DNA from: Diplonema papillatum
Lineage: Eukaryota; Euglenozoa; Diplonemea; Diplonemida; Diplonemidae
NCBI GenBank assembly: GCA_030068145.1
Contig: JAPJBO010000543.1
Span: 62,001-126,000, forward strand
Reading direction: 5' to 3'
Length of the DNA: 64,000 bases
The first letter of the stretch is position 1; the number at the start of each line of letters is the position of its first letter. A program made the position numbers and the translations under genes. The notes beneath the pieces were generated by a model. The model did no database searches, was not told the DNA's origin, and saw nothing but the letters and a program-made list of their open reading frames with translations. Shown one piece after another: positions 1 to 64,000 of the stretch.

Positions 1-16
1 GCTTGACCAACGCAGC

Positions 17-124
17 GGGGGGGGGGGGGGGGGGTATCAGTTTAACACAAATAAGTATGGCCAGTGCTACTACGTGAGCACTGGCCTCTTTGGAGGTCCC
101 CTTCCCTCACGGGGGGGGGGGGGG
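17..124. repeat. G-tracts at window start
   Basis: Two long uninterrupted G runs (about 17-34 and 110-124) lie close together. Similar C or G homopolymers recur through the window (e.g. 10010-10027, 13188-13201, 24350-24359). They could form G-quadruplexes or mark positions of uncertain assembly. No gene is supported here. Confidence 0.6.
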
Positions 125-229
125 CATCGCTACTTCAGTTCCCACTCTTTTTTCCCCCCCTCTCTTTGGCGGTACAGGTGTACCGGCACGGACGACGTTT
201 GCACAGAGGGAAAAATGCAGAGCGTTCTG

Positions 230-620
230 TTACACGCGCGCACGCACTCACCCACGCACACATGCACTCACACACACTCACGCGCACTGGGCTAGACTCC
301 GCTCAGGGGTTACCCATTACTGAGATCTCACACTCACGCGCACACGGGGCTGTACTCCGCCGTCGGGTGTTGCCCATCATTAAATTCCACACTCACACCC
401 GTAGACACACAGTGCTCGCGCTGGTCCCGCGGCGGGCCGGCGATATTCTGATGAAACAGGTTAATACACGAACCATTGTCGATCACCTTTTCGTAGTACT
501 CGTTTTCCTAGCGTGAGCACCCCTACACACACACACACACACACACACACATAAACGCTGGGCTAGACTCCGCTCAGGGGTTACCCATATATACTGAGAT
601 CACATGCACATACACGCACA
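230..620. repeat. CA-rich low-complexity DNA with an internal direct repeat
   Basis: The stretch is dominated by CA and CACG repeats, including a pure CA run at about 527-550. A block of roughly 40 bp reading from 'gggctagactccgctcagg' occurs at about 288-330 and again at about 563-602, each followed by 'actgagatc' and more CA-rich sequence, so the region has duplicated locally. The open frames across it are low-complexity and not convincing as protein. Confidence 0.7.
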
Positions 621-1720
621 CACATACACACCAGCGGCTTTGGTCACCAAAAGCTCGTTCAACTCGGTTTCACAACACGATTTTCATCCTCCTCTATTTC
701 CCCCCACCCTCCCCCAACCGCGCTTCCTCTTTGTGGCCTTGCGGGAGCAAAAGCCAGGAAGACCCCCCCGTGAAGAGTCACCAGCACAACGACTCGCGCT
801 TCCTTCACGTCAAGCGAACGCGAAATCCCGCCACCGTCAGTGACGTCGCGCCTCGGCAGGCAAACCTTATGCATCGTTGCGCACCAATACTATTGGTTAA
901 GTTGGCCGATTGCCGGATTTTCTTAATTCTTTTGTTGTGGTATTATGCGCCAATGCACTGCGCGAAGCTTCTCATGGTGGCGAAAAATGGTCGGGTGTTT
1001 TCGTGCAGGGACGGATCACGAACCCCCGCAGTTCAGTTTTGCCTGAATGCCGAGCGACAACACTGGGCAACCTCCCCTTCCCCTTCTTAGTCACGACAGT
1101 TCTTCCTCCTTCGTTCTTCAGTCGCCGGGAACGGCTAATACTGCACGGGTTGCCCTTTCTTTTCGCACCCTTGGCATCGATCCGAAAGCTAGATCCCGTG
1201 CGAACCGTCAAGATTCGTACTGTCAGCGAGTCTGTCTGAACGTGTTGGATACGTCCAGTGGGCACCAAAAAAGCGACCACAGTCTGCATGTTCAGCCGCA
1301 AAACACAAACCGACGAGTAATCGTGACTTATTCCTGCAGAACTGGCTTTGTTGAATGACGCTCGTGGCAGACAACTGACCCCCAGCTTTCGTCTATCGCA
1401 CAGTAAGGAATCGCGTTGGGAACTGCGTTCGGAAAATCATTGGACCGGAATTTCTTTGGACCAGAATTTCTTTTTGGACTTTTTGGAGGTTCTGAAAGTT
1501 TTGGACTTTTCCATGGGATTTTCACTTTTTGGCGGTATTTTGAAGTCTGACCCAAGCAGCTTTTGCACTCGTTTCGTGTTTCCAGCGTTATTTGTTGTTG
1601 TGTTTCCGTTACACAAATGATGGAACCGGCAGAATGTACGAACATTTCGACGTGTCAATCGTAAGACTTTCACCTGGACTGCTGCATTCGCCCGTCCGAT
1701 CAAGCTTCATCGATCGTGGG
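621..1720. other. no gene recognised
   Basis: About 1.1 kb without a convincing coding region. A T-rich patch at 1435-1535 repeats 'tttggac' and 'aatttctttggaccag'-like words. No RNA gene, inverted-repeat element or conserved protein motif was seen. Confidence 0.5.
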
Positions 1721-1725
1721 CCATT

Positions 1726-2345
1726 GGAGTCGATACAAACTCTCATAAGCAACCATCGTGGGTGAGTCGCGGGTGCCGCAACGACCATTGCGCCTCATGT
1801 CCCGGCAGACTCAATCGTGGATGCAAGATTAAGATACAACGAGGTATCAAACGATACCAAGGAGGAACCCATTGCAACAACCATCGTGGTGAGTACGGGT
1901 GCCGCAACGACCCTTGCGCCTCATGTCCCGGCAGCCTCAATCGTGGGTGCCTGATACACCGGTGTCACAACGATGCCAACGGGGAAACCATTGGAGTCGA
2001 TACAAACTGTCATGAGCAACCATCGTGGGTGAGTCACGGGTGCCGCAACGACCATTGCGCTGTGTATGCAAAGGCATGAAACCGATGAGTGGTAAGAGTT
2101 GGAGATGCGTTCAAATCTTAATCATTGCTCCTTCACTGGGGTTTATGGTTGAGACGTCTGGACCTATTCGGATCGTCCAAGCTTCTGTTGCGAGACGGCT
2201 TGCCGGCTGCCTCAGTTTTGCTCGGATCGACCAGGATAGGAATGAGTTGAGGAGGTGACCCGCGGCATCGTGACACCGATGCCAACGGGGAAACTATTGG
2301 AATCGATGCACACCGTCATACAGCAACGTGTCGTGGGTGAGTCAC
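1726..2345 (+). repeat. repeated copies of the methyltransferase gene leader
   Basis: Three degenerate copies (about 1726-1815, 1875-1950 and 1970-2062) share blocks such as 'caaccatcgtgggtgagtc', 'gggtgccgcaacgacc' and 'gatgccaacggggaaac'. The last two elements recur at 2277-2345, immediately before the methyltransferase start at 2424. All copies keep a donor-like GTGAGT. The array therefore looks like partial duplication of the 5' leader of the downstream gene. The stretch 2063-2254 between copies has no recognised content. Confidence 0.6.
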
Positions 2346-2403
2346 GTGCATCGCTCGTATGCCTTGCCCGAACAACACCACCTCTCTCTCTCTCTCGCTC
2401 CAG
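2337..2403 (+). promoter_or_regulatory. 5' leader intron or splice acceptor before the first ATG
   Basis: A GTGAGT donor at 2337 and a strong CT-rich tract ending in AG at 2402-2403 lie just 5' of the ATG at 2424. This fits a 67-nt intron in the 5' leader, or, if the organism uses a spliced leader, a trans-splice acceptor 20 nt before the start codon. The two possibilities cannot be separated from DNA alone. Confidence 0.5.
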
Positions 2404-2423
2404 AACAACAAAACGACGGGAAA

Positions 2424-2743
2424 ATGCCGCCGCGGAGGCTCAGCAGCAGCCTGCTGATCCCCCTGGTGGGCGTGGTGAGCCTGATGACGGTGCTGTCGCT
2501 GTACGTGGTCCGGATAAGTCTCGAGCAGCAACGGGTGAAAACGGACGAGCGGTTCACAGCGGTGCTTCGGGTCCTCGACAGCGTCGTGGGCAAGCTCGAC
2601 GCTCTCTCCGAGAACCACGAAAAACACGAGCAACAGCACCACGGGCGTCGAGGGCGAGGCCTCGAGCCCTCCGGCGCAAGGAAGGCGTCTGCAAAGAACG
2701 CTGCCACAACAGACGACGAAGGGAGTGACGACGCTGCCTCCGC

Positions 2744-2777
<34 letters not shown>

Positions 2778-5349
2778 CAGGAAGAAGAAGACCACCGCTT
2801 TGCGCACGTCGACCGGACGAAGTGGTCCGAAGAGTCGTTCCTTGCCATCCGCAACTACACCGACCCGATGGCGAAACACGGCGCCGAGCACCCAGAGCTG
2901 GTCGCTGAAATCGCCCGCAGCTGGTCCATGAACCCGGAAGCTAACGTCCACGAGCTTCAGGGCCCCATCCACCGTATCCTGGATTACATCATGGTTCGCG
3001 ACTGCGACATCAAGAAAAAGGGGAAGAAAGGTGTGCCCGTGCCTCCTGTTCCGATTGCTCGGGATTTTTCGATTTCCTTCATGACCATGTTTGAATCCTC
3101 GGTTTCCAATCTGTTTGAAAGTCGTTTGCATAGTTTACCTTTTCCGTGCACAGCGAAAATGAGCTGGCTTCCAGAAACGTCTCGCAGGTGCGACTGGTGG
3201 TGGGTTGCGGTCGTGCGAGGGTACGAGCTCTGCCGGCCTCCTGCCAACGAGCCCAATCCCCAAGAGGTGGGGCCTGCCCACCTGAAAAATGTGCAGAAGT
3301 TACAATGCCCCACCGTTGTGATGAACGGTAAGAGCTCTGTCGGCCTCCTCCCCAAGAGGTGGGGCCTGGCCACCTGAAAAATGTGCAGAAGTTACAATGC
3401 CCCACCGTTTGCGATGAACATGCCGTGGGGTTTGAAGTCGCCAAAGTCGGATTATTTTTTCTTGTTTTTCCAAGCTTTAGTCACTCGTTGATTTGTGAAG
3501 ATTGCTCCGTTCTTCTCCCTGACTTGTTCCCGGAGTAGGACGACACATACCACAAGTTCAAACTACTACTACTACTACCTGTCCTCCCTGACTTGTTCCC
3601 GGAGTAGGACGACACATACCACAAGTTCAAACTACTACTACTACTACCTGTCCTCCCTGACTTGTTCCCGGAGTAGGACGACACATACCACAAGTTCAAA
3701 CTACTACTACTACTACCTGTCCTCCCTGACTTGTTCCCGGAGTAGGACGACACATACCACAAGTTCAAACTACTACTACTACTACCTGTCCTCCCTGACT
3801 TGTTCCCGGAGTAGGACGACACATACCACAAGTTCAAACTACTACTACTACTACCTGTCCTCCCTGACTTGTTCCCGGAGTAGGACGACACATACCACAA
3901 GTTCAAACTACTACTACTACTACCTGTCCTCCCTGACTTGTTCCCGGAGTAGGACGACACATACCACAAGTTCAAACTACTACTACTACTACCTGTCCTC
4001 CCTGACTTGTTCTCGGAGTAGGACGACACATACCACAAGTTCAAACTACTACTACTACTATCCTCCCTGACTTGTTCCCGGAGTAGGACGACACATACCA
4101 CAAGTTCAAACTACTACTACTACTACCTGTCCTCCCTGACTTGTTCCCGGAGTAGGACGACACATACCACAAGTTCAAACTACTACTACTACTACCTGTC
4201 CTCCCTGACTTGTTCCCGGAGTAGGACGACACATACCACAAGTTCAAACTACTACTACTACTACCTGTCCTCCCTGACTTGTTCCCGGAGTAGGACGACA
4301 CATACCACAAGTTCAAACTACTACTACTACTACCTGTCCTCCCTGACTTGTTCCCGGAGTAGGACGACACATACCACAAGTTCAAACTACTACTACTACT
4401 ACCTGTCCTCCCTGACTTGTTCCCGGAGTAGGACGACACATACCACAAGTTCAAACTACTACTACTACTACCTGTCCTCCCTGACTTGTTCCCGGAGTAG
4501 GACGACACATACCACAAGTTCAAACTACTACTACTACTACCTGTCCTCCCTGACTTGTTCCCGGAGTAGGACGACACATACTACTAGCCGGAGACAAACA
4601 GTACGCGGGGCAAGAAGCGACCGAAGCATGACACGAGCAAAGCGGTAGTTGTAGCGGCTTGTGCAGTCTATCGTCACAGATTGTTGCTGCATAACAAGTT
4701 CAAACTACTCCTACTACTGCTACTACCACGTTTTTCGAAGCTGACACCAGGCTCTCTGGTGCTGTTCGTGGCTCCCTTTGTTTCGGCCGATTCACGTGTC
4801 GCCACCATGAAGTGCCAGCTTGGTGTTCACCTCTTGAGGCCACATATGAGAAGCCGGTCCAAAACCGGCGTTCCAGGTGCTGCCCGCCCGTTGTCACCGG
4901 GTCTCATTGCACCGGCATCTCACGTGGCCTCGGTGCCAACGTACACACCGTTGCAGTTGGGCGGGTCACCCAAACAAACGCCAAACGCCACATACAGGTT
5001 GCATCGACGGGTTCGTGCTGCCAGAACAGGCGGACAAGTACTTCAATTGGGCCCTCAACTGGGAGTCGCCTGTGTCGGTACCCACCCTGTGCGAGACCGG
5101 CTTCAACGCCGGCCACAGCGCGGTGACGTTTTTGCTCGCCAACAGAAACATGAACATGGTCAGCTTCGACCTATTCATTCAAGCCTACTCGTCGTCATGC
5201 TTCAAGTACGTCAAAGCCGTTTTCGGTGACGACAGAATGACTCTCCACCAGGGCGACAGCCACGCGTCTTTGTCCCGCCTCGGCGAAGTCGATGAGGAAA
5301 GCAGGCAGAAGTGTGACGTGATCTCTGTCGACGGAGCACATTCGTTTAA
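2424..5349 (+). CDS. type II membrane protein with SAM-dependent methyltransferase domain (two exons seen, 3' end not found)
   Basis: Exon 1 is 2424-3030 and exon 2 is 4998-5349. The donor GTGTGC at 3031 and acceptor ACAG at 4994-4997 join in phase 1, giving ...KKG-CIDGF. The start at 2424 was chosen because it follows a pyrimidine tract plus AG and begins a type II anchor: short Arg-rich N-terminus, then one hydrophobic segment at residues ~10-29. A charged coiled-coil-like stalk with a run of nine Gln follows. Exon 2 carries class I methyltransferase motifs: CETGFNAGH at 234-242 (SAM-binding loop), VSFD with acidic D260, GDS, and VDGAH at 313-317, as in the Methyltransf_24-like group. The substrate is unknown; the anchor suggests an endomembrane location. 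A possible donor GTATGC at 5350 ends exon 2, but the C-terminal exon could not be found, so the gene may be incomplete or broken. Its 1.97-kb intron holds a 69-bp minisatellite. Confidence 0.7.
3222..3420 (+). repeat. two-copy tandem duplication in the methyltransferase intron
   Basis: A segment running from 'gagctctg' at 3225 to 'ccccaccgtt' is repeated from 3332 (107-bp offset; the second copy is slightly shorter). It lies inside the intron just after exon 1. Both copies contain 'cacctgaaaaatgtgcagaa'. Confidence 0.8.
3514..4584 (+). repeat. 69-bp intronic minisatellite (about 15 copies)
   Basis: The unit begins 'tcctccctgacttgttcccg', continues 'gagtaggacgacacatacca' and ends in five ACT triplets. 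Copies are nearly identical; one near 4055 is shortened and one near 4010 has a C-to-T change. Because 69 is divisible by three, open frames pass through on both strands, but these repeat-only peptides are not genes. A degenerate tail of the unit survives at about 4690-4730. Confidence 0.92.
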
Positions 5350-5380
5350 GTATGCCTTTCAAATCATCAGAGAAAGAAAA

Positions 5381-5470
5381 GCCTTTTCTTGCTCTAAGAG
5401 AACCCATTCATGAACGGTCACACGGAGACCCTAAAACCCCGGAATTTCAAGCGAACTTTAACTCTAAAGA
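5381..5470 (+). repeat. dispersed repeat family B, copy 1
   Basis: This contains 'agaacccattc', 'cggagaccctaaaac', 'ccggaatttcaagcgaact' and 'ttaactctaaa'. Related copies occur at about 7538-7622, 16745-16880 and 60961-61085, all on the same strand. It begins where homology to coding sequence in the methyltransferase gene stops, so it may have removed or displaced that gene's 3' end. Confidence 0.65.
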
Positions 5471-7029
5471 AGAGGGCCCGCAGCGTTACAAGGCGGCGAT
5501 CCCCCGCGAGGCGAGCTCACCCGCCGGCCAGAGCGCCCGCTGCAGCGCCAACTCCGGCGCCGCCACTCACTGCAGCAGCAAAGCCGCAACGCTGCAGCGC
5601 GCCTCCGGAGCGACTTACGCCCGCCGTAGCAGCACGAAGAGAAGTGAGGAGACCGGAAACTCCCCGGAGAGATGGTCCCTGCACTCTAACTCGTCTCTCT
5701 CTCTCTCATCATAATGCCAGGTGGACTTGATCTCGCAGTAGATCTCTCATTGTGGGAGTTTGATCCGGGTAACCGTACAGCAGGAGCTGCAGATATTGCT
5801 CATCAGGGTTCAACCCCCAGATTGACGGTACCTGGAAGAACCCAGTAGGTGTCGGCGGTACGAAGGTGCCGTGGCCTGCATCCGACTCGCTTGAGTGAGA
5901 GAAGTTCACAAGTCCGTGCAGCTCCTGCTTTCAAGTTTCACCCTCGTGGGTGACTGCCGCGTTCACAAGTTGCACAACTCCTCCCAGGTCTGCCAGCTGC
6001 GCCAAAACTGGGGCTGCTGATCGCTACAAAAGCAGGGCCTGCTCGCCTGAGGTCTCCCCGACCGGCAGATGTACGTACAAACAAGCCCCCACCAGGCATC
6101 TTGTTAAGAACCATCCATCCATCCATCAGCCGGCTGACCCCCCCCCTATAGGCTATTTTCACTGTGGAGGGGGGAGACGCTACCTGTCACACTCTAAGGT
6201 GGTCACCACGGTGGGCGGTCAGAAATTTTTTTTTGCCCCAAATACCACACTTTGGAAAAGTTTTGTGGGCCCACTTTTGGCAGGGAATTTTGACCATTTC
6301 ACCTTAGAGAATTTGACCACCCAGCCTCCAAGGCAACTGTAGAGGGGGGGGGGGTCTGGTTTATCCGGCCATCCGGCCAAAGTGGCTGATCCTTAACAAG
6401 AGCGCTGGCCCCCACGCCAAGCCAGTGAAGTCACCCGGGTCACCCGGATACTCAAAAACACCGGCCCTACTTCCAAAAATACAAACTGAAACACTCGACA
6501 CAGAGCCTGCATGAAGGATGTCAAGGGACTTTCGAAGCTCGTGGCACGCCCTGGAACCCCTGTGTTGATGGACGATACTGCTGAGGGCTTTGAGGTACGC
6601 GGCTCGGTTCAGTATTTCTAAGTCTTTCCAAGCTACACGCGGGCATGCTGCTGTAAAAGAGGGCTTTTTTTGTGTGGTTGAATACAATCACGGTCAAATA
6701 ATGGTAGGCACCGACTCTGGCCCTGATTCAGCAAGAGTGGAGAAGGCCACCCAAGACTTAGCAGGGTCATAAAACCCCGCGGCTTCGTCATGCAGGACGG
6801 GAGACTCGAATCTTCTTGTTCCAAGTTCGGCCTGTGGAGGCTGGCAGGCGAGCACTTCCCTTTGCGAGTGTGCGGGCCAAAGGTTTTCAAAACATTCACC
6901 CCCGACAGGGAAGAAGCCACGGGCAAGAAGGAGGACCCGCAGAAGTCTGGCACACGCTGAAGTCCGCAAGCAAGCTGAAGCAAACTAGGTATGCGAACGC
7001 CGTGCACCCAACCAAATATCCCGGAAGTC
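5471..7029. other. no gene recognised
   Basis: About 1.5 kb without a supported gene. A segment at about 5805-5890 resembles 22755-22840 ('ttcaa.ccccc.gattg', 'acctggaag.accca'), so it belongs to a low-copy dispersed repeat. A short local duplication of 'gttcacaagt' words lies near 5905-5975. A (catc)n run is at about 6112-6126. Confidence 0.5.
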
Positions 7030-7032
7030 CCG

Positions 7033-7507
7033 GACATGGCCCATAACGAAAGCGTGCACCAAATATCACTCATTCCACGAAAAAGTGTCATAAAAAACGA
7101 CTTTTTTTGGCTTTCTGCCGATTTTTTCCATCTGTAGGTGCGAAAATGGTCGGTTTCAAGATTCTGAGGACACGATTGAATCCGCCGAGGACAGGGCTTT
7201 CCGAATATCTGGTCGGATAAAATTTTTGACCGACCCCCCCCCCCCATAAATGGAGGCCGGGTCTCCAAAAATGGGGTCTGAAAAACGTCTTTTTTTTTCT
7301 CGGCATGCAGGAACAAGTCAGATTTGACTCGCCACAGAAATCTACGGGGGTGCCGATATGGTTCAGTGACAGAACAACGCGGTTCTCCAAAAATTAGGCG
7401 GAAAATACCGAAAATGTGCTTCAACATGGCGGATCGCTCGATTTTTTTTTTTTGAGAAAAAAAAGACACAGACATGGCCCATAACGAAAGCGTGCACCAA
7501 ATATACA
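7033..7507. repeat. pair of direct repeats bracketing about 440 bp
   Basis: A run of about 35 nt beginning 'gacatggcccataacgaaag' occurs at about 7033-7068 and again at about 7471-7507. The region between holds A- or T-runs and no convincing protein. This could be a local tandem duplication, or an insertion flanked by long direct repeats. Confidence 0.7.
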
Positions 7508-7537
7508 ACCCGCAACCATGTAGCCCCTTCTTGCTCT

Positions 7538-7622
7538 AAGAGAACCCATTCTTCACCGATTCATCACCGGGCACACGCAGACCCTAAACCCCCGGAATGT
7601 TTCAAGCGAACTTTAACTCTAA
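7538..7622 (+). repeat. dispersed repeat family B, copy 2
   Basis: It shares 'ttgctctaagagaacccatt', 'cagaccctaaa', 'cccccggaat' and 'tcaagcgaactttaactcta' with the copy at 5381-5470. The two are the closest pair in the family. Confidence 0.7.
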
Positions 7623-7815
7623 GAAAAGGACGGGTTGCTTCCCTGGAACGCTCCAGTGTCTTTTGTTCCCAACGGACCGGGGCTGGAATCGCAGCCCATG
7701 AGTGAGAGGAGACACCACGGATGATCTCCAAACTTGTGACAAGTCTGGGGCCAGCAGCCCCGCCCCCTCCCAGCTGGTTGGGTCGATACTGAGGATGTCC
7801 TGAGCTCCGCTATAT

Positions 7816-8237
7816 CATGCAGGGTCAAAACCTTGTGTCTTTTAAAAAGCTTCGGGAAAAGGGTGGAGGTTTTCGGTGGGAGAAATAGGTCTCAGAATTC
7901 ACATGAGGCAATGCTCCCAAAACCCAAACCTGAAACGGTCGCATACCCGGTTTCACTGGAGTGCCTGTTCCCGGCGAGCTACGGCCCTGAGATTACCCCT
8001 CAGGTGACCTTCCATGTGCTTAGCATGGAAGGTCAAAACCTTGTGTCTTTTTAAAACGCTCCCGCGGGGCCGATGGCCTCCAAAAAAAAAATTTGGAAAA
8101 AAAAAAAAAATTGCTCAACTTCATCAAAAATTACTGCAGAGTTTGTTCCAAAATTTTAAAATTCAAAAAACCCATTTTTTTTCTGGAATTTTTTCTTTTG
8201 CCATTTCCAAAAAGACACAAGGTTTTGACCCTGCATG
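7816..8237. mobile_element. MITE-like element with perfect 28-bp terminal inverted repeats
   Basis: The left end at 7816-7843 begins 'catgcagggtcaaaacc' and ends 'tgtgtctttt'. The exact reverse complement of all 28 bases is at 8210-8237. The element is 422 bp and has no coding capacity. An extra internal direct copy of the terminus lies at about 8030-8052, preceded by an 11-bp-stem hairpin ('gaccttccatg'/'catggaaggtc') at about 8007-8036. The superfamily is undetermined; CATG at both ends is self-complementary and could be target site or terminus. The interior is A/T-rich. Confidence 0.8.
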
Positions 8238-8768
8238 TTAGATGTACTGATTACTGGACTCCTTTGTGGCTACAAAAGCCACAACTACCACAAGAAGCCA
8301 GGTGCCTGACTTCCTCGTCAAGAAAGTCTTTCCCGTGCGAGAGCCATGCATGGAGAGCACCACCAACCGGCTGCTGAACAGGAATTCTTCTGTCATTGTC
8401 TTCAAAGAAAACACGTGCCAACCCCAAGCCACCAAGAACAATAACAGTATTGTGCACAACACCAACTTGACTGACCAAGCGATTGGACCAAACTCGAAAA
8501 TACCATCCACCATACAGCTGTGTCTCTCTCGGGGTGGTCAAGCAGTGGAGAAGAGGCAGCAAAGCAAAGCCACGGGGCTTCTGCATCGGTCAGATCAACC
8601 GCGACTTGGCCCTGTTTAAAGAAGCAGTGTGACCTAGTGGGCTCGTACCCCAGCTGTCCCATGACTGCTACCAGAGTTACTCCAGACTCCGACCCCAGCC
8701 TCGTCTGTTGACAACAGATGTGAAGGAACTACACGCACGTGCAGTACTATCATAGTACTCTACGCGTA
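8238..8768. other. no gene recognised
   Basis: Open frames exist on both strands (for example 8266-8619 on the plus strand), but none has a recognisable domain, good start context or a relative elsewhere in the window. A decayed transposase is possible but unsupported. Confidence 0.4.
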
Positions 8769-8776
8769 GGTGCAGG

Positions 8777-9070
8777 ATACCAGCAGCAGTGGTAGATGGA
8801 TAGGTGGATGGATAGCTGTAACAGCACCACAGCATCCTCATACCATTCCATCAGCAGTGGATGCACAGCACGATGCAGCGATAGCAGCAACGGTGTCATC
8901 ATCCGTCAGCAGCAGTGGTAGATGGATAGTTGGTGGTAGATGGATAGTTGGATGGATAGCTGTAACAGCACCACAGCAACCTCATACCATACCATCAGCA
9001 GTGGATGCACAGCACGATGCAGCGATAGCAGCAACGGTGTCATCATCCATCAACAGCAGTGGACGAGGCC
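8777..9070 (+). repeat. tandem duplication with CAGCAGTGG and GATGGATAG words
   Basis: Units begin at 8781, 8907 and (partial) 9051, with 126-144-bp spacing. The second contains an extra 18 bp of the internal 'gtagatggatagttgg' word. The open frame 8770-9105 simply follows the repeat. Confidence 0.8.
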
Positions 9071-9291
9071 ACGTTCTCGTGGCACCTGTAGATTTCGTTA
9101 GTTGACGCGCCCCGCATCTCCGTTTTCGTCTGCTTCGCGGGGTTAAAGTTCTGTCTTGAGGGTCTCGACGTGATCGACGACCGTTGATCTACGTTTATTT
9201 GACCTGTGCGCATCAGGTCTTGTCCCAGGTGAAGCAGACCTTTTCACCCAGCAGCTGCAGCAGCAGGAAAAGTGTCTGCTGCTTTAATCGG

Positions 9292-9513
9292 TGACTCGTT
9301 GCTGATGAACGAAGGAAGAAGAAGATCCCGAAAACGGGAAAAACGCAGAGGCCCTCAGGCACACCCGTGCTCTCGAAAGGTGGAAACGAGCGTGCCTGCT
9401 GGCTCTTGGACTCGGACATCGAATCAGACTCGCCAGATCACCTAACCCCGTTTCCACTGCAAGAACTGGATGTTGACGACGCAATGGCAGGCGATGATGA
9501 CGTCATTAAGTAA
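9292..9513 (+). pseudogene. possible protein C-terminal fragment (basic then acidic), related to 40676-40808
   Basis: In one frame the sequence reads RRKKKIPKTG...PSGTPVLSKGG...ACWLLDSD followed by an acidic tail and a stop at 9511-9513; the frame is closed upstream by TGA at 9289. A second locus at about 40676-40808 encodes the related RRKKKAPKAS...SSGTPMPSK...ACSMLED, ending earlier. Similarity between two independent copies at the peptide level suggests both descend from a coding sequence, perhaps of a mobile element. No domain could be named and no start was found. Confidence 0.35.
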
Positions 9514-9584
9514 CCCAGCCCGTGAAAGAAAAGTGCATGCAGATCCGTGTGGTCCGACGAAGTCGAACTTTGACTGCAGGTGAC

Positions 9585-9615
9585 AACCTGGGACACCCCC
9601 CGGGTGTCCCAGGTT
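9585..9615. other. perfect 14-bp-stem hairpin
   Basis: 'aacctgggacaccc', three C residues, then its exact reverse complement. The stem is GC-rich and stable. No flanking gene explains it, although the candidate C-terminal fragment ends about 70 nt upstream. Confidence 0.75.
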
Positions 9616-10095
9616 TCACCCGGTCTGTCATTTACCCGTTCCAGCTTTAGTCCAGTTCAACATTATTCCAATTGCGGTACGTGTCTTCCTCACCTTCCGT
9701 GTGTTGTAAGAAAGACGCAAATGAGAGCACGTCACTCGCCAAAGGGAGATGCTTCCGTGAGGCCAAATGCTTTGCAAGCATAGTTCAGACGCTAAATTCG
9801 CGCCTACTATCGGCACAGATTTGCTACATCACAAGATGACTGAAATGAAGAAAAAACACCGCAAACAAGCAAGCCCCAGCCCAAGCCAAAGAAGTCACTC
9901 GGAGACTCGAAAACACTTGTCTCGCGACTAGCAACGAGGAAAAAAGCTAATCGAGAACGAGCGGTGGTTCTTCAAGCAGCCTGGCGAGTGCGAGTGTTTC
10001 TCGCCTCTCCCCCCCCCCCCCCCCCCCAATCAACTAAATTTCATGTACACCCGTTCCTCGCTTATTCGCCCCCCCTCAGCCCCGCCCTCCGGTTA
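9616..10095. other. no gene recognised
   Basis: No supported gene or RNA. A 17-18-base C run lies at about 10010-10027. Words such as 'caactaaatttcatgtacacc' recur near 18170-18235, so this is a low-copy repeat. Confidence 0.5.
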
Positions 10096-10213
10096 AGGCG
10101 GTGCCAGGGAAAGCCTGCAACACGGAAGCCAGGCTTCACTTGTTCGGCGGTACTGCAGAGCCACAGGCCTTCGGGTCACGGGGCTACCGATTTCCCAAAC
10201 TAAAGCATCAAGA
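10096..10213 (+). repeat. dispersed repeat, copy also at 31336-31440
   Basis: Shared blocks include 'ggaaagcctgc', 'aagc.aggcttcac.tgttcgg', 'ctaccgatttcccaaacta'. The second copy lies at the start of the 371-bp array upstream of the metalloprotease gene. Confidence 0.65.
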
Positions 10214-10584
10214 CGTGGCGCACCTTGGGCTTGGCGCTTGCGCTGAACACGAGACGGTACCCACAGGAACGGTGCGGTACAGACACGAGTATCGAGACCC
10301 GCAAATCTTCCACATGCAGTGCACGTCAACGTCCTGATCCGAAACTCGATCGGAGGCGGAAACATGGCCGGCCTCAATAAAAGGCCACAGAACCAGCAAG
10401 GCATTTGCAGTAGCGAGCGTTTCACGTCGCACGTTGCATGTCTCCGCACCCCGGCTGACAGTCAGGTTGCGCGTGAGCTTGCTCCGTGCCGGTGCTATTT
10501 GCTCAACAAGGGTTGAAAGAAAGAAATGAGCTCAGAAGCTCGCCACTGCCAACACAAGCAAGGATGTGCGCACAAACAAAAGGA

Positions 10585-10700
10585 AGTAGTTAAAAGTGTA
10601 TAATCATGCCTACATCCCTCATACTCCCCGCCTCCCAGCCTCAATGGTCAACCGGAGACCCCAAAACACTAAACCACAAAACAATAAACGCCCAAAACCG
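10585..10700 (+). repeat. dispersed repeat family B', copy 1
   Basis: About 115 bp closely matching 23040-23162: 'agttaaaagtgtataatca', 'accctcatactacccgcctc', 'caaccggagaccctaaaac' and 'aataaacgc'. The 'accggagac.ctaaaa' core also appears at 36690-36745 and 62094-62145 and links this to family B. Confidence 0.75.
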
Positions 10701-10809
10701 TTCGATGGCAGCGTACTATCCGCACTCCCTACACGCATCCCACTCCCCCCCTTAACAAAATACTCGAGGGACTGCCGTTGTGCTCATTTCGAAGGAGGCT
10801 AGAGGGGGA

Positions 10810-10975
10810 GAAAACAATACAACTACAAAGTGGGTCTTTTTTGTTGAACGCATACGCCCGCCCACCCAGATTTACCTGTGTTTCGTGTGGGCTACAGCAC
10901 ATTTACCTCCTTTGATCTATCGCAACTGGCAGTCTCCTCAAGCATTTCCTAGAAAGCAGGTGCTGATACAAAAAA
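10810..10975 (+). repeat. dispersed repeat, inverted copy at about 37875-38025
   Basis: The reverse complement of 37875-38025 aligns here, including 'ccagatttacctgtgt', 'cgtgtgggctacag' and 'aaagcaggtg'. The encoded peptides also align (QIYLCFVWAT against QIYLCLVWAT), but similarity is at the DNA level and each frame is short, so this is treated as a repeat. Confidence 0.7.
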
Positions 10976-11066
10976 AGTTCGAAGAAAATAAACGAGCGTT
11001 CTACCACCTCGCGCGGTGTCACGGGATGTTTGGCAGCCGCTGCTAAACAAACATAACGTGGGCGGC

Positions 11067-11089
11067 GCCGAAGCTTTACCAGCTTCGGC
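11067..11089. other. 9-bp-stem hairpin
   Basis: 'gccgaagct', loop 'ttacc', 'agcttcggc'. It precedes a second small palindrome, 'ttaaccatggttaa', at about 11107-11120. No gene end that it could terminate was found. Confidence 0.6.
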
Positions 11090-11096
11090 TGACACC

Positions 11097-11695
11097 ATTT
11101 GCGCACTTAACCATGGTTAAGAAGACAACTGAAAGCATAGACACAAAGATAGCCCAAAGCATCTGCAGAATAACACGAAAAGCCTCTAGGCAAAAACCCG
11201 TTTTCACAGTTCTTCGGGATCGACGGTAACACAAAATTACCCCACGAGAACGATCGTCCAACACTGGGTCTATTAGAGTCAGAATGGACCGGCGGGCGTA
11301 ATGCACCGAGAAGCCTTATTGTTCCGAGGGTTTGGGCCTTGCCAGTTCCTACGGTTATGTCCATTCGAAAGAGTGGCCGGTTGTAGATTTGACTCTTAGA
11401 CTTGCATGGCTTAATCCTTGAAACGAGCATATGACTACTGGCAGGATCAACCAGGTTTCTTGTCACTCAAAACCAGACTGGACCGAGGAAAATCTGACGA
11501 AACAGAGATTCCCCGATACCAGAGATTGTATCGTGTCAAGCCTAGATTGATGCGTTGGTCATTCCATTCATTCACACGCCATTTGCGCACTTAACCTTGG
11601 TTAAGAAGACGACTGAAAGCATAGACAGAAAGATAGCTCAAAGCATCTGCAGAATAACACGAAAAGCCTCCAGGCAAACCTCCGTTCTTCAGCTT
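11097..11695 (+). repeat. direct repeat pair flanking the 18S fragment
   Basis: About 110 bp at 11097-11210 and again at 11580-11690 share 'gcgcacttaacc.tggttaag', 'actgaaagcatagaca', 'gcatctgcagaataacacga' and 'aaaagcctc.aggcaaa'. The 18S-like fragment lies between them, so the two copies may bracket an inserted or duplicated segment. Confidence 0.8.
11246..11456 (-). rRNA. fragment of 18S rRNA 5' end
   Basis: On the minus strand the segment starts 'aacctggttgatcctgcc', continues 'agtagtcatatgct', and then reads a form of the conserved 'gattaagccatgcaagtcta'. This is the universal 5' end of eukaryotic small-subunit rRNA. Homology is clear for about 65 nt (11390-11456) and then becomes uncertain, although 'cgaatggacataaccgtag' keeps some later words. 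It is a fragment, not a functional gene. A related, more divergent segment lacking the first 60 nt is at 18684-18850. Confidence 0.8.
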
Positions 11696-12120
11696 TCAAA
11701 GACGAAGCCTGGCCGCGCGCTGTCATCGCCCGCGGCCTCGATCGCTGACCTGGGATCCGGAACGTTCCTGGAAGTGACCCTTCTCCCCGACTCTTTCTGA
11801 AGGAGTTGACCCGGAAAAAGGAGCGCAGGTTGGCAGCGAGAACACCGCCGTTGTCAAAAGGCAGCAGGAACGGGGGAACTTGCAGGGGTGCCTGTAACTC
11901 GGGGCCCGGGCCCTGGAAAAAAAATCCAGGGGTTTTGGCCCTGGCAGAGCACAACAGGGTAAGGATGAAGAAGAGGTTGCGCGTGGGAAAGCTGGGATTG
12001 CTGAAGCAAGCAGTGTCCCAAAGAGCTGCGCCTTTTTCAACCTGTTCGTCCCGGTTCCCTGCTGGACACCTCTCAGGAGAGCCTGTTTCTCCAACTTCGG
12101 TCCCTTCCAGTTGCTGTAGT
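11696..12120. other. no confirmed gene
   Basis: Contains a copy (about 11905-11970) of the segment also found at 12250-12315: 'aaaatccaggggttttggcc', 'ctggcagagcacaacagggt' and 'aaggatgaagaagaggt'. It appears to be a third, more diverged piece of the duplication described for 12126-12470. Confidence 0.5.
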
Positions 12121-12125
12121 CGTAC

Positions 12126-12470
12126 ATGAGCGGTAAGCTGCAGGAGAGACTCAGAAAATACGGGATTGGGCTGGTGTCAACATTCGCAGTCGAGTTGTTG
12201 GACACCGTAGCAAGCACTACTCCCTGCTACAAAACTGGTGGATCAATAAGCAGTTCGTGGAAAAAATCCAGGGGTTTTGGCCCTGGCAGAGCACAACAGG
12301 GTAAGGATGAAGAAGAGGTGGAGTTCATGAGCGGTAAGCTGCAGGAGAGACTCCGAAAATACGGGATTGGGCTGGTGTCAACATTCGCAGTCGAGTTGTT
12401 GGACACCGTAGCAAGCACTACTCCCTGCTACAAAACTGGTGGATCAATAAGCAGTTCGTGGAGGTGTCGC
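12126..12470 (+). repeat. tandem duplication with possible exon (MSGKLQERLRKYG...)
   Basis: Two copies about 202 bp apart (from 12126 and 12328) each encode the same 45-residue peptide starting MSGKLQERLRKYGIGLVST and containing a hydrophobic stretch. 'KYG...' followed by a hydrophobic helix is loosely reminiscent of DUF1279/FAM210-type membrane segments, but this is weak. After the second copy the frame closes; a different frame continues NWWINKQFVEVSQDYL, so either an intron or a frameshift separates them. It may be a degraded gene or duplicated exon; no start or end can be assigned. Confidence 0.4.
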
Positions 12471-12479
12471 AGGATTACC

Positions 12480-12773
12480 TCGCTTCTTCTGGTGCGTCTG
12501 TTTCGTTTGTGAAAAAAAAAAGGCTGTGTCACAGATTCCTACCAATTATCCCACCGTAGATGCGTTTGCTATAAAGCGCTATTTATCACTCGACGTCTCA
12601 GTAGTACGAGCAGCCAAAGCATTCTCTTAGAACCGTGCAGCGGGCAAATGTCTTCATGACTCAGGGGGACTGGGGTGGCCATGGTCATCAGGTCGACAGG
12701 GAGAATCACAAATTATCGTGGGCTATCTTGTGCTTTGGTGTGATATATCACGAGTATTCTTGTGATATTCGTA
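12480..12773. other. no gene recognised
   Basis: AT-richer than its surroundings, with a short interrupted inverted repeat at about 12739-12753 ('tggtgtgatatatcacgag'). No coding or RNA feature was seen. Confidence 0.4.
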
Positions 12774-12807
12774 TAGTGTGGTACTCATTTGCATGCAAAT
12801 GACTCCC
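12774..12807. repeat. octamer-palindrome motif, inverted identical copy at 61749-61782
   Basis: Thirty-four bases centred on the palindrome 'atttgcatgcaaat' (two opposed ATTTGCAT octamers). The exact reverse complement of all 34 bases is at 61749-61782, 49 kb away, while sequence beyond diverges apart from partial 'actagc' and 'gcgcaac' words. It may be an element terminus or a protein-binding site. Confidence 0.75.
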
Positions 12808-12825
12808 CACTAGCGCAACAAGAAG

Positions 12826-13275
12826 TGGGGCAGCATCGTGATTTGGCGTCGCCCCTGTTGGGTCACGACAGGTGAGTGGCGTCACCTCCGCATAAGCGAG
12901 CAAGGCGAGACGACCGCCTGATCAACGGGGGGAATCCGTAGCGCGACTGAAGATGCTGGGTAGCGGATTATAGAGTATCGTGACCTGGCGAAACTCAGGT
13001 GCTCCCGTCGTGTCACCGCCGAAGGGGCAGCAGTCATAAGGAACTTAGCTAAATAAACGGGTTGGGTGACGCCGCCTCCCCAAGCCAGTTAGAGGGAAGG
13101 ACGTGATGCGGCTGCTTCGGCAGTGACCCTGGTGGAGGAAAACCATGCATGAGAGGCAGTGCTCTGCCTAAACATTAAACTAAGATTTCCCCCCCCCCCC
13201 CGACTGTAGTAGTTGAGGAAGGTGCAAACATGGAGACTGCTACAGTCGTCCGTGCACGAGACTTGGGCACGTGCC
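12826..13275 (+). repeat. 450-bp dispersed repeat, inverted partner at 24265-24745
   Basis: Reading from 'tcgtgatttggcgtcgcccc' through 'cctgatcaacggggggaatc' and 'gaacttagctaaataaac' to 'cacgagacttgggcacgtgc', this matches the reverse complement of 24265-24745 with small indels. The far copy abuts the 26-bp satellite directly. No open frame is conserved, suggesting a non-coding or decayed mobile element. Confidence 0.8.
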
Positions 13276-13852
13276 TCGCGTAGGGCAGGTGGGCCTGTGA
13301 CCCGCTTTTAGAACCCTGGTGTCCGGCATGTGTGCCGTTCACGGGATACATGTCGGCTTCCTACTCGGGGACCAAGGTATGGTACCGAAGAACTGTCCTA
13401 CGGACTTCGGGTCGACGATACCATCATGCGACTTTGACATCGCCTTAGCGATGACCTTGTCAAGAGGCTGAACTTCGGCGGGGGCTCCATCAGCTCGTTC
13501 AGCGGGCGGCGGTCATCGATGGCGCCCCTCACTATGGCAACCCTTCACACAAAGTCTTATACACAGTTGTATCTAATACATGGGGCGACTCTGCCAAAAA
13601 GAATACTCAGCAAGACTTCCAAGACTTTGTGAAAAGGCATTTTCAAATCATGCGCCCATATCTGGAAGAGGGTTGGGGGGTAGTCAGGAGGGTTAAGACA
13701 TCGTCATAGTCATAGTCATCGTGGGTATGACTATCTACGAGGGAGGTTCTTGAGGAGTGCCAGAGAGGTATGCACATGACAAGGGTACCAAAGAGGGTAC
13801 TACTATAGGCGTCTAGGATTATGCGCCGATCTCTGGAAAACTCCTATTACTA
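13276..13852. other. no gene recognised
   Basis: About 580 bp lacking supported genes. It includes a 'catcgtcatagtcatagtcatcgtgg' run near 13697. It might be the continuation of the preceding dispersed repeat, but no partner was found. Confidence 0.4.
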
Positions 13853-14085
13853 GCGTCCATCGAGAATGTCTGTCTTGTCACTGGCCCTCGCGCTGTCCCG
13901 CGGGGGGGGCGCGCCGTTTCTGGTGGGCGACGCGACCTGGCGCGCGTGCCCTCGTGGCTGGTCGGCGTTCCCGCCACATTCTACCAGTCGCTGCCGCACG
14001 GCGCCGGCCACACGCTCGAATGCACGGGATTCGACGCGTGCGACGCGTACGTGTTGCAGTACAGGTGTGCCGGCGGCCTGGGCCA
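13853..14085 (+). pseudogene. broken 5' copy of the 12-cysteine secreted protein gene
   Basis: From 'gcgtccatcgagaatgtctg' onward this matches 14453-14720 of the intact gene: leader, start codon, signal peptide and the segment up to the FQYRC motif. About 50 bp of the Ala/Pro-rich segment is missing, one G is lost at 'gacctgg-cgcgcgtg' (frameshift), the codon for the motif Phe is altered, and homology stops soon after 'gtgtgccggc'. It lies about 600 bp upstream of its parent. Confidence 0.88.
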
Positions 14086-14464
14086 GTCTTAGGGTTCTGT
14101 TCATTGTGAGAACGTGAGACCGTGAAAGACCGAGACACATGCACATGACTTCATGTACCGAAGGAGGAGAATATTGTAGGCATTCGCAAAAGTCGAAACC
14201 ACCAGAATCTTCCGCCGCATAAACAAAACGATCACAGGTCGAAAACACCAAAAAGCATCACGAAGAGAAAAAAACACCCCTCAAAACACAACACTTTGTC
14301 GCCGGATACTCAAGTCAGAAGACACCCTCCGCGCGGCAGGCAGATATAACTACAGCCAAAGATTTGATCGTCGGCAAGAAAAAAAAAAAAAAAAACGGGA
14401 TCGACGGTAACACAAAACACAAGACGCGAAACACTTCTTCGAGCCGAAAAAGCGTCCATCGAGA

Positions 14465-15088
14465 ATGTCTGTCTTGTCACTGGCCCTCGCGCTGTCCGCG
14501 TCAACCGCAGCGGCGCCGCCCCCGGCTGGGGGGGCGTCGTCGACGGTGTTCCCGGGGGCGTTTCTGGTGGGCGACGCGACCTGGGCGCGCGTGCCCTCGT
14601 GGCTGGTCGGCGTTCCCGCCACATTCTACCAGTCGCTGCCGCACGGCGCCGGCCACACGCTCGAATGCACGGGATTCGACGCGTGCGACGCGTACGTGTT
14701 CCAGTACAGGTGTGCCGGCTGCCCGTTCGACGACGGCGGCCTTCCGATCGCCCTGGGATCCCTCGGGTTCACTTCATTCGCCTGCGCCCCGACGTTTCGG
14801 TGGATCCCCGGCGGCAGCGCGCACAGGATGCTCGGCTGGCGCCTGAGGCTCGACCGGGGGCAGTCTGTCGCCGTCGATTCCGGCGCCGAAATGGCGATGG
14901 TCGCCTTCGCCGTGATCGAAGCCATCGACTGCGACAGCAGGGGCGACCGGCAAGCGTGCGAGGGAGCGTCGGAACTCTGCGCGTGGGGCAGCGGCGTGTG
15001 CGAGTACAGACAGTGCGGCAAGCCGACGGCCGGCCCGCAGCTGCCGGACACGTGCTCCAACCACTGCTTGGCGGCCGACCTGCCATAG
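14465..15088 (+). CDS. secreted 12-cysteine protein, paralogue of 27282-28013
   Basis: A 207-residue protein with an N-terminal hydrophobic signal peptide (about residues 1-17) and 12 cysteines (68, 74, 83, 86, 107, 146, 155, 162, 169, 174, 187, 191). The start is the first ATG after the leader and is shared with the upstream broken copy. The gene at 27282-28013 encodes a paralogue with the same 12-cysteine spacing, including FQYRC..C, a Cys 21 residues later followed by Ala-Pro, and CAW.GGVCE-type motifs. Six disulfides in an extracellular or lumenal domain are likely. No known family was recognised; a role in binding or surface structure would be a guess. No introns are evident. Flanks hold partial copies of the gene itself: 5' end at 13853-14085, 3' end tandemly repeated from 15217. 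Confidence 0.8.
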   Translation: MSVLSLALALSASTAAAPPPAGGASSTVFPGAFLVGDATWARVPSWLVGVPATFYQSLPHGAGHTLECTGFDACDAYVFQYRCAGCPFDDGGLPIALGSLGFTSFACAPTFRWIPGGSAHRMLGWRLRLDRGQSVAVDSGAEMAMVAFAVIEAIDCDSRGDRQACEGASELCAWGSGVCEYRQCGKPTAGPQLPDTCSNHCLAADLP

Positions 15089-16016
15089 GGCCCTACCGCC
15101 GACGTTGTCGTCTTCCGTTTTGCTGCCATACTACGGGTTTGACACACAGTGGAGTCGACAAGGTGAAACGCAAACCACGAGTGTGGTTTAAGCGTGCTGT
15201 TGACTGCTCCGAGTACGCAAGCCGACGGCCGGCCCGCAGCTGCCGGACACGTGCTCCAACCACTGCTTGGCGGCCGACCTGCCGTAGGGCCCTCCCACCG
15301 ACGTTGTCGTCTTCCGTTTTGCTGCCATACTACGGGTTCGACACACAGCGGAGTCGACAAGGTGAAACGCAAACCACGAGTGTGGTTTAAGCGTGCTGTT
15401 GACTGCTCCGAGTACGCAAGCCGACGGCCGGCCCGCAGCTGCCGGACACGTGCTCCAACCACTGCTTGGCGGCCGACCTGCCGTAGGGCCCTCCCACCGA
15501 CGTTGTCGTCTTCCGTTTTGCTGCCATACTACGGGTTCGACACACAGCGGAGTCGACAAGGTGAAACGCAAACCACGAGTGTGGTTTAAGCGTGCTGTTG
15601 ACTGCTCCGAGTACGCAAGCCGACGGCCGGCCCGCAGCTGCCGGACACGTGCTCCAACCACTGCTTGGCGGCCGACCTGCCGTAGGGCCCTCCCGCCGAC
15701 GTTGTCGTCTTCCGTTTTGCTGCCATACTACGGGTTCGACACACAGTGGAGTCGACAAGGTGAAACGCAAACCGCGAGTGTGGTTTAAGCGTGCTGTTGA
15801 CTGCTCCGAGTACGCAAGCCGACGGCCGGCCCGCAGCTGCCGGACACGTGCTCCAACCACTGCTTGGCGTCCGACCTGCCGTAGCAGGCCCTCATTTCGT
15901 CGCTCATCTTTGTCATCCGTTTTTCTGCCACCCCTGCGGGTTTGACACACAGTGAGTCGACGAAGTGAAGTGCGCCGCGAGTGTGGTTTGAACGTTCCGT
16001 TGCATGCTCCGAGGGG
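15018..16016 (+). repeat. 199-bp tandem array of the gene's own 3' end
   Basis: The unit starts with 'gcaagccgacggccggcccg' inside the gene (15018), runs through the last 23 codons, the TAG stop and about 130 bp of 3' flank ending 'gactgctccgagtac', then restarts at 15217, 15416, 15615 and 15814. Every copy keeps the stop codon. The first echoes are almost identical; the copy from 15814 decays after its stop codon, and a further degenerate piece extends to about 16150. Compared with the gene, each echo junction lacks ten bases ('agacagtgcg'). Confidence 0.93.
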
Positions 16017-16167
16017 TCGATTGCGTCGGTTGCCGTTGATCCCAACCACACACGACGCCACTTTCGTCGCCCCATTTTGTCATCCGTTTTTACGGGGTTG
16101 ACGCACAGTGTGAGTCGAAGAAGGAAAGAACCCCGCGAATGTGCGCAGGACGATTCGGCTGGCGACT

Positions 16168-16235
16168 GTTGCCGTTGATCCGAAGCGCCGAAATGGTGAT
16201 GGCTGCCCTCGGTGCGATGGAAGCCAGCGCATGCG
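16168..16235 (+). pseudogene. degenerate internal fragment of the 12-cysteine gene
   Basis: 'gccgttgatccgaagcgccg' followed by 'aaatggtgatggctgccctc' aligns with gene positions 14868-14932 ('gccgtcgattccggcgccga', 'aatggcgatggtcgccttcg') and continues to 'gcatgcgac' against 'tcgactgcgac'. It is a mutated interior segment beyond the 3'-end array, suggesting an older paralogue decayed here. Confidence 0.6.
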
Positions 16236-16744
16236 ACGCCGTCCGTCCGTACGATATTTACGATGCTGTACTGTAACACGTACAGGCTGACGGGATGCAA
16301 CTCTCGGATTATCATCCGGTACCCCCGAAAACCGAAGAAACGAAGTACGCAAGAACTCCGCACAAACTGTGCAGGAACTGCGATACGGGATTGGGCTACA
16401 TTTTGGTACCACCGCACAAACATCTGAGACGTGAAAGTAGCCGTGCAGTACCACCGTGGTAACTTGCCACTGCGGTGAAAAAGTCCAGCACACTTGTAAA
16501 AATGTAGCTCCCGCACAAACTACGCATGAATTGCGCAGGAACTACACAATACGGGGGTTTCAGGGGTACCAGTCACCACCTTGTTCACAATCGCGCACAC
16601 GCATGTGTCGACGCTATTTTTCCTGGCTGCCTCAGCAATGCGGTTCGGCTGCAGGATTGCAGTAAAACTGCAACAACGTCGAAAACCTTGCTGGAAAGCA
16701 CCTTTCTTTCAAAGACACAAGTATCTCGTATACCGCTTGCTAAG
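16236..16744. repeat. local duplication around CCGCACAAACT
   Basis: 'ccgcacaaactgtgcaggaactgcgatacggg' (written in pieces: 'ccgcacaaact', 'gcaggaactgcg', 'atacggg') at about 16358-16391 is echoed at about 16511-16555 ('cccgcacaaacta', 'gcgcaggaacta', 'atacggg'). A 'gtacccc..gaaa' word near 16319 has an inverted partner near 16560. No gene is supported. Confidence 0.5.
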
Positions 16745-16880
16745 GCACGAAAGAAGCCATGCATGCCCCCCCAAACCCTTCACGTAAACCCAGTACGTAA
16801 CTAGCTGTAAAAGAACCCATTCGCGTCCCCCCCGGAGACGCTAAAATCCCGGATTCTCAAGCGAACTATACCTCTCAGAA
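16745..16880 (+). repeat. dispersed repeat family B, copy 3
   Basis: 'cacgaaagaagccatgcatg', a C run, 'aaaagaacccattcg', 'ggagacgctaaaatcccgga' and 'ttctcaagcgaactata' match 60961-61085 almost word for word. The gap length between the two halves differs. Confidence 0.8.
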
Positions 16881-17560
16881 CAAGAGAAGATATTCACCAG
16901 GTAGCGCGCACAGGACGATCGTCCCAGGCCGGCCTTGCGTTCGGGCCCCACGAAAGAGGCGAACGTACGACCGGGCCCGCATCGATAAACTTCTTGCGAC
17001 ACACCTTATTTTGACACCCAGTTCAACGATCCCCAGTCGTCACTTCGGAGGAGCTAACTGCGTGTCACCATTTGACCGCCCGCCCGTCGTGATTCTGCAG
17101 CCCACACATGCACCTACAAGTGCATTGCACACCTCAGTTGTTCGGGGGAATGTACACAGGTTATATTAGTTTCGTGTACAGTACGCGCAGTACCGCAAGG
17201 AATAGTTGACTAGACCCTCTTGATTTTTAATGGCAACAACCGCAGGTCATTATCAAAAAAAGTGACGGTTGGCAGCGTATAGTGGAAATTACCAGACAGG
17301 TGATAGCACATGCGCACACACAACACACCAGTTTCTGCTTCCCCTGGTGACAGGTGGTGCAAGACAGAAAGAACGTTGCCAGCTGTTCAACCAGAACAAA
17401 GCAGGTCGAATCCCGCAAACACAAAAACTTTCCCTCGAAAAAGTCTTCAAGAGCTTGCGACTCAACTATTCTTGTGGTTTGAGGCCGCCACGGCTGCTTC
17501 CCTCCCAACCTCCCTCTCCACACGGTGTCCTCCAGCACCAGATGGGGAAGTTCAAGGTGC
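16881..17560. other. no confirmed gene; possible rRNA-like word
   Basis: The segment 17070-17095 ('ccatttgaccgcccgcccgt', then 'cg') resembles the conserved 'catttgtacacaccgcccgt' word near the 3' end of small-subunit rRNA, with a short deletion. The match is too short to call. The rest has no supported feature. Confidence 0.3.
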
Positions 17561-17562
17561 GG

Positions 17563-18115
17563 TCAAAGTGTCGGGTGTGGGTACGCCCGCAAATCCAGTG
17601 TGAAATTTTGTGTGACACCCGGTGAAATTCGGTGTGACACCCGCAACTCCAGGTGACCACACCGGAGTCACACTGGATTTGCGGGTGTGGGTACACCCGC
17701 AAATCCAGTACGAAATTCGGTGTGCACCCGCAAATCCAGTGTGAATTCCAGCCGACACACCCGCAAATCCAGGTGACAACACCGGATTCCAGAATGGATT
17801 TGCGGGTGTGGGTACACCCGCAAATCCGGTGTGAAATCCGGTGTGACACCCGCAAATCCAGTGAAATTCGGTGTGACACCCGCAAATCCAGGAGAACACA
17901 CCGGATTCCAGAATGGATTTGCGGGTGTGCCGCGCCCGCAAAATGGACCCGCACACGTCCAACTCCCCCGCCGCCGGTGCGGTCAAAGTGTCGGTTGTGG
18001 GTACGCCCGCAAATCCGGTGTGAAATCCGGTGTGACACCCGCAAATCCAGTGAAATTCGGTGTGACACCCGCAAATCCAGGTGATCACACCGCGGGTGTG
18101 CCGCCCGCAAAATAG
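17563..18115. repeat. cluster of ACACCCGCAAATCCAG repeats in both orientations
   Basis: More than a dozen copies of 'gacacccgcaaatccag' and its complement 'ctggatttgcgggtgtg' alternate with 'gtgaaattcggtgt'. Opposed copies can form long hairpins (for example around 17660-17710 and 17790-17830). A larger unit beginning 'ggtgcggtcaaagtgtcgg' is present at 17555 and 17978. Open frames through it are repeat artefacts. Confidence 0.85.
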
Positions 18116-18683
18116 ACCCGCGACCGTTCCACTCCCCCCGCCAGCCGGTGCTGGAACACGCCGTGCAGTCAACTAAGTTCATCTACACCAGTTTCTCGCC
18201 TCTTCAATCAACTAAATTCATCTACACCCGTTCTCCGCTTCTTTCCTCCCCCTCCGCCCCGCCCTCCGGGTTCGGAAGGGCACGGCGGCCTTTTCCATTT
18301 TTGCACCGAGGCGCCCGGCGTACTGCGACCGGAGAGTGCGTGCGAACAGTGTGTGTTATAAGTCAAGAATTAGAGCAACCCTACCCCTTAAGTCAAAAGT
18401 AGAGCAAACCTACCCCCTTTCTTCTTGTTTTTTTTTTGTATGAGCCAGGATTTCTTCTAGGATTCTGGATTTTTGGTTTTGAGGGGACCGGCTCTATATT
18501 CACTGGCCAAGGATTCTCTATGTGTCCAACAAAGGCAGGTGTAACGCGGCGGCGCAACAACAAACGCGTTCCATCTGCTGTGACGTAGACACGGAGTGTG
18601 CATAGTGCGTTGCTATCCGAGTAGCATCCGAGCCACCTGCCGATGCAGTTCCCTTGATAATCTACACGCATCCCACCCCTCCC
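18116..18683. other. no gene recognised
   Basis: Two near copies of 'caactaa.ttcatctacacc' occur at about 18170 and 18208. The words 'aagtcaa.a.tagagcaa.ccta.cccc' are duplicated at 18360-18417. No coding evidence. Confidence 0.45.
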
Positions 18684-18850
18684 CCACGAGAACGATCGTC
18701 CAACACTGGGTTTGAACCGGGTCTGTACGAGTCCGAATGGACCGGCGGGCGTATCGCACTGAGAAGCCTTGTTGTTCCGAGGGTTTGGGCCTTGTGACCA
18801 GTCACGGCCATTCGAAAGAGAGCGGTTGGATCAGGAGAAACCCGGATGTG
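18684..18850 (-). repeat. diverged copy of the 18S-linked repeat
   Basis: 'cacgagaacgatcgtccaac', 'actgggt', 'aatggaccggcgggcgta', 'gagaagcctt' and 'gttccgagggtttgggcctt' match 11243-11345, but the unmistakable 18S 5' words present at 11390-11456 are absent. The shared part may therefore be a mobile or subrepeat sequence attached to an 18S fragment rather than rRNA. Confidence 0.6.
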
Positions 18851-18867
18851 GATTTGGAAAGACGATG

Positions 18868-18945
18868 CCGCTGGCCCGCGCTGTCATGACCGCGGCCTCA
18901 TCGCTGGCCCGTGCTGTCATCGACCGCGGCCTCATCGCTGGTGGT
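18868..18945. repeat. short duplication next to the 35-bp satellite
   Basis: 'cccg.gctgtcat.gaccgcggcctcatcgctgg' occurs twice in succession (about 18877 and 18907). The same words ('cgctgtcatcgcccgcggcctcgatcgctg') are seen once near 11718-11748. Confidence 0.65.
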
Positions 18946-21077
18946 TAAACGTGTCTCCGTGCGTATGTTGGGTCTGAACGTGGCTCCGTGCTTAGACGCA
19001 TGTTGCGTCTAAACGTGGCTCCGTGCTTAGACGCATGTTGGGTCTATCCGTGCTTAGACGCATGTTGCGTCTAAACGTGGCTCCGTGCTTAGACGCATGT
19101 TGGGTCTAAACGTGGCTCCGTGCCTAGACGCATGTTGGGTCTAAACGTGGCTCCGTGCTTAGACGCATGTTGCGTCTAAACGTGGCTCCGTGCTTAGACG
19201 CATGTTGGGTCTAAACGTGGCTCCGTGCTTAGACGCATGTTGGGTCTAAACGTGGCTCCGTGCTTAGACGCATGTTGCGTCTAAACGTGGCTCCGTGCTT
19301 AGACGCATGTTGGGTCTAAACGTGGCTCCGTGCTTAGACGCATGTTGCGTCTAAACGTGGCTCCGTGCTTAGACGCATGTTGGGTCTAAACGTGGCTCCG
19401 TGCCTAGACGCATGTTGGGTCTAAACGTGGCTCCGTGCTTAGACGCATGTTGCGTCTAAACGTGGCTCCGTGCTTAGACGCATGTTGGGTCTAAACGTGG
19501 CTCCGTGCTTAGACGCATGTTGCGTCTAAACGTGGCTCCGTGCTTAGACGCATGTTGCGTCTAAACGTGGCTCCGTGCTTAGACGCATGTTGGGTCTAAA
19601 CGTGGCTCCGTGCTTAGACGCATGTTGGGTCTAAACGTGGCTCCGTGCTTAGACGCATGTTGCGTCTAAACGTGGCTCCGTGCTTAGACGCATGTTGCGT
19701 CTAAACGTGGCTCCGTGCTTAGACGCATGTTGCGTCTAAACGTGGCTCCGTGCTTAGACGCATGTTGCGTCTAAACGTGGCTCCGTGCTTAGACGCATGT
19801 TGGGTCTAAACGTGGCTCCGTGCTTAGACGCATGTTGGGTCTAAACGTGGCTCCGTGCTTAGACGCATGTTGCGTCTAAACGTGGCTCCGTGCTTAGACG
19901 CATGTTGGGTCTAAACGTGGCTCCGTGCCTAGACGCATGTTGGGTCTAAACGTGGCTCCGTGCTTAGACGCATGTTGCGTCTAAACGTGGCTCCGTGCTT
20001 AGACGCATGTTGCGTCTAAACGTGGCTCCGTGCTTAGACGCATGTTGCGTCTAAACGTGGCTCCGTGCTTAGACGCATGTTGCGTCTAAACGTGGCTCCG
20101 TGCTTAGACGCATGTTGCGTCTAAACGTGGCTCCGCCTTAGACGCATGTTGGGTCTAAACGTGGCTCCGTGCTTAGACGCATGTTGGGTCTAAACGTGGC
20201 TCCGTGCTTAGACGCATGTTGCGTCTAAACGTGGCTCCATGCTTAGACGCATGTTGGGTCTAAACGTGGCTCCGTGCTTAGACGCATGTTGGGTCTAAAC
20301 GTGGCTCCGTGCCTAGACGCATGTTGGGTCTAAACGTGGCTCCGTGCTTAGACGCATGTTGCGTCTAAACGTGGCTCCGTGCTTAGACGCATGTTGGGTC
20401 TAAACGTGGCTCCGTGCTTAGACGCATGTTGGGTCTAAACGTGGCTCCGTGCTTAGACGCATGTTGCGTCTAAACGTGGCTCCGTGCCTAGACGCATGTT
20501 GGGTCTAAACGTGGCTGTGCTTAGACGCATGTTGCGTCTAAACGTGGCTCCGTGCCTAGACGCATGTTGGGTCTAAACGTGGCTCCGTGCTTAGACGCAT
20601 GTTGCGTCTAAACGTGGCTCCGTGCTTAGACGCATGTTGGGTCTAAACGTGGCTCCGTGCTTAGACGCATGTTGGGTCTAAACGTGGCTCCGTGCTTAGA
20701 CGCATGTTGCGTCTAAACGTGGCTCCGTGCTTAGACGCATGTTGGGTCTAAACGTGGCTCCGTGCTTAGACGCATGTTGGGTCTAAACGTGGCTCCGTGC
20801 CTAGACGCATGTTGGGTCTAAACGTGGCTCCGTGCTTAGACGCATGTTGCGTCTAAACGTGGCTCCGTGCTTAGACGCATGTTGGGTCTAAACGTGGCTC
20901 CGTGCTTAGACGCATGTTGGGTCTAAACGTGGCTGTGCTTAGACGCATGTTGCGTCTAAACGTGGCTCCGTGCCTAGACGCATGTTGGGTCTAAACGTGG
21001 CTGTGCTTAGACGCATGTTGCGTCTAAACGTGGCTCCATGCTTAGACGCATGTTGGGTCTAAACGTGGCTCCGTGCC
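18946..21077 (+). repeat. 35-bp hairpin satellite, about 60 copies
   Basis: The unit contains 'taaacgtggctccgtgctta' followed by 'gacgcatgttgcgtc'. Within it 'ttagacgca', loop TGT, 'tgcgtctaa' forms a perfect 9-bp hairpin. Two variable sites exist: 'gcgtc' or 'gggtc' (the G breaks one stem pair) and 'gctt' or 'gcct'. In every 'gcct' unit the following site is 'gggtc', and the next unit is always the perfect-hairpin type, showing higher-order amplification. A few units are shortened by 2-3 bases in 'ggctccgtg'. No protein-coding sense. Confidence 0.93.
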
Positions 21078-21384
21078 TTGGGCTCGTGGCCCGGACGTTT
21101 CGAACACCTGCTAAATCCCCGTGCTCGGAAGGGGTTCTCGCGGGGAAGGAATGATGCGCCCTTCACGTCTGCCTCTCTCTGGGCGGGACACCATGCTTAT
21201 TTTCAGTGTCACCGCGGGATCCCGTCACGGGGCCCTCTCCTGACTTTTCGGCGGAATTATTGATGACGATTAGATTATCGGACCACAGCTGATCAGGCGT
21301 TGGTCGTTACTCTACCCGCCGCCTTTCCTCCACTGCAAAGAAGTGGGCCTGAACCTGCAGCAAGATCCACAAGCAAAGCATTCT
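21078..21384. other. no gene recognised
   Basis: Unique-looking sequence between the 35-bp satellite and a family A element; no supported gene. Confidence 0.4.
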
Positions 21385-21526
21385 TACATAGGTGCCAGCT
21401 TGGAAGGAAATGCTCGACAAAAGCTGCCAGACTACCGAACCGCGTGTTGAATGGACTGTACTTGTCCCTCTATCTGTATATTTCCTCCCTTCCATTCGGA
21501 ACCAAAGCAGCTACGTCGAGTATTTC
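21385..21526 (+). mobile_element. family A inverted-repeat element, copy 1 (internally deleted)
   Basis: It begins 'acataggtgccagcttggaa' and the terminus 'gaaatgctcgac', and ends 'cagctacgtcgagtatttc'. The reverse complement of the end, 'gaaatactcgacgtagctg', forms an imperfect inverted repeat with the start. This copy lacks the middle present in the 285-467-bp copies. Five copies in the window are in the same orientation (21385, 23268, 30112, 39541, 63048). Confidence 0.75.
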
Positions 21527-22084
21527 TGAAAAGTCTGGAGAAAATAAAAGCGGTTGCGAGGCAACACTTGAAGCAACGCTTCGATTCGTTACTCATCCGC
21601 ATACCATACGTTTATAGGGTTGCTTGCAGGTTTTGGCTTGCGTCGACGCGATGCTGTGTCTTAGTAAGTGTATCGTGCCGTTTGAGACAAGGTGGCGACA
21701 CCCTTAATACAAGCAGCGCGTGCAGACTTCCAACATTTGTTGACGCCCGTCTTCACTCCCTCCTGATAGTCGTCGAGGCCCATCCCCAGTCTCCGGCTGG
21801 GGGGAGAGTTGGGACGAGGCAAAACGTACAAAAATATTGTGTCGACAGCACAAAATGCAACCAATTCGCGGCCCGGCTTCTTTTGTCGGGCGCTTTCCAC
21901 ACACGGGTCCGTAGTGTCCCTCCCCCTTGATGCTAGCATCAAACACACATGAGAGGCAAGTAGCGCCTGAACACGAAACTAAGATTTTCCCCCGGTTCGT
22001 TTCATGGGTGCATGACCCCTTCCACAACAAAACCGCTCGCCTTTTTTTTTGCTTCTACAGAAGAACTTTCGCCGTCTTCGACGA
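21527..22084. other. no gene; short MITE-like fragment
   Basis: The small palindrome 'gatgctagcatc' at 21929-21940, followed by 'atgagaggca', 'gcctgaacacgaaactaaga' and a C run, is echoed near 13150-13201, 54961-55030 and in part near 28635. This is another dispersed repeat. No coding sequence was supported. Confidence 0.5.
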
Positions 22085-22450
22085 GAAGACGACTTGAAAG
22101 ACTTGATGCCAGCACCAAGCGCACTGCAGGCAGGAGCCCGCAGTGTGCTTGGTGCTGGTCAAGTCTTCCTTGTCCAAAACATTTCTGGAGGTACGAGGTG
22201 CCTGGGGCGCTCCTTTTTCTAAGAACTTTCACCTCCATCTTCGAGACGAAGACCGGCTGCCAGCACCAGGCACACTGAGGGCAGGAGCCCGCAGTGTGCT
22301 TGGTGCTGGTCAAGTCTTCCTTGTCCAAAACATTTCTGGAGTACAAGGTGCCTGGGGCGCTGCTTTTTCTAAGAACTTTCACCATCTTCGAGACGAAGAC
22401 CGGCTGCCAGCACCAGGCACACTGAGGGCAGGAGCCCGCAGTGTGCTTCA
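22085..22450. repeat. about 150-bp tandem repeat, 2.5 copies, with inverted arms
   Basis: The anchor 'cagtgtgcttggtgctggtc' starts at 22141 and 22292 (151 bp) and in shortened form at 22439. Each unit also carries 'aagtcttccttgtccaaaac' and 'gaccggctgccagcaccagg'. 'gccagcaccaagc' and 'gcttggtgctgg' are opposed, giving cruciform potential. Confidence 0.85.
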
Positions 22451-23039
22451 GCATCATCTGCGGCGATAATCTGCGCTGCACACCCGTGATAAGACTGCTG
22501 ATAGACTGTGCTATCCAGCAAGCAATTTAATGCAGTTCCACGGGGGGGACCGGCTCATTACGTCTCAGATTAGTGTGAGTTTGATTGGAGTAAATTCAAG
22601 GCAGCCGTTTCAAAGACCAGCCACAGTCAACGCCGCGTGGGGCGCGGGCTTTGGAAGCCTAGATGTGGGCCAACTTGTCTGAAGGGACTGGCCTTTCGAA
22701 GCCTTGATGTGGGCCAAGTTTTCTGAGAAAACTGGCCTTTCGAGATTAATCATCATGTTTCAAACCCCCGATTGCGCGTTACCTGGAAGCACCCAGGTGG
22801 CGTCGGTGGTTCGGTGCGGTTGCCCGCGTCCAACCGGCAATCAGCTCGCGTCGGGGAGGTGACGCTCATTACGAGAAGTCCGGCTTCGGCTGCCCTGCAG
22901 CGCACCTGCAAGGGCAAGTGGCCTGGACACCCAGTGTGATGGGCCTTTCTGCGGAGGGGCTCACGACTTCGACTCATCTGCGCGCGCACCTGCAAGGGCG
23001 AACTGCGGTTTGTTGACACTAAAAAAATACTACCAACTA
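22451..23039. other. no gene recognised
   Basis: Contains a direct duplication 'gaagccttagatgtgggcca' / 'gaagccttgatgtgggccaa' at about 22653 and 22697. The segment 22755-22840 resembles 5805-5890. No supported gene. Confidence 0.5.
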
Positions 23040-23162
23040 GTAGTAGTTAAAGTGTATAATCATACCTACTACCCTCATACTACCCGCCTCACAGCCTCAA
23101 TGGCCAACCGGAGACCCTAAAACACAGAACCTCTAAACCACAATAAACGCTAAAAATTAGTA
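23040..23162 (+). repeat. dispersed repeat family B', copy 2
   Basis: Near match to 10585-10700 over about 115 bp, including 'aaagtgtataatcatacct' and 'ccaaccggagaccctaaaac'. It ends 'gctaaaaattagta'. Confidence 0.75.
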
Positions 23163-23267
23163 GTTGGCAGCGTACTACATGAGCAGGTGGGTTCCGCTGG
23201 TGCGCACAAAAAAAAAGCGCTTCATCGTTTGGTACTAAAAATCAGTACGAAATTTTCACGTTTTTTT

Positions 23268-23552
23268 ACATAAGCGCCAGCTTGAAAGGAAATGCTCGAC
23301 GATGCTGCCCGACAAAGAAGGGATCCCAAGTGGTGTAACTACCGAACCACGTGTTGAACGGACGTGAGGTCATGCGGGTCTACTCCGACACGACAAATCA
23401 CACAAACAAAACAGGTCAAAGTCCTGAGTGAGAAAGCAACACACGGTGGTGTAAGCGAAGAACAAATCAGATTGTGTTTGTATTGTATTTGCCCCTTACC
23501 TCTATATTTCCTCCCTTCCATTCGGAGTCGAAGCAGCAACGTCGAGTATTTC
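23268..23552 (+). mobile_element. family A inverted-repeat element, copy 2
   Basis: A 285-bp copy. The left terminus 'gaaatgctcgacgatgctgc' pairs with the right terminus 'gcagcaacgtcgagtatttc' (18 of 20 positions after complementing). The middle contains 'acgtgaggtcatgcgggtct', 'aacaggtcaaagtcctgagt' and 'ttccattcggagtcgaag', shared with copies 3-5. No coding capacity is conserved, so this is a non-autonomous MITE-like element. Confidence 0.8.
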
Positions 23553-24264
23553 ACGGTTCAAGCAACGGCCGCGGCCCTCCCCTGAACCAGGTCAGGCGAA
23601 GAAACCTTTTTTTTTTTTTGCCTTACCTTATCCCACAAAACCAGCACCAATAACAACGACTCCCCTGAACCAGGTCATGCGGCACTCAATACGATTTCAC
23701 GACGGAGTGACAACGTCACCCGGCACTACCCTCTTCCCCCTTCCCCTTTTCTTCTTCGGAAAGGACACCGAACTACGCATTATCGAAATGCTGGCCATCA
23801 AGTCGTGCGTGACATTAACCTAAGATCCCTCCACCTTGCTGAGGTCGTTACCAGGTGACCTTCGTGGCGCAGTCCTTTTGGTCGCAAACACAAAGCAGAC
23901 TGCGGCTGCCTGTTCACACGCGAAACAACTCGTCCGGAAACAACTCTCCGTTTTCTCCTCCGTTCGCAAACCGCGTCATCGTGGGCCCGCCTAGCAGCTG
24001 AAGAGGCACCGCGCGGCAGCCTTGTATTTATTGCAGGCAGTTTATTTGGGACCGCATACCCCGTTGTTGAGCCGTATCATCCCCTCTTGATAGACCGTGA
24101 TAGACCGAAGAATACAGCACCGGGCAATTCGATGCAGCTCTAGGGACTAGGGTTGGACCTGATAGACCGTGGTGGACCGCGATTCACTGTGATGAACAGC
24201 GGCAGGAACTTCGATGCAGTTTCAAGAGATTGTGATGAACAGCCGCAGGAACAGCGGCTCAGTT
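23553..24264. repeat. intergenic; includes repeat inverted at 37510-37622
   Basis: The part from about 24085 to 24225 ('cccctcttgatagaccgtga', 'gcaccgggcaattcgatgca', 'cactgtgatgaacagcggca') matches the reverse complement of 37510-37622, which lacks about 25 bp. The remainder has no recognised feature. Confidence 0.65.
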
Positions 24265-24745
24265 GCGCTTATATGGCACGTGCCCAAGTCTCGTGCAGGA
24301 CTACTGTAGCAGTTTCCAAGTCTGCACCTTCCTCAACTACTACAGTCGGGGGGGGGGGGCTTTCATGTAATTGGGAAAACACGTCCCCCCCCCGGCGTGT
24401 GCTCGTGGTTTTCCTCCACCAGGGTCACTGCCGAAGCGGCCGCATCACGTCCTTCCCCCTAACTGGCTTGGGGAGGCGGCGCCACCCAACCTGTTTATTT
24501 AGCTAAGTTCCTTATGACTGCTGCCCCCTCGGCGGTGACACGACGGGAGCACCTGAGTTTCGCCGGGTCACGATACTCTACAATCCGCTACCCAGCATCT
24601 TCAGTCGCGCTACGGATTCCCCCCGTTGATCAGGCGGTGGGGTGGTGTCTCCCGTCGCGTCTCGCCTTGCTCGCTTATGGGGAGGTGACGCCACTCACCT
24701 GTCGTGACCCAGCAGGGGCGACGCCAAATAACGATGCCCCAGCCC
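24265..24745 (-). repeat. 450-bp dispersed repeat, inverted partner of 12826-13275
   Basis: See the partner at 12826-13275. This copy has an extra block near 24345-24400, and its 5' end (minus-strand sense) abuts the first unit of the 26-bp satellite at 24743. Confidence 0.8.
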
Positions 24746-26718
24746 TTGGCTGACTGTCGGGTCGTTGGCCCTTGGCTGACTGTCGGGTCGTTGGCCCTTG
24801 GCTGACTGTCGGGTCGTTGGCCCTTGGCTGACTGTCGGGTCGTTGGCCCTTGGCTGACTGTCGGGTCGTTGGCCCTTGGCTGACTGTCGGGTCGTTGGCC
24901 CTTGGCTGACTGTCGGGTCGTTGGCCCTTGGCTGACTGTCGGGTCGTTGGCCCTTGGCTGACTGTCGGGTCGTTGGCCCTTGGCTGACTGTCGGGTCGTT
25001 GGCCCTTGGCTGACTGTCGGGTCGTTGGCCCTTGGCTGACTGTCGGGTCGTTGGCCCTTGGCTGACTGTCGGGTCGTTGGCCCTTGGCTGACTGTCGGGT
25101 CGTTGGCCCTTGGCTGACTGTCGGGTCGTTGGCCCTTGGCTGACTGTCGGGTCGTTGGCCCTTGGCTGACTGTCGGGTCGTTGGCCCTTGGCTGACTGTC
25201 GGGTCGTTGGCCCTTGGCTGACTGTCGGGTCGTTGGCCCTTGGCTGACTGTCGGGTCGTTGGCCCTTGGCTGACTGTCGGGTCGTTGGCCCTTGGCTGAC
25301 TGTCGGGTCGTTGGCCCTTGGCTGACTGTCGGGTCGTTGGCCCTTGGCTGACTGTCGGGTCGTTGGCCCTTGGCTGACTGTCGGGTCGTTGGCCCTTGGC
25401 TGACTGTCGGGTCGTTGGCCCTTGGCTGACTGTCGGGTCGTTGGCCCTTGGCTGACTGTCGGGTCGTTGGCCCTTGGCTGACTGTCGGGTCGTTGGCCCT
25501 TGGCTGACTGTCGGGTCGTTGGCCCTTGGCTGACTGTCGGGTCGTTGGCCCTTGGCTGACTGTCGGGTCGTTGGCCCTTGGCTGACTGTCGGGTCGTTGG
25601 CCCTTGGCTGACTGTCGGGTCGTTGGCCCTTGGCTGACTGTCGGGTCGTTGGCCCTTGGCTGACTGTCGGGTCGTTGGCCCTTGGCTGACTGTCGGGTCG
25701 TTGGCCCTTGGCTGACTGTCGGGTCGTTGGCCCTTGGCTGACTGTCGGGTCGTTGGCCCTTGGCTGACTGTCGGGTCGTTGGCCCTTGGCTGACTGTCGG
25801 GTCGTTGGCCCTTGGCTGACTGTCGGGTCGTTGGCCCTTGGCTGACTGTCGGGTCGTTGGCCCTTGGCTGACTGTCGGGTCGTTGGCCCTTGGCTGACTG
25901 TCGGGTCGTTGGCCCTTGGCTGACTGTCGGGTCGTTGGCCCTTGGCTGACTGTCGGGTCGTTGGCCCTTGGCTGACTGTCGGGTCGTTGGCCCTTGGCTG
26001 ACTGTCGGGTCGTTGGCCCTTGGCTGACTGTCGGGTCGTTGGCCCTTGGCTGACTGTCGGGTCGTTGGCCCTTGGCTGACTGTCGGGTCGTTGGCCCTTG
26101 GCTGACTGTCGGGTCGTTGGCCCTTGGCTGACTGTTGGGTCGTTGGCCCTTGGCTGACTGTCGGGTCGTTGGCCCTTGGCTGACTGTCGGGTCGTTGGCC
26201 CTTGGCTGACTGTCGGGTCGTTGGCCCTTGGCTGACTGTCGGGTCGTTGGCCCTTGGCTGACTGTCGGGTCGTTGGCCCTTGGCTGACTGTCGGGTCGTT
26301 GGCCCTTGGCTGACTGTCGGGTCGTTGGCCCTTGGCTGACTGTCGGGTCGTTGGCCCTTGGCTGACTGTCGGGTCGTTGGCCCTTGGCTGACTGTCGGGT
26401 CGTTGGCCCTTGGCTGACTGTCGGGTCGTTGGCCCTTGGCTGACTGTCGGGTCGTTGGCCCTTGGCTGACTGTCGGGTCGTTGGCCCTTGGCTGACTGTC
26501 GGGTCGTTGGCCCTTGGCTGACTGTCGGGTCGTTGGCCCTTGGCTGACTGTCGGGTCGTTGGCCCTTGGCTGACTGTCGGGTCGTTGGCCCTTGGCTGAC
26601 TGTCGGGTCGTTGGCCCTTGGCTGACTGTCGGGTCGTTGGCCCTTGGCTGACTGTCGGGTCGTTGGCCCTTGGCTGACTGTCGGGTCGTTGGCCCTTGGC
26701 TGACTGTTGGGTCGTTAC
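24743..26718 (+). repeat. 26-bp satellite, 76 copies without indels
   Basis: The unit contains 'cccttggctgactgtcgggt' followed by 'cgttgg'. Successive units start every 26 bp from 24743 to 26693 exactly, so no insertion or deletion has occurred. Only two units carry 'gactgttggg' (one near 26134 and the last). Because three units make 78 bp, stop-free reading frames run through on the minus strand (the long QRPDSQPRANDPTVSQG peptides); these are artefacts of the repeat. Confidence 0.95.
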
Positions 26719-26780
26719 TTCGCAGGTAGACACGAGAGCTGCACTCCGTTTCCTGTGTTGACTCTTTGTTCCGGTCCTTC

Positions 26781-26879
26781 TCGCATGCTGTGCCTGCTCG
26801 TAGAACCGAGTCGGCGACCGCCATGTTCGGCGGCGACCGGCTGCTGGCGAAGGGCGCCGAGGCGCGGTACCGGTGCCCA
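26781..26879 (+). pseudogene. partial copy of the 27282-28013 gene joined to its leader
   Basis: 26813-26879 copies 67 bp of the interior of the downstream gene (27502-27568, 'ggcgaccgccatgttcggcg' onward) with a single mismatch. It is fused to 'gcatgctgtgcctgctcg.agaaccgagt', a leader segment that occurs again at 27064-27092. It is a rearranged fragment of the downstream gene region. Confidence 0.85.
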
Positions 26880-27281
26880 TCCACGATAACCAACTAGCCT
26901 CGTCGCGGGATCAGCCGGCAGCCGCTCGCTTAAACGGCAAGCGCATGCAGATCCGCGCGGTCCGTGTACTTAAAAGTTCCCAATGCTTAACGGGTTTATG
27001 ACGTGGGCGGCCCTGAGATTCCCCCCTCACTGTTATCTTTAACGGCACTCTTCAACCTTCTTGCATGCTGTGCCTGCTCGAAGAACCGAGTCCAGCGTTC
27101 CTGAAAGCCGTCTTCCAAACACGCCACGCAACACAGGTTTTACACACAAAACACGGGAAGCGTAAAAGAGCGCATACCTGCCACAGCAGAGAAAAGAAGG
27201 AGGACACGTACCCAGACCTACACTCACACACTTACACACACTCACACGCACACACTACATCCGGCGCTGAGAAAGGACGTT

Positions 27282-28013
27282 ATGAGCCGACACGTCGCGC
27301 CCCTCCTCCTGTGCGCCGCTGCTGCGCTGGCAATGGACATGCCTGCCATCTCGCTGACGGCGCCGGGCGACCGGGCGGTGGTGCGGGGGGCCGGCTCGAG
27401 GCTGAACTTGCACTACCTGGCCGACGGCGAGCTCCTCTGGACGGACCCGTGGGCGGGCTCCGGGGCGCGCTGGGCCGCAGTGCCCGGCTGGCTGTCGATG
27501 GCGACCGCCATGTTCGGCGGCGACCGGCTGCTGGCGAAGGGCGCCGAGGCGCGGTACCGGTGCCCGCACGGCGTCGCGCGGTGCGAGCTGTTCGTGTTCC
27601 AGTACAGGTGCCACGGGTGCGATATTGAGGACGGCGACCTGCCTGTGTTCCTCGGGTCGAAGGGCTGGTCTTCGTTCGGGTGCGCGCCCCGGTTTCGCCT
27701 GAGGGACGGCGGCGTCACGCACCCGATGAAAGGCTGGCGGCTGGTCGTTGACGGCGACACGTGGACGGACCTCGTGACGGAGGAGGACATGCAGTTCGTC
27801 GCCTTCGCCATGAAGCCGGGGCTCGTCGACTGCGACGTGTACGCGGCGCGGGCCGACTGCGAAGCGGCGGTCGACGAGAGGTGCGCGTGGGTCGGCGGCG
27901 TGTGCGAGTTCCAAGTCTGCGGCCCGGCAGACGTCGGTCCTGTGCTCCCCTTCGGCCAGTGTGCCACCCCCTGCGTCGGCCTCGAGCTCGAAACCGCCGC
28001 CCCGGCCCCGTGA
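27282..28013 (+). CDS. secreted 12-cysteine protein, paralogue of 14465-15088
   Basis: A 243-residue protein starting MSRHVAPLLL with a typical signal peptide (about residues 1-18). Beyond it are 12 cysteines (94, 101, 110, 113, 134, 184, 193, 201, 208, 213, 227, 231). Spacings 7, 9, 3, 21, 50, 9, 8, 7, 5, 14, 4 match those of the other copy (6, 9, 3, 21, 39, 9, 7, 7, 5, 13, 4). Shared motifs are FVFQYRC.GC, a GW/GF segment before C-A-P, M.GWRL, VAFA, DCD and CAW..GVCE. The fold is therefore conserved while overall sequence has diverged. Function is unknown; extracellular or lumenal location is inferred. It is intronless as far as can be seen, preceded by a CA-rich leader (27215-27258), and followed within 5 bp by an 11-bp minisatellite. 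Confidence 0.82.
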   Translation: MSRHVAPLLLCAAAALAMDMPAISLTAPGDRAVVRGAGSRLNLHYLADGELLWTDPWAGSGARWAAVPGWLSMATAMFGGDRLLAKGAEARYRCPHGVARCELFVFQYRCHGCDIEDGDLPVFLGSKGWSSFGCAPRFRLRDGGVTHPMKGWRLVVDGDTWTDLVTEEDMQFVAFAMKPGLVDCDVYAARADCEAAVDERCAWVGGVCEFQVCGPADVGPVLPFGQCATPCVGLELETAAPAP

Positions 28014-28018
28014 TTCTC

Positions 28019-28176
28019 TGGACTGCTGACAGACTGCTGACAGACTGCTGACAGACTGCTGACAGACTGCTGACAGACTGCTGACAGACTGCTGACAGAC
28101 TGCTGACAGACTGCTGACAGACTGCTGACAGACTGCTGACAGACTGCTGACAGACTGCTGACAGACTGCTGACAGA
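28019..28176 (+). repeat. 11-bp minisatellite directly after the stop codon
   Basis: 'gactgctgaca' is repeated about 14 times without interruption from 28019. It lies in the predicted 3' untranslated region. The minus-strand frame gives a meaningless VCQQSVSSLSA repeat. Confidence 0.93.
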
Positions 28177-28189
28177 CTGCACAGTTGAA

Positions 28190-28425
28190 GTGAGAATGCA
28201 GAATATCTGTAGTGATGGTACTACGGTGACAACCTCTTCGATCGTGCCGGGTCGTGCTTCTTGCGTTTGCACTCATCCGAAACATTGTCTTCGCGCGGTC
28301 GCTTTGCGCCTTCCCTTCCTTGCCGCTGTGCATGCTTCTGCGATCTTTTGAGGTGAGAATGCAGAATATCTGCAGCGATGGCCTGCATTATTCACTGGCG
28401 ACCACCTCTTCGATCGTACTCGCTC
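28190..28425 (+). repeat. direct repeat pair in the 3' flank
   Basis: 'gtgagaatgcagaatatctg' plus 'agtgatgg' and 'acctcttcgatcgt' occurs at about 28190-28250 and 28351-28420. This is a further small duplication downstream of the gene. Confidence 0.75.
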
Positions 28426-28742
28426 TGCGTCCCGCAGGCCAGTCGCAGCCGTCACTCCACACAGTGCATACCGAGCACACAGTGGTATTCCAGCTGTGCG
28501 TTAACTGGAATCAAGTCATGTACATGAAATCTCAGACGATTCAACTCCCGTCCGCGTCAAAATGTTTGTGTGCATCGTCTTGCATGAGTTCTGCCTCCCG
28601 CCGCTTCCTTCCCCTCTAAAGTTTTTCTCCATCTCAAACTAAGATTTTCCCCCCCGGCGACGGACGCGAGGTAAGTGCGACCCTTCCGGTGCCGCACCAG
28701 CGCGCGCCCTCCCCGCCGACCCCACCCCCCCGTGACGGGCAA
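28426..28742. other. no gene recognised
   Basis: No supported gene. The words 'cactgcataccg.aggc' and 'tggaatca' near 28460-28515 faintly resemble 35700-35755. Confidence 0.35.
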
Positions 28743-28905
28743 CGAACAGCCGCCTGACCAACCAGACTCACGCCGCTGTCCTGTCTGCAGACACTCAGTC
28801 CGCCTTTTGTGTCCGTGGCTTAAAGGACCGAAACACGGCGCAGAAGGGACCAGTGTGCTGTAGAGCACATATCCATTTTCCAAGCACGTTCTTGCAAACC
28901 CCGCT
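28743..28905 (+). repeat. dispersed repeat, copy also at 60155-60345
   Basis: 'ccagactcac.ccgctgtcct', 'gtctgcagacactcag', 'tgtccgtggcttaaaggacc' and 'gaaacacggcgcaga.gggac' are shared, as are 'gagcacat' and 'ccaagcacgttcttgcaa'. At 28912 it continues into 'tggtccctgcactctaattc', a word also seen at 5675 and 57558. Confidence 0.8.
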
Positions 28906-30111
28906 CCGGGAGATATGGTCCCTGCACTCTAATTCGTTTCTCTCTGTTTCTACTCTAAAATACACCGAGCCTAGCAAATCTGGGGGTCACCGCATCCAGC
29001 GTGTTTATTCAAGAAACAACAAGAGTAGGCTGGAGCAAACCTCGCCGGAACCACAGCAGCCCGAGTTCTCAAAAGGCTGCTGGCTGACGAATACCGAAAG
29101 CAAAACAACATTAAACGGTATCGGGTGACATTGTGACATTGTCGCCCCCGTCGCTGTCGCTGCCTGGGACTGGGGAATCCCACAGGGTAAAAAGCACACG
29201 GTGGCGCGGCTCAGTCACTGCCGCAGGGATTTGTACGCTATGGCCAGCAGGGGTGTCCCTACAATAATGAGCCCGACTGGCACCCAACCCTGCAGGGAAC
29301 CCAAAAACATTCGGGAAACCCCCCGGAATGAAACATTCGGGAAACCCCCGGAATGTTTCATCCGTACCGGTATGGGTTGATAATACGCTCGCAAATTGCG
29401 TCGCCAGACCGGCGGAAATGACGCTGGAAGGACCCTGACCACCGACCCCTGTTTTGCCCGAAAAAGGGGTTTCGTCAGATACCACTTCCCCACCAAAAGA
29501 ACATTTCCCTTGCACTGAGAAACGAAGTAGCGGACGATCAGCATCGACTGACCGCATGATGAAAAGGACTACCCTGAGCAACGCACTATATGCTATTACC
29601 CCTATTCTGACGGGGCACACTCCATCATATCCAGAGTCATAGAATAAACCCTGCAAGCGGCGCAAAAAATAAATAGCCGAAGGGCGCCCATCATCTTGGA
29701 CCCAAGCAAAACTCTGGACGGGGGCCTGAAGGAATCAACCGCCCCGGGTGGGCTAGTCTGACACAAGTTGTCAACAGGAAAAAAAAAATATGTGGGGATC
29801 AACTCAAACAATACGAAGCGCCTGACTTTCTTAATAAAACTACGCATTTCTCTGTGTAGGGAAAGCAGGAAAAACTCTGGCACCATCAGTGTCCATCAAA
29901 ACCATCGAGAACCCCTAACATACCGTCACGAGAAGATGTTGAAAATAAGCAAAAGAAGAAAACAAACCTACGCATTTCTTTTTCCCCCGTGCAGACGCAC
30001 AGGCTGCCTTGCCCACATCAGGGTCCCCCGTTTCCTGCATGAGTTGCAAGGGGCGGGGGGCCTTGAACCTCGGGCTCAAAACCCTTACAGTATACAGAGT
30101 TCAGTTGTTTT
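28906..30111. other. no gene recognised
   Basis: About 1.2 kb with no supported gene. A small duplication of 'cattcgggaaacccccggaa' lies at 29310-29350. Confidence 0.45.
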
Positions 30112-30578
30112 ACAGAAGCGCCAGCTTGGAAGGAAATGCTCGACAGCAGCTGCCAGACAAAGAACCGACGGGATCCCAAGTGCTGTAACTACTTTATTAT
30201 ACGGTAGGAACTGGAGCAAAGCGCATGGCAGGATGAGCACACCACCCGAGCCTACAATAGGAGAATTCGGGTGGGTTGAGGTGGGTCTTCTGAGACTGCA
30301 TTTTTCTTCCCGCCCTCAATGTGATCTCGCCTGGTTGGCCCATTGGCATGGTCAACAGGCACACTCTATCCCTGTGTTGAACGGACGTGAGGTCGTGCGG
30401 GTCTACCCCAACACGACAAACCACACACACACAACAGGTCAAAGGTCCTGAGTGAGAAAACAACACACGGAGGTGTAAGCGAAAAACATGCCAGATTGTG
30501 GTTGTTTTGTATTTTTCCCCTCTGCCTCTATATTTCATCCCTTCCATTCGGAGTCAAAGCAGCTACGTCGAGTATTTT
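30112..30578 (+). mobile_element. family A inverted-repeat element, copy 3 (longest)
   Basis: A 467-bp copy running from 'acagaagcgccagcttggaa' and terminus 'gaaatgctcgacagcagctg' to 'cagctacgtcgagtatttt'. Relative to copies 2 and 5 it holds about 170 extra bp after 'cccaagtgctgtaact' (about 30191-30375), so it is either the fullest version or carries an insertion. Confidence 0.78.
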
Positions 30579-31229
30579 CTTCTCAGTAGGGGTGGCCCCC
30601 ACCAGGCTGCTGTGGGCGACTTCGAATAATTGTAACCCAACAATCACTTAAAGCGGCAAGCCTCCCGTAGGCGGCTGGAGGGATGTGCCACTTTTGTTCA
30701 CATCGAACATGTCACAGCCTTCGCTCCAATCCCCCCCCCCCCCCAAGTAGTTTGCTCCAATTTTCAATTCGCTGCCTAACCATCAAACACCGCTCGCAGG
30801 AGTGCACCATTAACCACACTACACCCTCCTCTTCCTCACCGGTTTGTTTTCCCCGGCTCGCGGCCTTTGTACAAGAGTCGCTTGAGCCCCCCTCGCACCC
30901 TCTCTTCTCAGGCAGAGCGCAATGCAGGCCTCGTGCCTCTCTCGCTCTGGTGTGACCTGATCCTACCAAGTGCCCCCCCGCACAGTTATTCCTGGCCCAG
31001 ACCTCTGACCACCACCGTCCACGGTACTAAAACCCGAAAAACAATCCTCCCTTCCCAGCTCTTCTTTTCCTTAGTTCTTCCCATGGCGCCACTTCATGCT
31101 TTCGCCTTTTCTCCGTTCGTTACATACAGCGCGCGGCAACCAGACAAGAGCGACGTGTGGACACGAAAAGTGGGCTTCATTCTCGAGTGCGAGATGTACA
31201 TTGTGTTGAAGGTGCTGCCACCATTTCTT
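30579..31229. other. no gene recognised
   Basis: Mostly C/T-rich sequence with a C run near 30730; no supported gene. Confidence 0.45.
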
Positions 31230-33402
31230 GAGCCTAAACGAGCATCTGACCACTTTTTTGGATCCCCGGGATTTGAGGCCACGTAGGTGGTTGTGTTGAT
31301 TTCCAGGTTTGACCCCCAAAATTTTGGTCTCCGGTGGTAAGGAAAGCCTGCGGGAGCCAAGCTTCACGTGTTCGGCGATACCGCGCAGTGCCGCAGGCCT
31401 ACGCGTCAAGTGGCTACCGATTTCCCAAACTAAAACAGCGCAGCGATGGCTGTGCCAGCCGGGTGCGAAGTGTCTGGGGCAGAGTCCCCGCGGCGACGTG
31501 TGGGAGTTCAAGGAGCCGCTGGCGAGGATCACGCGGAGCTGCGATCGCGGGCGGCGCCGTGCTTCCCGACTGGACATTGGGGATCCGTCGCCATTTCTTG
31601 AGCCTAAACAAGCATCTGACCACTTCCTTCCTGGATTCTCAGATTTGGAGGCCACCTAAATGGTTGGTTTCCAGTTTTGGGTTTCTGACGACACCCCATT
31701 TTTTTTTTGGTCGCCCGGTGGGCTGTTTCTTCACAGTGTAATGTCTCACAGGCTTAATGGCAGGCTTCTGGTCAGGGACGCACAAAGCGTCTCCTGCCGC
31801 CAAGACTTCACCCGGGACGATGCGACGGCTGTGCCAGCCGGGCCTGGGGCGGAGTCCCTGCGGCGACGTGTGGAAATTCAAGGAGCCGCTGGCGAGGATC
31901 ACGCGGACTGCGATCGAGGGCGGCGCCGTGCTTCCCGACTGGACATTGAGGTTCCGCCGCCATTTCTTAAGCCTAAACGAGCATTTTTTCCGGATTCCCG
32001 GGATTTGAGGCCACCTGGGTGGTTTTGGGTTTCTGATGACCCCTCAATATTTTTGTCCCCCGGTGGGTTTTGTGCGACCTTCTTCACACTGTAATGTCTC
32101 ACAGGCTTCATAGCCAGGGACGCACAAAGCGTCTCCTGCCGCCAAGACTTCACCCGGGACGATGCGACGGCTGTGCCAGCCGGGTGCGAAGTGTCTGGGG
32201 CGGAGTCCCCGCGGCGACGTGTGGGAGTTCAAGGAGCCGCTGGCGAGGATCACGCGGACCGCGATCGAGGGCGGCGCCGTGCTTCCCGACTGGACATTGC
32301 GGTTCCGTCGCCATTTCTTGAGCCTAAACAAGCATCTGACCACTTTTCCTGGGTTCTCAGATTTGGATGCCACCTAAATGGTTGGTTTCCAGTTTTGGGT
32401 TTCTGTCTGACACCCCATTATTGTTGTCCTCCGGTGGGTTTTGTGCGACCTTCTTCACACTGTAATGTCTCACAGGCTTCATAGCCAGGGACGCACAAAG
32501 CGTCTCCTGCCGCCAAGACTTCACCCGGGACGATGCGACGGCTGCGCCAGCCGGGTGCGAAGTGTCTGGGGCAGAGTCCCCGCGGCGACGTGTGGGAGTT
32601 CAAGGAGCCGCTGGCGAGGATCACGCGGACCGCGATCGAGGGCGGCGCCTTGCTTCCCGACTGGACATTGAGGTTCCGTCGCCATTTCTTACGCCTAAAC
32701 GAGCATCCGACCACTTTTTCCGGATTCCCGGGATTTGAGGCCACCTAGGTGGCTGGTTTCCAGTTTTGGGTTTCTGTCTGACACCCCATTGTTTTTGTCC
32801 CCCGGTGGGTTTTGTGCGACCTTCTTCACACTGTAATGTCTCACAGGCTTCATAGCCAGGGACGCACAAAGCGTCTCCTGCCGCCAATACTTCACCCGGG
32901 ACGATGCGACGGCTGTGCCAGCCGGGTGCGAAGTGTCTGGGGCGGAGTCCCCGCGGCGACGTGTGGGAGTTCAAGGAGCCGCTGGCGAGGATCACGCGGA
33001 CTGCGATCGAGGGCGGCGCCGTGCTTCCCGACTGGACATTGAGGTTCCGTCGCCATTTCTTAAGCCTAAACGAGCATCCGACCACTTTTTCCGGATTCCC
33101 GGGATTTGAGGCCACCTAGGTGGCTGGTTTCCAGTTTTGGGTTTCTGATGACACCCCATTATTTTTGTCCCCCGGTGGGTTTTGTGCGACCTTCTTCACA
33201 CTGTAATGTCTCACAGGCTTCATAGCCAGGGACGCACAAAGCGTCTCCTGCCGCCAAGACTTCACCCGGGACGATGCGACGGCTGTGCCAGCCGGGTGCG
33301 AAGTGTCTGGGGCGGAGTCCCCGCGGCGACGTGTGGGAGTTCAAGGAGCCGCTGGCGAGGATCACGCGGACCGCGATCGAGGGCGGCGCCGTGCTTCCCG
33401 AC
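31230..33402 (+). repeat. 371-bp array containing the 5' end of the M48 gene (about 5 copies plus the gene)
   Basis: The units are marked by 'cacactgtaatgtctcacag', 'gacgcacaaagcgtctcctg', 'gagttcaaggagccgctggc' and 'gcggcgccgtgcttcccgac', spaced 371, 371 and 370 bp. The last occurrence runs directly into the metalloprotease coding sequence. Earlier copies (about 31440, 31820, 32165, 32535 and 32905) diverge after 'cttcccgac' into 'tggacattg' and then a dispersed repeat ('gcatccgaccactttttccg', 'ggccacctaggtggctggtt'). That dispersed repeat also occurs singly near 37310-37400 and 37635-37700. Several units keep an intact 71-codon frame with its own ATG. Confidence 0.92.
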
Positions 33403-34350
33403 GCGGAGAGGAAGTGGGTGTGGGCCCGCCGCTTGGCGGCAGCGGTCGCGATGGCCGCGCTGGCCACGCAGGTGAAGCAAGTAGTCCCGTACACGGACCG
33501 CAAGCGAGTCCTCCCGTTGCCGGAGGCTGTCGACGCGTGGATCGGACACTTGGTCGTCCGCGACACGCCGTTGAAAGAGGCTGCACTGCCGAAGGGGCAC
33601 GAGTTCACCAAGCTCTTAGACCGAGTCCTGCAGCGGCTGCTGGGGGGCCTCCGCGACGACAGCGTCGACGAGCCGGGGCTCGCGCGGTTTTTGCGGTGGA
33701 ACTGGACGATCACACTGGTGGACTCGCCCGTGGTCAACGCCTACTGCTTCCCGGGGGGGCGGGTGGTGGTGCACACCGGGTTGATAGACCGGATGGACAG
33801 CGAGGAAAAAGTCGCCCTCTGCGTGGCGCACGAGGTGGCCCACGCGCTGGCGAGGCACGGCACCGAGAAGCTGCTGTGCAGGCTGGCCGCGATGGGGCCC
33901 GCGCCGTTCCTCGGCGAGGCGCCGCGGGCGCAGTCGCCGCCGCTGCTGCCGTTCAGCCGGGCGAGCGAGCTCGAAGCGGACGCGATCGGCCTGCACTTGG
34001 CGGTCGCCGCCGGGTACCGCATCACCGAGCAGACCGTCACCACCATGCAGGAGCTGCTCCACCAGAGCCCGCGTGCTTCCTCCGCAGAAGGCAGGAAGCG
34101 CGGCCTGGTCGAGCAGCACCCTGCCCTGGCGTCCGTCGCATCCTCGCTGCTTGACCTCTTCAACCGCGTGGACTCGACGCACCCGTCCCAGGAGGAACGC
34201 GTGGCGAGTCTTCTGCAGCTCCTTCCCGACGTCGTCGCCAAGTACGACGCGAAGCGCTCATCCCCGAAGCAGCCTCGCAACGCGTGGTATCAGCCTTTCC
34301 GAGACGGGGGCTTGGCCCGCAACGACACATGCCCGGCGGTCAGCAGCTAG
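33274..34350 (+). CDS. M48 family zinc metalloprotease, Oma1-like
   Basis: 358 residues from the ATG at 33274, the first ATG after a TCTCACAG acceptor-like site. The N-terminus is Arg-rich, and residues ~51-67 form one short hydrophobic segment. Catalytic features are clear: NAYCFPGG (155-162), VHTGLI, the zinc motif HEVAH (186-190) with the catalytic Glu at 187, and the third-ligand region SELEAD (ExxxD, E232-D236). A C-terminal STHPSQEERV.SL motif is typical of the Oma1/BepA branch of M48 peptidases. Known relatives act at membranes: Oma1 in mitochondrial inner-membrane quality control, BepA/LoiP in bacteria. A mitochondrial role is inferred from family and the basic N-terminus only. The first 43 codons are repeated in the upstream array, and the last exon region is repeated downstream, so the true start should be confirmed. 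Confidence 0.88.
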   Translation: MRRLCQPGAKCLGRSPRGDVWEFKEPLARITRTAIEGGAVLPDAERKWVWARRLAAAVAMAALATQVKQVVPYTDRKRVLPLPEAVDAWIGHLVVRDTPLKEAALPKGHEFTKLLDRVLQRLLGGLRDDSVDEPGLARFLRWNWTITLVDSPVVNAYCFPGGRVVVHTGLIDRMDSEEKVALCVAHEVAHALARHGTEKLLCRLAAMGPAPFLGEAPRAQSPPLLPFSRASELEADAIGLHLAVAAGYRITEQTVTTMQELLHQSPRASSAEGRKRGLVEQHPALASVASSLLDLFNRVDSTHPSQEERVASLLQLLPDVVAKYDAKRSSPKQPRNAWYQPFRDGGLARNDTCPAVSS

Positions 34351-35060
34351 TCAGCCAGCAGCCAACCAACCAGCCAACCAGCTAAGCAGCCTATTATCTT
34401 GTCGCCGTCAGCGTGGCGCACGAGGTGGCCCGCGCGCTGGCGATGCGTGGAACCGATAAGCTCCTTAGGCAGGACGCACCCTGCCCCGGCGTCCGTTGCG
34501 TCCTCGCTGCTTGACCTCTTCAACCGCGCGGACTAGGAGGAACGCGTGGCGAGCCTCCTGCAGCTCCTTCCCGACGTCGTCGCCAAGTACGACGCGAAGC
34601 GCTCATCCCCGAAGCAGCCTCGCAACGCGTGGTATCAGCCTTTCCGAGACGGGGGCTTGGCCCGCAACGACACATGCCCGGCGGTCAGCAGCTAGTCAGC
34701 CAGCAGCCAACCAACCAGCCAACCAGCTAAGCAGCCTATTATCTTGTCGCCGTCAGCGTGGCGCACGAGGTGGCCCGCGCGCTGGCGATGCGTGGAACCG
34801 ATAAGCTCCTTAGGCAGGACGCACCCTGCCCCGGCGTCCGTTGCGTCCTCGCTGCTTGACCTCTTCAACCGCGCGGACTAGGAGGAACGCGTGGCGAGCC
34901 TCCTGCAGCTCCTTCCCGACGTCGTCGCCAAGTACGACGCGAAGCGCTCGTCCCCGAAGCAGCCTCGTAACGCGTGGTGTCAGCCTTTCCGAGACGGGGG
35001 CTTGCCCGCAACAACAGTCCAGCAGTCAGCAGCGAGTCAGCCAGCGGCCAACCAACCGAC
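34351..35060 (+). repeat. 345-bp array of the M48 gene 3' end (two degraded copies)
   Basis: After the stop codon the segment from about 34495 repeats gene positions ~34130-34350 plus flank, and again from about 34840 (345-bp spacing). Each copy loses the bases between 'cgcggact' and 'aggaggaacgcg', destroying the conserved THP motif and the frame. Flank words 'gtggcgcacgaggtggcc' at 34412 and 34757 also copy the gene's HEVAH-coding region. The second copy is more diverged. Confidence 0.9.
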
Positions 35061-37269
35061 CAGCTGAGCAACCACTCAGCCATGCGTATTGTCGCGTTCA
35101 GAAAACTGCAACTTCCTTCGGAAGCTGTCTACCAAAAATGCAAGAAAAGCACCTGCTTTGCGCAAAAGACAACTTGCAAAGGGAATCCACTATTTGCCAC
35201 CAGAGGGCCTGGTGCAAAACAACAAACACAGCACTTTAACACCGCCCACTTGAACTTCAAGCAAAAAATGTAAAAAAAAGTAAGCAGCACCATGTTTCAT
35301 TACTCGCCTCCGTGCGAGCGGTATTGAACAGTAACGTATCACCAGTGCTGCTGTACTGGGACCGGAAAGGAACGTCCTCCGAGATCGTCGAGGGTGCCAG
35401 ACGACTTCCCTTGCAACAGTTGATGCAACGTTGTCGTCTTCCCGTTTTGTGTCCTTCCACCTTCCTCCCCTTGCGGCACAGCGTAGCTGCTGCCGCTTTG
35501 GCTTTCGCCAAATCCGGAGCAAAGCTGCGCTATGCACGAGTCTTCACCCATTATACCCGTTATAATGCAATGAGCGTAGCTAACGAATCAAACGAAACTT
35601 ACGCAAGTGTGCATCTCAAGCACACAGACTCTGTTTGCGTTTACACACTGCAATCCAATGTGTACGGGCAGACAAACATGTGGTGCTGCTTCGCATCACA
35701 CTGCATACCGGAGGCGCAAGCAGTGCACCGCCAGTTTGTTAAAAATTGGAATCAGTGATGCCTGGTTAGCTACGATCAGAGAACACCAGGGGTTCAATCC
35801 GAACAGTGCATCGCATTGGCCTGTCCACTCAGATGGGACTCTCAGGAATCGTGTAGTAATGAAAGCTGGACTCCGGGGTACTTGGCTGGATCAGTGCATC
35901 TCGGAGCGACCTGTGTGCAAAGCATGCGTTTGCCTCCGTGGCAAGCCATACGTCTGGATCTAAATTTACGTTGCCGTGCAAGTCTTCGGAATCTGATTCC
36001 ATCGCTGCCGATCTGGTTGCAATACTAGCTTGCTGTGGGATGGCGTGATTGACCCGCTGCCAAGGTGGGGTCGTGCCCTTTTCGTCATCATTCAGCTGAA
36101 CATCACCAGCTTCGTGTTATCATCTTCTGCTCTGTTTTTTTTTCCGGACGAAAGCTTCGTTGTCTGTCTTATATTTCGGGTCTCCCCAATCAGTCAGAAA
36201 GAAGCAAGCACAAACGGGCTTCACACGCAGTCGAATTAAACAGACAAAACCGTCTCAAAAGAAGCCAACCAAACTAAAAAACCCTCCAACCACCCCCCCC
36301 CGTACCCCGAGGACAACCCTCAAAACCCCAACTTCCCCTCTCCCCCTCTCCCCCCCTTCTTTTTCTCCCCCATTTCTTTTTCCTTTTTCCATCGTGCCTC
36401 GTAACACACAGCCGCCGATCAACACGAAACCACCCAGAAGAAAAGCCAGGCACCGGGATCTTCCTGACGAGCACGCAACCCGGTGAACTTAATCAAGAGT
36501 CGAAGATTAGCGTCGAAACTTCCTGGCTTTTCACGCCGCAGCAGAACGACCACACCCTACCCAAACCCAAGCACCCTCTAAACGCGTTAGGGGACTTCAC
36601 AAGGTTTCACAACGGAGTGACACAACACCCGAAACGAGTCGCACTCTTTTACTTTTCTCAACCCCCCGCCATACCCAAGCCTCTACGGTCAACCGGAGAC
36701 TTTAAAATACCGACCTTCTAATCCACAAATAACGCTAAAAAAACACCATCAAAAGAGACCCAGCTTGCCTGCACAATTAGCAGCTGAGTCATCTCACCAC
36801 CACGCGTCGGTTGACGAGAAGCGTGAAACCCACCGAAAAGGTTGATCTGTCGATAGTGTCCCCACTGAAGCGTCCACGAAAAGGTAGATTCAGTCAACTA
36901 GAGGGGAGGACCCGTCCCCCTCTTGTGCTAAGGCTTCTGGATGCTACCTGGGACTCACTCAGGGGCCTTGACCGATCACCATCCAATTTCATCAAACCTT
37001 GCGATTCAACTCCGGAAGATATGCGATGCTCGTTCTCGGACCCACAATTTCAAACAGAGCATCGATCGGGGTAAGCGATCTTTGCACCGCCACATTCTTG
37101 ATTCAACTCGATCGACGATGATCAGCAAGCCGATCATCGTCGAATCGAGAGTCGAACGCAGGCTGAGACATTAGATTTTCAAGCGATCTCTCAACTGCTG
37201 ATGGGCATGGGCGAACCCAGCCCCCGCTAATGCGTTCGACGACCTGTGCCGAGTTCGTGAAAAGTACCA
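35061..37269. other. no confirmed gene
   Basis: About 2.2 kb without recognisable domains. The frame 35312-35758 (148 codons) has no identifiable motif. Family B' words ('ggtcaaccggagactttaaa', 'aacgctaaaaa') at 36690-36745 mark a dispersed repeat. A C/T-rich tract lies at 36290-36395. Confidence 0.45.
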
Positions 37270-37700
37270 GCACTAGGAAATTCCGTGCATCCAGGAGATA
37301 GAGGTGGACCGAGCGTCCAACCACTTTTCCTGCATTTCCGGAGCGTTTTAGGGCCACCTGAGTAGTGGGTCTCGAGTTTTTGGTTTCTGGCGACCCCCAG
37401 TTTGGGTTTCTGATGGGGTTCCTTAAGGAATGCCTTGTGGAGGTGATTCTGCCTTGTTTTTGCATTCTGCAACCATTATTTTAGCCTGAACTGAGCCGGT
37501 CCGTCCCTATCTCTTGAAACTGCATCGAAGTGCCTGCCGCTGTTTATCACAGTGAATCACGGTCCACCAGAGCTGCATCGAATTGCCCGGTGCTGTATTC
37601 TTCGGTCTATCAAGAGGGGATGGACCGGCTCATAAACGAGCATCCGACCAGTTATTTTGGATTACCCGAGCATTTCAGGATCACCTGCGTAGTAGGTTTC
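37270..37700 (+). repeat. dispersed repeats: two relatives of the 371-bp unit tail and the inverted copy of 24085-24225
   Basis: 37310-37400 and 37635-37700 carry 'gagc.tccgaccac' and 'ggccacctg.gtagtgggt'-type words of the array tail. 37510-37622 is the reverse complement of 24085-24225. No gene. Confidence 0.6.
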
Positions 37701-39540
37701 GTCTCCGCCATGGAGAAGCGAATATGATCTCCCGAGATTCGTGGGGCTGCCGTGAAATATCTCGGAGGGCCTTGCTCAGCCCTTACCGTTGTTTCTGGGT
37801 GAAGCAGCACCTGAGCAAAGGAGGGCGTAAACGTGCAACGTTCAGTCCATTTTTTCAGGCGACACTGGACGAGCAATCCAATGTTTTTTGTGTACGCACC
37901 TGCTTTGTAGGTAATCCTTGAGGCTGCTAGTTGAGAAATCTCAAAAGGAGGAAAACGTACTGTAGCCCACACGAGACACAGGTAAATCTGGTTAGTGGCG
38001 GGCATAAGCGTTCAAAAGACCCACCTTGTAGTCATAATGTGTCTTCCCTGCACAAGGCAGCCCCTCGAGTGTTTTGGGTCTCACTATGTTGTGCCTGTCA
38101 ACGTTCCTAAGGCGCACTGGCTCACGTCCTAGTTGAACGCTCCGGCGGACAAATGTTTGTTACCCACGAAAGGTGCCGTTCTGTTTCTTTTTTTTCCGGA
38201 GTTGTTCTCAGTGCTCCCGCTAAGGCTTCAAAATGGCGTCCAGACCCGTGGGATTTCTTTTGGATGGTTGGTGACACATCAACCGATTTTTGACCAGTGC
38301 TTGTCCATGGACCTCTGAACAAGGTGAGTCAGGACACCCCCCAGCCTCAATTTTCATCGCCTCTTCGGGCAACGGAGTTGCGGTGGCAGGAACGATGGGG
38401 CGCTGTTGTTGGTTTTCACAGACGACAGGCGAACTTGTGTGTGTCCGATGCAGCCAAGCACTTTTCCCAGTGCGGAAATTCGCTGACAAGTCGCGGGCAG
38501 GCTCGTCGGCTAAACACTGAATACCGCGTTGTTTTGCGATACTGATGCACCATTTGGTTCGCGAGCATCCTGGATATGAAGCAAGGAATGCAAAAAGTTT
38601 GTGGCTCTTCGCGCCACTGCTGAGTCTGCTCCACAACGACCGAGGTCCAAGCTAGGCGTCAGGTTCCGCGCATCTACGTCCTGCGAAAGCACGGTGCACA
38701 TGCAAGAGAAGCTCTGGGATGCTGGGATTGGCTGACTACTCTCTGGCTATCAGTACTCTAGCATGTGCGTCGATTCACTCCTTCGAGGTGCGAGCTCTGG
38801 AGTGTTTTAGTTCAGCGAACCGGAACCTGAACGGGAATCATCGGGGGTGCCTTGGCACTCGAAGAATCTTGTGATGAAGAACATCGCGTGTGAAGACGTT
38901 TTGCAGACGTAACTGCGTGCCAACTTCAAATTTTGCGCCAGGTACTTCGTTCAGTACTCAACCCACGTAGAACCAGGATTCTACGTCAGGGTTCAATGAA
39001 GTAACGCCCATTTAAAATTTGAGAATAGGTCGAGGAAGCAAGTTGCCTCCAATCATGCTTTACCCGGTATCTCTTGTTTTTGGTTCTAGCTGTCCTGAGG
39101 GCAACTTCGGAGTGAACCAGTTACCTAATCCAGACATAGTTCACCATCTTTCGGTCCCAACAAGAGTACTTGACCTCAAATCCCTTTTCAGTATATCAGG
39201 GTTGGGCTGTGCTGCGTCCTCAAGGATCGGCATATCTCCCTTTCAGTGCGGCTTGTGGGTTTGACACCCTAAGCCTGTGAGACTCCTTGGTCCGTGTTTC
39301 AAGACGGGTAGTAGAAGATCGCTGTGACTGACATGAAGCCTGGAGCGTTTTAACCACTTGTCAGCCTGCGGTCGTAGCAGCTCCCGTCCAGCCGGCTATA
39401 TCTAGCCAGGTGTTTTTGTTTCTCGAGAACAATGCCCTCTGAACTGAATCCTTATTTTGTTGCCATCTATGGCCGGCTTTTTCTTTAGCGGGAGCACTGG
39501 TAGTTCTTGTGTCAATCCGACCTGCTCGTCGAAGGGTTTT
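37701..39540. other. no confirmed gene
   Basis: 37875-38025 is the inverted partner of 10810-10975. Otherwise no coding, RNA or element structure was recognised in this 1.8-kb stretch. Confidence 0.45.
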
Positions 39541-39820
39541 TTACATATTCGCAAATTGGAAGGAAATGCTCGACAAAAGCTGCCAGACAAAAAACCCGAA
39601 GGGATCCCAAGTGCTGTAACTACCGAACCACGTGTTGAACGGACGTGAGGTCACGCCGGTCTACCCCTACACGACAAATCACACGAACACAACAGGTCAA
39701 AGGTCCTGAGTGAGAAAACAACACACGGTGGTGTAAGCGAAGAACAAATCAGATTGTGTTTGTATTGTATTTGCCCCTCTGCCTCTATATTCCCCCCTTC
39801 CATTCGGAGTCGAGTATTTC
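39541..39820 (+). mobile_element. family A inverted-repeat element, copy 4
   Basis: It begins 'ttacatattcgcaaattgga' then 'gaaatgctcgacaaaagctg', and ends 'attcggagtcgagtatttc'. The right terminus has lost about 15 bp including 'agcagc'. The middle closely follows copy 2 ('gtgttgaacggacgtgaggt', 'aacaggtcaaaggtcctgag'). Confidence 0.78.
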
Positions 39821-40365
39821 TGAACTTTTCTTGAGGTCCGTCGGCGGGGAGTATTACGCAGCTCTCAGTCCACTCGTTTGCCGTCAAAACGCTGTCCTTT
39901 TCCCATGCTATCCCGCACCAGACTCCCTGGCCATTTTTCGTCGTGGGTTCAAGGTGCCCAGGTTGCTGTTTTGGTCGTTCAAAGTTAGCGCCGAATGTGA
40001 TCAAGACCCCGGGCATGCCGACACGTTGAAAAAAGCGGGCCGCTTCATCGGGTGCCACCGTTCTGCAAACAAACGCCAAATTTCAGCCAAAAGAAGAAAA
40101 AGAAATGCCGTCTCTGGGGGTTAGTTCGTTTCGCCGAGAGAGAGAAAAAGAAAATGAACGAAGGAAAAAAAAATTCTCCAGAAAAAGAGTCACAAAATCA
40201 AAGAGTTCCAAGAATCTGGGCACGAACAGGCCAGACACTGTCCTATAAAAGAAGGCCGTTCACTTTGCTCCACCATGTGCTCCTCTGCATTGCGAACCAA
40301 CACGTCTGTCGAAAAGTTTTGCGCATGATGATTATGTCCCGGTGGCAGATGACGCCGTTGCTGCT
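39821..40365. other. no gene recognised
   Basis: No supported gene. It is A-rich near 40080-40200, with a 'cctataaaag' TATA-like word at 40242, but no gene is assigned to it. Confidence 0.4.
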
Positions 40366-40578
40366 GCCAAGATGATCAGATACCGTCGTAGTCCACTGCT
40401 GTAAACGATGCCGTCTCAGGATCGAGGGAAGTCATTTTGGCTCCCACGGCACTCCCCGAACGAGAAATCAAAGATTATGGGTTCAGGGAGGAGTACATTC
40501 GCAAGGCTGAAACTTAAAGAATGAACCCACCAGGCGTGGTGTATGCGGCTTCATTGGACTCAACACGGGGAATTTGCT
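40366..40578 (+). rRNA. fragment of 18S rRNA central/3' domain
   Basis: The stretch contains in correct order several universal small-subunit rRNA words: 'gatcagataccgtcgtagtc', 'ctgtaaacgatgccg', 'cgagaaatcaaag', 'gcaaggctgaaacttaaaga', 'ccaccaggcgtgg', 'atgcggcttcattggactca' and 'acacggggaa'. It corresponds roughly to the region before and across the 'tgactcaacacggg' site of eukaryotic 18S. It is truncated at both ends and contains departures from normally invariant positions (e.g. loss after 'cttaaagaa'), so it is a fragment or pseudogene. The overlapping open frame from 40521 is thus not a genuine protein start. Confidence 0.88.
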
Positions 40579-40639
40579 GCTGCCAGAGTGTAGTGCTCGC
40601 CTGCCTTCATGGCTGCACTTTACAGAACTCAATGCTGGC

Positions 40640-40808
40640 AGAGGTGAGCGGGAAGCCGCTCACGACGCCCGATACCGGGATGCACCGAAGGAAGAAGAAA
40701 GCACCGAAGGCTAGCAGCTCACAGAAGAGACCGACCTCCTCAGGCACACCGATGCCCTCGAAAGTGAAAGCCGAGCATGCCTGCTCGATGCTGGAGGACA
40801 TGCCGTGA
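40640..40808 (+). pseudogene. possible coding fragment related to 9292-9513
   Basis: The frame ending at 40808 reads ...GMHRRKKKAPKASSS...SSGTPMPSK...ACSMLEDMP, alignable with the fragment at 9292-9513. Its 5' side runs into the 18S fragment, so no authentic start is available. Possibly the remains of a mobile-element protein. Confidence 0.35.
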
Positions 40809-40967
40809 CGAGGGGTGGGAACTGAACAGCGTGGACTGAAGTGTACGCGGCGCACCTGGGAGGGACTGGGGAAAACGCAAGAGAAGGCGGGGCGGTCTGG
40901 TGTCAGTGCTGATGAGCTCGCCGGCACAGTCGGAATCACAAGAAGACCTAGCCCCGCCCCGCTAATT

Positions 40968-41085
40968 CCCAGAAGCTACAGGGACCGGCCGATGGACATC
41001 TTCGCGTACATCGAGTGTTTCGGGAAGCAGCGGGCAAACGTCTTGAACCGATGCCCGTGGTGCAAGCGGCCGTCCTGCGTGACGC
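40968..41085 (+). pseudogene. partial copy of exon 1 of the ankyrin-glutaminase gene
   Basis: 'cccagaagctac' is followed directly by 'gggaccggccgatggacatc' and the rest of a segment matching 53608-53720, while the intervening ~70 bp of exon 1 (53541-53607) is missing. Homology ends near 41085, immediately before the first satellite monomer. Small substitutions disrupt the frame downstream. Confidence 0.88.
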
Positions 41086-41094
41086 CTGTTGGCA

Positions 41095-44000
41095 CAGACC
41101 GTTGCTGCATATCAACCTCACCTCACATTACTAGTAAGTATTGTCACAGACTGTTGCTGCATATCAACCTTACATTACAAGTAAGTATTGTCACAGACTG
41201 TTGCTGCATATCAACCTTACATTACAAGTAAGTATTGTCACAGACTGTTGCTGCATATCAACCTTACATTACAAGTAAGTATTGTCACAGACTGTTGCTG
41301 CATATCAACCTTACATTACAAGTAAGTATTGTCACAGACTGTTGCTGCATATCAACCTTACATTACAAGTAAGTATTGTCACAGACTGTTGCTGCATATC
41401 AACCTTACATTACAAGTAAGTATTGTCACAGACTGTTGCTGCATATCAACCTTACATTACAAGTAAGTATTGTCACAGACTGTTGCTGCATATCAACCTT
41501 ACATTACAAGTAAGTATTGTCACAGACTGTTGCTGCATATCAACCTTACATTACAAGTAAGTATTGTCACAGACTGTTGCTGCATATCAACCTTACATTA
41601 CAAGTAAGTATTGTCACAGACTGTTGCTGCATATCAACCTTACATTACAAGTAAGTATTGTCACAGACTGTTGCTGCATATCAACCTTACATTACAAGTA
41701 AGTATTGTCACAGACTGTTGCTGCATATCAACCTTACATTACAAGTAAGTATTGTCACAGACTGTTGCTGCATATCAACCTTACATTACAAGTAAGTATT
41801 GTCACAGACTGTTGCTGCATATCAACCTTACATTACAAGTAAGTATTGTCACAGACTGTTGCTGCATATCAACCTTACATTACAAGTAAGTATTGTCACA
41901 GACTGTTGCTGCATATCAACCTTACATTACAAGTAAGTATTGTCACAGACTGTTGCTGCATATCAACCTTACATTACAAGTAAGTATTGTCACAGACTGT
42001 TGCTGCATATCAACCTTACATTACAAGTAAGTATTGTCACAGACTGTTGCTGCATATCAACCTTACATTACAAGTAAGTATTGTCACAGACTGTTGCTGC
42101 ATATCAACCTTACATTACAAGTAAGTATTGTCACAGACTGTTGCTGCATATCAACCTTACATTACAAGTAAGTATTGTCACAGACTGTTGCTGCATATCA
42201 ACCTTACATTACAAGTAAGTATTGTCACAGACTGTTGCTGCATATCAACCTTACATTACAAGTAAGTATTGTCACAGACTGTTGCTGCATATCAACCTTA
42301 CATTACAAGTAAGTATTGTCACAGACTGTTGCTGCATATCAACCTTACATTACAAGTAAGTATTGTCACAGACTGTTGCTGCATATCAACCTTACATTAC
42401 AAGTAAGTATTGTCACAGACTGTTGCTGCATATCAACCTTACATTACAAGTAAGTATTGTCACAGACTGTTGCTGCATATCAACCTTACATTACAAGTAA
42501 GTATTGTCACAGACTGTTGCTGCATATCAACCTTACATTACAAGTAAGTATTGTCACAGACTGTTGCTGCATATCAACCTTACATTACAAGTAAGTATTG
42601 TCACAGACTGTTGCTGCATATCAACCTTACATTACAAGTAAGTATTGTCACAGACTGTTGCTGCATATCAACCTTACATTACAAGTAAGTATTGTCACAG
42701 ACTGTTGCTGCATATCAACCTTACATTACAAGTAAGTATTGTCACAGACTGTTGCTGCATATCAACCTTACATTACAAGTAAGTATTGTCACAGACTGTT
42801 GCTGCATATCAACCTTACATTACAAGTAAGTATTGTCACAGACTGTTGCTGCATATCAACCTTACATTACAAGTAAGTATTGTCACAGACTGTTGCTGCA
42901 TATCAACCTTACATTACAAGTAAGTATTGTCACAGACTGTTGCTGCATATCAACCTTACATTACAAGTAAGTATTGTCACAGACTGTTGCTGCATATCAA
43001 CCTTACATTACAAGTAAGTATTGTCACAGACTGTTGCTGCATATCAACCTTACATTACAAGTAAGTATTGTCACAGACTGTTGCTGCATATCAACCTTAC
43101 ATTACAAGTAAGTATTGTCACAGACTGTTGCTGCATATCAACCTTACATTACAAGTAAGTATTGTCACAGACTGTTGCTGCATATCAACCTTACATTACA
43201 AGTAAGTATTGTCACAGACTGTTGCTGCATATCAACCTTACATTACAAGTAAGTATTGTCACAGACTGTTGCTGCATATCAACCTTACATTACAAGTAAG
43301 TATTGTCACAGACTGTTGCTGCATATCAACCTTACATTACAAGTAAGTATTGTCACAGACTGTTGCTGCATATCAACCTTACATTACAAGTAAGTATTGT
43401 CACAGACTGTTGCTGCATATCAACCTTACATTACAAGTAAGTATTGTCACAGACTGTTGCTGCATATCAACCTTACATTACAAGTAAGTATTGTCACAGA
43501 CTGTTGCTGCATATCAACCTTACATTACAAGTAAGTATTGTCACAGACTGTTGCTGCATATCAACCTTACATTACAAGTAAGTATTGTCACAGACTGTTG
43601 CTGCATATCAACCTTACATTACAAGTAAGTATTGTCACAGACTGTTGCTGCATATCAACCTTACATTACAAGTAAGTATTGTCACAGACTGTTGCTGCAT
43701 ATCAACCTTACATTACAAGTAAGTATTGTCACAGACTGTTGCTGCATATCAACCTTACATTACAAGTAAGTATTGTCACAGACTGTTGCTGCATATCAAC
43801 CTTACATTACAAGTAAGTATTGTCACAGACTGTTGCTGCATATCAACCTTACATTACAAGTAAGTATTGTCACAGACTGTTGCTGCATATCAACCTTACA
43901 TTACAAGTAAGTATTGTCACAGACTGTTGCTGCATATCAACCTTACATTACAAGTAAGTATTGTCACAGACTGTTGCTGCATATCAACCTTACATTACAA

Positions 44001-47000
44001 GTAAGTATTGTCACAGACTGTTGCTGCATATCAACCTTACATTACAAGTAAGTATTGTCACAGACTGTTGCTGCATATCAACCTTACATTACAAGTAAGT
44101 ATTGTCACAGACTGTTGCTGCATATCAACCTTACATTACAAGTAAGTATTGTCACAGACTGTTGCTGCATATCAACCTTACATTACAAGTAAGTATTGTC
44201 ACAGACTGTTGCTGCATATCAACCTTACATTACAAGTAAGTATTGTCACAGACTGTTGCTGCATATCAACCTTACATTACAAGTAAGTATTGTCACAGAC
44301 TGTTGCTGCATATCAACCTTACATTACAAGTAAGTATTGTCACAGACTGTTGCTGCATATCAACCTTACATTACAAGTAAGTATTGTCACAGACTGTTGC
44401 TGCATATCAACCTTACATTACAAGTAAGTATTGTCACAGACTGTTGCTGCATATCAACCTTACATTACAAGTAAGTATTGTCACAGACTGTTGCTGCATA
44501 TCAACCTTACATTACAAGTAAGTATTGTCACAGACTGTTGCTGCATATCAACCTTACATTACAAGTAAGTATTGTCACAGACTGTTGCTGCATATCAACC
44601 TTACATTACAAGTAAGTATTGTCACAGACTGTTGCTGCATATCAACCTTACATTACAAGTAAGTATTGTCACAGACTGTTGCTGCATATCAACCTTACAT
44701 TACAAGTAAGTATTGTCACAGACTGTTGCTGCATATCAACCTTACATTACAAGTAAGTATTGTCACAGACTGTTGCTGCATATCAACCTTACATTACAAG
44801 TAAGTATTGTCACAGACTGTTGCTGCATATCAACCTTACATTACAAGTAAGTATTGTCACAGACTGTTGCTGCATATCAACCTTACATTACAAGTAAGTA
44901 TTGTCACAGACTGTTGCTGCATATCAACCTTACATTACAAGTAAGTATTGTCACAGACTGTTGCTGCATATCAACCTTACATTACAAGTAAGTATTGTCA
45001 CAGACTGTTGCTGCATATCAACCTTACATTACAAGTAAGTATTGTCACAGACTGTTGCTGCATATCAACCTTACATTACAAGTAAGTATTGTCACAGACT
45101 GTTGCTGCATATCAACCTTACATTACAAGTAAGTATTGTCACAGACTGTTGCTGCATATCAACCTTACATTACAAGTAAGTATTGTCACAGACTGTTGCT
45201 GCATATCAACCTTACATTACAAGTAAGTATTGTCACAGACTGTTGCTGCATATCAACCTTACATTACAAGTAAGTATTGTCACAGACTGTTGCTGCATAT
45301 CAACCTTACATTACAAGTAAGTATTGTCACAGACTGTTGCTGCATATCAACCTTACATTACAAGTAAGTATTGTCACAGACTGTTGCTGCATATCAACCT
45401 TACATTACAAGTAAGTATTGTCACAGACTGTTGCTGCATATCAACCTTACATTACAAGTAAGTATTGTCACAGACTGTTGCTGCATATCAACCTTACATT
45501 ACAAGTAAGTATTGTCACAGACTGTTGCTGCATATCAACCTTACATTACAAGTAAGTATTGTCACAGACTGTTGCTGCATATCAACCTTACATTACAAGT
45601 AAGTATTGTCACAGACTGTTGCTGCATATCAACCTTACATTACAAGTAAGTATTGTCACAGACTGTTGCTGCATATCAACCTTACATTACAAGTAAGTAT
45701 TGTCACAGACTGTTGCTGCATATCAACCTTACATTACAAGTAAGTATTGTCACAGACTGTTGCTGCATATCAACCTTACATTACAAGTAAGTATTGTCAC
45801 AGACTGTTGCTGCATATCAACCTTACATTACAAGTAAGTATTGTCACAGACTGTTGCTGCATATCAACCTTACATTACAAGTAAGTATTGTCACAGACTG
45901 TTGCTGCATATCAACCTTACATTACAAGTAAGTATTGTCACAGACTGTTGCTGCATATCAACCTTACATTACAAGTAAGTATTGTCACAGACTGTTGCTG
46001 CATATCAACCTTACATTACAAGTAAGTATTGTCACAGACTGTTGCTGCATATCAACCTTACATTACAAGTAAGTATTGTCACAGACTGTTGCTGCATATC
46101 AACCTTACATTACAAGTAAGTATTGTCACAGACTGTTGCTGCATATCAACCTTACATTACAAGTAAGTATTGTCACAGACTGTTGCTGCATATCAACCTT
46201 ACATTACAAGTAAGTATTGTCACAGACTGTTGCTGCATATCAACCTTACATTACAAGTAAGTATTGTCACAGACTGTTGCTGCATATCAACCTTACATTA
46301 CAAGTAAGTATTGTCACAGACTGTTGCTGCATATCAACCTTACATTACAAGTAAGTATTGTCACAGACTGTTGCTGCATATCAACCTTACATTACAAGTA
46401 AGTATTGTCACAGACTGTTGCTGCATATCAACCTTACATTACAAGTAAGTATTGTCACAGACTGTTGCTGCATATCAACCTTACATTACAAGTAAGTATT
46501 GTCACAGACTGTTGCTGCATATCAACCTTACATTACAAGTAAGTATTGTCACAGACTGTTGCTGCATATCAACCTTACATTACAAGTAAGTATTGTCACA
46601 GACTGTTGCTGCATATCAACCTTACATTACAAGTAAGTATTGTCACAGACTGTTGCTGCATATCAACCTTACATTACAAGTAAGTATTGTCACAGACTGT
46701 TGCTGCATATCAACCTTACATTACAAGTAAGTATTGTCACAGACTGTTGCTGCATATCAACCTTACATTACAAGTAAGTATTGTCACAGACTGTTGCTGC
46801 ATATCAACCTTACATTACAAGTAAGTATTGTCACAGACTGTTGCTGCATATCAACCTTACATTACAAGTAAGTATTGTCACAGACTGTTGCTGCATATCA
46901 ACCTTACATTACAAGTAAGTATTGTCACAGACTGTTGCTGCATATCAACCTTACATTACAAGTAAGTATTGTCACAGACTGTTGCTGCATATCAACCTTA

Positions 47001-50000
47001 CATTACAAGTAAGTATTGTCACAGACTGTTGCTGCATATCAACCTTACATTACAAGTAAGTATTGTCACAGACTGTTGCTGCATATCAACCTTACATTAC
47101 AAGTAAGTATTGTCACAGACTGTTGCTGCATATCAACCTTACATTACAAGTAAGTATTGTCACAGACTGTTGCTGCATATCAACCTTACATTACAAGTAA
47201 GTATTGTCACAGACTGTTGCTGCATATCAACCTTACATTACAAGTAAGTATTGTCACAGACTGTTGCTGCATATCAACCTTACATTACAAGTAAGTATTG
47301 TCACAGACTGTTGCTGCATATCAACCTTACATTACAAGTAAGTATTGTCACAGACTGTTGCTGCATATCAACCTTACATTACAAGTAAGTATTGTCACAG
47401 ACTGTTGCTGCATATCAACCTTACATTACAAGTAAGTATTGTCACAGACTGTTGCTGCATATCAACCTTACATTACAAGTAAGTATTGTCACAGACTGTT
47501 GCTGCATATCAACCTTACATTACAAGTAAGTATTGTCACAGACTGTTGCTGCATATCAACCTTACATTACAAGTAAGTATTGTCACAGACTGTTGCTGCA
47601 TATCAACCTTACATTACAAGTAAGTATTGTCACAGACTGTTGCTGCATATCAACCTTACATTACAAGTAAGTATTGTCACAGACTGTTGCTGCATATCAA
47701 CCTTACATTACAAGTAAGTATTGTCACAGACTGTTGCTGCATATCAACCTTACATTACAAGTAAGTATTGTCACAGACTGTTGCTGCATATCAACCTTAC
47801 ATTACAAGTAAGTATTGTCACAGACTGTTGCTGCATATCAACCTTACATTACAAGTAAGTATTGTCACAGACTGTTGCTGCATATCAACCTTACATTACA
47901 AGTAAGTATTGTCACAGACTGTTGCTGCATATCAACCTTACATTACAAGTAAGTATTGTCACAGACTGTTGCTGCATATCAACCTTACATTACAAGTAAG
48001 TATTGTCACAGACTGTTGCTGCATATCAACCTTACATTACAAGTAAGTATTGTCACAGACTGTTGCTGCATATCAACCTTACATTACAAGTAAGTATTGT
48101 CACAGACTGTTGCTGCATATCAACCTTACATTACAAGTAAGTATTGTCACAGACTGTTGCTGCATATCAACCTTACATTACAAGTAAGTATTGTCACAGA
48201 CTGTTGCTGCATATCAACCTTACATTACAAGTAAGTATTGTCACAGACTGTTGCTGCATATCAACCTTACATTACAAGTAAGTATTGTCACAGACTGTTG
48301 CTGCATATCAACCTTACATTACAAGTAAGTATTGTCACAGACTGTTGCTGCATATCAACCTTACATTACAAGTAAGTATTGTCACAGACTGTTGCTGCAT
48401 ATCAACCTTACATTACAAGTAAGTATTGTCACAGACTGTTGCTGCATATCAACCTTACATTACAAGTAAGTATTGTCACAGACTGTTGCTGCATATCAAC
48501 CTTACATTACAAGTAAGTATTGTCACAGACTGTTGCTGCATATCAACCTTACATTACAAGTAAGTATTGTCACAGACTGTTGCTGCATATCAACCTTACA
48601 TTACAAGTAAGTATTGTCACAGACTGTTGCTGCATATCAACCTTACATTACAAGTAAGTATTGTCACAGACTGTTGCTGCATATCAACCTTACATTACAA
48701 GTAAGTATTGTCACAGACTGTTGCTGCATATCAACCTTACATTACAAGTAAGTATTGTCACAGACTGTTGCTGCATATCAACCTTACATTACAAGTAAGT
48801 ATTGTCACAGACTGTTGCTGCATATCAACCTTACATTACAAGTAAGTATTGTCACAGACTGTTGCTGCATATCAACCTTACATTACAAGTAAGTATTGTC
48901 ACAGACTGTTGCTGCATATCAACCTTACATTACAAGTAAGTATTGTCACAGACTGTTGCTGCATATCAACCTTACATTACAAGTAAGTATTGTCACAGAC
49001 TGTTGCTGCATATCAACCTTACATTACAAGTAAGTATTGTCACAGACTGTTGCTGCATATCAACCTTACATTACAAGTAAGTATTGTCACAGACTGTTGC
49101 TGCATATCAACCTTACATTACAAGTAAGTATTGTCACAGACTGTTGCTGCATATCAACCTTACATTACAAGTAAGTATTGTCACAGACTGTTGCTGCATA
49201 TCAACCTTACATTACAAGTAAGTATTGTCACAGACTGTTGCTGCATATCAACCTTACATTACAAGTAAGTATTGTCACAGACTGTTGCTGCATATCAACC
49301 TTACATTACAAGTAAGTATTGTCACAGACTGTTGCTGCATATCAACCTTACATTACAAGTAAGTATTGTCACAGACTGTTGCTGCATATCAACCTTACAT
49401 TACAAGTAAGTATTGTCACAGACTGTTGCTGCATATCAACCTTACATTACAAGTAAGTATTGTCACAGACTGTTGCTGCATATCAACCTTACATTACAAG
49501 TAAGTATTGTCACAGACTGTTGCTGCATATCAACCTTACATTACAAGTAAGTATTGTCACAGACTGTTGCTGCATATCAACCTTACATTACAAGTAAGTA
49601 TTGTCACAGACTGTTGCTGCATATCAACCTTACATTACAAGTAAGTATTGTCACAGACTGTTGCTGCATATCAACCTTACATTACAAGTAAGTATTGTCA
49701 CAGACTGTTGCTGCATATCAACCTTACATTACAAGTAAGTATTGTCACAGACTGTTGCTGCATATCAACCTTACATTACAAGTAAGTATTGTCACAGACT
49801 GTTGCTGCATATCAACCTTACATTACAAGTAAGTATTGTCACAGACTGTTGCTGCATATCAACCTTACATTACAAGTAAGTATTGTCACAGACCGTTGCT
49901 GCATATCAACCTTACATTACAAGTAAGTATTGTCACAGACTGTTGCTGCATATCAACCTTACATTACAAGTAAGTATTGTCACAGACTGTTGCTGCATAT

Positions 50001-51882
50001 CAACCTTACATTACAAGTAAGTATTGTCACAGACTGTTGCTGCATATCAACCTTACATTACAAGTAAGTATTGTCACAGACTGTTGCTGCATATCAACCT
50101 TACATTACAAGTAAGTATTGTCACAGACTGTTGCTGCATATCAACCTTACATTACAAGTAAGTATTGTCACAGACTGTTGCTGCATATCAACCTTACATT
50201 ACAAGTAAGTATTGTCACAGACTGTTGCTGCATATCAACCTTACATTACAAGTAAGTATTGTCACAGACTGTTGCTGCATATCAACCTTACATTACAAGT
50301 AAGTATTGTCACAGACTGTTGCTGCATATCAACCTTACATTACAAGTAAGTATTGTCACAGACTGTTGCTGCATATCAACCTTACATTACAAGTAAGTAT
50401 TGTCACAGACTGTTGCTGCATATCAACCTTACATTACAAGTAAGTATTGTCACAGACTGTTGCTGCATATCAACCTTACATTACAAGTAAGTATTGTCAC
50501 AGACTGTTGCTGCATATCAACCTTACATTACAAGTAAGTATTGTCACAGACTGTTGCTGCATATCAACCTTACATTACAAGTAAGTATTGTCACAGACTG
50601 TTGCTGCATATCAACCTTACATTACAAGTAAGTATTGTCACAGACCGTTGCTGCATATCAACCTTACATTACAAGTAAGTATTGTCACAGACTGTTGCTG
50701 CATATCAACCTTACATTACAAGTAAGTATTGTCACAGACTGTTGCTGCATATCAACCTTACATTACAAGTAAGTATTGTCACAGACCGTTGCTGCATATC
50801 AACCTTACATTACAAGTAAGTATTGTCACAGACTGTTGCTGCATATCAACCTTACATTACAAGTAAGTATTGTCACAGACTGTTGCTGCATATCAACCTT
50901 ACATTACAAGTAAGTATTGTCACAGACCGTTGCTGCATATCAACCTTACATTACAAGTAAGTATTGTCACAGACTGTTGCTGCATATCAACCTTACATTA
51001 CAAGTAAGTATTGTCACAGACTGTTGCTGCATATCAACCTTACATTACAAGTAAGTATTGTCACAGACTGTTGCTGCATATCAACCTTACATTACAAGTA
51101 AGTATTGTCACAGACTGTTGCTGCATATCAACCTTACATTACAAGTAAGTATTGTCACAGACTGTTGCTGCATATCAACCTTACATTACAAGTAAGTATT
51201 GTCACAGACTGTTGCTGCATATCAACCTTACATTACAAGTAAGTATTGTCACAGACTGTTGCTGCATATCAACCTTACATTACAAGTAAGTATTGTCACA
51301 GACTGTTGCTGCATATCAACCTTACATTACAAGTAAGTATTGTCACAGACTGTTGCTGCATATCAACCTTACATTACAAGTAAGTATTGTCACAGACTGT
51401 TGCTGCATATCAACCTTACATTACAAGTAAGTATTGTCACAGACTGTTGCTGCATATCAACCTTACATTACAAGTAAGTATTGTCACAGACTGTTGCTGC
51501 ATATCAACCTTACATTACAAGTAAGTATTGTCACAGACTGTTGCTGCATATCAACCTTACATTACAAGTAAGTATTGTCACAGACTGTTGCTGCATATCA
51601 ACCTTACATTACAAGTAAGTATTGTCACAGACTGTTGCTGCATATCAACCTTACATTACAAGTAAGTATTGTCACAGACTGTTGCTGCATATCAACCTTA
51701 CATTACAAGTAAGTATTGTCACAGACTGTTGCTGCATATCAACCTTACATTACAAGTAAGTATTGTCACAGACCGTTGCTGCATATCAACCTTACATTAC
51801 AAGAAAGTATTGTCACAGACCGTTGCTGCATATCAACCTTACATTACAAGAAAGTATTGTCACAGACCGTTGCTGCATATCA
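41095..51882 (+). repeat. 47-bp satellite, 228 full units without any indel
   Basis: The unit is 'gtaagtattgtcacagactg' + 'ttgctgcatatcaaccttac' + 'attacaa'. From the first GTAAG at 41134 to the final partial unit at 51850 is exactly 228 x 47 bp. Nearly all units are identical; 'gaccg' instead of 'gactg' occurs near 49892, at 50645, 50786 and 50927 (141-bp steps, a trimer higher-order period) and in the last three units, of which the last two also read 'aagaaagt'. The first, variant monomer (41095-41141) carries 'acctcacctcacattactag'. Each unit contains a near-consensus 5' splice site (GTAAGT) and an acceptor-like CACAG. Confidence 0.97.
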
Positions 51883-52981
51883 TGCCTTTCTGCTGTACCT
51901 TCGACCAGTCTATGTACTCTTTAAAAGTACCAGAGGTCCAGCTACCCGCTCTTAGTAGGACTCCTAAGTCCGGGTTTTCGTCGTTTATGTCGTGCGCAGC
52001 CCCCCTACGGAAGCTGTGCGTTCCCCACCCAATGACGGGCTTCTGGTGGCGGTCTGCCTTCAACTTCACATTCTCCAGCACGATTGGATAAGTGAGTTGG
52101 AATACCCGTCGGCCAGGCTCGGTCGTGTTCTGGATGAACGGCCACAAGTAGTGGACTGGGCACATGGAACGCCATCCTACTGTAACGGTCGTGGCCTTGC
52201 ATGTGCAACCCCTCGTTAAAACCTCTCCGCTTTGTTTGCTTTTCCGGGAGGCGAGGACAATGTGCAACTCCTGTTGGAATCGGAAGACGGAGCTGTGTCG
52301 CTTCGATGTCTTAACGTCGTGGAGAGCTGAGTGAGGGGCGTCGGTCTCGAGCCCTCGACAGAGAGGAAGTGCTTCGTTGTTCGTCCGGAGAAGGAAGACG
52401 TACGACAGCACCGCGAGTGCGTTAAACTCGCGTAGCAAGCTCTTGGACGGTGTCGAAAACTTCGTGTCGGCCAGTATTTTGTCCAAGAGCTGGGACGTTA
52501 TCGGGTCCATCTTGTGCGTTGCCTTCTGCTCTCGACGGATGCCTTTGATCGCCTCCTGAACCCCTTTCGTGCGCAGTCGAGAGTCGATGCGGAGGTATCT
52601 TTGCACCTTCTCTAGTGCTGACAGGGAGCATTCTGCCGTGTCAGCGTTTGTGTGCAGCGACACGTAGCCTTCGAGCTCTGTGGTGTCGATCGGGAAGTGC
52701 GCGATGCACATCGCGTTCGCGTACCGGCTCCAAGATCGAACAGCGCGGAAGTACTGGTACCAGGTTTCGCCCTTCACGGACGAAACCTTCAGATGCTTGA
52801 CTGCATCTCGAACCATCTCGCGTGCGACCATAGGCGATGCCGCTTCGAGTGCTTCCAGCTTCCTCTTCATCGGCATGTGGATGCTTCTTATGCCTTTGTC
52901 CGACCCGTCCTTCGCTCGTTCCATAGCGTCAGTCAACATCTGGATGACTTCCGATCCGGTCGGGTACGCCAATGCGGACAT
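51860..52981 (-). CDS. tyrosine recombinase (Crypton-like) of a mobile element
   Basis: A 373-residue protein. Residues ~50-165 form a helical core-binding-like part. The catalytic domain shows R199 in LLRTNNEAL (Arg I), Lys candidates in the RKSKQ hairpin at 246-249, H322-S-F-R325 (H-x-x-R), W348 in the GSW segment (His/Trp box) and the nucleophile Y356 in FKEYIDW. A C-x-C...C-P-V-H cluster (C259, C261, C274, H277) may bind a metal. This is the arrangement of eukaryotic YR transposons (Cryptons, DIRS); no reverse transcriptase is nearby, so Crypton-like fits best. It would cut and rejoin DNA via a circular intermediate. The last residues (ICSNGL) and the TGA stop are encoded by the adjoining 47-bp satellite monomer. 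All catalytic residues are present, so it may be active. Confidence 0.87.
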   Translation of the reverse strand: MSALAYPTGSEVIQMLTDAMERAKDGSDKGIRSIHMPMKRKLEALEAASPMVAREMVRDAVKHLKVSSVKGETWYQYFRAVRSWSRYANAMCIAHFPIDTTELEGYVSLHTNADTAECSLSALEKVQRYLRIDSRLRTKGVQEAIKGIRREQKATHKMDPITSQLLDKILADTKFSTPSKSLLREFNALAVLSYVFLLRTNNEALPLCRGLETDAPHSALHDVKTSKRHSSVFRFQQELHIVLASRKSKQSGEVLTRGCTCKATTVTVGWRSMCPVHYLWPFIQNTTEPGRRVFQLTYPIVLENVKLKADRHQKPVIGWGTHSFRRGAAHDINDENPDLGVLLRAGSWTSGTFKEYIDWSKVQQKGMICSNGL

Positions 52982-53319
52982 CTTTTAAAGGGTGGGTGGG
53001 CGGGAAAACCTTTGTACTTACGTACGCTTCTTCTTTGGAAGAAGGCTCCGAGGCGGTCGTAGAGGTTGACTAGACGCTAACAAAACATGCCAATCCCTGT
53101 CACGCAGTGTCATTGGGATTGACTCTTCCTTTGTTATCGGGGTCAACTCTCTAGAACGGAAGGATGAGCTTACGTGGACCGCTCATCTGCGATGGGTAAC
53201 TCGGTCGTCGGATCTGATGGAAATCGATACCGGCAATCCGATGTTGAGTAGTCCAGGTAGTCGTTCGGGTCTTTCTGTTCCCTACGCAGACACTCAGATT
53301 TCCCGGTCCCATCGCAGTC
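51883..53319 (-). mobile_element. Crypton-like element inserted in a satellite monomer
   Basis: To the left, sequence up to 51882 is satellite ('gttgctgcatatca'). To the right, 53320 resumes 'acctcacctcacattactag'. At the far side of the array (41101-41133) these two halves are contiguous: 'gttgctgcatatca' + 'acctcacctcacattactag'. The element is therefore 1437 bp with precise borders and no target duplication larger than 2-3 bases, as expected for tyrosine-recombinase insertion. It contains one gene on the minus strand; the 338 bp 5' of that gene (52982-53319) hold no other ORF. The palindrome-like 'ggttgactagac' near 53065 is unexplained. Confidence 0.72.
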
Positions 53320-53370
53320 ACCTCACCTCACATTACTAGTAAGTATTGTCACAGACCGTTGCTGCTCATC
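53320..53370 (+). repeat. terminal monomer right of the recombinase element
   Basis: 'acctcacctcacattactag' + 'taagtattgtcacagaccgt' + 'tgctgc', then 'tcatcaatctc'. It is identical to the variant monomer at 41115-41151 except for the 'gaccg'/'gactg' site. It marks the outer edge of the satellite locus, 120 bp before the ankyrin-glutaminase start codon. Confidence 0.85.
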
Positions 53371-53492
53371 AATCTCAAATCACTTTTACTACTGCACAGC
53401 CTGCCCCATCCCCCCCCCTCTCTCCCTGGGCAGCCGTCACAGACACAACTGACTGCTAATTCGGAAAAGAGAAGAAAAAGGCAACCCGCGAA

Positions 53493-56400
53493 ATGCCGCT
53501 CAGCGCTGCCAGAAGCGCTCCCAGAAGCTACGGCAACGGCACGCCGAGGGAAAGCTTGGGGGAGGCCGACCGGGGCGCGATCCTGACGGAGCTGCAGGAG
53601 ATGCTCGGGCGGGACCGGCCGATGGACATTTTCGCGTACATTGAGTGTTTCGCGAAGCAGCGGGCAAACGTCTTGAACCGAAGCCCAATGGAGCAAGCGG
53701 CCGTCCTCTGCGACGCGTCGGCGACCGGCAACGCGGAGTACCTAACGGCGCTGCTGTCGCAGGGAGTCGACCCGAACGTGAGCGACTACGACAAGAGGCA
53801 CCCGCTCCACTTGGCTTCCGAGGAAGGACACCTTGAGTGTGTCAAGCTGTTGGTGGAGGCTGGGGCGGCCGTGGGCTGCGAGGACAGGTGGGGCACGAGG
53901 CCGCTGGACGGCGCGATCCAGAATCACCACTCGGAGGTCGCGGACTACCTGCGGTCGAAGGGCGCCGAGCCGAGCGTCAGCCGGAACGAGCAGGGCGCCA
54001 CCGCGCTGTGCAGCGCGGCCGGCAAGGGTGACATGGCGCAGCTGGAGCTGCTGCTGCGCAAGGGCATCTCGCCGAACGTGAGCGACTACGACAAGCGGAC
54101 GGCCCTCCACCTAGCCGCAGAGGAGGGACACCTCGCTTGCGTCAAAGTGCTCGTCGACGCCGGCGGCGACGTCAACGCTCAGGACCGGTGGCTCACGTCG
54201 CCGTTGACGGGCGCCGAAAACAACAACCATTCAGGTATCGTTGCTTATTTCACTTGAAAGTATGCCAATACTGCAGGGAATAGTTGTCTAGACCTCTTGA
54301 GTTTTTGTTCTTGAGAAAAAGCGAAGCCTTTTTTTTGGCACCAATTCAAGATATCCCCCCCAAATTTGGGTACTACGTTAGGAAACCCCCTTCCCGGGTT
54401 TGCGGGTCCGGGGTTTGCGGGTTTCCCGAATAAACACATCTGCCGTGCAATGAGAACCATCGCGCGCTACCTGAGGTCGGAAGGGGCGAAGAGCTCGCTG
54501 GAGCTGTCGATGGGCCAGCAGAGACGGCCGTCGTGCCTGCTGCAGACGCAGGACCTGATCGCTGCCGCGAAGCTGAACAACGTGGCGCAGCTCGGGCTGC
54601 TGCTGGCGAGCGGGGAGGAGCTCGACACCGTCGACATCGACAACCGGACGGCCCTCCACATCGCGGCGGGCGGAGGAAGGGCACTTCGACGCGACGGATG
54701 TCAGCTTACATACTTAAACACCCCCTCAAATCTTCCTCAGCAATTCTCTCCTATTTGGGCTACAAGTGTTGGGCACTCGAGGAGGTCGGTTTTGTCGACA
54801 ATGAGAGGACATCTTGTTGTTGTGTATCCTCGCAGCTCCGCAGGTTGACAAGGTGCGGGGATGAATTTGCTCCACCTCCCTTCCTCGTCGAGAGCGGCGC
54901 GTCCGTCGAGGCGAAGGACAGCGCGGGGGCGCGATCCCTCAACGACCCCTCACCTCTCTTCATGATTGATGCCTAGCATCAATCAGCACAAGAGGCAGTG
55001 TTCTGTTTAAACTTCCAACCACGAGTTTCCCACCCATTCTCACGGATTTTCCGAGGGAATCTGCGAAGGCTTGACGAATTTACATACAGGGTGTCTGTTC
55101 TACGGGGAAAACATTTTGTTCTCCCTCCCACCCGCCCAGTGGCAGGAATGGCGCGACGCCGGGGTGAATTTGCCATCCGTTTTCCTAGCCGTCCACGAGT
55201 ACTTCGTGAGAGCCGGGGCCGAGATCCCTCCCACCTTAACCCCGCAGGGTGTCCAAAGTACCCGTGGGGTATCACCCCATCGTAAGTTGCAATCCGGAGT
55301 TCTTCATTTCTTTCCTCTCTTTGAACGAAAACCGCAGCTGCAATGCACAGCTGCAATGCACAGCAGCAATGCACAGCAGCAATGCACAGCAGCTATGCAC
55401 AGCTGCAATGCACAGCAGCAATGCACAGCTGCAATGCACAGCAGCAATGCACAGCTGCAATGCACAGCAGCAATGCACAGCAGCAATGCACAGCTGCAAT
55501 GCACAGCAGCAATGCACAGCTGCAATGCAATGTACAGCTGCAATGCACAGCAGCAATGCACAGCTGCAATGCACAGCAGCAATGCACAGCTGCAATGCAA
55601 TGCACAGCTGCAATGCACAGCTGCAATGCACAGCAGCAATGCACAGCTGCAATGCACAGCAGCAATGCACAGCTGCAATGCACAGCAGCAATGCACAGCA
55701 GCAATGCACAGCTGCAATGCACAGCAGCAATGCACAGCTGCAATGCACAGCTGCAATGCACAGCAGCAATGCACAGCAGCAATGCACAGCTGCAATGCAC
55801 GGCAGCAATGCACAGCTGCAATGCACAGCAGCGATGTCTGACTGCAAAGTCCTACTGCAAAGCCCCATACTGAGGATAGCCGATAGAGATTCTGCCCGTA
55901 TGCCTCCCAAATTTGGGTACCGAATTAAGATGTCTCCCGGAAGTTGGATAATACATTCGGAGACCCCCTCCTCACTGGATGTGAACCATTCTCCACCCCG
56001 CAGACGTCGCGCACTACCTGAGGTCGGAAGGGGCAAAGAGCTCGCTGGAGCTGTCGATCGGCCTGCAGAGGCGGCCGTCGTTCCTGCTGCAGACGCAGGA
56101 CCTGATCGCTGCCGCGAAGCTGAACAACGTGGCGCAGCTCGGGCATCTGCTGGCGAGCGGGCACGAGCTCGACACCGTCGACATCGACAACCGGACGGCC
56201 CTCCACATCGCGGCGGAGGAAGGGCACTTCGACGCGGTCAAGTTCCTCGTCGAGAGCGGCGCGTCCGTCGAGGCGAAGGACCGCTGGGGCGCAACAGCCC
56301 TGCAGTACGCCATCCGCAACACGCACAACGACGTCGCAGGGCTCCTGAAGGACAGCGGTGCCCGGACTGTCAAGTTCGCCGAGCTTCCCACGTACACGGC

Positions 56401-58777
56401 GTATCAAAGGCGCACCCGGAACTTCTTCGACTCGATGGCCGTGTGCATCGGTTTCCCCACGACCGACGTCTTGCCGCTGAACGTCCTCATGCGCAAGCTC
56501 AAATTCGAGTTCGGCATGAACCTCGACGACCACCAGACCCTCCTGGCGGAAGTCAAGACCCTGGCGCGGTCCCGCGAGGATAGTGCTGTCGGCATCCTGC
56601 TCACCGAAGAGACCCGCGCGGCGCTCGAGGCGTACCAAGCGTACGAAGACACGCACCAGCCGGAGCTCGCCGACTCGGTCTTCCTCTGGCCGGACTTCGC
56701 GGACGCCGTCCTGAACCCGTTGCCCGAGCATGACCGGCTGAGCGAGCGCGAATTCGACACCGAAGGCGACGTCATCCTGAGCACCGTCGTCCTCGACAAG
56801 CTCGTCATCCGGAACTGGGAGGCCTTCACCCACAACCTGCGTGCCATGTATGCGTCCTGCACTCTACCTTGTCTCTCCCTCTCTCTCTTTCTTCCTGTGT
56901 ATGTGTGCCTTCACCCACAACCTGCGTGCCATGTATGCGTCCTGCACTCTACCTTGTCTCTCCCTCTCTCTCTTTCTTCCTGTGTATGTGTGCCTTCACC
57001 CACAACCTGCGTGCCGTGTACGCGTTCTGCACTCTAACTTGTCTCTCTATGTATGTATGTGCCATGTTCAATGATGTTGAGGAATATCTCACCCAACTGC
57101 CTACATGCACGATGCGCTGGTCTCGAGCGATCGTGAGTCTTCGAAACTGTGGGGTCTCGATAGAGAAGGGTGCTCGAAAGGTTGCGGGAAAACTGACGTG
57201 AGACCTGTCCTATTCTGACTGGATCGCTGATTTGACCCTCTCCTATCTCGTATCCGGACCTGGTCTGACCCGATTTCGGCTGAAAACTCGAAATTGAAGC
57301 ACAGGCTCTAGCAGGGTCCTGTCGAGCAAAACTTGAGTATGCAACACAAGGCGGAAAACTCATCCAACAACACACAGCTACGAAGACATTCTGTACAACA
57401 CGCCCAACGACGGCGACTGTGCGCAATACATCCCTGAGCTGAGAAGCGCGAACCCGAACCGCTTCGGCGTGTCCGTGTGTACTGTATGTTACCTTCCCCC
57501 TTTCCATCTCCGACGGACCGACCTTCCGCAACAGAACAGGGGGGCCAGAAGAGATGGTCCCTGCACTGGCCTCGAAGTCAGACAGGGAAAGTGCTGTTTT
57601 GGCACCAACTTGGGAGAAAGAACTCTTTTTGGGCACAAACTCAGGAGAGAAAAGGTACTGTTTTTGGGCAAAAAAAAAACTCAGAAAACCGTACTGTTTT
57701 GGCATCTCGCCGAGGTGACCCAAATTACTGCAGCCTCTTCTACCGCTCGAAGTGCGCGGGCTGGCGTTCGACGACACCACGCTGACACGGAAGGGGGAAA
57801 CCCGTTCAACCCGGCGGCCGACGTCGGCGATGCAGAATGCTTTCTAACCCCACCTAACCAAACTATCACACGGTCTATCAGGCGGCTTATCCATCTTGAT
57901 CATCCATTTCCCAGCCTCAAAACTCCTCTTCCACGAACAGATCGACGGCCAGCGGTGCCACTTGGGAGACACCGAGGACTCGTTCAGTGTGCAGTCCGTC
58001 GGGAAGACGTTCGCGTACACGCTGGCTTTGCGGGCGCACGGCGCCGAGTTCGTGCACAACCACGTCGGCCGCGAGCCGAGCGGGCGCGCGTTCAACGACT
58101 TCACGCTGACCCGGAAGGGCAAGCCGTTCAACCCGGTGACCAACGCCGGCGCGATTGTCACGTGCAGCCTCCTCAACGGCGAGATCGATGACATCGACGA
58201 GCGGTTGAAGCCGTATAAGGAGTTCGTATCCGAGTGCGCGGGCGGGCTGGAGGTCGGAGACTGCCTTGATGTGTACCGCAGCGAGCAAGGCTGCGCCTTC
58301 CGCAACTACGCTCTGGCGAACTTCATGCTCGCCGAGAACACGTTTCCCCCGGAGGTGGACTCCCACGAGAAGCTGTCGAAGACGGTCGAATTCTACCTCC
58401 GCGTGTGCTCCTGCAGGGTGAGCACGCCGCTGCTGGCGAACGCCGCAGCGACGTATGCCAACTACGGGCGGAGCCCGCTGACCGGGAAGCACCTGATCAC
58501 CGAGACGGGGGTGAAGCAGACGCTGCAGATCCTCGCGTCGTGCGGCATGTACGACTACTCCGGCGAGTGGGCGTGTACCATAGGCATGCCCGCTAAGTCC
58601 GGCGTGTCGGGAGAGATCTTCATCGTCGTCCCCGGCGTGTGCGGTCTCTGCGTCTGGTCCCCGAAGCTCGACTCCATCGGCAACTCCGTCCGCGGCATCC
58701 GCTTCGCGAAGGCGTTCGCCGAAAAGTTCAGGTACTCCGTCCTCGACCTGCTGTTCAGAGCGAAGGAAACGGCGTGA
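53493..58777 (+). CDS. ankyrin-repeat glutaminase, four exons, 842 codons
   Basis: Exons 53493-54234, 56004-56847, 57378-57483 and 57941-58777 (2529 nt, in frame). Junctions: HS-D(VAHYL) phase 1, RA-I-YEDILYN phase 2, VCT-IDGQR phase 0; all introns GT-AG. Residues ~68-260 and ~282-380 hold ankyrin repeats (TALHLAAEEGH, DRWG..PL). A helical EF-hand-like linker as in animal GLS follows (~390-528). The glutaminase domain (530-840) has the beta-lactamase-like S-x-x-K motif S583-V-G-K586, EPSG.AFN, NAGAI, GMYDYSG (766-772) and AKSGVSG. Glutamine is hydrolysed to glutamate and ammonia. Ankyrins precede the catalytic domain, the reverse of animal GLS. No mitochondrial presequence is obvious, so the start (first ATG after a pyrimidine tract and CACAG) may miss an upstream exon. 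Confidence 0.87.
54463..54945 (+). pseudogene. broken duplicate of exon 2 inside intron 1
   Basis: 54463-54695 copies the first ~230 bp of exon 2 (from 'ctacctgaggtcgg') but lacks its acceptor and gains four bases (GCGG) at 'gcggcgggcggagg'. After a 185-bp unrelated insertion, 54881-54925 continues with 'ttcctcgtcgagagcggcgc' and 'gtccgtcgaggcgaaggac'. The following codons are altered, so this cannot serve as an exon. Confidence 0.88.
54961..55333 (+). other. intron 1 spacer with dispersed-repeat words
   Basis: 'gattgatgcctagcatcaatc' (an inverted repeat) followed by 'aagaggcagtgttctg' and 'taaacttcc' belongs to the short repeat seen at 13150 and 21930. The rest, including a frame reading LPPAQWQEWRDAGVNLPSVF, has no relative here. 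Confidence 0.45.
55335..55836 (+). repeat. 13-bp minisatellite in intron 1 (about 38 copies)
   Basis: Units 'agctgcaatgcac' and 'agcagcaatgcac' are mixed, with a few 5-bp-longer joints ('caatgcaatg'). Thirteen is not a multiple of three, so all frames cycle and stay open on both strands; the long Cys/Gln/Ala-rich ORFs are artefacts. Confidence 0.95.
56823..57035 (+). repeat. 85-bp triplication of the exon 2/intron 2 border
   Basis: 'ccttcacccacaacctgcgt' begins at 56823, 56908 and 56993. Each copy includes the last coding bases of exon 2, a GTATGC-type donor (GTACGC in the third) and a CT-rich tract. Only the first is contiguous with exon 2, but all three offer the same donor context. Confidence 0.92.
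57745..57835 (+). pseudogene. degenerate exon 4 segment inside intron 3
   Basis: 'gcgttcgacgacaccacgct', 'gacacggaagggggaaaccc' and 'gttcaacccggcggccgacg' align with 58088-58155 of exon 4 (EPSG.AFNDFTLTRKGKPFNPVTNAGA-coding region), with frameshifts. A short, old duplicate. Confidence 0.75.
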
Positions 58778-58867
58778 GGAACAGCAGAAGGCACTTTCCG
58801 ACCGACAGGTTTTCTTGTGCGAAGCAGCCACCAGCGTGGAAGATGATGCGACTTTTTTTCGACTCTC

Positions 58868-59740
58868 TAGGTACTCCGGCTTCGACCTGCTGTTACTGGG
58901 GGGGGTCGAATACAGGAGGTACCTTGAATAGAAGAGGTACCTTGAATACAAGAGGCATTTTGGAAATCTGGAAAAAGGTTGGATTTTTCCTTGGTCCGCA
59001 TAACAGACCTTTTTCGACGGTTTTCTGATCGCGATGAGCTCCGATGAAGAGAACCGTGAAAAATAGACCCGGGGACCAAGATTTATGTGCGTGGTTCATG
59101 GGTCCTTGCCAGATGCGGGGCACCGGGCGTGGAACCCACAGGTTTTCAATAGAAAGGACGGGAATCGACCCACTGGTTGGTGACATTTCTTTGCTGGCCC
59201 GTGTAGCAGACCTTTTTCGGCGAATTTGTGCTCGCGTTCAGCTCCGATGAAGAGAACCGTGAAAAATAGACCCGGGGACCACAAATTGCGTGCGTCTTTC
59301 AAGAAGAAGGGAGCTCCCGCGGGTTCCGGGTTTGCGGTACTTTTTCCATTTCTTTTTCGGGAAAATTGCAGGATCGGCACGCCGAATAGAAGAGGTACCT
59401 CTTGTATTCGACCCCCCCCCAGTAAGAGCGAAGGAAACGGCGCGAGGAACAGCAAAAGGCACTTTGCCAGCGCGTTCCGACCGACAGGTTTGCTTGACCC
59501 TGCTCTTACGGAGCACTCTAGGTACCCCGTCTTCTTCGACCTGCTGTCCAGAAGGCACTCTGCCAGCGCGTTCCGACCGAAGGGTCTCCTTGACCCTGCT
59601 CTTGCGAAGCAGCCACCAGCGTGGAAGATGATGCTGCTTTTTCTGGCGCGCTCGCCAAAAAGGTTTCGGCACTCTAGGTACTCCGTATCTTCGACCTTCT
59701 CTTCGGAGCGAAACGGCGTGAGGAACAGGAAACACCGAAC
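58868..59740 (+). repeat. degraded tandem copies of the glutaminase 3' end
   Basis: The gene end from 'aggtactccgtcctcgacct' (58731) is echoed at 58868, 59519 and 59677 ('aggtac.ccg', 'cttcgacct.ct'). These are followed by copies of the last codons ('gcgaaggaaacggcg.gagga') and 3' flank ('gcactttgccagcgcgttcc', 'agccaccagcgtggaagatg'). The first copy is split by the element at 58893-59425. Echoes are preceded by 'actctag', which with the upstream T run could act as a splice acceptor. Confidence 0.85.
58893..59425. mobile_element. inverted-repeat element inside an echo copy of the glutaminase gene
   Basis: The left end 'ttactgggggggg' + 'tcgaatacaggaggtacc' and the right end (complement) 'ttactggggggggg' + 'tcgaatacaagaggtacc' form terminal inverted repeats of about 31 bp. 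Flanking 'gacctgctg' and 'gagcgaaggaaac' are adjacent in the parent gene save for four bases, so the insertion is recognisable against the intact sequence. The interior (533 bp total) has an internal duplication about 202 bp apart ('tccgatgaagagaaccgtga', 59041 and 59243). No coding capacity. Confidence 0.75.
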
Positions 59741-60154
59741 GGTTTAGCGTGCTCTGTGCCCTTAGCGAGCGAAAAACCCGTAAGGAAGAGAAAGACACTT
59801 CGCCGGCGTTCGCCAAAAGGTTTTAGACGCTCAGTCCTCCCTGCTCTTACGAAGGGTCCCATCGTAGGTATGGTACTTGCTGGCCGGCCCCCTTGGTGGT
59901 GGCCAACAACCGACCCGCTGCCTTCCCGCGCTTGGCCCCTCTGGCCATGTGCCAACACAACTGCAACTGTCAGAGCCTGCAAACAACACCCGATGCACAT
60001 TGGAGTGCGCAGACTCTCCCATCCTCCCCCCCTCAAGATCCCAGGGCGAGTGCCCTGAGTAACTGATTGCTCAGACACGGTTGTAGGGGCCTTCTCCCCG
60101 TGACGGATACGCCTGTGCTCTTGTAGCACGGGTGGTCCTGGCCCTGTGACAAGC
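59741..60154. other. no gene recognised
   Basis: 59750-59845 still carries weak words of the preceding echoes ('gcgaaaaacccgtaaggaag', 'ttcgccaaaaggtttt'). Beyond that nothing was recognised. Confidence 0.4.
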
Positions 60155-60345
60155 TACGAACAGCCTGACAAACCAGACTCACACCGCTGTCCTGTCTGCA
60201 GACACTCAGGCTCCCCCCTCTCTGGTTCCGCGCGTGATGATGGTCCGCCTGATGTGTCCGTGGCTTAAAGGACCGAAACACGGCGCAGACGGGACCAGTG
60301 CGGTGTTGAGCACATACCCATTCCCAAGCACGTTCTTGCAATCCC
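60155..60345 (+). repeat. dispersed repeat, copy of 28743-28905
   Basis: It shares about 150 bp with 28743-28905, including 'gtgtccgtggcttaaaggac' and 'aagcacgttcttgcaa'. Confidence 0.8.
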
Positions 60346-60449
60346 CCCCTCAAAATCTGCAATTCAGAGGGAAAATCATTACCAAACCCGATGATGCACG
60401 GTTTTCAAAATTTGGGTTTCTTTTTGTCACGGCCTGTGGTGTGCCGCCT

Positions 60450-60816
<367 letters not shown>

Positions 60817-61212
60817 AGGTATTTCGTACAAAGGCTTATGATAAAGGGGGGGGTATAATAACACCTGTTATTATTCGATTTGTCGAACAATAAAAAGAAC
60901 TTGGTGTCGGTCACAAATTGTTTCGAACCTGACTCGCCAAAGCGACCAAGTAAGGTGTACACGAAAGAAGCCATGCATGCCCCCCCAAACCCACCCGTAA
61001 TAGCTTTAAAAGAACCCATTCGACGAAAATCACCCGGAGACTCTAAAATCCCGGATTCTCAAGCGAACTATAACTCTAAAAAAGCTCCGGGTAGCCGAAC
61101 AGTAGGAGGATCAAATCGTTGTCGTGTTTTTAGACAACCCAGACGTGTGTCAAATAATTGTTATTATTCGACCCCCCCCCCCCCTTTATCATGAGCCGTT
61201 GTACGAAATACG
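60817..61212. mobile_element. inverted-repeat segment containing a family B copy
   Basis: 'ggtatttcgtacaaaggctt' + 'atgataaagggg' at 60819-60855 pairs with 'cccctttatcatgagccgtt' + 'gtacgaaatacgg' at 61180-61213. 'aataataacacctgttattattcga' inside the left arm and 'aattgttattattcga' inside the right arm extend the symmetry. The interior includes the family B repeat (60961-61085). It is probably a MITE-like element; the ends are not exactly defined. Confidence 0.6.
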
Positions 61213-61748
61213 GAAGGAGGCCACACAGAACACAAGCAAATCCGGGCTCAGTGCCGGGCGAAGACGTTCAACGAAAATCCCCGTTCGTAGTCGTGTTATT
61301 TATCTCCCCCCCGCAGCTTCCGTCGAAATAAGCGCAAGGCGGCATACGCGCCGGGCGGCCCCTCGATTATTTCAGACCCAATATTGCGGTTGCCCGAGGG
61401 CTGAAAAGACGTAGACAGCCTGCTCTGGTGGTTGATCAAACCCACAGGGGCAAGCGCACGTGCACTAGGCGCGCACAAAATCTTCCGCACCTGCTTCGCT
61501 CCTTATAAATTACACCCCATACCTTAACGCTGATACTCTTGTCAACCATTGGCAACCATCATCGTTGGATTTTCGATTTTGCACTTCCAACTTTCTTGAG
61601 CTACGAATACTAGAAGAATGCCAACGGCCAACGAAACCGGGGCGACCCAAAGCGGCTAAAAACAGTGTTCGACATCGGGGGGTGTTCCCGGTGTTCCTTT
61701 ACGAATTTCCCAAAAAAAAAATCACAAGATCCGTCTTCTTGTTGCGTT
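61213..61748. other. no gene recognised
   Basis: No supported gene; short frames only, including one with an AT-hook-like KPGRPK that has no other support. Confidence 0.4.
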
Positions 61749-61782
61749 GGGAGTCATTTGCATGCAAATGAGTACCACACTA
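61749..61782. repeat. octamer-palindrome motif, inverted copy of 12774-12807
   Basis: An exact 34-bp reverse complement of 12774-12807, centred on 'atttgcatgcaaat'. Confidence 0.75.
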
Positions 61783-62280
61783 GCACGTCACACAAAAGAT
61801 CCACACCCGATGACTAAATTGCGGGTGCTTTAAACGCACCTAAACAGTCAAGCTGCGCTTGACGGGAAACCGCTAAACCGGCTTTCTCCTGGCGAGTGCA
61901 GCGCTTCGCACGACGGTGCCAACAGGAACACCCCACCCCGCTGAAGTCACCCTCATCGATCGGATTCCATTTACTATGTACCTAATTTGACCGAACCACG
62001 AAGCGAGCCACCAGTGTCTGAAAGGACTCGAAACGCTCGAGCGAGACTCCAGGAAGAGGAAGCGTCAGCAGGAAAAAGCGAAAGAGAGAAAACGCAACCG
62101 GAGACCATAAAACACCGGACCCTTCAAACCCCAAAAAAAAATTTCTTTGAGGAAAAAAAGTAGTAAATCCGACGAAGGAGGGTTCTCAACCGAGGGGGCA
62201 ATTCCGCGCTTCGGCGATTTCCGTTCAGCTCCTCTGTTCGACCCCATTTTTTAAAACCAAAAAGCAAGAAAACAAGTATA
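61783..62280. other. no gene; family B' words
   Basis: 'gcaaccggagaccataaaac' + 'accggacccttcaaacccca' at 62094-62135 belongs to repeat family B'. No gene. Confidence 0.45.
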
Positions 62281-62600
62281 TTAGCACTTGGCCCAAGGCA
62301 ACCGACAAGCAAACTCCGCCGCGGGCCCCCTTTCAACGAGCAACTCCTGACGCAGGGCAGGCAGATTGGGCGCTGCTGTCGAGGGCATCATCACCCTGGC
62401 AGCGCCATAGCCGAAGAAACGTTTCAACGAATTGGTAAGAGAGTGTCCGGCTTGGGGGAAGAAAATAGACATCGCATTGCCCGCCGGAAAGAAACTGCAG
62501 CGTGGTGGCCACTCGTGTTGTTGTCGAACGCACTGTGTCCCAGATGCTCTGCCATGCCGCATGTGGAACTGTCTGAAGAGCCTAGGACGGAAAGAGCCCC
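62281..62600 (-). pseudogene. possible decayed Harbinger/PIF-type transposase fragment
   Basis: On the minus strand one frame reads TTTRVATTLQFLSGG and, after a +1 shift, AMSIFFPQAGHSLTN...FFGYGAARVMMPS followed by a region ending near AAEFACRLPW. Together these resemble the helical N-terminal part of PIF/Harbinger (DDE_Tnp_4) transposases, where a '..LRFLA.G....L...F.IG.ST' motif is followed about 50 residues later by the 'F..C.GAIDG' start of the catalytic core. The frameshift and missing catalytic part make it non-functional. The assignment is tentative. Confidence 0.35.
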
Positions 62601-62785
62601 GTTCCGCGGCACTCTCTACTTAATACATATTTTTTTCTCTTGCTTTTTCAAGGGGCAAACCGGTCCCCGAAGTAACGAAGGGAGCACCCCCGAAAGCGTC
62701 TCTTTCAAGAACGGTGGGGTCCTTTTCCTTGACAACTAAATCTCTTTGTTTTTTTGTTGCTGTTGAAAGTATGCCAGTACTGGGA
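62601..62785. other. no gene recognised
   Basis: T-rich spacer. The words 'gttgaaagtatgccagtactg' resemble 54253-54275 after exon 1 of the glutaminase gene ('ttgaaagtatgccaatactg'), suggesting another dispersed repeat. Confidence 0.45.
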
Positions 62786-62958
62786 CGAACTTTGCTTCAC
62801 CCAGAACTTAGCTTCGCCCGAACTTTGTTTCGCCCGAACATAGCTTCGCCCGAACTTTGCTTCACCCGAACTTAGCTTCGCCCGAACTTTGTTTCGCCCG
62901 AACTTAGCTTCACCAGAACACGAACTTAGCTTCGCCCGAACTTTACTGTTCCCCGAAC
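62786..62958 (+). repeat. 16-bp tandem repeat GAACTTNGCTTCGCCC
   Basis: About ten units alternating 'gaacttagcttcgccc' and 'gaactttg.ttc.ccc'. Two ends are degenerate ('gaacacgaacttagc', 'ttccccgaac'). No coding sense. Confidence 0.9.
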
Positions 62959-63047
62959 TTTAACTGCTGCCTCCAGTCTCGCCACGCGCCGGCCCTAGCC
63001 GAGCGCATGTACGTTTTCCATCCGTCTTGTCAAGATTTTTTATTTTT

Positions 63048-63305
63048 ACATAGGCGCCAGCTTGACAGGAAATGCTCGACGATGTTGCCCGACAAAGAAC
63101 AGAAGGGATCCCAAGTGCTGTAACTACCGAACCGCGACGTGAGGTCATGCGGGTCTACCCCTACCCCTACACGACCAATCACACAAACACAACAGGTCAA
63201 AGTCCTGAGTGAGAAAACATCAGATTGTGTTTGTATTGTATTTGCCCCCTACCTCTATATTTCCACCCTTCCATTCGGAGTCGAAGCAGCAACGCCGAGT
63301 ATTTC
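63048..63305 (+). mobile_element. family A inverted-repeat element, copy 5
   Basis: From 'acataggcgccagcttgaca' and 'gaaatgctcgacgatgttgc' to 'gcagcaacgccgagtatttc'. Inverted termini match at about 17 of 20 positions. The interior matches copies 2 and 4 ('tcccaagtgctgtaactacc', 'acgtgaggtcatgcgggtct'). Confidence 0.8.
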
Positions 63306-63407
63306 TTTTTGACAAACCCCGTCATCCCGATTATCTCCCGACCCCCCGTCTTCGGAGGTTGTTGGTGCACGGTGCGTCCTCGCGCTTTCTCCGGCGAGCC
63401 CCCTGCG

Positions 63408-64000
63408 TGGACAGCTGAAAGCTGGCGAATGGACTTTGCACACTGACATGCGGCCTCGTCTGGGCGCAATTGATCCGGACAGCCGAAAGCTGGTGAGTGG
63501 GCTTTGCACGCACTGACCACGTGGCCCCGTCCGGGCACAATGAACTTGGACAGTTGTACTCGTGATGAGGGGGCTTTGCTCACACGCCGGTCACAAAATT
63601 GACCTGGACAGCTGAAAGCTGGCGAGCACGCACACTGCCACCACGTGGCCCCGCCCCGGCGCACGGGACTTGGACAGCTGTAATCGTGGCGAGTGGGCTT
63701 TTCGCTCGCACACACGTGACCACTGGCCGTCCGGGCACAATGGGCCTGGGCAGCAGAGTGGGCTTGTGGGCTTTGCACACACGTTGATCACGTGGTCCGC
63801 CATCGTCCGGGCACAATGGGCCTGGGCAGCGGAGTGGGCTTTGCACACACGTTGATCACGTGGTCCGCCCCCGTCCAGGCACAATGGGTCTGGGCAGCAG
63901 AGTGCTTTGCACACACGTTGATCACGTGGTCCGCCCTCGTCCGGGCACAATGGGCCTGGGCAGCAGAGTGGGCTTGTGGGCTTTGCACACACGTTGATCA
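63408..64000 (+). repeat. degenerate 70-90-bp tandem repeat running off the window
   Basis: Units contain 'ggacagctgaaagctggcga' or 'gggcctgggcagcagagtgg', then 'gctttgcacacacgttgatc' and 'acgtgg.ccgc.c.cgtcc' + 'gggcacaatgg'. Copies become more uniform toward 64000, where the array continues beyond the window. Frames through it are spurious. Confidence 0.88.

Follow-up and report, generated by a model that had tools for sequence, protein, structure and literature searches.

Genes bordered by their own partial copies in Diplonema papillatum: probably the gene-borne part of a widespread local duplication background

The partial copies that stand beside their own genes in the nuclear genome of Diplonema (Paradiplonema) papillatum, called terminal echoes in a preliminary description, are probably the gene-borne part of a background of local direct duplication that is widespread in that genome. 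The pattern is real and has already been described, and it appears to reflect mostly this general background and not a mechanism that acts on gene ends. The stretch of DNA analysed, referred to as the window, comprises 64,000 nucleotides (C543:62001-126000), and the genome in which searches were made (G000) contains 271,365,524 bases in 2,910 contigs. The case suggests that a striking gene-linked pattern can arise mostly from background duplication, and it bears on the difficulty of annotating gene models in the abundant marine diplonemids.

Relation to published structures

The class of structure, a gene bordered by its own partial copies, is already known. Valach et al. 2023 (PMC10161547) published "repeat-bounded gene structures" for the D. 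papillatum genome, comprising dozens of gene models in which the 5' region, the final part of the first exon or the 3' end is repeated in tandem; among the matches listed in the literature from 2022, the phrase "repeat-bounded gene" occurs only in that paper. The genes of the window belong to the same genome and are like these structures in having copies of 5' UTR and coding sequence upstream or 3'-end copies downstream. The DIPPA_30931 protein of D. papillatum has a 100% identical match in the window's own genome, on C1390. Upstream copies of the 5' region, with a presumed UTR part, comprise the 371-bp units of an M48 protease gene, close in size to the published unit of about 400 bp, and one copy upstream of a Ras gene (L054). 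Downstream 3'-end copies of single-exon genes, likewise as in the published structures, comprise the 199-bp units of a gene for a secreted-type protein (SecA), the 345-bp units of the M48 gene, and copies at WD40 (L050) and FMO (L047) reading frames. A repeating exon border is the end of the first exon in the published structures and, in the ankyrin-glutaminase model of the window, the end of exon 2, which repeats into intron 2. The most distal copy is the most diverged both here and in the published structures, being 47% identical in the published case. The parts of that paper covered here give neither a rate against random DNA nor a mechanism; to the known class of structure we add that rate, obtained by comparison with random segments, a hybrid unit, a length difference of one unit between contigs, and a satellite probably derived from a gene leader.

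Copies around the genes of the window

Self-alignment, tandem-repeat finding and pairwise alignment recovered most of the copies noted in the preliminary description at or near the positions given there. The confirmed copy pairs have self-BLAST E values of 8.7e-8 or less and are therefore not due to chance. The genes, their copies and the tandem arrays described below lie on the forward strand unless stated otherwise.

SecA (14465-15088) belongs to the DIPPA_30931 family, with a 44% match at C543:76516-77094. A broken copy of its 5' end (13852-14078) aligns to 14451-14723 and is near-identical to it apart from indels, and an array of five units of about 199 bp (15018-16013) begins with a unit that spans the SecA stop codon. 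Units 1-4 of this array are 97.5-100% identical to each other, and the distal unit is 85.5-86.5% identical. A second secreted-type protein, SecB (27282-28013), is 48% identical to DIPPA_30931, its one named relative. Upstream of it lies a composite copy (26776-26878) in which 37 bp of upstream DNA (27056-27092, 94.6%) are joined to 66 bp of coding sequence (27500-27565, 100%), with 0 bp of homology at the junction. The SecB stop codon is followed by an 11-bp minisatellite detected by TRF (28021-28180), whose unit, with up to 3 mismatches allowed, recurs beyond the array at 22493 alone. A profile scan placed neither SecA nor SecB in a Pfam family. Their family has 142 matches genome-wide, including on C1390, C1233, C423, C1080 and C120, and members stand in tandem with a regular spacing of about 1.6, 2.0 and 2.7 kb; the sizes of duplicated units therefore range from 11 bp to kilobases. 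A third member of the family lies just left of the window (C543:59270-59920).

The M48-family protease gene (33274-34350; PF01435, E 8.5e-24) is flanked by arrays on both sides. Pairwise alignment defines upstream units V0-V5 (31210-33402), each of 371 bp and joining upstream DNA to the first codons of the gene; the regular units occupy 31443-33402 and a degenerate unit starts at 31210. Units V1-V4 are 91.6-98.6% identical to the gene unit and V0 is 74.1% identical. Alignment likewise defines 345-bp units of the 3' end at 34116-35073.

The ankyrin-glutaminase gene (53493-58777; PF04960, E 4.2e-84) encodes 842 amino acids in a continuous GT-AG model of four exons (53493-54234, 56004-56847, 57378-57483 and 57941-58777), predicted from DNA. 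Its relatives share 59% identity over 96%, and no near-identical protein is present among the 120 matches listed; the broken copies may have kept the gene unannotated. Intron 1 holds a partial copy of exon 2 (54460-54693, 94% to 56007-56236), and an 85-bp unit spanning the exon 2/intron 2 border is repeated about 2.7 times (56822-57047; TRF and self-alignment). A diverged piece of exon 4 lies in intron 3 (57756-57829, 81% to 58080-58151), and partial copies of the 3' end follow the gene (59425-59728, 80-95% to parts of 58730-58857). The copies here and at the M48 gene are DNA-level copies, because the 371-bp M48 unit runs from upstream DNA into the first codons and the 85-bp unit spans the modelled exon 2/intron 2 border.

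The fifth gene, a methyltransferase with exons guessed at 2427-3063 and 4967-5325, is recognised by a Methyltransf_24 match at 4850-5410 (Pfam E 5.3e-7, 30.9 bits, cut-off 26.3). Direct repeats in segments of ~40-80 bp (self-BLAST 76-96%) lie upstream of its open reading frame at 1721-2346, and its presumed intron holds a 69-bp array of 15.5 units (3515-4581, TRF 99%). Its coding sequence has no local copy by self-alignment up to 1.5 kb away.

The preliminary description is borne out at SecA, for both the broken 5' copy and the 199-bp 3'-end array, and at the M48 gene, for both the 371-bp array of the 5' end and the 345-bp copies of the 3' end. Its rearranged fragment upstream of SecB is present as well, and the 11-bp array, listed there among the gene-end copies, is a minisatellite and not a copy of the gene. 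At the ankyrin-glutaminase gene the exon 2, border, exon 4 and 3'-end copies hold, and the fragment of exon 1 that it listed (40981-41085) is genuine but lies 12.6 kb from its source and is not local. The upstream repeats and presumed-intron array of the methyltransferase exist but are not local copies of its own coding sequence. The broader statement that every gene is bordered by its own copies therefore applies to four of the five genes, each with part of its coding sequence copied no more than 1.5 kb away; counted by exon, five of nine have an outside copy within that distance.

Distribution of local copies in the window

Pairs of local copies less than 3 kb apart in the window are mostly in direct orientation (64 direct, 5 inverted, n = 69). 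Coverage was computed for direct copies within 3 kb, with tandem arrays included, the four large satellites removed and exons taken from predicted models. Such copies cover 46% of 1-kb gene flanks against 16% of the DNA lying farther than 1 kb from genes, together with 22% of exon bases (ankyrin-internal pairs excluded) and 33% of intron bases. Inverted copies cover ~1% of the flanks, ~1% of the DNA beyond, and none of the exon or intron bases. The flank enrichment has a rotation P of 0.007, a post hoc value obtained with five genes, in DNA that was selected because it shows the pattern. A boundary test gave 6 of 16 gene boundaries (P = 0.15), and the four of five genes with a copy compare with 30% of intergenic segments (P = 0.03, also post hoc).

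The flank excess and the proportion of window genes with copies count against a general background and favour an alternative in which a process directed at gene ends, acting at transcription starts or stops, R-loops, or trans-splicing or polyadenylation sites, makes the copies. The published examples, which are placed at gene ends (PMC10161547), point the same way, as does the finding that the farthest unit is the most diverged in all four gene-anchored arrays, the identities of the distal units to the gene unit being 74% (V0), 85.5% (U5), 80% (M2) and 93% (the third exon 2 unit). A gene copy under selection beside freely decaying units would be sufficient to explain this last observation. Copies uniform near the gene and decaying outward, as the preliminary description had them, are found as regards the distal unit, but the order within arrays is not monotonic: in the M48 5' array V2 (98.6%) equals V4 in closeness to the gene unit, and V3 is at 94.1%. 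A clean ladder in which new copies are always born beside the gene, as suggested by a first identity table, was rejected; the aligned M48 units alternate, V1/V3 with V2/V4/V5. Against a process directed at gene ends stand intergenic duplications of like character at 8789-9062, 11919-12462 and 22061-22448, and the rate at genes elsewhere.

Comparison with the rest of the genome

The control consisted of eighteen 10-kb regions (L034-L051) elsewhere in this genome, at places chosen arbitrarily with the sequence unseen. Of their total length, 9.9% is covered by direct copies within 3 kb and 2.8% by inverted ones. Merged islands with offsets up to 500 bp number 37 direct against 3 inverted, and with offsets up to 3 kb, 40 direct against 12 inverted; at 1-2 kb, inverted pairs outnumber direct ones (27 against 15). 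The direct bias is one of short range only. The window, with direct coverage of 19-89% per bin, lies above the average region, and its neighbours have 26% (L032) and 51% (L033).

Random 620-bp segments of the 18 regions, which include coding DNA, have an outside direct copy within 1.5 kb in 22.5% of cases. Of 15 genes sampled elsewhere, 4 have part of their own coding sequence copied nearby (binomial P = 0.45 against the expected 22.5%), so that genes and random segments have similar rates. The sample includes nine Ras genes, taken from the first ten matches listed with one left out as short, of which two have such a copy, at the 3' end in L053 and at the 5' end in L054; five of the remaining seven have direct repeats in the flanks that exclude the gene. 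Partial Ras matches stand beside full ones on C292 (= L054) and on C738, the latter being outside the gene count. The sample also includes six genes, represented by 7 of the 30 coding-like open reading frames of the 18 regions that were scanned against Pfam, which have a cellular Pfam domain. The WD40 and FMO genes have 3'-end copies, the cullin gene has only an internal duplication (of about 70 bp), and no nearby copy of their own coding sequence was found for the OST48, cold-shock protein and mitochondrial carrier genes of the sampled regions. Kept outside the 15-gene count were three transposon-like reading frames (two reverse transcriptases and one OTU/endonuclease), none of which has an outside copy, and 20 reading frames without a Pfam domain over the cut-off, among which two L045 frames have an outside copy. 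Internal duplications occur in 1 of the 15 genes against 6.8% per 620 bp, with no visible depletion. Coding-like reading frames with short internal direct duplications were seen at L035:242-1309 (offsets of 81 and 108 bp), L038:7934-8662 (the cullin frame) and L044:6081-6620 (78-bp steps).

The preliminary description proposed a genome-wide process that re-copies gene ends locally, and named a lack of partial copies at most other genes as the finding that would speak against it. Local copying does extend well beyond the window, but this sample does not support its being aimed at gene ends, and 11 of the 15 genes lack a copy, the very outcome so named. Specificity for gene ends is without support among these 15 genes, which are still compatible with a modest enrichment elsewhere, and a process directed at gene ends is on balance unlikely.

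Hybrid unit and length variant at the M48 locus

The middle unit of the M48 3' array is a hybrid of its neighbours: its first 129 bases are identical to the distal unit and its last 263 to the gene unit. It is the product expected of one out-of-register exchange in a two-unit array. The locus is also present on a second contig, C2710 (12,452 bp), which matches window positions 27260-33032 and 34700-39500 at a printed identity of 100%. It has one 371-bp unit fewer upstream and one 345-bp unit fewer downstream of the M48 gene, whose reading frame is identical in DNA between the two contigs; besides the missing units there is a two-base difference near 33147. The shorter version may be a genuine length variant; otherwise C2710 is a redundant contig in which units have collapsed. 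Two hallmarks of unequal homologous exchange are accordingly found, the hybrid unit and a whole-unit length variant, the latter possibly being an assembly collapse.

The difference of one unit at both ends of the M48 gene is also what would be seen if the copies were artefacts of misassembled or collapsed repeats in the hybrid PacBio/Illumina assembly. The ends of C2710, by extrapolation of the matched coordinates, fall in a satellite and in a dispersed repeat, and repeats tend to push assemblies above genome size (PMC10161547). Against this, many of the copies have diverged and have other DNA between them and their source, a feature that assembly software does not generate, and in the published work PacBio reads confirm an array at one gene of this genome (PMC10161547). 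An artefact is for these reasons quite unlikely as the source of the pattern as a whole; the copy numbers of the near-identical arrays are uncertain.

It is very unlikely that selection maintains the arrays as regulatory elements of 5' or 3' UTRs. They do adjoin stops and starts, and D. papillatum has unusually long 3' UTRs (PMC10161547), but distal units decay, arrays are also present away from recognised genes, and the published array is not in mature mRNA (PMC10161547). Highly improbable is the RNA-mediated local reinsertion of retrocopied or excised transcript fragments, a route also raised in the preliminary description: the copies are indeed fragments of nearby genes, but the units carry DNA from upstream of the gene and, in the predicted ankyrin-glutaminase model, an unspliced exon-intron border, so that they differ from mRNA retrocopies, which hold no introns or flanking DNA; 64 of the 69 local pairs share one orientation, and a euglenozoan spliced-leader motif, with up to 3 mismatches, gave no match.

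A route from local duplication to gene-bordering copies

Under the favoured explanation, a general background of local direct duplication, we infer the initiating event, the present-day rate and the role of selection as follows. A stretch of tens to thousands of bases would first gain a direct-oriented copy at its side, when replication switches template or when sister chromatids exchange unequally at sites sharing little or no homology. From two copies onward, whole units could be gained or lost through unequal homologous exchange. Selection would then keep the intact gene copy while the extra copies decay, the farthest most. Genes would be struck about as often as other DNA. The prominence of gene ends would then have two sources: a reader can recognise a copy only if it derives from a gene, and the gene itself survives intact when a duplication crosses its boundary.

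Homology at the junctions ranges from 0 bp in the SecB composite to about 4 bp at the junction 11919/12261, and therefore fits template switching or nonhomologous unequal exchange. Simple tandem duplication is opposed by the 5' copy of SecA and the SecB composite, which are parted from their sources by unique DNA and need insertion or templated patching. A comparable case is found in yeast, where unequal nonhomologous recombination gave rise to the CUP1 tandem arrays (PMC4232551). There too a tandem duplication arises from a single copy without long homology, and unequal crossover is discussed as the mechanism by which units are gained and lost (PMC4232551). The CUP1 arrays concern one whole gene of yeast, unlike the partial fragments in many parts of the genome found here.

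The 47-bp satellite and other elements of the window

A satellite of 230 units of 47 bp (41089-51882, 10.8 kb; TRF 99%) precedes the ankyrin-glutaminase gene. The exon 1 fragment adjoins its left edge (40981-41085; 90.6% to 53611-53716), and a segment upstream of the ankyrin-glutaminase ATG (53320-53383) is 85-89% like the satellite unit. Judged from these likenesses, the satellite probably derives from the ankyrin-glutaminase leader. In whole-genome searches that skip simple repeats, and from which copies in arrays could escape, the leader query (53290-53500) found nothing besides its own place, and the exon 1 fragment found its own place and exon 1 but no third one.

Minisatellites and satellites are born and homogenised by unequal exchange, which yields head-to-tail units with a near-identical interior and diverged edges. 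The array here has the same features; unlike the general case, it probably comes from the leader of one gene. The M48 arrays, with their hybrid unit and shorter version, and this satellite beside its likely source gene offer loci at which unequal exchange and satellite birth may be followed. More tentatively, and with considerable doubt, short-range direct duplication in D. papillatum may be unusually frequent and still under way, about 10% of the arbitrarily sampled DNA having a local copy, and may time and again start satellites private to one locus from gene leaders present in single copy, of which the ankyrin-glutaminase array would be an example. If so, it would be a natural system in which to watch satellite birth and the reshaping of gene boundaries.

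Other elements were seen in the window. The 47-bp satellite has the motif GTCACAGAYYGTTGCTGC in common with the glutaminase leader (53350-53370) and with the methyltransferase region (4673-4690). Between the satellite and the glutaminase gene, a reading frame of 373 amino acids on the minus strand (51863-52981) has weak matches to Cre-type recombinases (E 0.015) and no Pfam family; from these matches it is possibly a Crypton-like tyrosine-recombinase transposon. An inverted pair of ~470 bp, 86% identical, lies 11 kb apart at 12833-13275 and 24275-24737. A dispersed repeat of ~290 bp occurs at 23263-23552, 30110-30577, 39538-39813 and 63043-63305; among the 40 of 1,418 candidates that were scored, those outside the window's own place are 96-97% identical to 23263-23552 over nearly the whole length. 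An element of ~470 bp (36279-36747) is 97-98% identical at no fewer than 38 other places among 40 candidates scored and, from this near-identity, was probably recently mobile. The D. papillatum genome contains about 3,600 scattered pieces of 28S rRNA (PMC10161547), and the window holds a fragment of eukaryotic 18S rRNA at 40360-40482 (model positions 989-1112, 59 bits).
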